Positions 1-64,000 of a stretch of 64,000 nucleotides of DNA are shown here, one piece after another. Below the pieces are notes generated by a model. That model was not told the origin of the DNA. It ran no database searches and saw only the letters and a program-made list of their open reading frames with translations. The position numbers and the translations under genes are program-made. Each line of letters starts with the position of its first letter. Position 1 is the first letter of the stretch. The stretch covers positions 78,086,862 to 78,150,861 of the forward strand of contig NC_080584.1 of the NCBI RefSeq assembly GCF_029962835.1, written 5' to 3'. The stretch is from Magnolia sinica. Its lineage: Eukaryota > Streptophyta > Magnoliopsida > Magnoliales > Magnoliaceae.

Positions 1-1351
1 TATTATCATTCATTCAAGAGGCCTACCTGTGATATGTTAAGTGGAACCCAAATGGTGCATCTGGTGTGCCCACTTAGGTTCATTGTACATTCCAAGAATC
101 ATGTATTTTCATTTCATCAAACCTCATGTAGGATACACCATAGGAGTAATGTACAAACACACTTAAAAACTATATACATATCTGTAAGGTGTGGCCCACC
201 TGAGTTTTGGAATAGGTTGAGTTCTGGTATCCTACCAACTACATACTTCATAACTATTCTAGCTGTGTAATCCTTCTGCCGAGATAGGCCTGTTGGGCAG
301 TGTGGATTTGAAATTATCCTATTGTGTTTGGCACCCTGGATTGGGAATCAACTTTAATCCAAAAGTAGTTATGCATGGTATATTTATAGGAGTTTGAATT
401 TAATTACTAAATCAACTTTGAGCTCAAATCATCCAGATAATTATTTTACTTGACTATTGTGGGCATAACATCATTGAGGTGTATTCAATTCAGTAATCAA
501 CAAAGCAGTTGCCTGGTGTTGTTGGGTTCAAGTTTTCTAGAAATTTGAACACAATGGTGTTACAACTACCGACTTAGTTTTAACTGTGACGAAAATGTTG
601 AGGAATCATTGGGTTGTTGGCAAGTTTGTTGAGTTTTACCATAAGTTACTTACCTAGCATGTGTACGGCAGTCCTGTGCATGAAAGCGACGTAGAACTAA
701 TTCATTATCTTGGAATGTCAATTATTAGTGAAAAAAAAATGAATGAGTCAGGATAATAGCATCCCCCTTTTTGAAATCATGTTGAATTTCTTGACTGTTT
801 AGATTAGGAGTGAATCCCAACGGTTTACGATTTGCATATCAGGTTTTTGGGTTGTTTGAACTACGTACTTCTAAAATCCATTTCCTTTCAGATGAAAGGT
901 GTAGCCTTTGGTATCCCTAGTTTGATTAGATATGCCTACCTCCAAACAGATGTGAAGTGTCTCTTAGTTTAAATGCAGGCAATGGCTTCTTTTTTTTTGG
1001 TGTGTGATATTTGCTAATGCCATTGATTTTTCATAGTCATGAAGTGATTGTTTTAATCCATTTTTTAGGACCATTTGATTTACAAATTTCTCCCTTATCC
1101 ATCTTTACTTTTTGTTTGGAATATTTGAATTTCTTTCATAATGAATTTTTAATTATAACATGTTCTAGCATCTAATTTGGGCTATTTAATTGAATATGCA
1201 CATTTTTTTTTTCAATAAGGTGCAACAGATTCAAAATGCAACAAATATACCTCTGTTTTTCATAATTTCCATTATGTGGCCATTGGAGTATTCAACTGTG
1301 AATGTAGGGCCACAACATGGTGTATTTAAATATGTGGTTTGATTTTTGCAG

Positions 1352-1491
1352 GTTTACAAAGAGGAAACTAGATGAGTTTGTTTTCCTCGAGAATCAACTA
1401 TAAGTTTCGTATGCTCCTCAGTTCGAGTCTCTTTCTGATATGAAGGAGAAATTAGAAGGTAGGAGAAAAAAAGCTCTAAGCCCACTAAACT
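1352..1491 (+). pseudogene. RBM48-like exon fragment
   Basis: A 140-bp segment is bounded by TTTTTGCAG and GTAAGT, good plant splice signals. One frame reads FTKRKLDEFVFLENQL, a stop, then VSYAPQFESLSDMKEKLEGR. This resembles the end of the RNA-recognition motif and the following YAP-F-E segment of RNA-binding protein 48, a minor-spliceosome factor. The in-frame TAA, and the absence of recognisable neighbouring exons in the 1.3 kb upstream or downstream, argue for a captured or decayed fragment. It probably lies inside CACTA element 1. The family assignment rests on recalled motif similarity only. Confidence 0.45.
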
Positions 1492-1835
1492 GTAAGTTTC
1501 TTCTAAGAATTGCTTTTAATGGACACCATTTTGAATAGAGGAAATACACAATGTTCAGTCAACTAATTTTACTAGGACCAACAAATTGTACTTGTGTTGA
1601 CCTGCCATTTGGTGATCCATAACTGTCCAAGTGATCGCTTTGAAGGAATATAGATACACTAGTAATGCAACCCTCATTACATATAATGTAATATCAACAT
1701 CTTAGTCATAATCAACTCAAAATCAACCTAGTACATAGAAGGAATATAAATATACTAATAATTCCCCTTAATATCTTCATATGGATGTTTCTTGCTTTAC
1801 TTACCTTTTATGTTGTTTTTAAATGTATTAGCTTG
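1492..1835. other. AT-rich spacer, no gene seen
   Basis: AT-rich sequence without open frames or recognised repeats. The last 30 bases or so (TTTTTAAATGTATTAG) match the sequence next to the 167-bp repeats at 51266-51290 in reverse orientation, so homology between the two CACTA elements begins here. 1-1351 is likewise AT-rich with no gene visible. Confidence 0.4.
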
Positions 1836-2190
1836 AAATTGATGGAGCAGACCCGGATGTGCGTTGGAGCTATTCGGATGTTGAGCGGGGGTCCCTGGAA
1901 GGTGGGAACCGCTGTTATGACCATGATAAAGATATTTATTTCCTATGGACAGCATTGGAGTGGCCTGGCCATTTGGACAAGCCGTGTTTATGTATTTACT
2001 CAAAATTGATGGAGCAGACCCGGATGTGCATCGAAGCTATCCGGATGTTGAGAGAGAGTCCTTTGAAGGTCAGAACCGCTGTTATAACCATGATAAAGTT
2101 GTTCATTTTCTATGGACAACATTGGAGTGGCCTGGCCATTTGGATAAGCCGTGTTTATATATTAGCTCGAAATTGTTGGAGCAGACCCTA
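1836..2190 (+). repeat. Tandem 167-bp repeats (about 2.1 copies)
   Basis: GATGGAGCAGACCCGGATGT starts at 1841 and 2008, and a diverged copy begins at 2175, a constant period of 167. The same unit occurs three times in opposite orientation at 50750-51265, also at period 167. Each unit holds a long open frame (DVERGSLEGGNRCYDHD, LEWPGHLDKPCL). Because 167 is not a multiple of three, consecutive copies switch frame. I do not recognise the peptide. It may be an amplified exon or simply GC-richer repeat DNA. Confidence 0.9.
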
Positions 2191-2193
2191 GTA

Positions 2194-4979
2194 TAACCCT
2201 AAACCTAGCTAAACCTACACCTAAAACTAATACCTAAAACTAAACACCATGGTGGGGACAATGCCCTTGACCATTAATTCCTTCCTGGGACCCACCATGG
2301 TGGTTATTTGATATCCAACTTGTTAGTAAGTTCACACAAACCTAGACCTGAAGAAGGAATAACACAAATATCAGCTTGATCGAAAACTTTTGTGGCCCCA
2401 ATTCATTCCAAGGTCTACTTGAGCTTTGGATCTACCCCAAAACCTAAACCTAAACCTATTCTCAAATCTCAAAACCTATAACCTATAACCTAAACCTAAA
2501 CCTTAACCTAAACCTAAACCTATAACCTTAACCTATAACCTAAACCTTAACCTATAACGTATAACCTATAACCTAAGCCTATAACCTATAACCTAAACTC
2601 AATTCCCTAAACCTTAACCTATAAATTAACCTAAACCTAAACCTATAACCTACACTTATAACCTAAACCTAAACCTATAACCTAAACCTATAACCTAAGA
2701 CTAAACTTAAAACCTAAACCTAAACCTAAAACCTAAATGTATTCTCAAATCCCTAAACCTAAACCTACACCTAATTCTAATCTCAACTCCCCAACCTAAA
2801 TCTAAACCTAAACTTGAAAACCCAAACCTAAACCTGATCCTGAACCCAAACCCGATTTCCTAAACCTAAACCTATTATCAATTCCTTAAAGCTATAACCT
2901 ATAACCAATAACCTATAAATTAAACCTTAACCTTAACCTAAACCTATAACCTAAACCTAAACCTTAACCTAAACCTAAACTTATAACCTTAACCTAAACC
3001 AAAACCTATAACCTAAACCTTAATCTATAACCTATAACCTATAACCTAAACTTATAACCAATAACCTAACCTTAACCTAAACCTAAAACCTAAACCTAAA
3101 CCTATAACATAAACTGATAACCTATAACCTAAACCTAAACCTAAAACCTAAATGTATTCTCAAATCCTTAAACCTAAACCTACACATAATCCTAATCCTA
3201 ATTTCAACTCCCTAACCTAAACCTAAACCTAAACTTGAAAACCCAAACCTAAACCTGATCCCGAACCCGAACCCGATTTCCTAAACCTAAACATTAACGT
3301 ATTCTCAATTCCCTAAAGCTATAACCTATAACCTATAACCTAAACCTAAACCTAACCTTAACCTAAACCTAAACTTAAAACCTAAATGTATTCTCAAATC
3401 CTTAAACCTAAACCTACACCTAATCCTAATCTCAACTCCTTAACCTAAACCTAAACTTGAAAACCCAAACCTAAACCTAAGCCCGATTTCATAAACCTAA
3501 ACCTTAACCTATTCTCAATTCCCTAAAGCTATAACCTATAATCTATAACCTAAACCTAAACCTATAACCTTAACCTAAACCTAAAACCTAAATGTATTCT
3601 CAAATCCCTAAACCTAAACCTACACTTAATCCTAATCTCAACTCCTTAACCTAAACCTAAACTTGAAAACCCAAACCTAAACCCGAACCCGATTTCCTAA
3701 ACCTAAACCTTAACCTATTCTCAATTCCCTAAACCTTAACCTATAACCTAACCTAAACCTAAACATATAACCTACACTTATAACCTAAACCTAAACCTAT
3801 AACCTAAACATGTAACCTTAACCTAAACGTAAAACCTAAACCTAAACCTAAAACTTAAATATATTCTCAAATCCCTAAACCTAAATCTATAACCTACAAC
3901 ATTAACATAAACTTATAACCTAAACCTATAACCTACAACGTTAACCTAAACCTATACTTGTAACCTAAATCTATTCTCAAATCCCAAAACCTATAACCTA
4001 AACCTAAACCTTAACCTATAACCTAAACCTTAACCTATAACCTATAACCTAAACTTAATTCCCTAAACCTTAACCTATAACATAACCTAAACATAAACCT
4101 AAAACTTACACTTATAACCTAAACCTAAACCTGGAACCTTAACTTAAACGTATAATCTAAACCTAAACCTAAAACATAAATGTATTCTCAAATTCCTAAA
4201 CCTAAACCTATAACCTACAACATTAACATAAACTTATAACCTACAACATTAACCTAAACCTATACTTATAACTACAGCTATTCTCAAATCTCAAAACCTA
4301 TAACCTAAACCTAAACCTAAACCTAAACCTATAACTTAAACCTTAACCTATAACGTATAACCTATACCCTATAACCTAAACTCAATTCTCTAAACCTTAA
4401 CCTATAACCTAACCAAAACCTAAACCTATAACCTACACTTATAACCTAAACCTAAACTTATAACCTAAACCTAAACCTATAACCTAAACCTAAACATAAA
4501 TCCTAAATGTATTCTCGAATCCCTAAACCTAAACCTATACCTAATCTTAATCTCAACTCTCTAACCTAAACTTGAAAACCCGATCCCAAACCCGAACCCG
4601 ATTTCCTAAACCTAAACCTTAACCTCTTCTCAATTCCCTAAAGCTATAACCTATAACTTATAACCTATAACCTAAACCTAAACCTTAATCTAAACCTATA
4701 ACCTAAACTTAAACCTTAACCTAAACTTATATAACCTTAACCTAAACCAAAACCTATAACTTAAACTTTAACCTATAACCTATAACCTAAACTTATAACC
4801 TATAACCTAACCTTAACCTAAACCTAAAACTTAAACCTAAACCTATAACCTAAAGCCTAAACCTAAACCTATAACCTAAATGTATTCTCAAATCCTAAAC
4901 TTAAACCTACACCTAATCCTAATCTCAACTCCCTAACATAAACCTAAACTTAAACTTGAAAACCCAAACTTAAACCCGA
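2194..4979 (+). repeat. Telomere-like satellite array (CCTAAA/CCTATAA variants)
   Basis: About 2.8 kb of CCTAAA, CCTATAA and CCTTAA units. A higher-order pattern recurs: TGTATTCTCAAATCCCTAAA, then ACACCTAATCCTAATCTCAA, then TTGAAAACCCAAACC, then CCCGAACCCGATTTCC. The units are six to seven bases, mostly CCTAAA, not the exact plant telomere CCCTAAA. The array is internal, with ordinary sequence on both sides, so it is a satellite inside a transposon and not a chromosome end. The array at 45427-50745 carries the same higher-order markers on the opposite strand. Confidence 0.95.
2228..2420. repeat. MITE-A-like fragment inside the satellite
   Basis: This insert interrupts the array and holds GGGACCCACCATGGTGGTTA, TTGATATCCAACTTGTTAG and AAAACTTTTGTGGCCCC, which are hallmarks of the dispersed MITE family seen at 33505-33999 and elsewhere. 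The array resumes after it. Confidence 0.6.
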
Positions 4980-5720
4980 TTGATGTAATAATGTAACCCA
5001 ATCACATGGCAACAAACAAGAAAATCTTCCTTTGTTGGCAAGCATACTCGAACTCAAGCATCACAATGCATCTATTTCCATCTCCACTATCTCTTATAGC
5101 ATATATTATTTGAGATTTGGATTTATCTCATTTTTAGAGTCATGTCCTAACACAATATGATAATATTAATAGGCAATGTGGATTTGTCACCAACATTATT
5201 TCAAGACCCATATAATTTCTCCTTATAGAAAGTTGGGTAGGGCACATGCAACTTGAATCCATCAAAGGAGATAAGGATCACCTCTCATATATTCTCTCTT
5301 TCTATTTGTTTTTTTCAATAGGATTGTTTATTTTGTGGTGTCTGCTCACGTGCAGCATTTTATCATATTAATATAATTATAAGTGGCCTAATCTCACCTT
5401 TCTAAAAACAACTAATAATAATTTCTACCTGATGAGAAATCACCAAGTACCATTAGGCTCAACCAAAAGATAAATCAGCATTTTCTTTCTTTCCTTTTCT
5501 TTTAAGACACACTCACACACCAGACTCGCTTACGACCACAATGAGTACTTGAAATCGTGATCTTGTATTGAAACTATTTTGAATCTACCATGAAGGCATG
5601 AGTAAGGACCTAGGTGTGTGTACATAGTCAGCGATGTGCTCACCACACTGAATTTTGTAAGCCCCACCAAGAAATAGGCTATGAATAATTTTTTATATTT
5701 TATTTATGATGTTAAACTTA
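4980..5720. other. Spacer between satellite and subterminal region
   Basis: AT-rich single-copy-looking sequence with a polypyrimidine stretch near 5480-5510. No gene, RNA or repeat was recognised. Confidence 0.4.
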
Positions 5721-5905
5721 TATGTATTTATGCGTGGATGAATGTGATGTGGATAAGATTGTTTATTTTTGGATGGATTTACGTAATTTGGGTTTAGATG
5801 GATGTGAATGTGAATATGATGAAATATATTATATAACAAGTGTATATCAGGAAGAATATGATGAAATATATTATAACAGGTGTATATCAGGAATTTTGTG
5901 TTAGA
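5721..5905. repeat. Inner spacer shared by both satellite-bearing CACTA elements
   Basis: GGATTTACGTAATTTGGGTT, GATGGATGTGAATGTGAATA and two copies of GTGTATATCAGGAA...GATGAAATATATTATA occur here. Their reverse complements occur at 44930-45060 (TATACACCTGTTACATCATC, TCACATTCACATCCATCTAA, ACTACGTAAATCC). The small open frame over it has no recognisable product. Confidence 0.75.
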
Positions 5906-5911
5906 ATATTG

Positions 5912-6410
5912 AAAAAAAAAAAAAGACTTTTACCTACGAAATATTTTGTAGGTAAAAGTCTCATCCACGATACGAAAATTTTCGTAGGCAAAAGTTTTGT
6001 AAATATTTTTACCTACGAAAATTTTCATAGGTAAAAGTAGAAAAAAATCAATGAAAGTTTTGTAATTATTTTTACCTACGAAAATTTTCGTAGGTAAAAG
6101 TATCGTGAAATATTTTTACCTACGAAACAAATCGTCAGTAAAAGTTTTTTACCTACGAAAAAATCCGTCGGTAAAAGTTTTGTAAATATTTTTACCTACT
6201 GAAAAAATCATCGGTAAAAGTTTTTTACTTATTTTTTACCGACAAAAAAATTCGTCGGTAAAAATCTTGCCATTGCCGACGATTTAAATTTTCGTCAGTA
6301 AAAGCCTTTTCCGTCGGTCTTTTACTGACAAATTTTTTCGTCGATAAAACCTTTTACGTATGAAAAAATCTCATTTAACAACGAAAATTTTCGTCGATAA
6401 AAGTGGGTTT
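5912..6410. repeat. CACTA subterminal palindromes, ACCTACGAAAATTTTCGTAGGT type
   Basis: About ten copies of the motif TTTTACCTACGAAA facing TTTCGTAGGTAAAAG, with drift toward CCGTCGGTAAAAG near the terminus. Inverted pairs packed within 500 bases of a CACTA terminus are typical transposase-binding subterminal repeats. Confidence 0.85.
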
Positions 6411-6420
6411 TCTTGTAGTG

Positions 6421-7417
6421 ATCCTGGTCTTCTGCTCAGTTAAAGCAGTGAGTCCATTGGTAGTCGCCCAGGATTGAGAATTTGGTCAAGCTGCGAATGC
6501 TTCACAGGTTCATGGTTACGTAATTCCATAGTCCGATTATTCTAGACATTTGGGGAATTTCAAAATTTATTAGGAAGTTCAAGTTTTACATCGATAGGGT
6601 TGTCTTTCGGGTCTTGCCTAAAGAGAGTTCTCATTTTAATTCATGTCCAACTCATCTATTGTTTATAATATCTTTATCACTTTTAGTTACTTAATTATAT
6701 ATTATTTTTATTTGTTATTAAGTTGACTTTTATTTCACAAAATTTTATTTCATTTGAAGTTCCATAAAAAATTATAAAAATTTCGGAAGTACCGATTGTC
6801 CAAAACCAATGATTTTCAGTATGATTCCAAATGTCTCTATTCCTTGTAACATTTTTATATTTTTAGTCTCCGAAATATTTTAAAAATTTTTATGGTGGTT
6901 TATCATTAAGTTTAAAGTCATTCCACAAAATTTCAATTCATTTGGAATTATAGAAAAAACATTAAAATTCTAGAAGTACTATCTAAAACTAATGATTTTT
7001 GGATAGTTGACAAAACATCCTAAAATTAACTATATTTTAATTTTAATTTATTTTTATATGAAACTAAACTTATTAAGTTTCAATCTAGCTTTTGAATCAC
7101 CCCAATCGGAGTTATATTGAGGGAGATGATTTTTTGAAGTCAAATAAAAAGCAGAAAATTGCAGAAATTCCGGCGGGGTCACGCCGTTTTGGGGGGGGGG
7201 GGGGAGGATCGCGCTGATTCTGCGGTGACCCCGCCACCTGCTGGGCTTAGGGATGCCAGTTTGTGGTGAGCCTAAGTTTTTTATTTCGACTCCCGACTCT
7301 ACACTTCCCCTTCTCTTGCAATCCGACTTCAATTTGCCTGTTCGATGGTCTAAGTGGGCTAGAAAATTTTCCAATTAGGAGTGAAGATGATCCGGACCGT
7401 CAGAATTTGAAAGAGAC
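6421..7417. other. Spacer between two CACTA elements, no gene seen
   Basis: AT-rich sequence containing diverged duplicated phrases (AAAATTTTATTTCATTTGAA near 6739 and AAAATTTCAATTCATTTGGA near 6928). A run of 14 G at 7191-7204 is a likely length-unstable or mis-called site. The open frame on the minus strand at 7054-7374 shows no family features. Confidence 0.4.
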
Positions 7418-7544
7418 CACTACCAAAAAATCGAGTAAAGGCTACGGACTTTGGAATTTTTGGCTACATATATAAACTGTAGCAAATTTGCTACAAATTT
7501 AATCCGTATTTAAAACCTACATCCTCATCAGGATCTTATTAGAG

Positions 7545-7850
7545 ATTGTAAGTGCTTAAGGTGGTCCATGGGGCCCATTGGAATATATGTGTTTTATCTA
7601 AGCCACCCATCAATTCTGATATATAATTTCAGTAGATGAGCCCAAAAAGTAGGTAGATTGAAGGTCTAAGTGGACCACACCATAAGAAATAATAAAAAAT
7701 AAATTTCTATCATTAATATTTTATGTGGTCTGCTTACAGCTTCGATCTGATTCCTTTTTTGTATCAACCCTTAAAATAATCAATTAAAATGAATGCACGG
7801 AGTGGATGAATAACATACATCATGGTGGGTCCCACAAGACCTAAAAGTAA
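7545..7850. mobile_element. MITE-like repeat, GTGGGTCCCAC family
   Basis: The left part reads GGTGGTCCATGGGGCCCATT and the right part reads ACATACATCATGGTGGGTCC. The inner part has the usual AGTGGACCACACCATAAG phrase. The two ends are inverted relative to each other, as in the other family members of this window, but exact ends are blurred. Confidence 0.55.
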
Positions 7851-7855
7851 GCAAA

Positions 7856-8148
7856 GTGTCGTCCGTCACCCCCCCGAAACCCAATCCTGCGTGCACCATC
7901 TATAAAAAAAAAAATCCCTCTCTCTCTCTCGCGCACCCATCTCCCAAAACCCAATCCCGCGTGCACCCATCTCTCCAAACTCAAAGCCTCTCCCTTTCCC
8001 TCGCCCTCTCTCTATCTTCCACACTCCCTCACCCTCTCTCTCTCCCCCTCTCGCACTCAGCCTCTCCCTTTCCCTTGCCCTCTCACGATCTCCCGCGTTC
8101 CCTCACCCTCTCTTTGTCTCTTGGCCCCATTCCCCTCTCTATTTCCCA

Positions 8149-8188
<40 letters not shown>

Positions 8189-8345
8189 AGTTTTCAAAAC
8201 CCTCTTTCGTCCCAAACCCACCATTGATTGGTGAGCAGACCCTGTGCCAAGGTTTTCGAAACCCCTTTCATCCAACCCTCGTCACCGTCTTAGCTCATCC
8301 ACCGGCGAGAGAGAGAGACTTGGAGAGCACTTGAAAGAATGAGAA
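7856..8345 (+). promoter_or_regulatory. CT-rich leader-like region with (CT)n microsatellite
   Basis: A long pyrimidine-rich tract with tandem phrases CCCAATCCCGCGTGCACCC and TCTCCCTTTCCCTCGCCCTC, then a (CT)n run at about 8152-8187, then a purine-rich stretch with ATGAGAAGAAG at 8339. This resembles the 5-prime untranslated region of a plant gene captured together with its first exon. The serine/leucine-rich open frame over it is low complexity and is not called as a gene. Confidence 0.35.
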
Positions 8346-11300
8346 GAAGAAGAATGAAGAAGGTCCGAATATCATTTGCCTCTATACATTCGCTATTTAT
8401 TTCCTCATACATTTGCCTCTATAATTGTAGAACTTTTTGCCTGACAGTTGTATTCATGCATGTTATTCGACATAATAATTTCTTTGGATATAATTTTTAG
8501 GGTGTTGAACTAGCTTTTTTTCTTCTTCTTTTTTTTTTTCCTTTTTGGTGTTGAACTAGCCGCTCAGGAAGGAAGAAGTGCAACCACTTCAGCTACTTAT
8601 AGAACATTGGCATAGGAGCTCACTGAACAGCGGTTTCCTACTCCCTGTATCCTGGCGTTCAAAGTTTGTTTTCCTCTAATGTTTCCTTTAAAAAATTACC
8701 AATGGCCTCACTTGCAAAAACTGAAAAATCCATTGTATATAATCTCCTATATGCCATGCATGCTAACTGTTTGATGAAATGTCTCAACAAGGAATGTTTT
8801 GTGTAGATTGCATTTGAGTATCATTTTTTTTTTCTCTACCCAAAAGTCGACCCACATGGCTGTATGGTTGGATGACCTACATTGAAACTTGATGCTGCAG
8901 GACATGCCTCAACAATTGAAAGTGAGGCTTCTAAAAGAGGTGGGAGAGCACGATAGAGAACGGATTGTCTATAAGCACGATATTTTCATGCCTTAGATTG
9001 TGTCATGAGTTTCTTAGGTTTGAAACTATTGATATGTTGTTTTTTATTTGACTTCTTTGTTGATATGTGTGGACGTGATCTTTTATACTTTATTTTTGAG
9101 TTTACGACTTCTTGGCTATTTATATGATGTTTTTGTTTATATGAATGAATATTCCTTAGACACTATTTATTGATTTTATAATGTGTTAGAAACTAGGAAG
9201 TATTCCTTATGGTTATTTCATTTGATTATACTAACTTAAATTTGATATGAATGCCAATGAGTTAATTTCCGTTCATTAATAAGTGCTCCAAATGTACTCT
9301 TAGAGTTTCCTATATACCTTCACATCTTTGCAATTCAATTTAATAAGTTCTCCACTATCCCTTCATGTTTTCTTTGGATTGCAAAAGAAAATTATTAGAT
9401 ATGCTAGTGTTTTTATTTTTGAATTCTGTTTTTCATTTGATTTATTTGGATGGAATTTCAAGGCTTTATAGTAATCAACTAAAATTTTATTTTCTCTTGT
9501 TTGAGGCCTGTTTGGATGCACCCTGTAATGAGAATGATGTTGGAACTTGGGTGTTTGTTTTGGATGTTGGGTTTGATTTAGTTCAGAGGGGAGTAGTGCA
9601 TTACTAGTTAGAAAATTATGCTCCATAACCATGGATGTCAAGGAACTCTTACTGAAGCTCAATTCTGTCAAAGAGTCGTTGAATCAGGCTAATTCTAATA
9701 CAAATTCATCCATTGAAATGGCCGCATTGAGCTCATAAAGATGAAAGACATTGAGGTGAGTTTGTCTGAAAGAGAACCGTTTGTAGAGAAACATTTTTCA
9801 AGTCTTTTCATATATATAAAAAAAAAAAGTCATAAAAATTTCCCAAACCTCCCCTTGTCTTTTTTTTTCCTCTCTAAATACTTTATTGGAAAATAGAAAA
9901 TTTCACTCTCTCCTTTATTTTCCAAGATCCCAAACTGGCCTTTAATTTCTTTCTTCTATTAGTATTGTACAGTTATTATATATATAGAATGGTTTGATGG
10001 ATGCTTTGATTGGTAGTTTGAACAATAGATGGCTTGGTGCATAACTTTTGCTTCACTGCCTTAATTAGCTTTTACTTCAATTTCCTATAATATTTGCAAG
10101 GTTATGGAATATCAATTGATTCATTTGAATGGTCTAGACTCATAAATATGCATTATTCATTTGAATGATTTGAATTATGATTGGAATGAATACTCATAAC
10201 CAAAACTCGAACTGAGGCTTGAAAACTCAGTTGTTGGCCTTGAAAACTCAGTCCAAGTCTAGCCCTCAGACATCTAGGGTCAACCAAAACTCAAACTGAG
10301 GCTTACCCCTTTTGGCTCTAGCTAGTAGACCAAAGCCGGCTCAATGGAAAAATTGCTTTTCATGCCTCCTCTAAGTGCCTATTGGTTCACTTTCTTTGAT
10401 GGGCTGTTTATTTTACCTCGACAATAGTTGCATTTAGCCGTAATAATAGCAATTTTACATTATTTGATTCAGCCCCTAATTTTTTCTTGTTCCAGACGAA
10501 TACTTCCACTAAGCAGTTTAATGATTTGAGATCCTTCTACCTGAAGATCATTTCATTCAGAAATTGCAGACGTTACTATTAAAGAAGGTGGTAGCCATGA
10601 GGCTCTGTTTTGGAATTATTTCCTCCTTATAAATCAGCTTTGTATCATAACAATATAAGATACCCAAACTTGTTTATTAATTATAGCTGCCCAGACCATT
10701 TGAAATGTGGGTCCCGTTGTGGATGGAGCATATATCTAAAATCATGTTGATCAAGCAACCCTAACCATCCAATTAAAGGCTATCAAGCAGATAGTTAACA
10801 GTAAATTAATGAGTCATATAAATTCAAAGGGAAATGTGTGGTTAATATTATCTTCTTAGTGCAATTTTTCAGTTATGCTCCCTTCATAGTTCAGCGATTT
10901 GGATGGATTGGATTGCCAGGCAACTACCCTGTGTGTATGTTCAGAGAGTCACCACCTTAAAAATAAAAAAGAAGAAGAAGAAGAAGAAAAGAAAAAGAAG
11001 AAGTGGGGCAAATCTAATAAGCAATCAGCTATCTTGCCTTTGTGTGTTTATGCATATATTTGGGTGTGACTCCTTTTTCTGTCGAAACAATGATGACCCA
11101 ATAGCAGTTTTCCGGATCTAAGACATGTCCTATTGGTCTCAAAGAAAGGGTGCCTGCTCTTTTATGATCCATATTATGACTAAAGGTCCATTTGGATGTT
11201 TCTGCCTCTTTCAGCAGATGAGCTGTCTTCCCCCAAATTTTAGTATTTCACCTAGATAGCTTCAAAATCTAAATTATCTGGATGTTGATTTGGGGGTAGA

Positions 11301-11688
11301 AAAGAGACTTCCTTAGCTGGCTTATTTAAATCACTCCTTCACTAGACATGCTTCCAATGGAATGTTTGTCCAAATCACAACAGGCATAAGACACAATGGT
11401 GATTAACATCCAAAAGGTACCTTATGTGTCCAAGAAAGTATTCAATTAAGTATGGTTGGTCTTATAGATATCCTATAAATTCTCCCCTTTTGTTTGATTG
11501 GTATGCGGCGGTTGCATATGACTCCAAGGGCACATCTGCTCTTCATCCACGTAGCTCTAATTCTATGAGCAACATCCTTCTCAATCTATCCTCTCTCATG
11601 AATTAACAACCTAAGATATATGTTTTGTGCCTTTACACTACATACTTGTAATCTTGTAATCTTGTAATCTTGCAATCTTGTCTTGTAG
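8346..11688. other. Interior of CACTA element 2, no identifiable gene
   Basis: AT-rich DNA with short exon-like patches at about 8556-8640 and 8901-8990, where TGCAG precedes an open stretch. I could not assign these to a family. Poly-T and poly-A runs and a (GAA)n tract near 10970-11000 are present. Confidence 0.3.
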
Positions 11689-11804
11689 GCCATATTGAAC
11701 TGACGCCTTTAATTCTACAATCTGTCATAGATCATCTGGTTCAATGGCACCTAATTCTAGATAGTAGGAAACCAAACAGTTGTATTATCAGCTTCTTTAA
11801 TGAG
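11689..11804 (+). pseudogene. ALKBH9/10-like RNA demethylase, captured exon A
   Basis: A 116-bp exon lies between TTGTAG and GTAAGT. It encodes IELTPLILQSVIDHLVQW followed by RKPNSCIISFFNE. This matches the segment before the catalytic core of plant ALKBH9/ALKBH10 proteins, 2-oxoglutarate/Fe(II) dioxygenases that remove m6A from RNA. The family normally has several upstream exons, including one with an FNKQMKGN-type sequence, and none of these is visible here. The fragment continues in the correct phase into the exon at 12042. It is a transduplicated fragment inside CACTA element 2 and not a working gene. Confidence 0.65.
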
Positions 11805-12041
11805 GTAAGTCTTAATCCTCTCTTTTTTCTTTTTTGCTTTTTTTCTTCTTCTTCTTTTTTTTTTAAGGGATGAAGAGTTGGGTAATTCCTACTGTTTATG
11901 TCTCTTTTTCTTGTTTATCTTTTTGAGAAGGATGGTCAGCCATAAATGATGTTGCCCCATTTGTTCTAATTTTCAAATCTTTGTTTTAACTATCGATTTT
12001 CCTGAAAGGACTGAAGTTTTGATGTTACAATTGTTTTGCAG

Positions 12042-12196
12042 GGGGAATACTCGCAACCATATTTGAAACCACTGCATTTAGACCACCCTATTTCTACACT
12101 TCTTCTTTCAAAATCTACAATGGCTTCCAATCGCATTCTTTCTGGTGATCATGATGGAAATTACAAAGGCCCGCTCATGCTTACTCTGAAGGCAGG
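12042..12196 (+). pseudogene. ALKBH9/10-like RNA demethylase, captured exon B (iron-binding HxD)
   Basis: A 155-bp exon lies between TTTTGCAG and GTACGT. It reads GEYSQPYLKPLHLDHPISTL, then NYKGPLMLTLKAG. H-L-D supplies the histidine and aspartate of the HxD iron-binding motif of 2-oxoglutarate dioxygenases, and the KGPL-L-LK strand follows as in ALKBH9/10. The next expected exon, with the second histidine and the 2-oxoglutarate-binding arginine (LLVMRGNSAD-type and RVSITFF-type), is absent: at 12747 an unrelated gene fragment begins. The catalytic domain is therefore incomplete. Confidence 0.7.
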
Positions 12197-12746
12197 GTAC
12201 GTATACCATTGGAGCATTTTATCATATCACTTTCCTTTTGCCCTCCTTTGTTGTTTGAAATTTGTGAAGGTTCTATTAGGTAGACTATTGCAAAAGCACG
12301 TCATAGAGGAAAGTTTAGTCCAAATATATTGAGTTTAACAGAACCATTGAGAAAATTAACATCTTCCCTTGATGCTAGTGGATATTAACAACAGTAAAAT
12401 GCCACTTTCAACTACCCATGTGACATTACTGTTCAAATTCGGCCTCCTTTACATTTAAAAAGGAAGTAAGATTAGACATACCCATCTTCTAAACTAGAAA
12501 ATTTTCCCCAGTTCCTGAGATTTGAGGCTCTCTTAAATATAAATTGTTGTTAATGGGTTCTTTCTTGCTATCAGTTTTGTTGGTCTGTAAGGTGAGTCGA
12601 ACTCATCGATCAATGTTGAAACCCATCAGTCACAATCGAGTATCACTTTCCCTATCATTTAACATATGAAGGTGTGTTCTTTCAAACTATATTATGTTCA
12701 ATATCTTTAAATTGTTTTGGATGATGGACAAAAAACAAAATGTCAG
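12197..12746. other. Intron-like spacer between two captured gene pieces
   Basis: AT-rich sequence with no recognised element. The junction between the ALKBH-derived and receptor-kinase-derived DNA must lie somewhere in here. Confidence 0.4.
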
Positions 12747-12942
12747 GGTGAGAAAGTACTACAAGATTTTAACATCCAAGATGAAGCCAAGGGCTCCAAA
12801 AGAGCTATCATAAAAATGTTCATGGCAAATGTGACAGACATAACCATGGAGATCTACTTCTTTTGGGCTGAAAAAGGGACTTGCTGCATTCCACTTCAAG
12901 CAACTTTCGGGCCACTAGTGTCAGCCATACATGTTTCTCTAG
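12747..12942 (+). pseudogene. Malectin-domain LRR receptor kinase, captured exon (malectin C-terminus)
   Basis: A 196-bp exon begins after TGTCAG and ends before GTTCTC. It encodes GEKVLQDFNIQDEAKGSKRA and, after an NVTDITMEIYFFWAEKGT segment, FGPLVSAIHVSL. This is the last part of the extracellular malectin-like domain of plant LRR-VIII-2 receptor kinases, where a KVL-DFNI-EA phrase and a GPL-SAI phrase are typical. No leucine-rich repeats precede it and no kinase follows. If spliced directly to the ALKBH exon at 12196 the frame would shift, so no chimeric protein is evident. Confidence 0.7.
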
Positions 12943-13028
12943 GTTCTCAACCATCCTATTTCTATGTTTTCCTTGCATTTAATTTTCATCCTTCTTTAAT
13001 TGACTGATTCTTTGTTTTTATGTTGCAG

Positions 13029-13180
13029 AGTCCTCTAGTGGTGGTTTGCCCATGAATAATTATAGAAGATACACAGGAGAAGTTATCGGTATAGCTGTCG
13101 GATGTGCAGGTGGACTACTGATACTCACATCCATTTTCTATCTATGGTGGATAAAGGATGCACCTAGCCATATGCGAGTG
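13029..13180 (+). pseudogene. Malectin-domain LRR receptor kinase, captured exon (transmembrane)
   Basis: After the acceptor TGTTGCAG the frame reads SSGGLPMNNYRRYTGEVIGI, then AVGCAGGLLILTSIFYLWW, a hydrophobic membrane helix followed by a charged stop-transfer residue. This is the juxtamembrane and membrane exon that follows the malectin domain in LRR-VIII-2 kinases, so two consecutive exons of one gene were captured with their intron. The right border is uncertain and no kinase exon follows. Confidence 0.6.
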
Positions 13181-13204
13181 CACACAGACTCACCAAGATT
13201 TGTA

Positions 13205-13345
13205 TTTTCAACATTATTGTAATTGTGTAATTGTAATTGAATGAATGAAGGATTGTAATTGATTCATCATTAATGAATGAATGATTGTAATTGAATGAAT
13301 GAATGATTATGCAGGTGGTAATTGAATGAATGAATGATTATAATT
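13205..13345. repeat. (ATTG/AATG)n degenerate simple repeat
   Basis: Several copies of GTAATTGAATGAATGAATGA with small variations. It is non-coding. Confidence 0.75.
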
Positions 13346-13394
13346 TTTTTAAAATGTAGGCAATAGCTATGAATATTGACCATAACTAGTAATC

Positions 13395-13670
13395 TGACAA
13401 CCGTAGCTGTTATTAAATTCGGCATATTGCTACGGATCCAGCACTACTTTTAGCTACAAATACTATCCGTAGCTATAGGTACTTTTGGTTAAAGAAACAG
13501 TTGCTATGGATTATATCTGTAGCTATTGTAATCTATGGCTATGGATTAAACTGTAGCCATAGGTTTTAGACCTATTGCTACGGCACCTATGACTACGGTC
13601 ATGCTACGGACTAAAACCGTAGCCATAGGTCTTTAGCTACAGCTTTTATCCATAGCCTTTGCCCAGTTTT
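13395..13670. repeat. CACTA subterminal repeats, CTACGG/CCGTAGC type
   Basis: Dense inverted copies of GCTACGG and CCGTAGCCATAGGT occupy the last 280 bases of CACTA element 2. Their arrangement is like that of the subterminal arrays of the other two elements. Confidence 0.75.
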
Positions 13671-13679
13671 CTGGTAGTG

Positions 13680-16394
13680 GATGTATGTCATAAACTGAAG
13701 TGAGTCATCAGACGTGTTATATATGAATTTGGGGTGAGGTGAGTTATTTTAGTCACCCAACTCAGTTACGCCGTGTTCTAGTGTCGCTAGGTTTGAGCGT
13801 TCCCATCTACGTCTTGAAGTTATTTCAGTCACCCAACTCATATATTGAATTTATGAGTTCTCGCCTAAGTGTGAACTGAAACACCTCTTAGTGTTCCATT
13901 CTAAGTTCAAATTCCAAACCAAGACCCAACCTCTTAAAATAGCTAGGGATTTGGTCCTCAGGTTCTAGTGTCGCTAGGTTTGAGCGTTCCCATCTATGTC
14001 AGCGAATGCGTTATAATGAGTCCATAGCCCACGACCTAGTTTAATTCCAAACAATTGCTCTGATACCACCTATAATGCTCCAGATTTCGAGGGGAGGAGG
14101 GGTAGATACTCGACTCCTGACATCTCGAGTGCCACTTATGCTTTGCGGAAGCGGAATTTTATAATTTGTTTCACCTAGAATTTGAGTAGTTTGTAGAATT
14201 AAAATAGACTATGCGATGTACCCTGGAATAAACATAAATTTTAATGCGAGTAAATTAGTTGACAAGTGAAATATGTATATCCAGAGTACATGACTACAAC
14301 AGAGGAAAGTTTACAGTTCTAAAAAAATACAAATGTGCAAAAATATACAAAATAACCCTACCCATCGCTAGCCCTAGGGCAACTATAGTGGCCCACCCAG
14401 GAGTTGGCAATAGAAGAGCTCCTCCTTCGAGTCTATAGACACCTCATCCACCACGTCGGATTCCTAGTACCCAAATCTATGAAAATGTCTAGCTGGTGTT
14501 TTAAAATACCGTCCCAGAGTGGGAGTTTGTGATCAACTCAGTGGGTTTCATTAGCAATAAGTTACACATGTTATCAGTTCCATAGGAGCAATTAATAAAA
14601 AGCATTAAACACAAAATTCCTAGCTACTTTTTTTAATGCATATGCATGTTATTATGATATGATGCATGCCCTCGCCATCCAACACTCCCTCCAGCGACAC
14701 CGTCTTACGTTCGCAATGCCCAACACTCCTTCAATGTGACCTCGACTGTCGACTCGCCAACCTGTGCTAATGTAATGTCATGGATATTTATATTAACCAA
14801 GTGTTTAATTAAGTCCGTTCATCCAGTAAGATTGAGGAAGCTGAAACATCTCCATTAAATCAATGGCCTTATCCAGATCACTTAGCCCAAGGCGGCCGTA
14901 GCGGCTCTGAGCCTGCAATCCATGATCCAAATTTAGGTATCATACATCTGTCTTACAAATTAATAATTCCAAAGGTAAGGCATGATACCCAAATGTATGA
15001 GGATCAACTCGGTATAGGTCGTCACCCAAACACCGAGTATGATCACTCAGTTCTGAGGTGCGGGCTTATTACATAACCAAATCACCATAGGTAAGGGCTC
15101 GTCACCCAATTCCATTCTTGACTGGGTCGTTCGAACGGTACTCTGGTATGGAACCATCAGCTGGGTAATTTGACAGGGACTGTTCGAACAAGGACTTGTC
15201 ACCTCTTGTGCTCGTTGGTCACTATGGGGAGGCTCGTCACCACAGCACAGGCCGACAATAAGGACATAGTGTCTCATTCCACCACGCCCGTCTCCCAAGA
15301 CATGGTTGCTCACTAGTCACTACGGGGAGGCTCACCACCCCAGTGTAGGCCGACAGCTCGGACACGGTGTCGCATTCCACCATGCCCAGCTCATGAGTCT
15401 TAATGGGATCGAATCACTACTGGTTATCAGTAGGCCTCTTAAAGATATGCGGTGCTTCAGATTCAAGCAGGCGTGACTATACATGATTAACACACATAGT
15501 TTGTCAACTAGCGAGCCAATTTGCCCCATTCAAGAGAGTTGCATAACACGTGGCATTGGGAGCGAGCGTCCCATGTAGTCCAACTACTATCGGCTATCCA
15601 TATTCGAACTAAATGGGTCAAATTGCCCGTTGGACGGCCTAACCGATGGGGCTACCGCTACGGGCTTCGATGTTTGCTAGCCAACCCAACAAAGGGGATT
15701 GTATTTTTAGATATAACAAAAGAACAATTCGATCTACTTCGATTTGTAGGAAAATTAAGCATACATAAGTATAGATTCATATGCCTGATATCAATAAAAG
15801 TCAAGTTGCAAGGGAGTTCTAAGCAAGCATGCAAGAGTTCCAATTCACATAACATTATAAGAGGACCATTTACTATTCCTAGTTACAGAAAATTTGGACA
15901 TGCATGCAGGTAATTATGCAGTCAATTATATAAATTCCTATGCATGGGAGGCATGCAATACATTTCCCCCAAATTTCCTCAAGTTTGGGGATGTGTTGTA
16001 TTTAAATTTCTCATAATGGGAAGGAATTCAAACAAGATAAACATTAGATGGCTTAGATCTAAATACTTCACTTCTAAGCAAGTTTAATCATAATAAAACA
16101 AATGTCTACTATTATTTCCCTTGAAAAACAACATGCACAGCAAAATTCTTATCAAAAATCATTAATTCTAGCCTAGGTTTGATAAATGGCCACCAAAGGA
16201 TAATGGTCTACACCTAGGAATGGTTTGACGACTTGTGGAGCCGCTCTCAAGGCGTCGGTCCCACGAATTTGTGTGTCAGAGCCCTTCTAATCACTGGTAA
16301 GCCACTCCCGCGGCGGTGGGGTCGTAAGCTCCAATGTGGGATTAAGGTAGGGGAGAGAAATTCCCTAATTTCCAGCTCTTTGGAGCTCTCTCTG
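13680..16394 (-). mobile_element. LTR retrotransposon remnant, minus strand (PBS at 14057-14068)
   Basis: GCTCTGATACCA at 14057-14068 is the reverse complement of TGGTATCAGAGC, the primer-binding site for initiator methionine tRNA. On the minus strand the leader continues left of it to 13680, and the long terminal repeat would lie to its right, starting near 14077. The 13680-14056 leader has a phrase, GTTCTAGTGTCGCTAGGTTT, repeated at about 13773 and 13958. The right side is rich in CTCGTCACC phrases without coding capacity. No gag or pol is left here. The far LTR border was not found, and it may extend beyond the TRIM to about 17.9 kb. Confidence 0.5.
15216..15390. repeat. Two diverged direct repeats of about 75 bases, 100 bases apart
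   Basis: Both copies run from TCACTA(T/C)GGGGAGGCTC to CATTCCACCA(C/T)GCCC, starting near 15220 and 15318, within the LTR-like region. Tandem structure of this kind is common inside plant LTRs. Confidence 0.65.
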
Positions 16395-17077
16395 TGACGG
16401 CCTGACCAACACTGTATGATATTGTCTGCTTTGCCCAGAGGGCTCACGGCTTTGTTCCTACTCACCGGAAGCACAAAGTCATTCACCCACAGGACGCATT
16501 GTATCCTTAAGGTGCGAACCCCACATATAACCACCACAACTTCCTACAACTCTTCCGATGTGGGATAAGTTCAACCCCCACTGCGTACACAGTAGCCTGC
16601 CAGCACAGTAGCTTGCCAACCACTAGTAGCTCGCCCAGGCCCTTAAGCCCCACCCACATCAGTGTCCGCCCAGGTGTGCCCGCCCACATGTGCAACAGTG
16701 ACGGGGCGTCACAATATTCCTCACTGAGGGCAGAGCCATCCTCGGCTCTGATACCATATGAAATGCCCCACCCAAGGACACAATATTGTCCACTTTGCCT
16801 AGAGGGCTCACGGCTTTATTCCTGCTCAGCAGAAGCACAAGGCCATTCACCCACAGGACGCGTTGTATCCTTAAGGTGCGAACCCTACATATAACCACCA
16901 CAACTTCCTACGACTCTTCCGATGTGGGACAAGTTCAACCTCCGCTGCGTACACAGTAGCCTGCCAGCACAGTAGCCTGCCAACCACTGGTAGCTCGCCC
17001 AAGCCCTTAAGCCTCGCCCACATCAGTGTCCGCCCACGTGTGCCTGCCCATATGTGCAACAGTGACGGGGCGTCACA
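16395..17077 (-). mobile_element. TRIM-like miniature LTR retrotransposon
   Basis: Two direct repeats of exactly 319 bases lie at 16395-16713 and 16759-17077, separated by only 45 bases. Read on the minus strand each begins TGTGACGCCCC. The 16759 copy ends GGGCATTTCA, giving TG...CA borders. The 45-base interior holds GGCTCTGATACCA at 16744-16756, the inverted initiator-tRNA primer-binding site, and on the other side a purine-rich GTGAGGAATAT where the polypurine tract belongs. Such a size fits terminal-repeat retrotransposons in miniature, which have no protein and depend on other elements. The two repeats have diverged, so the insertion is not recent. A clean target duplication was not found. 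Confidence 0.8.
16744..16756 (-). other. Primer-binding site of the TRIM
   Basis: The minus strand reads TGGTATCAGAGCC two bases inside the LTR, complementary to the 3-prime end of initiator methionine tRNA. Confidence 0.75.
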
Positions 17078-18822
17078 CACTCTCTCTCTCTATTCCCTCT
17101 TTATTCTCTCCTCTCTCACCCCACTTGTAGGAAAATTCGTATGGGAGTGTGGGGGAGAGATTTTGGGTCTTATATAGTCTGAAGTTTTATCTAATTGGCC
17201 ATGAAAACTCTTGTTTTAACATATATACCCGTAATGACTGGATTTCTAGTCCCCGGGGCCATCCCAGTGGCCCCCTGGCCCATCTGTGTCATGGGACATG
17301 TGTCCCATTGTCAGATGAAGGGTTGTTCTGAGTTTGGTGGCAAATGGATGACCTGATTGGCCGAGGGGGCCTGATTTGTGATAAACGGCCACCGATGTTC
17401 AATTGGGGTCTCAGTTATACGAATATGAGTAGAGAAATATCCCTAGCTCATGGCCCGAGTTTAATTACAATTCAAAGGTTGGAATGTCACAACTTTGCCA
17501 AAGAGTGGAAGGTCTATTTCACTTAAGTTTTTCAGATTCTAGCCTAGGGGATTCACGTGTTTCAAGCACTTGGCTTCTGGCCCAAGTTGAATAGTTCTGG
17601 ACACTTTCTTTCTTCGCTACTTATGATGGGCATTAAGCCTAGTGAGACGGACGTTATTCTATAATTTCGGAACTAGTGGGCCACTAACGAGCGGTCCAGA
17701 ACTCGTTCAGGTAATCGGGATATTTTTTGAATGAATTGGGTAGGGAGATTTCCTGGGCACAGTTACTAGGGTCTAGATTAACTAAGTTCATAATGTAGCT
17801 TGTTCGGAATTAGGGAAAATGGTGATTCGGTCATGATCACTCTAGATCGTTGGTTCTTATGCTAAATGAGTGGCCAGGTTGATTTGGTTTATTAATCAAA
17901 TCCAACCTATAGTTGTCTCTACTTTAGGTATATCTTTATTTGGTTATATTTATCTTGATTGGTCAATGATAAGTTTGCTAGATTTGGGTCCTATGTAAAC
18001 AAATCATAGGGTTAAACTCGATGTTTAAGTGATCGGTCAAATTCATTAGTTTTCTACAGTTGATCAATCTCATTGTATGGTTCTTTATTGGTACAATCCG
18101 CATATAGGCTCACTTCGAGCATCAAAGGTTGGTAAGTGACGATGTAGGCTAGTTTATATATATAAGGATTTTTGGCAATCCAAAGGTTGGTAAGTGACAC
18201 CTTGATCATGAGTGTACCAAGCACATAGAGATTGATCGCCACTTCATTCACAAAAATACTTGGCTCATTAAATTACCCTATCACATGTTACCTCTCAAAA
18301 TTTCTCACTGTCGTCTTTACTATAACACAATGACTAGAGCATACTATGATTATTTGATTGGCAAACTGATGTAATTCCCCCATCCATAGTTTGAGGGGAG
18401 CGTAAGATAAGCAAAGGAAAAGCCCCACAAAGATTATTGTTTAGATTTGTTAGGTGTAAAACATTATATATATGTCATATAATTAGCTACAGATTAGGTA
18501 GTGATTTAGTATCCTCATGTATATATATATCCATGTTGGGGTTAGTAAATAACATATAATTTTCTCCCAGTTTTCTGGTATAATTGTCTTCTTGACAAAA
18601 CCCTAACTATGAGGGCATTTCAAATCATATAATGGTCAAGAGTTTGCATGTAAAGACGTGTGGTCCACCCGGTACCCTAATTGGATGGATTTTTTGGCCA
18701 ATGACACGAATTCAGTTGAGTTCACTTGATAAATGGACTGGATCTCTTACAAGTCTGCCACATTAGCACTACAGAGAGTCAGGTCCAAAATAATACTATT
18801 GCAAGTAGGTGAAATTTCTGTG
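17078..18822. other. Intergenic stretch downstream of the receptor kinase
   Basis: A short (CT)n and pyrimidine-rich tract at 17078-17120 is followed by sequence without convincing coding potential; short open frames are isolated. A duplicated phrase CAAAGGTTGGTAAGTGAC occurs near 18124 and 18181. The last few hundred bases should hold the 3-prime untranslated region of the kinase gene. Confidence 0.4.
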
Positions 18823-28065
<9,243 letters not shown>

Positions 28066-28122
28066 GCTTGCAACAATAGCCGTTAATTCAGGAGAATTGT
28101 TTTTTTAGAATGAGAAGTGCAG

Positions 28123-28129
28123 TATATAA
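28123..28129 (-). promoter_or_regulatory. TATA-like box of the receptor kinase
   Basis: CTTATATAC on the minus strand lies about 60 bases before the start codon at 28065, leaving a short leader. Confidence 0.45.
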
Positions 28130-28204
28130 GGTGATAAGCAAGAGACCGGTGGAACTGGTCGTCGCCCAAGACGGTACAGTCCCTCCTGTGGGGCCAACCT
28201 TGAC

Positions 28205-28814
28205 GGAAGCGGACTGGCTAGTGTATCTCACACCAGCTATATAGCTGCTGTGTTGACGTCAGCAAGTTCTGTGGGTCTGAGCATGAGATATGTGTTATAT
28301 CCAAACCGTCCATCCATTTTGCGAGCTCCTCTTAAGGCTTGAGACGAAAAATAAGAAAGATCTAACTATCAAGTGGACCACACTGCAAAAACCAGTGGGG
28401 GATTGAATGTCTACCATTGAAACTATTTTTAGGGCCACAGAAGTTTTGGATCAATATGAATTTTTTTTCCCTCTTCATTCCTTGGACCTTATGAACAAAT
28501 TGGATGTAAAATAAACCTTATGGTGAGCCTAAAAATTGTTTTACGGTAAAATTTATCTCCGCCACTATTTGTGGTGTGGTCCAAATAATCTTTCAATATA
28601 ATTCATTTTTGGCATAATGCTCTAAAATGAACTCTAAAAATATATAAACAGTGTAAATGTAATAAATACATCACTGTGGAGCCCATGTAACTTTGATCTC
28701 CTTTGAACCGTTCATACAACTTGGAGCTCGAGGAGAGTCAGTGCTGATCTTTGCACGACACGTACCTAGAGCAGCTATATAGTTGGTGTGAGGTACACGA
28801 GCCAATCCACTTCC
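28205..28814. mobile_element. MITE-B copy 1, upstream of the receptor kinase
   Basis: GGAAGCGGACTGGCTAGTGT at the left is inverted at the right as GAGCCAATCCACTTCC. Inside the ends are GACGTCAGCAAGTTCTGTGG and, inverted, TCGAGGAGAGTCAGTGCTGA. Flanks AACCTTGAC and ACCTTGATG suggest an imperfect 8-9-bp target duplication, as in Mutator-type elements. It starts only 75 bases beyond the TATA-like box, so it may lie within the promoter. Confidence 0.7.
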
Positions 28815-28843
28815 ACCTTGATGAAGAATATTTAAAATATTGC

Positions 28844-29095
28844 AAAAGGTGGATGTACTTTTCCAATTGACTTTAAATCAACGGTTAAAAATATTGCATT
28901 ATGAGAAGCTTTTTCCGTCTATTTGTATAATCCAATACAGTTCATTATAGAGAAAGCTTCCGTCTTCTATATTAAAAAAATGAAATAAAAAAACAGGATC
29001 CTATCGGGAATGAATCATTAGTCTTGATGCGTCGGTAATGTAATTGCCTCTGACCATAGAAAGTAGACCGTGGTTCTTTAATAAAGAACCCTAGT
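28844..29095. repeat. 250-base dispersed direct repeat, copy 1
   Basis: From AAAAGGTGGATGTACTTTTCC to AAAGAACCCTAGT, matching 33267-33496 along its length (GAGAAGCTTTTTCCGTCT, GGATCCTATCGGG, TGCCTCTGACCATAGAAAGT). The two are in the same orientation. They lack TG...CA borders, so LTR identity is not supported. Confidence 0.8.
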
Positions 29096-30210
29096 CAGTG
29101 GCTCTCCATTCTTGGCTTATTTTTTCTTTAATCCCAACGACCGTCTAAGCTGAGTTGGGACTCACCTGAGTTGGCAGTATATTGGCCGACTCGCAGGAGT
29201 TGGGAGTGAATGGGGTAAGTCGTAAATGAAAATTTCAATAAAAATTTAGATATGAACTTAAAGATTGGAGTTCGACAAAAATTTAGATATGAACCAGAAT
29301 GTGAATCCCGGGCTTGATTGGACTACAGTGGCAGTGGAAGGGAGAAAACACACAATGTCAATAAAGTCAACTCTTTAAATATCTCAACAAAAATTTAGAT
29401 ATGAACTTGAAGATTTATGTCAGGTGAGCCCTGCATCATTGTCTATTTTGACATCAGCGTTGGATTATATAAATTGAGTATGCCGATGGATCTGATAGTC
29501 GTGATATTACAAATGTATTCTGCGTAATACCCTTTGACTGTGCAACCAATGTAGACATTAAATCTTTTGTGACAGGAGATTCTTGAAGGAAGAATGGTTG
29601 TCATGGGCTAAACTACTCTGGCTCATTTTCTATAAATATCAATCTTTGTCCTATTACCTATAGTTATAAAAAACGCCAGTCCTATTTTGAGGCTTTCAAG
29701 AGGATATAAGGGATGGAAGATTAAGTTCATCAATTCCTATCAAAACAATCTATGACTACTCAAGTATGCATTTAAGTTTAAGATTTTGTGAGTCTAATAT
29801 CTGTATTAGAGCTAACTATGTATTCAGTTATAGTAATTTTTTTAAGCCAATGATGTGGGGACAGCTCCCCTCCATCCATTAATTCAATGACAGAGGCAAG
29901 TGTCACATCGATACCGTTGTGGTCACAGCCATGTTTGAGGCTGGCTGAGGAGACGATGGATTGCATGAAGCTTTATCCTGTAGCCGCTTGATTACCTCAA
30001 AGCAACATGTTGTGGCCGCTTGCTCATGACATTGCCCAAGCTCGGCTTAGACCTTTGATTAGTACTACACTCGTTCAATGGGGCTCAATGATTTGTGATA
30101 GGAGTCAAACTATGGACCATCACCTTTGGGTTTATGCCGGACATGTCTCGGTGGGACTAGGCGAAGATGTTAGCATGTTGCTTCATTAGGTCAATAATAA
30201 TTTTGTCTCG
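29096..30210. other. Stretch without a recognised gene
   Basis: AT-rich, with a repeated phrase AAAATTTAGATATGAACTT (near 29241, 29277 and 29388). Beyond about 29.7 kb it may be the decayed pol continuation of the gypsy element upstream on the minus strand, but no reverse-transcriptase motif was found. Confidence 0.35.
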
Positions 30211-31745
30211 CTAATTTGGTGCTAGTAATGGGCCGACCTGAACTGTATGAGTCGAGTCAGTTACGCAGAGGGGCACAACAATGAGGTCCTCCACTAGTGA
30301 TCCCCTCTCGTCAAACTCTTCTCGCGGATCCAGAGAAGTAATGGTCATTGTTAGTTGTTGCAATTTTGCTCTAAACGTCGTTGCAGTAGCATTGTCGGGC
30401 TTCGCATTGTTCACCCCTAACTTGGCCAACACCATGCTAAGTTGGGAACTTCATCACAATGTGATATGTGGACACCATTGCCCTCATGGCATTAAGGGAT
30501 GGTCCTCCCAAGTTCACGTTGTAAACAAAGGGGCTGTCGACCACAAGGAAGTCGATCATGGTATTTGTTTGGTTAGGTCTATCTCCAACGATTACAAGCA
30601 GTAATATACTTCCTTCGAAAGTGATCTTCTCCCCCATAAACCCGACCAAGGGGGGTGTGTACAGGCCCTAGCCTGGACCTCCCGATTCCCATCTTATCGA
30701 AGGCGACAACGAAGAGGATGTCAGTCGAGCTGTCATGTCCACCAGTATGCGATGCACCTTGTGGTTGGCCATAGTCATGGTGACCACCAAGGCATCATCG
30801 TCTGAGTGGTGGATTCCCTAAGCATCTTCCTTCTTGAAGGTCAGGATGCATAGGTTCAACTTTTGTTCCTTTGTAACCTTGTTGGTGAAGTACACGTGGT
30901 GCTTCATGATGCCGCTGCTAGCGTTTTGAGTATGAGCCCCTCATGCTCTGTTTGAATCTCCACCTCCGATCCATCCTCCAAATTTGGTTCGTATTTCGCC
31001 CATTTTCTCATGTTGTTCCTATCATCGTGTTGCTTGACCCAATTTTCTGGTCGATCATTCCTTCTTTTGTTAACGTACTCTCGTACGTGCCCATTTCGAA
31101 TAAGGGATTTGATCTCCTCATTGAAATCGAAACAATCTGTGGTGGTATAGCCATGGTCGTGGTGGAAGTGGCAGTACTTCCGCTTGTCTCTCTTGTCGAC
31201 ATCGGCCTTCATTCTACTGAGACCCGAGGCCGACCTCTGAGGTGCATGGGGGTTAACATCCAAGGTTGAGGCCTCTGGTCAAAACTAGTCCTCGAGGATA
31301 TCGTTCGAGGCAGTCCCTCAGGGTCGGATATCATTTCAGGATCCTTTTATCCCATATCTCCATGAGCACTTGCTCGGAAGTCATGTTTAGTGGGGGCGTA
31401 CAAGCGGAACTAGCTTTCCGGTCGTCGATTCGGGCGTTGACCCCTGCTTAATTCATCCTCCCTTCATTTATTTTTTCTGCTGTTGATGGCGGGTGATTCC
31501 CTCTCCACCTTTCAATTTCTTTCCTTAACCGAGTTGTCTGTCCTCCGAGTAGCTTTTTGAGAGCTGAATAGCTCTCCACATTTGAGTATTTTAGGGCTCG
31601 TTTAAGGAGGTCAGCTAGGGTGGTCGGGAGCTTCTTGCCAATCGAGAATAGGAACTTCCCTTTCCTTTAGCCAGATATCATAGCAGCTAGGGCTATCTGA
31701 TTGGAATAGCTGTTCACCTGCATTACTTCCTCACTGAAGCGGATG
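30211..31745 (-). mobile_element. Degraded Ty3/gypsy gag-protease region
   Basis: Read from the right on the minus strand. 31263-30904 has [20 protein letters not shown] and [10 protein letters not shown], the gag phrase of Tat/Ogre-like gypsy elements. Upstream gag pieces (LADLLKRALKY, LRDCLERYPRG) survive between stops at 31745-31270. Next comes the protease: DDDALVVTMTMANHKVHRIL, then the active-site D(T)G-S-S region around 30740 with a frameshift, then TNTMIDFLVVDSPFVYNVNL and GGPSLNAMRAMVSTYH at 30649-30437. Stops and frameshifts throughout, with no reverse transcriptase or integrase, make it a dead fragment. Confidence 0.75.
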
Positions 31746-31748
31746 ATG

Positions 31749-31830
31749 TCACTACAAAAAAAAATGAGTAAAGCCGATGGTCATAGTGGTTTCCCCGATA
31801 GCTAAAAGCCATCGGCAAATTACAATAATT
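31749..31830. mobile_element. CACTA-type terminus fragment
   Basis: CACTACAAAAAAAAATGAG starts at 31749 and is followed by a GCCGATGG ... CCATCGGC inverted pair. This is the layout of a CACTA end with its first subterminal palindrome. No partner end was found, so it is a solo or truncated end. Confidence 0.5.
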
Positions 31831-31898
31831 TGTCACCAAACCGCGGAAGTTAACGGAATGGTACGGACTAAGACACGAGCCTTACACCCAACAACCCA

Positions 31899-31985
31899 TG
31901 TACACCGTAGTGAGATTTCACCACCAATGGGCACCGAACCCAAGACCTCACGTTAGTAAACCATTGTTTGCAGGTGCCCTAGGGA
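31899..31985 (-). mobile_element. SINE fragment, same family as 35950-36085
   Basis: ACCGTAGTGAGATTTCACCA and GGCACCGAACCCAAGACC match the SINE at 35950-36085 (ACCGTAGAGGGATTTCACCA, GACACTCGAACCC). On the minus strand GGGTTCGGTGCC is the remnant of the tRNA-type B box. Ends are not clear. Confidence 0.55.
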
Positions 31986-31989
31986 TTAC

Positions 31990-33266
31990 CATAACCTTGG
32001 GGCCCACCTTGCTGATGTGATGTATATCCACACCGTCCCCATTTTAGTATGTGATCCTAAAATTTAGGCAAATCCAATACTCAGATGGACCACACCATAG
32101 GAGATAGTGGAGATTGTGTGTACCATTAATTTGTGGTGTGGTCCACTTGGGCCTTTGATTTTCCTCCTGTTTGGGATCATTCACTAAAACAAACTTTCAA
32201 AAATAATGGGCGGAGTGGATAAACCACATACATCACGGTGGGTCCCATGGAGCCCCTGGCAGTACTGTCCACCTTTAGATCCGTCTACGTGCAAGGTATT
32301 ACTCCACGTGAATTTCCTACCAAAGCATTTGTTCGCGGAAGTTCCTATGTACGCTGGAAACATGGGTGGGGCCCACAGTGATATTTTTGAGAAATTTACC
32401 CCATCCATTCGTTTTGTGAGCTCATTTTAGGATTTGATACCAAAAGTAAGCATGCATGATTTAAGACCCAAGTGGGGTGCATTAAATGAAATGTTTGGTA
32501 GGGAATTTCCTACCATTGAAACCTCCCTAGGGTGGAAAGTAATGTTTAAATGACATCTGTGCCATTCATACATCATCCCTACTGGGATTAATTGAGAACA
32601 CAAATATTACCATGATTCAAAACTTCCAGGATTAATTGAGAACACAAAGTAATGTTCAATTCTCACATATTCGGGCCACTTGAGTATTGGATTTGGTTCA
32701 CTTTTGGTCCTATGTTAGGGTGGATTTCTCACAAACATCATGGTGGGCCCCACTTACATTTTCAACACAGGAACTTTTGGGGAAGAATGGCTTTAGTAGG
32801 AAATCACATATTGGCTGAAAGAGCATTGCATAGTGAGATAACTCACTACGCTGAGCGTATCGCTGTGTCCATCCATTTTTCCAGATAATTTAGGGGCTTG
32901 GGCCCAATATTGAAGCAAATACAATGTTCAAATGGACCACACCACACGAAACAGTGTGAATTGAACATTTATAGTGGAAAATTTCTTGGGGGTCAAAGAG
33001 GTTTTGGATCAAACTTATCTTTGTGTTTTCCGTTCATCCATGTCTATATGATCTTATGAATAGGTTGGATGAATAAACATCACCGTGGGGCCTAGAAAGG
33101 TTTCAACGGTGGAAATCATTATCCTACGGTTTCCTGTGGTATAATCTACTTGATCTTTGGATATGCTTCTATTTTGGGCTCATCTCCTTAAATTAGATGG
33201 GAAAATGGTCCATATATTTCGGACTTGCAAAATCCAATATCCGAAGTCAAAACAAACAGTTGAAAA
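31990..33266. repeat. Patchwork of MITE-like segments
   Basis: At least three overlapping segments with GTGGGGCCCA/TGGGCCCCAC ends and ATGATG/CATCA cores. One runs 31995-32262 (inverted GGGGCCCACC / GGTGGGTCCC). Others occupy 32355-32760 and 32850-33200. AGTGGACCACACCA-type phrases recur. No gene was seen. Confidence 0.5.
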
Positions 33267-33496
33267 CAAAAGGTGGATACTTTTCCAAATTGACTTGAAA
33301 TCGAAAATATTGCATGATGAGAAGCTTTTTCCGTCTGTTTGAATAATCCGATACAGTTCATACCACATAAAGCTTCCGTTTTCTATATTTAAAAAATGAA
33401 ATAAAAAATCGGGATCCTATCGGGGAAAAATCATTAGTCTTGATGCAATTGCCTCTGACCATAGAAAGTAGTGGTTCTTTAATAAAGAGCCCTAGT
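33267..33496. repeat. 250-base dispersed direct repeat, copy 2
   Basis: Second copy of the unit at 28844-29095, with small indels. It directly precedes a MITE-A copy. Confidence 0.8.
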
Positions 33497-33504
33497 GACG
33501 CTGC

Positions 33505-33999
33505 TACCTGCCAGGTGGCTAGTGATTGGGCTATGTGGACCCACAATGATGTATTTGTTTTATCCATGATATCCATCCATTTTGAAATATATATTTAGGG
33601 CTTGATCCCAAAAATGAGATAGATCTAAATCTCAGGTGGACCACACCATGGGAAAACAGTTGTGATTGAATTTCCACCATTGAAAATATTCCAGGGACCA
33701 CTGTAATGGTTATTTGACATCTAACCTGTTTATTACGTCATAGAAACTTGGATGAAGGGAAAAATATGTATCAGCTTGATCCAAAACTTTTGTGGCCCCC
33801 AAAAAGTTTTTAACGGTGGGAGTTCAATCAACGCTGTGCGGTCGAGATTTGGATCAACCTAATTTTTAGGATCATACAATAAATTTATCTGGAAGAATGG
33901 GTGGATGGTATGGATGAAACACACACATCATGGTGGGGCCCACAGAGCACCGTCCACTAGCCATTGGCTGGTGGCAGGGTGAGTCGCCGATCCGTTTCC
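33505..33999. mobile_element. MITE-A copy
   Basis: The right end GGTGGGGCCCACAGAGCACC, followed by GGCTGGTGGCAGGGTGAGTC and GATCCGTTTCC, is the clearest family terminus. The left end GTGGCTAGTGATTGGGCTAT with GTGGACCCACAATGATGTAT is its diverged inverse. Length is about 495 bases, non-coding. Confidence 0.6.
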
Positions 34000-34643
34000 C
34001 CCCAATCTGCGAAAAAAAAAAAAAAAGAGGGGTGATTTTTTATTCGCGCACCTCTCTCGCTCCCTCCCTCCCTCCCCCTGAATCTCCAGCCGCCGATCAT
34101 CATCAGACCTTGAGAGCTGCAATGGCTACTGGAGTCGCTGTCCTCGCCTTCAATCCCGCGGGATCTCTTCCAGAACCACCCCGTCCGGCGCCGGAGCGTC
34201 TCAGAGGATCTCTCCTTTCCGGCACTGCCCACGAGGCCTACCGTTGATTGGTGATGAAATCTTCGTCGTTAGTAGCAGCCCCGACCAGCAAACCCTATCC
34301 CCAACGCCCTGCGAACCCCGTCTTCCCCATGACATCAACCCTTAAACATCTTACAAACTCCTGTCTTCTCGAACTGCAGCTCCAAAATCCCAAACTAATC
34401 TTTCTGACAACTGCATTCCCCAACTGCCATTGGTGATGAAACCCATCTCTAGCCACTGCCTCAAGTTCCAGATCCATTGGCCAGACAAACGATTTCGGCT
34501 GCAGGAGGATCAAATCCGACCACAGTTATCATTGCCCCCCTCAACCCCAATGCCTAGAAGCCATCCACCACCACCATTTATGACCGCACTATTGTACGTA
34601 CTCTTAAGATTCTCTGATTATTTTTTTTTCTATCCAACATTTC

Positions 34644-34679
<36 letters not shown>

Positions 34680-36600
34680 CTTTTCTTTCTTTTTCTTTTT
34701 TAGATATGGGCATCTGATTGGGATTTGGGATGAAATTGTATTTCTTTTAATCTTTATTTATTTTTGTTATTTTGAATAGAATCCTTTTTCTTTCTTTCTT
34801 TTCTCTTTTCTTTTTAGATTTTTTCATGAAATGAGAACAAAACAGGTCTCATTTTTTTCTTCCATAATAAATGCAGTTGTGCATGTTTAAACTTGGTTGT
34901 TTGGATCTCTGTACATCGTCATTGTTATCTGAGTTGTTCTGTATATACTTTTTTTTTTTTTTGGGAAAATGTTTGACCAGGTTATCTGCGCACAAGTGTA
35001 TTAGACTTTGTTGGTTTCATCAGTAATCACATACCTGATTGGTCAAAACCTTCTCAATAACCATCTGTTAGCATTGCCTGCAAATTTCATATTCTTAGAA
35101 ATAAGCTAAAAGTGTCCATTTCGCAGATTGACAATGCTTTTAAATGATGCTTGTAACCTTTTTGAAGAAATAAAGCTTCTGAAGATGTGGTTTGTGGAAA
35201 TGATATGGTATCTTGAGTTCGAGATGTTCTTGGTGTGCGAAATTTCCCTGACACATTTTTTTTTTCTTTTGTATTGTTGATTTCTACCATTTTCTCATTC
35301 TTCACCATTAGACATGGTAGCAACAAAGCCCCATGGAGAAGGAATCTTCAAACTTTAAGTGGGAGAGATGTGCAACAGGTAATAGATTTATTTTAATTTG
35401 AAATCTTGTTTCAATTTTGATTTATATGTGGATTACATTGGGTTTTTAGATTTTCAGTAATCGGGATTTTGTAAACAAGGTTGGTCATCTTGTGCACAAT
35501 GTGTATCAGTCATTTACTCTGTGCTTCCACAAAAATTGGACACATGCCATGATGGTTTGTGATCTGCATTTTTGGTGAGGAAATTTGGTTGACAGTCATG
35601 GTCTGCTACAGCGGTTGAGGACACATGCACGCACATGTTGAAGGCGATACTATTGTCCTTCTGTATTATATGTATGCAACTGATGCTTGATGTGGAAATC
35701 TGGCCCCTTTCTAGTGTATAACTGAATGCAATTTGGGGTCCATGTTGATGTTTGGGTGCTGCCTTTACGATGACTTTTACTGGCAGTCACAAAACCGTTG
35801 GAGGTAAGTTCACAAGAGTCTGCTTGTGTCTTTAATTTCAGGTTCCATTTTTTTAATGTGTGCTAGTTCCATAAAATGGTGTTTGATCATTGCACACAAT
35901 TTATAGCTTAGACATGGCAAATTTTGGGTGGGTCATTAGTTTGCATTTAAAAAATAAAAATAAAAATTTGCACACGCACACACACCCACACCGTAGAGGG
36001 ATTTCACCACCTATGGACACTCGAACCCTTGACCGGGTGTTGAAACTCCTGAGAGTCTACCACCCGAGCAAGAGTAAGGATCCGCCATTAGTTTGCATTT
36101 AGATTTGATAAAAATCATCTAAACAATGGAAAGGATCCTCTTGAGCTTATTCTTTAAATAAAAGCCTCTCCATATAAAAAATGGAGAATCAAGATCTTTT
36201 AAATAGAAGCCTCTCCATCTCCATGAAGTTCGCTGACCTTCAGTTCTCATTTTCGGTACATTCATTTCTCTTCTGATGAAGGTTTTGTCTTTGATATTCG
36301 AAGTGAGAATGGGCTGGTAATGGCAAGTCACATCAGAAGTTACTTTGTCTTGTTGATATCTTTTTCTTTTAATTGGCTTGTTGAACTTTTGTAAATTGCC
36401 TGAAAATTTAATTGCATCTTTCTACCTTGCACTTTTTACTATGTTTGAACTGCTGCTACATTTTGGTATCTGTTTCTTGTGTTCTATGTTTCATAATTTG
36501 TGACATTGCAGCATGGAGCAAGATGAGGGCCTTCAATCCCTGTACCAGCGAAGAGCTGAAGCATCATCAAATGCATCAGGTCCTTCATTCTGAAATGTAA
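34000..36600 (+). other. Gene-like segment, probably decayed or not recognised
   Basis: A purine/pyrimidine-rich leader at 34010-34080 precedes ATGGCTACTGGAGTCGCTGT at 34121. That opens a 41-codon frame (MATGVAVLAFNPAGSLPEPP) ending in TGA at 34244-34246. Poly-T-rich intron-like DNA follows (34619-34860). Exon-like pieces are at about 35309-35380, before GTAATAG, and 36512-36580, between TTGCAG and GTCC (one frame MEQDEGLQSLYQRRAEASSN). I could not link them to a family. It may be a small gene with long introns or a fragment. Confidence 0.25.
35950..36085 (-). mobile_element. tRNA-derived SINE with perfect 16-base target duplication
   Basis: CATTAGTTTGCATTTA occurs at 35934-35949 and again at 36086-36101, flanking the insert exactly. 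On the minus strand the insert begins GGCGGATCCTTACTC, with TGCTCGGGTGGTAGACTC as A-box-like and GGTTCGAGTGTCC as B-box-like sequence of an RNA polymerase III promoter. It ends in GTGTGTGCAAATTTTTATTT and a T-rich tail. A tRNA-type promoter, T-rich tail and target-primed duplication are the hallmarks of plant Au-like SINEs. Confidence 0.8.
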
Positions 36601-36640
36601 TGTTGCTGCCAACAACTTCTAATGAGGGGAGGTTAAGGTA

Positions 36641-37116
36641 GTGCTGGTGGTCGGTGCTCTGTGGGTCCCACCATGATGTATGTGATTCATCCATGCCGTC
36701 CATTTATTTTTGTAGATCATTTTATGGTATGAGATCGTAGACGATTACAGGAAACAGTGTTGAATGAAAGTTGATGATTAGAAAGTTTTGGGGGGCCATA
36801 AAAGTTTTGGATTAAGCTGATCTTTGTTTTTTCCCTTCATCTGGGTCTGTATGACCTAATACACAGATTGGATGTCAAATAAACAGTAAAGTGGGCCTTA
36901 GGAGGATTTTAATAGTGGATATCCAATCACTATTGTTTTCCTTTGGTGTGGTCCACCTGAGATTTTTATCCCTCTTAATTTTGGATCAAGCCCTAAAATG
37001 ATCCGTAAAAATGGATGAATGGCATGGATGAAACACATACATCATGGTGGGGCCCACAGAGTACCGACCACCAGCCGAGGGGCTGGTGGCAGGGGGAAGT
37101 AGCTGATCCGTTTCCC
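36641..37116. mobile_element. MITE-A copy
   Basis: The left GTGCTGGTGGTCGGTGCTCT, followed by GTGGGTCCCACCATGATGTA, is inverted at the right as TACATCATGGTGGGGCCCAC, AGAGTACCGACCACCAGCC and GGCTGGTGGC...GATCCGTTTCCC. The left outermost bases are lost. Confidence 0.75.
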
Positions 37117-37964
37117 AATTCTGCATCTGGTTCAGAGGTGGATTGCCTGTGCCGCCTACCACAGGAAGTTCCTGTGGTTGGAAGGTACGTCGGGTTCATA
37201 GAGATTATTGTGACCAATCCACTTTGTCCATCACCTTCTCAAAGATTATAATAACATAGGCTCCGAATATCAGCCAGATTCAAAACTCAAGTACGCGCCG
37301 CCTGCCCCCATACAAAACTCTAAGTGTTTCCTGTCATGAGGCCCACTTGAGTTTTGGATCAGCTTATTTTCCAGCTAATTTCTTAATACAAGTTGAAAAA
37401 AATAGATGAATAGCATGAATTTCTCTCCAATATCATGATGGCCCGATGTAACTTCCTGTGGTACGAATTTCCTGTAACATGCTGCCACAGCCAACCGGTA
37501 CCTAAAATGGGGTTGGTTAGGTGCGGCCCTTACAGTGGGGCCCACCTTTGATGTATTTATTCTAGATCTGTGTTGTCCATCTATTTTCTTTTAATGCATG
37601 ATGCCAAAAATTAAAGGATCCAAATCTCCAAGTGGACCATATCATAGGAAATAGTTGTTATTAACAATTAAAGACGTCTTGTAAGCCATAGAATTTTTGG
37701 ATCAAGCTGATGTCTGTCTCCTCCACCCAATAGAAGTTTTCTGTGACCTTATCAATAGGTTGGATGGAAAATAAACATTATGGAAATATTAGGATGGGCC
37801 CTAGGAAGTTTTTAACATTTGGGTTGTTTCTTGTGGTATGGTCCATCAGAGATTTGTATGATCCGCTTAATTTTGTGCTCGTTCCATAAAATAATCTACG
37901 AAAGATAATACACTTCAAAGATACAGGATAAATTGATGTAGGACATATCATAAATACATTCCTA
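37117..37964. repeat. Further MITE-like fragments
   Basis: A segment at about 37505-37940 has the GGCCCTTACAGTGGGGCCCA / ATGATCCGCTT core phrases of the GTGGGCCCCAC group. 37117-37500 has shorter pieces such as TTTCCTGTCATGAGGCCCAC. Nothing coding was seen. Confidence 0.4.
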
Positions 37965-38790
37965 TCATGGTTGGACCAAAGGAAGGTGGACTATAAATTG
38001 ATCGTAACTTTTGATCCGGGTATCTTTACTGCGCACCAGACCGAGTATCATGAACCGAAGCAACACGAGAATTCAAGGACGAGTTCTTTTGAAGTGGAGG
38101 GGATTGATGTAGAGCAGGCCACAGATACTTTCATGTCCAAGATGAATCAGAGAAGGCCCGATCAGAGACAGAAATCATCAAGACCGTCAGAACAATAAAA
38201 CAGGCATATCTCGCAAACCGGAATGAGTTACTCGACGTACCATATATGATTTTGGGGTAGGACGAGCTACTTTAGCCAACCAACCCGGCTATGCCGGGTT
38301 GCCCACGTCGAATTTGCGAGATTCCATCCTATTGACAGTGAAATTTCATGTTTAGTTCCGTTTTTACTATAAATAGTAAGTTTTAGTTTGATTATAACTC
38401 TTCATTCGTTGGGCTTTAGGAATTGTGTCCAACATGAAAAGTGCTTAGAATAATTAGGAGAATAACGTGGTTAAGCCACATACAAAACTTACTATAAAAA
38501 GTAAATTTACTATTTATAGCAAGTTGCAAATTTCTAGGAGTTTTAGTTTTAGTTTGCTTATGATTTCTTTCTTATTGGTTGGTATCCCTATTTAAAGGGT
38601 TGTGAACTCATTTTTATTAATGAATTAATCAAATTCGAATTTATTATAATTTATTTTTATTTCCTGCTTTCTTTCCTCGTGGATTCAAGAAGTCTTTGTG
38701 AGGAGTCCAGAGAAGTTCTGTGGATTCGGAATAGTTATCCTCTTGAGGAAGATGGTGCTCGACCTCGCGTCCTCCCCTGCGTCATAAATA
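37965..38790 (+). mobile_element. Retrotransposon 3-prime end with LTR fragment
   Basis: The open stretch 37971-38198 (VDYKLIVTFDPGIFTA, SRTSSFEVEGIDVEQATD) looks like the tail of a gypsy polyprotein. After its stop begins AGGCATATCTCGCAAACCGG, shared with 26130-26350, and an LTR-like region follows, with TTTAAAGGGTTGTGAACTCA and ending near CCTCCCCTGCGTCATA. The other LTR was not found. The polyprotein assignment is tentative. Confidence 0.5.
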
Positions 38791-38864
38791 CATCAACGTG
38801 GACCCATGTCAAGGGCCACACCATTTTGGTTGAGGCTGCACATTATCCACTCCCTCCAAAATGA

Positions 38865-40360
38865 GGGGATTAGGTGCGGCCCAGCCTCCCACATGATGGT
38901 GCGGCACGTACCGTGGGGCCACCTTGATCTATGTAATCTATGTCCACATTGTCCATTGGTTCTTCCATAACATTTCAAGGAAGATGTAAAAAATGTACCA
39001 TATCATAGGAAAGTGGTGATTGGGCACTAAAAACTTCTTGTGGGCCACAAAAGTTTTGAACCAAGCTGATTTTATTTATTTATTTATTTTTTCTGCTTTA
39101 TACAGTTTTGTGTCACCTGGTCAACAGGGTTGGATGACAAATAAACATTTTGAAAACATTGCGGTGGGCCTTAAGAAGTTTTTAATGGTCGAGCAACCAA
39201 TCACCACTATTTCCTATAGTAAGGTCCACCTGAGATTTGGATTTATTTATTTATTTATTTTCCATGCCATTAAGTAATTATTATTTTAAAAAAAAAAAAC
39301 AAAAATAAAAACAAATAGATGGCGCACACGCGCGCACACACACAAAATACATACATGAGGATAGATACATCAAGGTGGATATTAACCCTTCACACTCCTT
39401 GCTATGATCAGACAGGGCTCTAAGGGGCCACCTTGATTTATGGGTTTTATCTACACTATTAATCTAATTTTTCATATCATTTTAGGGAATAGGCCCAAAA
39501 ATGAGGTAGATCCGAGGCTCAAGTGAACCACACAATGGGGATTAAACACCAATGGTTGAAAACTTTTTGGGGCACAAAAGTTTTGGATCAAGATGATATT
39601 TGTTTGTCTGTCTTTTTTCTTCTTTTTTTTAATATATAATTTGAAAATTTTATTTTATTTTTTCATACTTGTTGGTGTGACCTTATGAACAGGTTGGATG
39701 GCATTTAACCATTAAGAAGGTTTTAACAGTGGGTCTCATCTTCCTTGTCTGCTTGAGCATCTGCCTATTTTTGGCCTTTAACCTAAAATGACACGGTAAA
39801 ATAGATGAACTGTGGATAAAGCCCAAACATCATGGTGGCCCCTCAGTGGCCCTGTCCATTCCTGCCTAGGGATTGGCAGGGGAAGTACACCCAATGCACT
39901 TCCCAAAATTGAGCCATTTGTTCTCTTCCTCTCAATCACATGAGAAGATAAGCGAGCCCTGCAAATTCATTAAGATAGCCCCAAAGTACCCTTTTGTTGG
40001 TGTAAGTCACCGAGGGCTCTTTTGGAAGCTTGGATTTGAAATACTTGAACTGAGTTAAGGTGATTCAAAATGATTCAGAATGACCTGTATTCCCAATACC
40101 CTTCCAGCCCCTCGATCCACAGTGTCAAACTAACAAGTCCACACGGTTTTCATATTACCCTCTTTTCGCCATACTTTCCGACATACACCACAGCACGGCT
40201 TGACTAAATCTGCAAGTGGTTCGTGCCATCCACCCCATAGATTGGAATGCGAGATAAAATAACTCGGACGACTTTCTAGATCGAGGAAATAACGTGGAGC
40301 CTGCGACCCTGTAGCTCAGTAATAGTCTGATAGACCCACGAGAGTTTCAACAGGAGGTCG
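38865..40360. repeat. Block of MITE-like fragments and simple repeats
   Basis: Two segments, about 38865-39260 and 39400-39860, carry the GGTGGGGCC / GGCCACC-type ends and the CCAAGCTGATTT, TTTTGGATCAAGATGAT and GGATGGCATTTAAC inner phrases of the group. Short TTTA repeats (39070, 39240) and a (CA)n run (about 39325-39345) are included. 39870-40360 is without recognised features. Confidence 0.4.
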
Positions 40361-40687
40361 TGGCTTTGATGTTTATTTGATTGGATATCCACCATTAAAA
40401 TCCTCTTAAGGTCCATTGTACTGTTTATTTGACATCCAATATGTTGATTAGATCATTAAGACCCAGATGAAGGGAAAAAGTTTTTAATGGTCGACGTTCA
40501 TTCAACACTATTTCCTGTAATGTGGTCCACTTGAGATTGGGATATCCTTATTTTTGGTATCACACCATAAAATGATCTAGAAAAATAGATGGACAGCATG
40601 GATGAATCACATATATCATGGTGTGGCCCACTGAGCACCGACCACCAGCCATTGGCTGGTGGCAGGTGGAGTCGCCAATCCGTTTCC
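40361..40687. mobile_element. MITE-A copy, left-truncated
   Basis: The inner phrase GATTGGATATCCACCATTAA leads to the right terminus GAGCACCGACCACCAGCCAT, GGCTGGTGGCAGGTGGAGTC and CCAATCCGTTTCC. The first 150 or so bases present in other copies are missing. Confidence 0.65.
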
Positions 40688-41539
40688 GGCTTGGATCATC
40701 CATTGGGAAGTTGGTGTGCACAAAAACTGTGGGGCTCACTTATATGTCTATGACAAATCCACTCCATCCATCAGTTTCGAAACTCCACAATAGGGCAGGA
40801 TCATAAAAATTAGTCAAATTGAAAACTCACGTGGGCCATATCACATGTAACAGTGGGAACAAAACGTCCACCGTTGAAACCTTCATGGAGCAGACTATGA
40901 TGTTTATGTACCATGTAAACCATTCGTACGGTTATTACTCCTCATATGAACTTTAGGCACAAATATCATCAAATAAAACTTTGGTGGCCCCCAAAAAGTT
41001 TCCAATAGTATCCGTGTGGTATGCCCACGTGAGTTTTGGATCCGCCAGATTTTTATGCTCCTTATCTATTGTGGTTTTTTAAAACTGATAGACAGATGTG
41101 ATTTGTCACGGATATCTGTGGCCCCGCACAGAATATAGAGAAGTCTACAATAGTCCAGCAGGGTATTACAATCCATACGTATGCACACAGAAATTATTAA
41201 AAGGTGCACATGTTCCTGACACTGAACTCTACAAATGGTGGGCCCATCCGTAGATGGGACATAGTCCCAAAAAACCCTGATAGTAAGCTGTTGACTGGGA
41301 GAAACTATAAACCTACGGTGGAAATTAAGCTCAGCTCGGCTTGTCCATGTTGCAGTCGAGCTCAAGCTTGAGCTCAATCTCTAGTTTGGCCTCGTGCTCA
41401 ACATCGAAGCTTGGCTTGTTTACTAAAGCTACGAGCTAGTGGTTCGAGTCTAGTCGGGCTCAAGCTTGTTCAAATCTATTCTGTCTATCATGTGACTCAT
41501 TTCAATTTCACCCCATGTCCCAAAAATAGCTAGATCTAA
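40688..41539. other. Stretch without a gene
   Basis: Another GTGGGGCTCAC/TGGGCC-type degenerate segment at about 40715-41050, then AGCTCGAGCTTG-type GC-richer sequence at 41325-41470. No coding potential seen. Confidence 0.35.
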
Positions 41540-42132
41540 GGGTGTGTTTGGGCAGTGGGATTAGAAGGGATTAAGTGGGATGGGATTCAAAAAACATAAT
41601 TATTACATCGCAGGGATTGTCCCTGTTGCCACGGGATAAGATTAATTCGCTTTGTTGGTAATATGGTGGTACATTAAATGGATATACCTACTATCATTTG
41701 AAATGATTGTGAATAACACACGTGTTATATCTAAACTGTTTATTTGTTTTGTAACCTCATTTTATGGCATGGGCCTAAAAATGAGGTAGATCCAAAACTT
41801 ATGTGGCCCCAAAGAAGTTTTCAACGGTAAGTATTCAATCTCCGTTGCTTTCTATGGTGGGGTCCACTTGAGCTTTAGATTTACTTGATTTTTTGGCCCA
41901 TGCTCTAAACTAATCTTGAAAAATGGGTGGACGGTTTGGATATAGTCCACACATCATGGTGGGACCTACACAACTTGCTAACATTGAGTGAAATTAGCGC
42001 AGGACCCAATGCAATTCCATATAACCTAATTCCAAGCTTTTCTATTCTCCCAAACATGGAGTGGAATTGCCCCAGGACCAGATGAATCCCATCCCACCTA
42101 ATCCCTTCTAATCCCACTGCCCAAACACGCTT
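41540..42132. mobile_element. Tourist-like (PIF/Harbinger-type) MITE-C copy 1
   Basis: GGGTGTGTTTGGGCAGTGGG at the left and the inverse CCCACTGCCCAAACACGCTT at the right, flanked by TAA at 41537-41539 and 42133-42135. The inverted repeats continue through GGATTAGAAGGGATTAAGTG. A TAA/TTA target and GGG-GTTTGG ends are standard for Tourist elements. The core contains GGTGGGACC/GGTCCCACC-type sequence also seen in the other MITEs. Confidence 0.8.
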
Positions 42133-42968
42133 TAAAACTTATGTAGTGGTCCACATAAAATCATGCCTAAAATGGCCTACCTGATTTCTGGAATGGCATG
42201 GCTTTTTGGGCTTTTCGGGGTGTCCATTCATCCTGGTGAGGTGCATTTTGATAAAAGAATTGGATGGCATATACAGAACACTCTGGGCCCCACCTTATCT
42301 GGAAGGTTTAAATGGTGGGCATATACGAAGCACTCTGGACCCCACCTTATCTTGAAGGTTTTAATGGTGGGCGTCCACATTCCAATTGTTTCATGTGATG
42401 TGAGCCACCCGTTTCTTGGATGCACTTGAGAGTTTTGTTCTTGGATGAGAAGCTTGAAGGGGCGCACCTGATGGGGGAAGTGGACATGGCCCTAAATGAC
42501 AGTGGATATGAGGGCCAGGCAGGGTTGGCCATAGCCCTGCCCTATCCTATATACTCTGGCCCTAGCCCACCCCTGACCATCCACACCGTTTCCGTGGTGT
42601 GGCCTAGTTGAGTTTACCATCTTCATTTTTGGCTTGTCTTCTAAAATGACTAGGAACAAATGGATGGAGTGGATATGACATAGATATGATGGTGGGTCCT
42701 ACAGAGCTTAGGTTTTTAGGGGATTTTTGTTTTTCTGAGCTACAAGATTTTGCTATACTAGAATCTGCCTATTCATCCACCATAATGTGAGAAGCATGCT
42801 CGTCCAGAAGAAGAATAGTAAGAAGAAGAGTATGAAGAAAAAACAGATCTAACACTCACCTCGTTGGGATTGTGCCGCTCTGGTTCGTTGGGCGAGATCA
42901 GGTGCGGGCAGCGTTTGGGTAGTCGTAGCCCGTAGGTGGTGGTTGTTCGGTGGATTGATGTTGCTCGT

Positions 42969-43016
42969 TGGGGGGGGGGGTGGGGTGGGGTGGGGTGGGG
43001 TGGGGTGGGGTGGGGT
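42969..43016. repeat. (GGGGT)n tract
   Basis: An 11-G run is followed by six to seven GGGGT pentamers; potential quadruplex-forming DNA. The length is likely unstable. Confidence 0.85.
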
Positions 43017-43076
43017 AGAGAAAGAGAAGAAAGGGAAAGGGCGAGGGGGCTGGGGTTGGGTGGAGGTGAAATTTTT

Positions 43077-43155
<79 letters not shown>
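43077..43155. repeat. (TA)n microsatellite
   Basis: About 75 bases of pure TA dinucleotide. Confidence 0.95.
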
Positions 43156-43160
<5 letters not shown>

Positions 43161-43385
43161 TAAATTATAAAATCTTATTTTTAATCGAGCTCGAGCTCGA
43201 GTTCAAGTTTGGAGTCGAGTCGAGTTAAAATGGCCCATGGTCAAACTCGGGTCGAATGCACCACGAGCTATAAGATTTAAGCTTCACTCGGCCTGACTCG
43301 GCCATTCAAGCCGAGTCAATCCGAGCTGACTCAAGCTGAGTCGAGCATGTTATTCGAGCTAGCTCGACCCATGAACAGCCCTAAA

Positions 43386-44385
43386 TTTGATTGATGGATG
43401 AATAAACTAATTTACACTCCTTTTTACTAAAGTATTGAAGATTTATATTCAAAACTAAATCTTTTTATAAATGGTAAAGACCAAATTGAAATATAAATTT
43501 GATTATTAATCTGATGGTATTTTCTAAATTCTGCGTGGGCAACTGACATAGTGGGGTTGGGTGGTTAAAATAGTTGTCATACCCAAAATTACATATGACA
43601 CATGGGATAACTTATTCCAACGTGTGAGATACATCCGTTTTAGGTTCTGACCGTCCATATTACCTCCATCTCTAATTATGCTTTTTATAATTCAACTTTG
43701 GCCATGAAATTATCCGCTTCCCACTCTACGTCAAAACATCAACAATTCAAAAACCAAGATATTATGATTAAGGTCTGGGCCTACAACCCGTCTAAAGTGG
43801 GGCTCACCATTGGTAATGTTGGATTTGAGGTATAAGTGACAGTGTTTAATGTCTTCCGTGCATGAGTACATAGCACTGCCAGATTACCAAATAACTCGCA
43901 AATCTAAACCGTCAATTCTTCCGGTTTTAGTTTGGGCAAGTGGTGTCTAAGGTGGGTCCCATTACATGGCTATATACAGGCTTTGTTTCAACAGTGAGAA
44001 TAACCATGTGTAAAAATAAAATAAAATAGTGTCTTAGGTAGTATTCTTCTAAACCAGTAATCTGGTGGGCCACTGGAATGTTTATATGCCATCGAACCTG
44101 TTGATACGGTCAAAAAGACCTGCATGTAAGGACCATAGAAATATAGCTTGGTTCAAAACTTTTGCAACCCTCGGGGAGTTTTTTTTTATAAAATCAATCT
44201 CCACTCTTTCAAATGGTGTGGTCTACCTAAGATTTCGATCTAATGTGCTTTTTTTTTTTCGATAGATTTCTAAAAGGTTCTGTAAAAACGAATGAACGAC
44301 TTGGATTTAATTAATACAAATTAATCAAAGCGGGTCCTACATTCAGGGATTGACTGACATCAGAAGGTCCGTGGATCCCCCGTCT
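43386..44385. other. Stretch without a gene
   Basis: AT-rich. 43790-44335 has degenerate MITE-like phrases (GTGGGGCTCACC near 43797, GGTGGGTCCC near 43951, GGTGGGCCACTGGAATG near 44062). Nothing coding. Confidence 0.35.
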
Positions 44386-44507
44386 GGAAGCGGATTGGCT
44401 GGTGTACCACACACTAGCCGATATAGGTACGTGTCGTGCGAAGACCTGCGCTGACGCCCCTCCAGCTCCGAGTTGTACGAACGGTTCAAATGAGGTCAAA
44501 GTTACGT
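44386..44507. mobile_element. MITE-B copy 2, left part (split by CACTA element 3)
   Basis: Starts GGAAGCGGATTGGCTGGTGT and runs through CTCCGAGTTGTACGAACGGT to GTTACGT, where the CACTA begins. It resumes after 59632 with CGTGGCCCCACAGTGATG and ends near 60091. The unbroken family member at 60251 reads AAGTTACATGGGCCCCACAA at this place, which shows the empty site. Confidence 0.8.
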
Positions 44508-44519
44508 CACTACGCCAAA

Positions 44520-44920
44520 ACTGTGAAAAAAGGACGGTCCAAAACCGTCTCAAATGACGAAAAAGGACGGTCATGGACCGTCGCAAGGGCCGTCAAATTT
44601 TGACGTGTCGTATTACTTAAAGGACGGTTGAAAACCATCATTTTTATTGACGAAAAAAGGACGGTCATGGACCGTCCCAAAAAAGGACGGTCGTGAACCG
44701 TCCTTAAAAAGGACGGTCTCGGACAGTCTCTTATGAGCCTTCAAAGGACGGCCACAGACCGTCCTTTAAAAGGACAGTCATGGACCGTCCTTAAAAAGGA
44801 CTGTCATGGTCCGTCTCTTATGGGCCTTCAAAGGACGGCCACAGACCGTCCTTTAAAAGGATGGTCATGGACCGTCCTTAAAAAGGACTGTCATGGACCG
44901 TCCCCTATAAGAGGGTCAAT
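44520..44920. repeat. Left subterminal palindromes, GGACGGTCATGGACCGTCC type
   Basis: More than ten GGACGGTC/GACCGTCC pairs. An 87-base unit beginning CCTTCAAAGGACGGCCACAG is tandemly repeated from 44738 and 44825. The palindromes differ from those at the right end by one base (GGACGGTC against AGACGGTC). Confidence 0.85.
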
Positions 44921-44924
44921 ATAC

Positions 44925-45260
44925 ACATGTTACATCATCATATTCTTCCTGATATACACCTGTTACATCATCATATTTTTCCTAATATACACCTGTTATA
45001 TAATATATTTCATCATATTCACATTCACATCCATCTAAACCTAAACTACGTAAATCCAGCATAAACTACATTCATCCAAACATAAACTACATCCATCTAA
45101 ACCCAAATTACGTAAATCCAAACATAAACTACACACTCATCTAAACCCAAACTACGTAAATCCAACATAAACTACATTCATCCAAACATAAACTACATCC
45201 ATCCAAACACAAGCAATCTTATCCACATTACATTCATCCACACATAAATACATATAAGTT
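44925..45260. repeat. Inner spacer with tandem ACTACGTAAATCC units
   Basis: TATACACCTGTTACATCATC repeats come first, then several units of CATAAACTACATCCATC and AAACCCAAACTACGTAAATC. The region is the reverse complement of 5721-5905. Confidence 0.75.
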
Positions 45261-45426
45261 TAACATCATAAATTAAAAAAGAAAAAAAATCAGCAACAAT
45301 TTTCTTATTGTCTTTCACCTGAAAAAAAAAATTTAAACCAACAAAACATTATAATTCAGAATCATGAAGAATTGCATAAACTTCTTCTAAAAAAGTGAGC
45401 ACTTATTAAAAATAAAACTGATCATT

Positions 45427-48400
45427 AAAATAGGTTTAGGTTTAGGTTTTAGGTTTTAGGTGTTAGGTTTTAGGTTTAGGTTTAGGATAAGGTTTTAGGT
45501 CATAGGTTATAAGTTTAGGTTATAGGTTATAGGTTAAGGTTTAGGTTATAGGTTTTGGTTTAGGCTTAGATTATAGATTTAGGTTAAGATTTAGGTTTTA
45601 GTTATAGGTTATAGTATATAGGTTATAGCTTTAGGAAATTGAGAATAGGTTAAGGTTAAGGTTTAGGTTTAGGAAATCGGGTCCGAGTTCGGGATCGGGT
45701 TTAGGTTTGGGTTATCAAGTTTAGGTTTAAGTTTAGGTTAGGGAGTTGAGATTAGGATTAGGTGTAGGTTTAGGTTCAAGGATTTAAAAATACATTTTGA
45801 TTTTAGGTTTTAGGCTTATGTTTAGGTTATAGGTTTAGGTTATAAGTGCAGTTAATAGGTTTAGATTTATGTTAGGTTATAGGTTAAGGTTTGGTTTAGG
45901 AAATTGGGTTCGGGTTCGGGATCAGGTTGAGGTTTGGATTAGGGAGTTGAGATTAGGATTAGGTGTAGGTTTAGGTTTAGGGATTTGGGAATACATTTAG
46001 GTTTAGGTTAAGGTTTAGGTTTAGGTTTAGGTTTAGCTTATAAGCAATAGATTTTAGGTTTAGGTTTAAGTTATAGGTTACAGGTTTAGGTATAGCTTTA
46101 GGCTTAGGTTTAGGTTACAAGATAAAGGTTTAGGGAATTGAGAATAGGTTAAGGTTTAGGTTTAGGAAATCGGGTTCGGGTTCAAGATCGGGTTTAGGTT
46201 TGGGTTTTCAAGTTTAGGTTTAGGTTTAGGTTAGGGAGTTGAGATTAGGATTAGGTGTAGGTTTAGGTTTAAGGATTCGAGAATACATTTAGGTTTTATA
46301 TTTAGGTTTAGGTTTAGGTTTAGGTTATAAGCTATAGGTTTAGGAAATTGAGAATAGGTTAAGGTTTAGGTTTAGGAAATCGGGTTCGGGTTCGGGATCG
46401 GGTTTAGGTTTTGGTTTTCAAGTTTAGGTTTAGGTTTAGGTTAGGGAGTTGAGATTAGGATTAGGTGTAGGTTTAAGTTTAGGGATTTGAGAATACATTA
46501 AGGTTTAGGTTTAGGAAATCGGGTTCGGGTTCGGGATCAGGTTTAGGTTTGAGTTTTTGAGTTTAGGTTTACGTTTAGGTTAGAGAGTTGAGATTAGGAT
46601 TAGGTGTAGGTTTAGGTTTAGAGATTTGAGAATACATTTAGGTTTTAGGTTTATGTTTAGGTTATAGGTTATAGATTTAGGTTTAGGTATAGGTTTAGGT
46701 TTCGGTTTAGGTTATAAGTAATGGGTTTAAGGAATTGAGAATAGGTTAAGATTTAGGTTTAGGAAATCCAGTTCGGGTTCGGGACCAGGTTTAGGTTTGA
46801 ATTTTCAAGTTTAGGTTTAGGTTTAGGTTAGGAAGTTGAGATTAGGATTAGGTATAGGTTTAGGTTTAGGGATTTGAGAATATAGGTTTAGGTTATAGGT
46901 TACATGTTTAGGTTAAGGCTATAGGTTATAGGTTTAGGTTAAGGTTTAGGTTTCGGTTTAAGAATTTGAGAATACATTTAGGTTTTAGGTTTAGGTTTAG
47001 GTTATAGGTTACAGGTTTAGGTCTAGGTTTAGGTTTATGCTATAGGTTATAGGTTTAGGTTAAGGTTTAGGTTTAGGAAATCGGGTTCGGGTTCGGGATC
47101 AGGTTTAGGTTTTAGTTTTCAAGTTTAGGTTTAGGTTTAGGTTAGGGAGTTGAGATTAGGATTAGGTGTAGGTTTAAGTTTAGGGATTTGAGAATACATT
47201 TAGGTTTTAGGTTTATATTTAGGTTATAGGTTACAGGTTTAGGTTAAGGCTATAGGTTATAGGTTTAGGTTAAGGTTTAGGTTTAGGTTTAAGTTTAGGT
47301 TATAAGCTATAGGTTTAGGGAATTGAGAATAGGTTACGGTTTAGGTTTAGGAAATCAGGTTCGGGTTCGGGATCAGGTTTAGGTTTTGGTTTTCAAGTTT
47401 AGGTTTAGGTTTAGATTAGGGAGTTGAGATTAGGACTAGGTGTAGGTTTAGGTTTAGGTATTTGAGAATACATTTAGATTTTAGTTTTATATTTAGGTTA
47501 TAGGTTACAGGTTTAGGTTAAGGCTATAGGTTATAGGTTTAGGTTAAGGTCTAAGGATTTGAGAATACATTTAGGTTTTGGGTTTAGGTTTAGGTTATAG
47601 GTTACAGGTTTATGTTTATGCTATAGGTTATAGGTTTAGGTTAAGGTTTAGGTTTAATTTTAGGTTTTAAGCTATAGGTTTAGAGAATTGAGAATAGGTT
47701 AAGGTTTAGGTTTAGGAAATCGGGTTGGGGTTCGGGATCGGGTTTAGGTTTGAGTTTTCAAGTTTAGGTTTAGGTTTAGGTTAGGGAGTTGAGATTAGGA
47801 TTAGGTGTAGGTTTAGGTTTAGGGATTTGAGAATACATTTAGGTTTTAGGTTTTTATTTAGGTTATAGGTTACAGGTTTAGGTTAAGGCTATAGGTTATA
47901 GGTTTAGGTTAAGGTTTAGATTAAGGTTTAGATTTAGGTTTAAGGATTTGAGAATACATTTAAGTTTTGGGTTTAGGTTTAGATTATAGGTTACAGGTTT
48001 AGGTTTAACTGTATGTTTATGCTATAGGTTATAGGTTTAGGTTAAGGTTTAGGTTTAAGTTTAGGTTATAAGCTATAGGTTTAGGGAATTGAGAATAGGT
48101 TAAAGTTTAAGTTTAGGAAATCGGGTTCGGGTTCGGGATCGGTTTTAGGTTTGAGTTTTCAAGTTTAGGTTTAGGTTTAGGTTAGGGAGTTGAGATTAGG
48201 ATTAGGTATAGGTTTAGGTTTAGGGATTTGAGAATACATTTAGGTTTTAGGTTTAGGTTTAGGTTATAGGTTACATATTTAGGTTAAGGCTATAGGTTAT
48301 AGGTTTAGGTTAAGGTTAAGGTTTAGGTTAAGGTTTGGGTTTAGGTTTAAGGATTTGAGAATACATTTAGGTTTTAGGTTTAGGTTTAGGTTATAGGTTA

Positions 48401-50745
48401 CAGGTTAGAGGTTTAGGTTTAGGTTTAGGTTTATGCTATAGGTTATAGCTTTAGGTTAAGGTTTAGGTTAAGTTTTAGGTTTAGGTTTAAGCTATAGGTT
48501 TAGAGAATTGAAAATAGGTTAAGGTTTAGGTTTAGCAAATCGGGTTCGGGTTCGGGATCGGGTTTAGGTTTGAGTTTTCAAGCTTAGGTTTAGGTTTAGG
48601 TTAGGGAGTCGATATTAGGATTAGGTGTAGGTTTAGGTTTAGGGATTTGAGAATACATTTAGGTTTAGGTTATGTTTGGGTTATAGGTTATAGGTTTAGG
48701 TTAAGGTATAAGTTTAGCTTTCGGTTTAGGTTATAAGCGATTGGTTTAGGGAATTGAGAATAGGTTAAGGTTTAGGTTTAGGAAATCGGGTTCGGGTTCG
48801 GGATCGGGTTTAGGTTAGGGAGTTGAGATTAGGATTAGGTGTAGGTTTAGTTTTAGGGATTTGAGAATACATCTAGGTTATAGGTTATAGGTTTAGGTTT
48901 AGGTTTAGGTTAAGGTATAAGTTTTGGTTTCGGTTTAGGTTATAAGCAATAGGTTTAGGGAATTGAGAATAGGTTAAGGTTTAGGTTTAGGAAATCGGGT
49001 TTGGGTTCAGGATCGGGTTTAGGTTTGGGTTATCAAGTTTAGGTTTAGGTTTAGGTTAGGGAGTTTAGATTAGGATTAGGTGTAGGTTTAGGTTTAGGGA
49101 TTAGGTTTAAGTTTAGGTTAGGGAGTTTAGATTAGGATTAGGTGTAGGTTTAGGTTTAGGGTGTAGGTTTAGGTTTAGGGATTTGAGAATACATTAGGTT
49201 TTAGGTTTAGGTTAAGGTTATAGGTTATAGGTTTAGGTTTAGGTTTAGGTTTGGTTTTAGTTTTGATTTAGGTTATAGGTTATAGGTTTAGGTTAAGGTT
49301 TAGGGAAAGGTAATAGGTTTTAATTTAGGTTATAGGTTATAGGTTTAGGTTTTAGGTTTAGGTTTAGGTTTTGATTTATGTTATAAGTTATAGGTTTAGT
49401 TTAAGGTTTAGGTTTAGGTTATAGGTTTTGGGATTTAAGAATGGGTTTGGGTTTAGGTTATAGTTTTGGTTATAGGTTATAGGTTTAGGTTAAGGTTTAT
49501 GTTTAGGTTATAGGTTTTGGGATTTGAGAATGGGTTCGGGTTTAGGTTATAGGTTTTTGTTTTGGTTTAGGTTATAGGTTTTGGGATTTGAGGATGGGTT
49601 CGGGTTTAGGTTATAAGTTTTGGTTTTGGTTTAGGTTTAGGTTATAGGTTTTTGGATTTGAGAATGGGTTATGCTTTAGGTTTAGGAAATCGGGTTTAAG
49701 TTCGGGATTGGGTTTAAGTTTGAGTTTTCAAGTTTATGTTTAGGTTTAGGTTAGGGAGTTGAGATTAGGATTAGGTGTAGGTTTAGCTTTAGGGAATTGA
49801 GTTTAGCTTATAGGTTTAGGGAAAGCTTAGGTTTAGGTTTTGGGATTTGAGAATAGTTTTAGGTTATAAGTATAGGTTTAGGTTAGGTTATAAGTTAAGG
49901 TTTATGGATTTGAGTTTAGGTAATAGGATTAGGTTTAGGTTTAGGTTTAGGGATTTGAGTTTAGGTTATAGGTTTAGGTTTAGGTTTTAGGTTTAGGTTT
50001 AGGTTTATGTTTGGGTTTTGGGATTTGGTTTTGATTATATGTTTTAATTTAGGTTATAGATTTTAGGTTTAGGTTTTAGGTTTTGGTTTTAGGTTTAGGT
50101 TTGATTTAGGTTATAGGTTTTGATTTAGGTTATAGGTTAATGGTTTAGGTTATAGGTTTTTGGATTTGAGAATGGGTTCAGGTATAGGCTATAGGTTTTG
50201 GCTTTGGTTTAGGTTATAGGTTTTGGTTTAGTTTATAGGTTATAGGTTTAGGTTTAGGTTTAGATTATGGGTTATAAGATTTGAGAATGCGTTCGGGTTT
50301 AGGATATAGGTTTTGGTTTTGGTTATATGTTTTGATTTAGGTTTAGGTTATAGGTTAGGTTTTAGGTTAAGGTTATAGGTTTAGGTTAAGGTTTAGGTTT
50401 AGGTTTAGGTTAAGGTTATAGGTATAGGTTAAGGTTTAGGTTTAGGTTTAGGTTTAGATTATAAGATATAGGTTTAGGGAATTGAGAATAGGTTAAGGTT
50501 AAGGTTTAGGTTCGGGTTCGGGATTGGGTTTATGTTTGGGTTTTCAAATTTAGGTATAGGTTTAGGTTATGGAGTTAAGATTAGGATTAAGTGTAGGTTT
50601 AGGTTTAGGGATTTGAGAATACATTTAGATTTTAGGCTTAGGTTTAAGTTTTAGGTTTTAGGTTAAGGTTTAGGTTTAGGTTAAGGTTGAGGTTTAGGTT
50701 ATAAGTTAAGGTTTTAGGTCATAGGTTTTGGTTTAGGTTAAGGGT
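45427..50745 (-). repeat. Telomere-like satellite array (TTTAGG/TATAGG variants), 5.3 kb
   Basis: TTTAGG, TTATAGG and TTAAGG units are arranged in a higher-order repeat of a few hundred bases. Markers recurring in fixed order are GGAATTGAGAATAGGTTAAG, GGAAATCGGGTTCGGGTTCG, TTTTCAAGTTTAGG, GGGAGTTGAGATTAGGATTA and GATTTGAGAATACATTTAGG. The block around the GAAATCGGGTTCGGG marker repeats more than ten times. Marker order and sequence equal those of 2194-4979 on the opposite strand. It is not a canonical TTTAGGG telomere and contains no genes. Confidence 0.95.
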
Positions 50746-50749
50746 ATGG

Positions 50750-51265
50750 TCCCTACAAATACAGATATAAACACGGCCATCCGACCAAATGGCCAGGCCC
50801 TTCCAATGCTGTCCATAAAAAATGGACAGCTTCATCATAGTCATAATAGCGGTTCCCTCTTTCCAGGGAACCCCGCTCTTCCGAATAGCTCTGACGCACA
50901 TCCGGGTCTGCTCCATTAATTTCAATCAAATACATAAACACGGCATGTTCAAATGGCCAGGCCCCTCTAATGCTGTCCATAGGAAATGGACAGCTTCATC
51001 ATGGTTATAACAGCGGTTCCCACCTTCCAGGGACCCCTGCTCAACATCCGGATAGCTCCGACGCACATCCGGGTCTGCTCTATCAATTTCGAGTTAATAC
51101 ATAAACATGGCTTGTCCAAATGGTCAGGCCACTCCAATGTTGTCCATAGGAAATGGACAGCTTCATCATGGTCATAACAGCGGTTCCCACCTTCCAAGGA
51201 CCCCCGCTCAACATCCGAATAGCTCCGACGCACATCCGGGTCTGCTCCATCAATTTCGATCTAAT
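50750..51265 (-). repeat. Three tandem 167-bp repeats
   Basis: CTGCTC(C/T)AT begins at 50908, 51075 and 51242, a period of 167. The units are the reverse complement of those at 1836-2190. The first copy is the most diverged and borders the satellite. Confidence 0.9.
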
Positions 51266-51432
51266 ACATTTAAAGACAACATAATTGTATCTAAAAGCAT
51301 TTGGATACCTGGCGAAAGCCTCCCATATTCGTATTGTTGGTTACTCATCCTTTTGTCTATAAGCCACAATCGACCAACACTTTCTATTGCTACCTGTACT
51401 CTGAAACCAACACAAATATAACTGAGAAACAA
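51250..51432 (-). pseudogene. Exon-like open frame adjoining the 167-bp repeats
   Basis: The minus-strand frame reads RVQVAIESVGRLWLIDKRMS, then NQQYEYGRLSPGIQMLLDT. The composition is protein-like and the sequence is GC-richer than its surroundings. I do not recognise the family. It could be a captured exon; splice sites were not convincing. Confidence 0.3.
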
Positions 51433-51623
51433 TATAAGGAATAAAAAAAATGAATTTACCTGTACACATCATTAAATGTTTCCCTATAAGGATGTGATAT
51501 TATATCTTTGATAGCCACAACCTGTATGACACATCATTAAATGTTTCCCTATAATGCAACCTATATATAGATCCATGCAACCGATACATGGATCTATATA
51601 TATCCGCAAATATATGCACATGA

Positions 51624-51740
51624 TTAGGTGTAGGTTTTAGGTTATAGGTTATAGGTTATAGCTTTAGGGAATTGAGGATAAGTTAAGGTTTAGGTTTAGG
51701 AAATCGGGTTCGGGATTAGGGTCGGGTTTAGGTTTGGGAT
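51624..51740 (-). repeat. Satellite island beyond the 167-bp repeats
   Basis: A short block with ATTAGGTGTAGGTTTTAGG and GGAAATCGGGTTCGGGATTA, the satellite markers, separated from the main array by about 880 bases. Another scrap lies at 52823-52860. Confidence 0.85.
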
Positions 51741-52020
51741 CATGCATACATACATACATGCATACAAACATGCATGATGATACATCCATTCATCCATGCA
51801 TGCATACATACATAAACACATGCATGATGTATCCATACAAAAAAAAAAATCTGTCCATCCATGCATGCATGCATACGTTTCATCCATCCATGTGTGCATG
51901 CATACATATACACACATACATACATGTGTTTTATCATAAAACCATGCATGATACATCCATACAAAAAAAAAAAATCAAATGAAATCAAAAAAATCAAATG
52001 AAATCAAATGAAATCAAAAA
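51741..52020. repeat. CATA/CATGCA simple-sequence region
   Basis: ATGCATACATACAT and CATCCATCCATG repeats with two CCATACAAAAAAAAAAAATC phrases, then AATCAAATGA repeats. The long open frames on both strands here are repeat artefacts. Confidence 0.85.
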
Positions 52021-54423
52021 AATTAAATCAGAAAAATCAAGTGAGTTTACCTTGCACTTTAAACTTTCACTAAGATCATAGAGTATCAACACATGTTATA
52101 TGTAAGTGTTTATGAAATTGGATAACAGAAGAAGATATAAGAGGAAGCCCAATTTCTCTAACAGTTCTCAATTGTCCAAACAAAAAGGGAAAAAAGAGAG
52201 AATGAAACAAACAAACAAAAAAAAAAAAAAATCTAATATAAAAGAAACTGAAACTGCATGTCTCCTCTTAGGCTGAAATTACTGCAATCAAAGTGGCCAT
52301 GTTTCCGTATATGCTAGATCAAGAGGGAGCTAAGAAGTAGGGAACACAGTCTCAAGTACTTAAAGAGTTTCCACCACCAAAGAGATTCAATCATTGGATT
52401 GTACTCATCAGTAACTTAAGTTTTAGTAACAACATTGGTGGTAAGTTTTCTGTGACAAACATAAGCGAGCCAAGATCATTTGTGTGGGTTCCAAAAACAG
52501 TAAAATGAACAGTAATTTATAGTAATGCAGACAATCACATACACCAAAAACTAAACAATGAAAGAAAATCAACATTTGATAGTCTAAGTAACTAAGAAAG
52601 AAAAAGAAGAACACAGGATCTGCCAAAAGCCAAATATATGGGAGTAAGATGACACCTCAGGTTAATTTATCAGCTACAGAAAAATCAGAATTAGCAAAAA
52701 CTGAAAGGAACCAAAATATATTGTTTATTTATTTGACAAGGATCCAACCAAAGGGGAACAATATGTAGAGCATCATGTATCTAAAACATGCCAGAGGCGG
52801 CAATCAGCTATTAAAAAAAATTATAGGTTTCGGGATTTGAGAATAGGTTATATATTATAAATTCAGAATAACATTTTTAGAGAAATTCCCTACATTAAAC
52901 ACTTGGCTACGTAATTCAACCTCGTCTTCCCAACAACCACCATTATAGTTCAAACACTCATTTTTCTGAATTTTATGAACTGACACCATTCATTTGAAAA
53001 TTTAGCTGAAAATAAAATATAAAAACAATAGAAAATGAGATGCAAAAATCTGATCTAAGGCATGCGTACCTGTAAGCATCTCCCAAGCAGACAATATTCC
53101 TTAGGAAATAATAGACAATACCATACCATATGCAATTGCAGAGAGTACCTGTAAGCATCTCCTCACACCGCAAGTCAATCTGTCTATAAAGGTCCACTCT
53201 GTGATTTGAAATATATATATAAAAAAAAAAAAAAAAAAACAAATGAAATCATAGTCAAGATCTTTGGAAAGGTTCCCAAGACCGCCAGTAGCATAAGTGT
53301 CTTCAAAAGAGGTCTTCTGGATTTCTATTCTTTTTAGAATAATATAAACCTATCGATTTTGTTTATGTATGTTTGTATTTTGTTTGATATGAATGACCCA
53401 TGACACTGAAATAAATCTTTTATGTTTTTTCTTCTTTGTTACATGGTAGAATGATAGGTTACGATGGATTTCTGAGCTTTCAATTTGAATTCCTGTCTAT
53501 ATGAATTATTCATGTCATGGAGAAGGGTATTTCGGATTTTTCCTTATCCTTTCTTCAACAGATGTTCTATGATTTTGGTTTTGGAATAACCCATGTGGTG
53601 GAAAATGTTCTTAAATCATTTCGTTATATGCTAGAATGAGAGGAATCAATGGATTTTGGTTCTGTACTATTAACCAACCACCTGTACAGCAGATTTCTTG
53701 GAGGGCAAAGGTGAAAGAAGTTTTAATGTCCTCAGTATCGGGATCATGTTCAACAATAAGCTTTATGGGGCAACCATGATGGATATGTGGCATCCACCCA
53801 CCCATCAGTTGCACAAGCTTACATTATGACCTGAGTTTTTTTTTTCTTTTTTTTTTTTTAAAAAAGGCCAGTCCAAAACTCAACTGGACCACAGCATAGC
53901 AGGGATGGATGCAACCACCATTGAGATCAGATCCGAGATTTCAAGAACCAAAGACATCGGATCTTAACAAAAATGCAGAAAGATCTCCATGCATTCATAA
54001 ATCACATATAAAATCACCGAATTTGGTAAAAAAATGAAAGAAAATACTAAAAAAACTCTAAACAGCTATAAATCGCTTAGAAAATCATCAGATCTGTATG
54101 AAAATCTGTAAATCTGATAAAAATCAGATGAAATGCATAAGCAGATATAAATGCTAGCGGATTGATCTAAATCAGGCAAAGAAAACAACAGAAACGAACA
54201 GATCTAATGGCTTCTGATGTGAAAACCCTAGATCTATCAATTACAACAACGCACACAGGATCATTGAAAACGTAAAAGCATTATTCAAACAAAACCCTAG
54301 ATCTGGCCAGAGATCAATAAAAAAATACAGAAAAACAAGCAGATCTAAAGAAAAATTCCAAAAAATCGAAAGGAAAAGCAGATATTGAAAGGAAATGCAT
54401 CAGATCTGAGGAAGATGACCGAC
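52021..54423 (-). other. Mostly captured intron-like DNA, unidentified exon scraps
   Basis: On the minus strand this continues the alpha-tubulin first intron (T-rich, with GATCTGAT and CAGATCT phrases near 53930-54420). Where tubulin-derived DNA stops is not visible, and no second tubulin exon was found. At 53070-53165 the phrase ACCTGTAAGCATCTCC is duplicated 75 bases apart, with an open minus-strand stretch (WTFIDRLTCGVRRCLQ) I cannot assign. Confidence 0.35.
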
Positions 54424-54504
54424 CTGAATGCCGTGCTCGAGGCAGTAAAGTTCCCAGCAGGCATTGCCGGCCTGACCGATGTGGATGGAAATACACTCTC
54501 CCAT
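54424..54504 (-). pseudogene. Alpha-tubulin first exon, captured by CACTA element 3
   Basis: The 27 codons run from [13 protein letters not shown] through [14 protein letters not shown] to a CAG/GTCGGT donor. This is the N-terminus of alpha-tubulin, part of the nucleotide-binding fold. Plant genes have an intron at this place. Compared with the family, residue 2 is glycine instead of arginine, and four residues (IQVG) are missing after QAG, an in-frame 12-base deletion in the first nucleotide-binding loop. A leader-like pyrimidine-rich sequence precedes it (to about 54600). No later exons are present, so this is a transduplicated 5-prime piece inside a transposon. Confidence 0.85.
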
Positions 54505-54680
54505 TTTCGCAGGAAGGAAAGACGGAACTGATGAAAGAAAAGAAAGAGAAGAAAAGCAAAGAGAGATTGGGCGTGTATGAAGACGCCTTCTAATGCTACA
54601 GAGTAACAGAAGTGACGACGCCAAGTTCTGTGGGCCCCACCGTGATGTACGTATTATATCCACACCGTCCATCCGGGACG

Positions 54681-54682
<2 letters not shown>

Positions 54683-54724
<42 letters not shown>
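54683..54724. repeat. (GA)n microsatellite
   Basis: About 20 GA dinucleotides followed by GA-rich sequence to 54800. Arginine/glutamate-rich and serine/leucine-rich frames across it are artefacts. Confidence 0.95.
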
Positions 54725-54729
<5 letters not shown>

Positions 54730-54854
54730 GAGGGAGGGCGGCGAGAGAGCCAGAGAGCGCAGAGGGCAGGGGAGAGAGAGAGAGACAGAGACAGAGGGCA
54801 GAGGGATTGGGTGCGGCTCCTTTTTGAGCACGCGCCCAATTTTGGGCGGGACAT

Positions 54855-55346
54855 TGAGGGTGCTCTGTGGGCCCTACCATGATGTATGCGTTTCATCCAT
54901 TCCGTTCATCCATTTTTAAAGATCATTTTAGAGCTTTCTGCCAAAAATTAGAGGGATATAAATCTCAGGTGGCCCACACCACATGAGAACAATAATGATT
55001 GGATATCCACCATTAAAATCCTCCTAAGGCCACTGTACTGTTTATTTGACATCCAATCCATTGATTTTGTCATAGAGGACCAGATGAAGGGAAAAAACAA
55101 AAATCAGCTTGATCCAAAACTTTTATGGCTACCAAAATGTTTTTAATGGTCGACGCTCATTCAACACTGTTTCCTGTAATGTGGTCCACTTGAGATTTCG
55201 ATATATCTCATTTTTGGTCTCGTATTATAAATTTATCTGTAAAAATATATGGACGGCATGGATGAAACACATACATCATGGTGGGGGCCACAAAGCACTG
55301 ACCACCAGCCATTGGCTGGTGTGGGGGGAATAGTCAATCCGTTCCC
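54855..55346. mobile_element. MITE-A copy inside CACTA element 3
   Basis: Left GGTGCTCTGTGGGCCCTACC, right GGTGGGGGCCACAAAGCACT with GACCACCAGCCATTGGCTGG and CAATCCGTTCCC. The inner phrase ATTGGATATCCACCATTAAA is as in other copies. Confidence 0.75.
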
Positions 55347-55639
55347 AAGCGTACTAAATCCTGTGGGGCCCACCATGATTTATTCATTTTATCCACTCCA
55401 TCCATCCATTTTAACATATAATTTTATTACATAAGCTCAAAAATGAAGCCTATAAAAATCTGAAGTGGACCACATCATATGAAACAGTATAAATTGAACG
55501 TCTAGCATTGAAAAATTTTGGGAGGCCACTGAAGTTTTGGATCAAGTTGATATTTTAGTTTTCCCTTCATCCATGTATTTGTGATCTATTGAACAGGTTG
55601 GATGACAAATAAAAATCAAAATGAATTGACAGTGTGGAT

Positions 55640-56683
55640 ATATAAATTATGACTTTGGGCCACGAGCTTAAAAATAAAGTCAATCCATGACTTGGGTGGG
55701 CCACACCACATACTATAGTTGAGAGGGTTACCCTCCCATTAAAACATTCATAATCATTTATTGGGCCCACCTAAGGGCCTGTTTGGCCAGCAGGATAAGA
55801 TGGGCGTAAGTGGGATGGAATTGCATCTGTCCCTGTGCCACTTCCACTCCATGTTTGGGAAGAGTGGAAAAGCTTGAAAGTAGGCTGGATAGAATCATTT
55901 TGGGTCCCGTGCTAAAACTCTCTCAATGTTAGCAAGTTGTGTAGGTCCCACCATGATGTGTGGGCTATATCCACACCGTCCACCCATTTTTCGAGATCAT
56001 TTTAGAGCATGGACCAAAAATCCATGTAGATCTAAAGCTCAAGTGGACCCCATCATAGAAAGCAATGGGGATTGAATTCTTACTGTTGAAAACTTCTTTG
56101 GAGCCACATAAGTTTTGGATCTACCTCATTTTTAGGCCCATGCCATAAAATGGGGTTACAAAACAAATGAACGGTTTAGATATAACACGTGTGTTACTGT
56201 CAATAGTTTCAAATGATGGTGGGTATATCCTTTCAATATACCACCATGTTACAAACAAAAAAGAGAATTAAGCTAATCCCATGGTAACAGGGAACAGTCC
56301 CTGCCATGGGTAATAATGATGTTTTTTGAATCCCCTCCCACCTAATACCGTGGGATCGGTCCGGCCAAACAGGCCCTAAATGTGGTTCATAAATCCAACC
56401 CATTCATTATATACGTGTGTCCCACTTGGATGAGGAGTCAACCCAAGTTTCACACACCTCCAAAACTCATGTGGGCCCCACCAATTGAATGCTTTTATAT
56501 GTTTTAGGGATGTTTTCACATAGTTTTAGATCTCATGGCCCACCTAAGTCTATACGACTGATTTTTGGACTTAAATGGGACACATCAAATGCATGGTGTT
56601 GATGTTCTACATACATCATGGTAGGGCGCACACAAATGAACCTCATGGGAAGTTCCCAAGAGCTGACCTTATAGTACCATTTC
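55640..56683. mobile_element. MITE-D copy 2, left-truncated, interrupted by MITE-C
   Basis: 55650-55784 (TCAATCCATGACTTGGGTGG, AACATTCATAATCATTTATT) and 56380-56683 (CCCACTTGGATGAGG, GCATGGTGTTGATG, TATAGTACCATTTC) match consecutive parts of MITE-D copy 1. They are separated only by the MITE-C insertion. Confidence 0.75.
55785..56376. mobile_element. Tourist-like MITE-C copy 2, inserted in MITE-D
   Basis: GGGCCTGTTTGGCCAGCAGG at the left and GTCCGGCCAAACAGGCCC at the right are flanked by TAA (55782-55784 and 56377-56379). At the insertion place MITE-D copy 1 reads GGGCCCACCGAGATGTGGTT without interruption, against GGGCCCACCTAA / TAAATGTGGTT here. Confidence 0.85.
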
Positions 56684-57884
56684 ACTATTTAGATAACTCC
56701 TTCATGAGTGTTACTCTAACCGTGTATGGCCCACCTTAATATATTTTATGTATATCGACATCGTCCATATATTTTTCCATCATATATTTAGGATGTGATT
56801 TCGAATCATTAGAACTCAATAATCTCAGGTGGGTCATGAAATCACTCTTATGATGATTTTTTCACCTTTGGATTTTGCTATTTTGATGAGGCCGTATGTT
56901 GAATTCTGGGGGTTGTAGGATTTGATTTTGTTTTCTTGTTAAAGATTGTTCGATTCTACTAGTGGTATTTGGAAACTAACCTCTGATATTAATTTGATTC
57001 CATTTGGGAAAATTCTGTTTGTGTCATTGTCTTGTGTTTCTGCAAGTTCTAGGGTTTCTAGTGAGACTTATATATGTGTTGTGTTTTACTGTTTTGGAGT
57101 CCTTGGAGCTAATATGTGAGGGCCGATTGTGGATGGGTGGAGAGCACGGAATGTCTTTCATGGAACAATCTCTGCCACCTGATTTGTAGACTTGGTACGA
57201 TTGGATGGATGTCGGTCGTCTCTTTTTTTTTTGTGAAATTCCATTTGGCTTAAACTATATTTCAGTTCCTTTTTAATTAACAAGCAGCTTAAACTATATC
57301 TAAGCCATGCAAGTTTGCATCTCATTGCTTTTGAGACGAGTTAATGGCCGAAAAATGATAACATGAGAATGGCCTATATTGATGTATGCATTTGGTACCA
57401 ATTCTTAATGTTGGCAACATGGCATACCTGTACCTCTCCAAAGGTCACACTGATTGGATGATCTTAACTGTCTGAAATTGCTGTTGGATTAATTTGGACC
57501 ATTTTCTTTTTGACTATCCTGATGAATAATATTGACTTGTACTATTCTTTTTAAACATCTATATGCTTCAATCTCCTTTGGTCTGCACTTGTTGAAGGGC
57601 ACATCTATTCTGTTGGGTAGAACACTTATTTTAATATCACAATGATTGGATAATCTCAACCATCTGATATTACCGTTGAATTTAGACCATTTTCTTTTTT
57701 ACCAAGGTATTGAGGAACTTTGATTTGCACTCCTGTTTCTTAAACGTGTATTTTTTTTTTTTTAAAACCTCAAGTTAACACTCTTCTTCTTCTTCTTCTT
57801 CTTTTTTTTCCTTTTCACGCTTACATGTTTTTAATCCCACCTTATGTATTATAGGCCACATCCATTCAATTTGATATAGATCCT
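56684..57884. other. CACTA interior with a possible captured gene piece
   Basis: 56870-57190 is protein-like in composition, with an open plus-strand end (LWMGGEHGMSFMEQSLPPDL) before TAG at 57187. I could not assign it. The rest is AT-rich, with a (CTT)n tract near 57780-57805. Confidence 0.3.
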
Positions 57885-58240
57885 TTTTTTTTTTTCAATT
57901 TTTCTTGTCGAAAATACAAAATCTAGTTTTCTTTTTTAAAATATATATTTTTTTACATTTTTTAAAATTTTCACAATTTTGTTTAATTTCGTATTTTTTT
58001 TTTCAAAATATCATTTTTTAATCTCATTTTTGTTATATAACTTTTTAATTTTTGTTGTCAAAATACAAAATCTAATTTTCTTTTTAAAAAAAAAATATAT
58101 ATATATTTTTTACAATTTGTCAATTTTTTCACAATTTCATTTCATTTTTTAAATTTTCTTTTTCAAAATATCATTTTTTTTATTGAAATCTTGGTATATA
58201 ACTTTTTAATTTTTGTTTTCAAAATACAAAATCTAGTTTT

Positions 58241-58284
<44 letters not shown>

Positions 58285-58850
58285 TATTTACAATTTGTCA
58301 ATTTTTTCACAATTTTGTTTAATTTTTTAAATTTTCTTTTTCAAAATATTATTTTTTAAATATCACTTTTGTTATATTACTTTTTAATTTTTCTTGTCAA
58401 AATGCAAAAACTACTTTTCTTTTTTTAAAATATATATTTTTTTACAATTTGTCAAATTTTTCACAATTTTGTTTAATTTTTTAAAATTTCTTTTTCAAAA
58501 TATCATTTTTTAAATATCAGTTTTGTTATATAACTTTTTAATTTTTCTTTTCAAAATACAAAATCTAGTTTTCTTTTTTAAAATATATATTTTTTTACAA
58601 TTTGTCAATTTTTTCACAATTTTGATTAATTTTTTAAATTTTCTTTTTCAAAATATCATTTTTTAAATATCACTTTTGTTATACAACTTTTTAATTTTTC
58701 TTTTCAAAATACAAAATCTAGTTTTCTTTTCTAAAAAATATATTTTTTTGCAATTTGACAATTTTTTTACAAATTTGTTTAATTTTTACAATTTTCTTTT
58801 TCAAAATATCATTTTCTTATGGATTTTTTTTTTCAAAATTATCAACATTA
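57885..58850. repeat. AT-rich minisatellite, about six copies of a 150-180-base unit
   Basis: The phrases AATACAAAATCTAGTTTTCT, TTACAATTTGTCAATTTTTT and TTTTCAAAATATCATTTTTT recur in the same order, with starts near 57914, 58064, 58225, 58402, 58555 and 58707. Confidence 0.85.
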
Positions 58851-59019
58851 TTAAAAGTTCTTAATTTTTATTTCAAAATCTAGATTTTTATAAAATTACA
58901 TTTTTTTTCAAAATCTAAATTTTTTTCTTAAACATTGTTAGTTATTTTTCTAAGTTTTTAAACTTTTTTTTTTCTTTCGTAATTCATAATTTTTTTTTAT
59001 TTTTAATGTTTTACTAGAG

Positions 59020-59605
59020 CATTAGAGACGGTTTAGGACCGTCTCTAATAGAGATGGTTAGGGCTTGCCATGTACTACCTCGAAGAGACGGCTATCAGCC
59101 GTCTATATTTGAGACGGTCTATGACAGTCTCTGATTACCAATATGAGACGGTCAATGACCGTCCCTAATAGAGACGGTCCTTGACAGTCTCAAACAGAGA
59201 CAGCTAAGAACTGTCCCTAATACAGACTAAAGCTTGGCAGTCCCAGACTACAGGAAAAGACGGCCAACGACCGTCTCTAATTGAGACGGTCCTCGACAGT
59301 CTCAAATTACTAGTAAGAGACGGCCAATAACCGTCTCTAATAGGGACGGTCTTTGACCGTCTCAAATTCCGACATATAAGACGGTCCGGGACCGTCTCTT
59401 ATTCCAGACGGTCAATGGCCGTCTTTTATCTGTAGTTAACGACGGTTTTTGGCCGTCTTAAATGATTTGTAGACGCTCAATTTTTTAAGACAATAATAAG
59501 GACGGTCAAGGGCCGTCTAAAAATTTAGAGACGGTTTACGGCCGTCTCTGAAGCGTCTTTAAACCAAGCAATTTTAGAGACGGTCCAAAACCGTCTCTAA
59601 ATCCG
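59020..59605. repeat. Right subterminal palindromes, GAGACGGTC/GACCGTCTC type
   Basis: About fifteen inverted pairs such as GAGACGGTCAATGACCGTCC and GACGGTCCGGGACCGTCTC in 590 bases, ending just inside the terminus with GAGACGGTCCAAAACCGTCT, which also appears at the left end as GGACGGTCCAAAACCGTCTC. Confidence 0.9.
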
Positions 59606-59632
59606 TCATTTTTTTCCATTTTTCACGTAGTG

Positions 59633-60091
59633 CGTGGCCCCACAGTGATGTATTTTTTATATCCACACTGTTCATCCGTTTCTCGAGATCATTTTAGAAA
59701 ATAAATCATGTCCAAAGATCAACTGGACCACACCACAAATAGCACCAGGATAATAATTTTCACTGTAAAAAAATTTGTAGGGCCCACCATAACCTTAATT
59801 TTCAATCCAATCTATCCATAAGGTCACAAAGAGCTGAAGAAGAAAAACAAAATTTATATTAATCCAAAACTTCTCTAACTTTAAAAGAGTTTCAATAGTA
59901 GACGTTCAATCCCCACTACTTTTTGTAATGTAGCCGACTTGATAATTAATTTTGTCTTATTTTTCATCTCAAGCCTTAAGACGAGATTGCCAAATGAATG
60001 GACAGTTTGGATATAATACATACCTTGTGATGAGACCCACAAAGCTTGCTAACGGCAATACACCAGTTAGTGAGTGATACACCAGCCAATC
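59633..60091. mobile_element. MITE-B copy 2, right part
   Basis: Continues the element broken at 44507. It has AAACCTTAATTTTCAATCC-type interior and ends ATACACCAGCCAATC, the inverse of the left end GATTGGCTGGTGTAC. Confidence 0.75.
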
Positions 60092-61293
60092 TGATTGGCT
60101 GGTTTACCCCAGACCAACAATACAGCGTGTGTAGATGTCAGCATGTTCCGTGGTCTCATCATGAGGTGTGCGTTATATCTAAACCGTCCATCCATTTGGT
60201 GATCTTGTGGTAACATTTGAGCCCAAAAAAAGACATCTAAAGATCAAGTGGGTAGCAGATTGGCTGGTGTAGGTGTGGTGCGAAGACCAGTACTGACGCT
60301 CCTCGGACTCTGAGTTGTACGATCGGTTCAAAGGAGATAAAAGTTACATGGGCCCCACAATGATGTATTTATTATATCCACCCCGTTCATCCATTTAGAG
60401 AGATCATTTTACATTATAAGCCTAAAAACTGAGTCATATCTAAATCTTAAGTGGATCACACCACAAATAGCAGTGGGGACAATGATTTTCACTGTTAAAG
60501 CATTTGTAAGGCTCACAATAATGTTATTTTCCATCCAATTCGTTAACAAGGTCACACCAACATGTATGAAGAGGAAAAATAAATATCATATTGATCCAAA
60601 ACTTCAGTGACCCCAAAAGAATTTCAATGGTAGACATTCATTGCCCACTACCTTTTTCAGTGTGGTCCACTTGATCTGTGGATATGTCTTATATATGTTT
60701 CTGCTCACGCCTTATCAGGAACTCGCCAAATTGAAAGACGGTTAATTTGGATATAACACATACCTCATAATGGGACCAATAGAATTTGGTGACGTCAACA
60801 CAACAGTGAGATTGGTGGTGTGGTATACCAGCCAATTGGCTTCCGATCAAGTGGACCACACTGCAAAAAGCAGTGGGGGATTGGACGTATGTATACCATT
60901 GAAACCCTTTTCGAGGTCACCTAAGTTTTGGATCAAAATAACAGTTGTTTTTCCTCTTTATTCTGGTCTGGTCTTTGTGGCCTTTGGAGCAGTCTGGATG
61001 GAAAATAAACATTATGGTGGGCTTACTAATGTTTTAACAGTGAAAATCATTATTCCCGGTGCTATTCCCGGTGTAGTTGAGTTGAGATTTGGATACGATT
61101 CATATTTGGCTCATTATCTAAAATGATCTGGACTAATGGATGAACCATGTGCATATAATAATTACATCATTTTGGCCCATGTATATTTGATCTCCTTTGA
61201 GCCGTTCGTACAACTCCGAGCTGGAGGAGCGTAAGCGCTGGTCTTGCTCCGCACGTACCCACACCAGCTGCATACACCAGCCAATCCACTTCC
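60092..61293. mobile_element. MITE-B copy 3, interrupted by copy 4
   Basis: The left end GATTGGCTGGTTTACCCC and right end TACACCAGCCAATCCACTTCC are inverse. The interior GACACGTCAGC-like and GAGCTGGAGGAGCGTAAGCG phrases match family members. It is split at GATCAAGTG by copy 4. Confidence 0.75.
60251..60844. mobile_element. MITE-B copy 4 with perfect 9-bp target duplication
   Basis: GGTAGCAGATTGGCTGG at the left, CCAGCCAATTGGCTTCC at the right. GATCAAGTG stands at 60242-60250 and again at 60845-60853. A 9-base duplication is characteristic of Mutator-like elements, so family B is probably a Mutator-type MITE. The element is 594 bases with no coding capacity. Confidence 0.85.
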
Positions 61294-61796
61294 GCCTATG
61301 ATGAGCCCATATTCCGTTTCATGCACTTTATCTAATGGGACACCTGTAAATGATCGTAATTTGCAAAGACAAATCTTAATCGTTGATCAGTGGGAAACAA
61401 AACGGCGGGAAAAGTCACAACTAAAAAATGCTTAGATGGATCTGACCACACGGCTAATATTATCTTGCTTGGTTGCTTGGAGAATATAGCAAACGGTAGG
61501 CGTCGCCGTAAAGATCACATCTCACAAAAATCAAGCTAATCCATTCATTACGTGGGCGGGCGCTATGATGTGCGACATCCTCCGTTAACCATAGATTCCC
61601 ACAGCTTGGCCCAACTGGCAAGATGAACGGCCTTTAATTTTAATGAAATGATAATCATGGTGGTTCCCATCATTAATATGGTACGGATGTCCTGTACAGG
61701 TGCCACGTCAGAGGGCTGGATGACAACATAGCACACAGCTCTGTAGGTGAACCAATCCCAGCGGTGTAATGGCATTTTCGTAGATCATGGATCGGG
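61294..61796. other. Short intergenic stretch
   Basis: No gene or repeat recognised; a short open frame at 61244-61435 lacks family features. Confidence 0.35.
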
Positions 61797-62210
61797 CGGA
61801 AACGGATTGGCTGTTACCCGGGGTGGTGTTACCCTTACCGTGTGGAGCCCACCTTGAAAAACTTTTATTATATACACGCCTTCCATCCGTTTTCTCAGCT
61901 CAACTTAAAACGTGATTCCATATATAACTTAAGAAGATCCAAATGTCAGGTGGACTACGCCAACGAATAAAAGTTTTGGATCAATCTCATCTTTATGCTT
62001 CCGTTCATTCGGGTCTGTATGACTTTATCAATGGATTTGGATGGAAATAAACATTACGGTTGGCATTAATGTGGTCATATGAAGTTTTTCACGGGGGATG
62101 TTCAATCACCACTGTTTCCTATGATATGGTCCCTGCAAAAACGGATGGACGGAGTGGACATATCATTAAGGTGGGCCCCACCGTGAGAGTAACAGTAGGT
62201 GTTACCCACG
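61797..62210. mobile_element. MITE-E (GTTACCC-ended member of the group)
   Basis: Left CGGAAACGGATTGGCTGTTA with GTGGTGTTACCCTTACCGTG, right GGTGGGCCCCACCGTGAG followed by GTAACAGTAGGTGTTACCCA. The ends are inverse to each other. It abuts MITE-A directly, which may have inserted into its right end. Confidence 0.55.
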
Positions 62211-62722
62211 GGATACGGATTGGCTACTCTCCGGCCACCGGCCCGGTGGCTGGTGGTCGGTGCTCTGTGGGCCCCACCATGGTGTATGTGTTTCATCCAC
62301 GCCGGTCATCTATTTTTTCAGATTATTTTAGTGCTCGATCCAAAACCTGAGATATAAGTCTTAGGTGGACCACACCACAGGAAACAATAGTGATTGGATA
62401 TCCACCATTAAAATCCTCCTAAGTCCTACTGTACTGTTTAGTTGACATCCAATGTGTTGATTAGATCATACAGACCTATACGAAGGTAAAAAAATAAAGA
62501 TCAGCTCGATCCAAAACTTTTATGGCCCCAAAAAGTTTTTAATTGTCAACGTTCAATCGATGCTCTTTCCTGTAATGTGGTTCACTTGAGATTGGGATAT
62601 ACCTCAGTTTTAGTCTCATACCATAAAATGATCTAGAAAAATAGATGGACGGCATGAATGAAACACATACATCATGGTGTAGCCCACAGAGCACCGATTG
62701 GGGGAGTAGCCAATACGTTTCC
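62211..62722. mobile_element. MITE-A copy, the most complete
   Basis: GGATACGGATTGGCTACTCT at the left and the inverse GGGGGAGTAGCCAATACGTTTCC at the right. Inside both ends GGTGCTCTGTGGGCCCCACC and CATGATGTATGTGTTTCAT appear in inverse orientation. About 512 bases, no coding capacity. Confidence 0.8.
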
Positions 62723-63342
62723 TTAACCAGGTAACACCTGGTCTCCTTTCGTCATCCAACGCAAAATCCGAGTTCCATTTTCCCCTATGGTTGTTCACAT
62801 CCTAACGTTTGCCGCCGCTCATTAGGGTTAACATGCTAAATAGCCAATGATCGGAACCGTCCATGTTGTGGAATCAAAGCTATAAATATCACATTTGTAA
62901 AAATACCCTGAAAAGATGATTTCTACCTTTGTCATTTATTAATGAATTTGATATAGTAATATGAAAGTTTTTACGGATAGATTTCAACTGTAAAAATCAA
63001 GGGCTGGGATCATCAAATGAAGAGTAATTATGTGAAAATATCATACTAATGGTATTAAATTGAATGTGGACGGTTTTAATTAGCAGACCATCTCATCATG
63101 AGCGCCACAGCGAGCCGCGACATACACTAAGAGTATGTCGCGACAGAGATTAAACGAACTCGTAAAACTACGTGCAGCTTCTGCGAAAGAGAGGGAGAGC
63201 TTCCTCCAATCAAGGCCCACGAAATCACCATTTATAAACATGAAAGAGGACGGAAGCACCCTCCAGCTTCTTATCTGTATCTTGGTTGGCAAAAAACAGG
63301 GCTCCTTCCTCGAACTTCTTTCACCTATTTCCATTCCTCCCT
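62723..63342. other. Intergenic region upstream of the EF-hand gene
   Basis: AT-rich, with an inverted TATGTCGCG/CGCGACATA pair at 63115-63145 separated by about ten bases. No separate gene seen; the open frames on both strands at 63080-63380 overlap and lack family features. It should contain the promoter of the gene at 63410. Confidence 0.4.
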
Positions 63343-63349
63343 TATATAA
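63343..63349 (+). promoter_or_regulatory. TATA box of the EF-hand gene
   Basis: CTTATATAAC lies about 65 bases before the start codon at 63410, a normal distance for a plant gene with a 35-base leader. Confidence 0.65.
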
Positions 63350-63409
63350 CATGAACTCTTCTCCAATCCATCCCACCATTCATTTCCTTGCGTCCAATAC
63401 CACCCAAAA

Positions 63410-63709
63410 ATGGCTGAAAGTGGGTCCCACTTCATTGACTTCTTGCCATCGATGGCGGAGATGTTGGGAGCGGAGCAGTTCATGGGGGAGCTTTGCAATG
63501 GGTTCCGTTTGCTGATGGATGGTCAGACGGGCCTGATCACGTTCGAGAGCCTGAAACGGAATTCAGCTCGCTTGGGGTTACATGGATTGCAAGATGATGA
63601 TGTTTTGAGCATGTTGAGGGAGGGGGATTTGGATGGAGATGGGGCATTGAATCAGATGGAGTTTTGCATCCTGATGTTTAGATTGAGCCCGGATTTAATG
63701 GCTAGATGA
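63410..63709 (+). CDS. EF-hand calcium-binding protein, PBP1/KIC type
   Basis: Intronless, 99 residues. Residues 73-84, DLDGDGALNQME, form one canonical EF-hand loop with aspartates at positions 1, 3 and 5, glycine at 6 and glutamate at 12. EFCILMFRLSPDLM follows, as in PINOID-binding protein 1 and the kinesin-interacting protein KIC. The first half, FMGELCNGFRLLMDGQTGLI and TFESLKRNSARLGL, matches the degenerate N-terminal EF-hand of that family. These small cytosolic sensors bind one calcium and modulate PINOID kinase (auxin transport) or a kinesin (trichomes). It is about 30 residues shorter than KIC, mostly at the C-terminus after SPDLM. The start is the first ATG after the TATA box that gives this frame. 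No signal peptide or membrane segment. Confidence 0.85.
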   Translation: MAESGSHFIDFLPSMAEMLGAEQFMGELCNGFRLLMDGQTGLITFESLKRNSARLGLHGLQDDDVLSMLREGDLDGDGALNQMEFCILMFRLSPDLMAR

Positions 63710-64000
63710 AGACGAATATTTGATGGGCCTGTTATTTAAGGTCCTTTGATGGTTTTATTCACTAACTTGTTTAATGGCAAAGGTGGCATTATTTTGTTAT
63801 GGGTTTCTTTTTTCTTTTTCAAATACATGTCTTCTTTTGGTAAGATTTAAAAGCAAAATTCTTGTACAAATTTTATGTAGTTAAATGCGTACGTGTAGCC
63901 TGTTGGGCGCCGCTGCCACGCGTTGGGCATGGAATCAACCTTGGAATGAATCAAGCAAGAAAATAGAGAGATGAAAATTGAGTAATCATAGAGAAAACAC
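63710..64000. other. Downstream region of the EF-hand gene
   Basis: T-rich sequence consistent with a 3-prime untranslated region; no further gene visible before the window ends. Confidence 0.45.

Follow-up and report, generated by a model that had tools for sequence, protein, structure and literature searches.

A common satellite-bearing block between CACTA ends of different type in Magnolia sinica

Two elements in a 64,000-nucleotide stretch of the Magnolia sinica genome (the window; contig NC_080584.1), here called E1 and E2, carry one collinear, co-oriented block of about 4–6 kb (E1 5912–1808, E2 44916–51284), and the subterminal motifs of their end modules are exclusive to one or the other element at up to one mismatch. 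From the terminus inward, the block consists of an AT-rich spacer, a degenerate TTTAGG array, a 167-bp tandem array and an outer flank. The preliminary description of this DNA had left a choice between a swap of ends and two captures of the same satellite. The homologous block with different ends is confirmed, and a replacement of ends, which we infer from this arrangement, is favoured, though unproven, over two captures. The features of both elements are listed by window position.

1–1807: E1 side beyond the shared block; the far end of E1 lies outside the window
1808–2188, minus strand: E1 167-bp tandem units (about 2.1) and common outer flank TTTAAAAACAACATAA
2436–4980, minus strand: E1 degenerate TTTAGG-like array with higher-order markers GAAATCGGG and TTGAGAATA
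4981–5688: stretch present only in E1, unlike E2 45291–45430, with short matches only, to dispersed-repeat DNA elsewhere in E2
5689–5912, minus strand: E1 spacer copy (TGTATATCAGGAA repeats, ACGTAAATCC)
5913–6420, minus strand: E1 end module, with CACTACAAGAAAACCC terminus and palindromic subterminal repeats of the TTTTACCTACGAAA / TTTTACCGACGAAA type
44505–44507, plus strand: target-site duplication CGT, left
44508–44915, plus strand: E2 left end module, with CACTACGCCAAAACTG terminus and GGACGGTC...GACCGTCC palindromes
44916–45290, plus strand: E2 spacer copy
45431–50745, plus strand: E2 array of degenerate TTTAGG-like repeats, with the marker types seen in E1
50767–51284, plus strand: E2 167-bp tandem units (3) and common outer flank TTTAAAGACAACATAA
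51624–51738, plus strand: second, small TTTAGG-like satellite piece, beyond the 167-bp units in E2
54424–54504, minus strand: captured alpha-tubulin exon 1 (27 residues, four missing relative to tubulin), then GT, inside E2
59015–59632, minus strand: E2 right end module, with CACTACGTGAAAAATGG terminus and AGACGGTC...GACCGTCT palindromes
59633–59635, plus strand: target-site duplication CGT, right

Spanning 15,125 bp (44508–59632), E2 is a complete CACTA insertion, flanked by CGT on both sides and bounded by an imperfect terminal inverted repeat (TIR). The two ends of this repeat, CACTACGCC... and CACTACGTG..., share the start CACTACG and agree at 24 positions of a 30-base alignment, a level reached by none of 500 shuffles. 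When joined, the flanks of E2 gave 19 alignments to the window. Two of these are the flanks themselves; among the remaining 17, three extend well past the junction, to intact dispersed-repeat copies at 28815–28212, 60269–60836 and 61293–60846 (73–77% identity), so that E2 interrupts a dispersed repeat. GACGGTC/GACCGTC palindromes occur in both end modules, and E2 combines the CACTA TIRs, the 3-bp duplication and the inverted subterminal motif at both ends that define the CACTA (En/Spm, DTC) superfamily. Chance mis-pairing of ends, which the preliminary description had named as its own refutation, is ruled out for E2 by the target duplication, the TIR, the common subterminal motif and the empty site. 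The span originally proposed for the pair, 1836–51265, cuts across the elements: E2 reaches 59632 and E1 leaves the window on the left. Just inside the right end module of E2 lies an AT-rich tandem array with a period of about 153 bp (57892–58958).

The interior of E2 carries a fragment of a host gene. This alpha-tubulin fragment is 81 bp long and begins MGECIS, with its start codon present, and the best tubulin chain for it in the PDB is found at E 2e-10; a host gene fragment (alpha-tubulin exon 1) within CACTA ends is what characterizes Pack-CACTA elements. Transposase is needed only for autonomy. Of 92 ORFs that reach 45 aa or more, 30 were scanned with Pfam, and none of these contains a transposase family (tnp2 / Transposase_21); the 92 come from window positions 1–2440, 4980–5930 and 51270–59020, which are parts of E1 and E2, and E2 therefore looks non-autonomous; on the sequence, both elements are apparently so. 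Coding content is likewise absent from the 167-bp unit as far as Pfam cut-offs go, none being reached by the scanned ORFs that lie over it. Below the cut-offs, the 30 ORFs gave tubulin at E 0.21 and IPPT, SRTM1, SEC-C, Fung_rhodopsin and Augurin at E 0.05–0.35; all but tubulin are taken as chance matches. Elsewhere in the window, pieces on the minus strand between the elements (18826–28104) resemble a G-type lectin receptor kinase (B_lectin, S_locus_glycop, DUF3403), a likeness considered without the kinase domain, and an ORF with an EF-hand domain pair lies at 63350–63706. There is also a third CACTA-like end pair (7418–13679), with a third subterminal type, GCTACGG/CCGTAGC, a 31-bp TIR at 81% and unequal flanking triplets (GAC versus GAT).

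Both termini lie where they were first placed, with CACTACAAGAAAA on the minus strand ending at 6420 and CACTACGCCAAAA starting at 44508. For E1, the right end at 6420 is the only one within the window, the other lying beyond its left edge. This visible end has a CACTA terminus with subterminal palindromes (5913–6420), and from it we infer that E1 is a CACTA element; the original claim of two CACTA elements accordingly stands in full for E2 and at this lesser strength for E1, which runs off the left edge. We consider it unlikely that E1 is anything other than one CACTA element with this core, whether through a foreign terminus at 6420 or as an E2-like fragment rearranged after insertion. Such a history would fit the position of the other E1 end and its target duplication outside the window, and the short, weak matches to E2 that are all the left 1.8 kb contains, but the end module has the same orientation in E1 as in E2, and near 5913, where the E1 module ends inwardly, neither a CACTA nor a TAGTG end is visible.

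The sequence beyond the block was compared in several ways. E1 1–1795 aligns with E2 51292–53500 no better than shuffles do, 16 of 60 scoring as high. When E1 1–1807 is compared with all of E2, 26 short matches appear with E values up to 10; the strongest covers 63 bp at 70% (E 8e-5) in dispersed-repeat DNA at window 56459–56521, and another covers 146 bp at 62% (E 2e-4) in an AT-rich stretch near 57.9 kb. A translated comparison gave single matches of at most 29 bits; its printed E-values, which are sums over several matches, were left out of account. The shared part is taken, on these alignments, as a block bounded on both sides, with outer sequence that differs in E1 and E2.

Within these bounds, the inward order given in the preliminary description (palindromic subterminals, spacer, TTTAGG-like array, 167-bp units) holds in both elements, and the common core lies far above chance. 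The spacer alignment scores 183, a value that none of 200 shuffles approaches (highest 49), and comparison of the window with itself by blast matches the two spacers over 120 bp at 89.2% and 118 bp at 85.6%. The same comparison aligns the 167-bp arrays over 381 bp at 89.0% (1808–2188 versus 51284–50904). Near the terminus, the block edge falls at 5912 in E1 and 44916 in E2, and both copies begin TCAATAT. On the far side, the last 167-bp unit is followed in both elements by TTTAAARACAACATAA, ending at 1808 and 51284, and the 16 bp after this unit match at 15 of 16 positions. Past TTTAAARACAACATAA, permissive alignments extend 65–76 bp further at low identity. Inspection of the alignments by eye, which is not a test, revealed nothing recognisable as ends of the block's own at its edges. 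An exact 23-base piece of the 167-bp unit is absent from the viral_contigs and genome_contigs collections, as expected of collections of viruses and prokaryotes.

The satellite arrays of E1 and E2, for which GAAATCGGGTTCGGG serves as a marker, have a TTTAGG unit with TTATAGG and TTAAGG variants. Alignments over 500 bp give about 70–76% identity between the arrays, a figure inflated by low complexity. The higher-order markers recur in both, with GAAATCGGG found 5 times in the E1 array and 10 times in that of E2, TTGAGAATA 13 and 26 times, and GTTGAGATTAGGATTAGGTG 2 and 9 times; described earlier as identical, they prove only similar between the arrays. The term telomere-like is also loose for this unit and its variants. 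TTTAGGG occurs 10 times in the 2,545 bp of the E1 array and 22 times in the 5,315 bp of the E2 array, TTTAGGGTTTAGGG occurs in neither, and a plant telomere tract of tandem TTTAGGG is rejected.

The two cores do not correspond without gaps. About 0.7 kb of E1 (4981–5688) stands where E2 has a dissimilar 140 bp (45291–45430); these two stretches show no likeness, 143 of 200 shuffles scoring as high, and the best match of the E1 stretch anywhere in E2 is 90 bp at 64% (E 1e-5), in dispersed-repeat DNA. Between the satellite array and the 167-bp units, E1 has about 0.25 kb (2189–2435) and E2 about 23 bp. In this part of E1, 2185–2245 is satellite-like and 2304–2397 resembles E2 55524–55612, in dispersed-repeat DNA. 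A small satellite piece lies beyond the 167-bp units of E2 (51624–51738), and the two repeats may once have been interleaved.

The end modules, by comparison, are largely distinct. At up to one mismatch, all 9 matches of TTTTACCTACGAAA and all 11 of TTTTACCGACGAAA in the window fall in the E1 end module, while AAAGGACGGTC has 17 matches, 16 in the E2 left end and one in its right end, and AGAGACGGTC has 20, two in the left end and 18 in the right. At two mismatches this exclusivity blurs, with one TTTTACCGACGAAA-type match in the E2 left end, single GACGGTC-type matches inside E1 and inside E2, and, in the rest of the window, 10 and 19 matches of the two short motifs. Neither E1 nor E2 contains an internal relic of the opposite end type at up to one mismatch, and two mismatches gave isolated single matches in each. 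The 30-base terminus of E1 is no closer to the E2 ends than shuffles that keep CACTA, 26% and 11% of 500 being as good. A single alignment links the modules: the E1 terminus (6388–6412) matches an inner place in the E2 left end (44630–44656) over 27 columns with 23 identities. Its score of 33 exceeds that of 200 shuffles (maximum 30) and of 342 overlapping window segments (maximum 30 for the E1 module and 31 for the E2 module). This match may be a hint, at the sequence level, of remote kinship between the end modules rather than of exchange, and it qualifies the earlier statement that termini and palindromes differ, which otherwise holds for the motifs at up to one mismatch.

Such kinship bears on whether the two elements could descend from one ancestral CACTA element with no exchange at all, the ends having been overwritten by fast turnover as the binding protein changed its specificity. 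Besides the 27-column match, which outscores every control run, this improbable course could appeal to the wide variation of CACTA subterminal repeats, probably in parallel with their binding proteins, described in the covered part of PMC2613891. However, the adjoining spacer is still 86–89% identical, the transition to the end module is sharp, and the sequence past the other edge of the block differs too. The E2 left end is, moreover, far nearer to the E2 right end (best E 1.7e-18) than to the E1 end (best E 0.002); for the right end against E1 the best value is 0.35.

How the arrays descended was addressed with both repeats. Among the 10 pairs of 167-bp units, the closest is formed by the outermost unit of E1 and that of E2 (92.8%); within the elements, the two units of E1 share 86.8% and the two outer ones of E2 91.6%. 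This likeness of the outer units, together with the common outer flank, favours inheritance of a ready-made array. Quartet sites in the 167-bp units are divided, with three grouping by position, two by element and two crossed. For the higher-order units, 24 matches of a loose pattern provided a sample of 19 (5 from E1, 14 from E2), one being left out as too short and four without the marker being dropped after the alignment was inspected. Their tree mixes E1 and E2, with four label changes against a shuffled mean of 4.5–4.6, and one E1 group appears in 0% of 200 bootstrap trees. An AU test nevertheless does not reject the E1 higher-order units as a single group (p 0.113; 0.209 with one E1 unit omitted).

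The AU result is compatible with independent capture, by which the spacer–satellite–167-bp block would be a dispersed genomic repeat taken up by two CACTA families. The sequences on both outer sides of the block differ, which also speaks for it, and capture of satellite DNA by CACTA elements is documented, a quinoa family lying inside or near such elements according to the part of PMC8978399 covered. We nonetheless regard two captures as unlikely. In both elements the block directly adjoins the end module and has one and the same orientation, its edge lying 508 bp from the terminus in E1 and 408 bp in E2. Such agreement is not expected of two random captures, and for this reason end replacement is favoured. 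Within the window, which is a small sample, all 6 places with the 167-bp unit and all 4 with the spacer fall in E1 and E2 (E at most 1e-3).

We give roughly an even chance to a history in which one satellite-bearing block came to be packaged between CACTA ends of different type, perhaps through fusion of neighbouring insertions. The block would first have resided inside one CACTA element and, in one lineage, would later have become enclosed by ends of the other type. The most probable route would be of the Pack-CACTA kind, with GACGGTC-type insertions arising beside a satellite-bearing element; the inner ends would be lost, and transposase would then move all DNA between the surviving outer ends. 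The sections of PMC8903248 and PMC13317346 covered here present this model, with loss of the inner ends of neighbouring insertions and mobilisation of the intervening DNA by the outer ones. Template-switching gap repair, which we suggest ourselves, could yield the same product in another way. To move, each element would rely on a transposase of its own acting in trans, with a DNA-binding partner that would read the subterminal repeats, and the satellite is probably passenger DNA. Since subterminal motifs are thought to be bound by an element protein (PMC2613891, in the part covered), E1 and E2 probably answer to different proteins. Several observations count against end replacement, namely that there are two elements, one of them cut by the window, that the 27-column match links the end modules, and that one E1-type motif occurs in the E2 left end at two mismatches. 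Against the fusion route counts the lack of other-type end relics at up to one mismatch, though fusion could leave relics.

Parts of this arrangement have precedents. Modular ends around a satellite cargo had been called unusual in the preliminary description, a judgement to be narrowed, as satellite capture in CACTA elements and hybrids from neighbouring insertions already appear in the covered portions of PMC8978399, PMC8903248 and PMC13317346. The quinoa CACTA element Jozin is 16.5 kb long and, like E2, has a satellite array near one end, in its case a captured one of 5.55 kb; related elements have captured gene fragments, and for the capture mechanism the source refers to an earlier paper (PMC8978399, in part). 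Unlike E1 and E2, Jozin keeps a transposase domain and has a single satellite family with a 171-bp monomer, and the part of PMC8978399 covered describes no pair with a common core and different ends. The quinoa 171-bp satellite is rejected as a relative of the 167-bp unit, since 105 of 200 shuffles on one strand and 57 of 200 on the other scored as high as the real comparison. Elsewhere in Chenopodium, satellite monomers derive from a CACTA transposase domain (PMC7320549, in part).

Pack-CACTA and other Pack-TYPE elements are non-autonomous TIR elements with host gene fragments (PMC8903248, PMC13317346), as E2 appears to be. In those described in the covered parts of these sources, however, the ends of the family are kept and internal DNA is gained, whereas here a common block is found with different ends and most of the cargo is satellite. 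The soybean genome likewise contains two CACTA subfamilies, Tgmt* and Tgm1, which are distinguished by their subterminal motifs and have a 3-bp duplication and asymmetric stem-loop subterminals. Their motifs differ at 6 positions (PMC2613891, in the part covered), while those of E1 and E2 are wholly different, yet adjoin a block that is 86–89% identical. The portion of the wheat subtelomere paper PMC2756281 that was covered contains nothing on a shared core with different ends. Among the matches listed in our literature search, judged on titles and opening abstracts and with subscription papers mostly outside its scope, there is no report of CACTA elements with a common satellite core and different ends. 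Both the capture of satellites by CACTA elements and the fusion of Pack-CACTA elements are known; what sets the present pair apart is the common block between different ends.

CACTA elements are distinguished mainly by their ends, and it is common to regard satellites as static arrays. A broader view, which we hold only tentatively, is that CACTA families swap their end modules while keeping a shared satellite cargo. The spacer–satellite–167-bp block would then be a cassette mobilised successively by two transposase systems that differ in subterminal recognition, and cores and ends would have separate histories. If cargo does pass between families, trees of CACTA families built from ends and from interiors would disagree, and one satellite could be spread by more than one transposase. 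The pair of E1 and E2 offers a concrete test case for such conflict between end trees and core trees.
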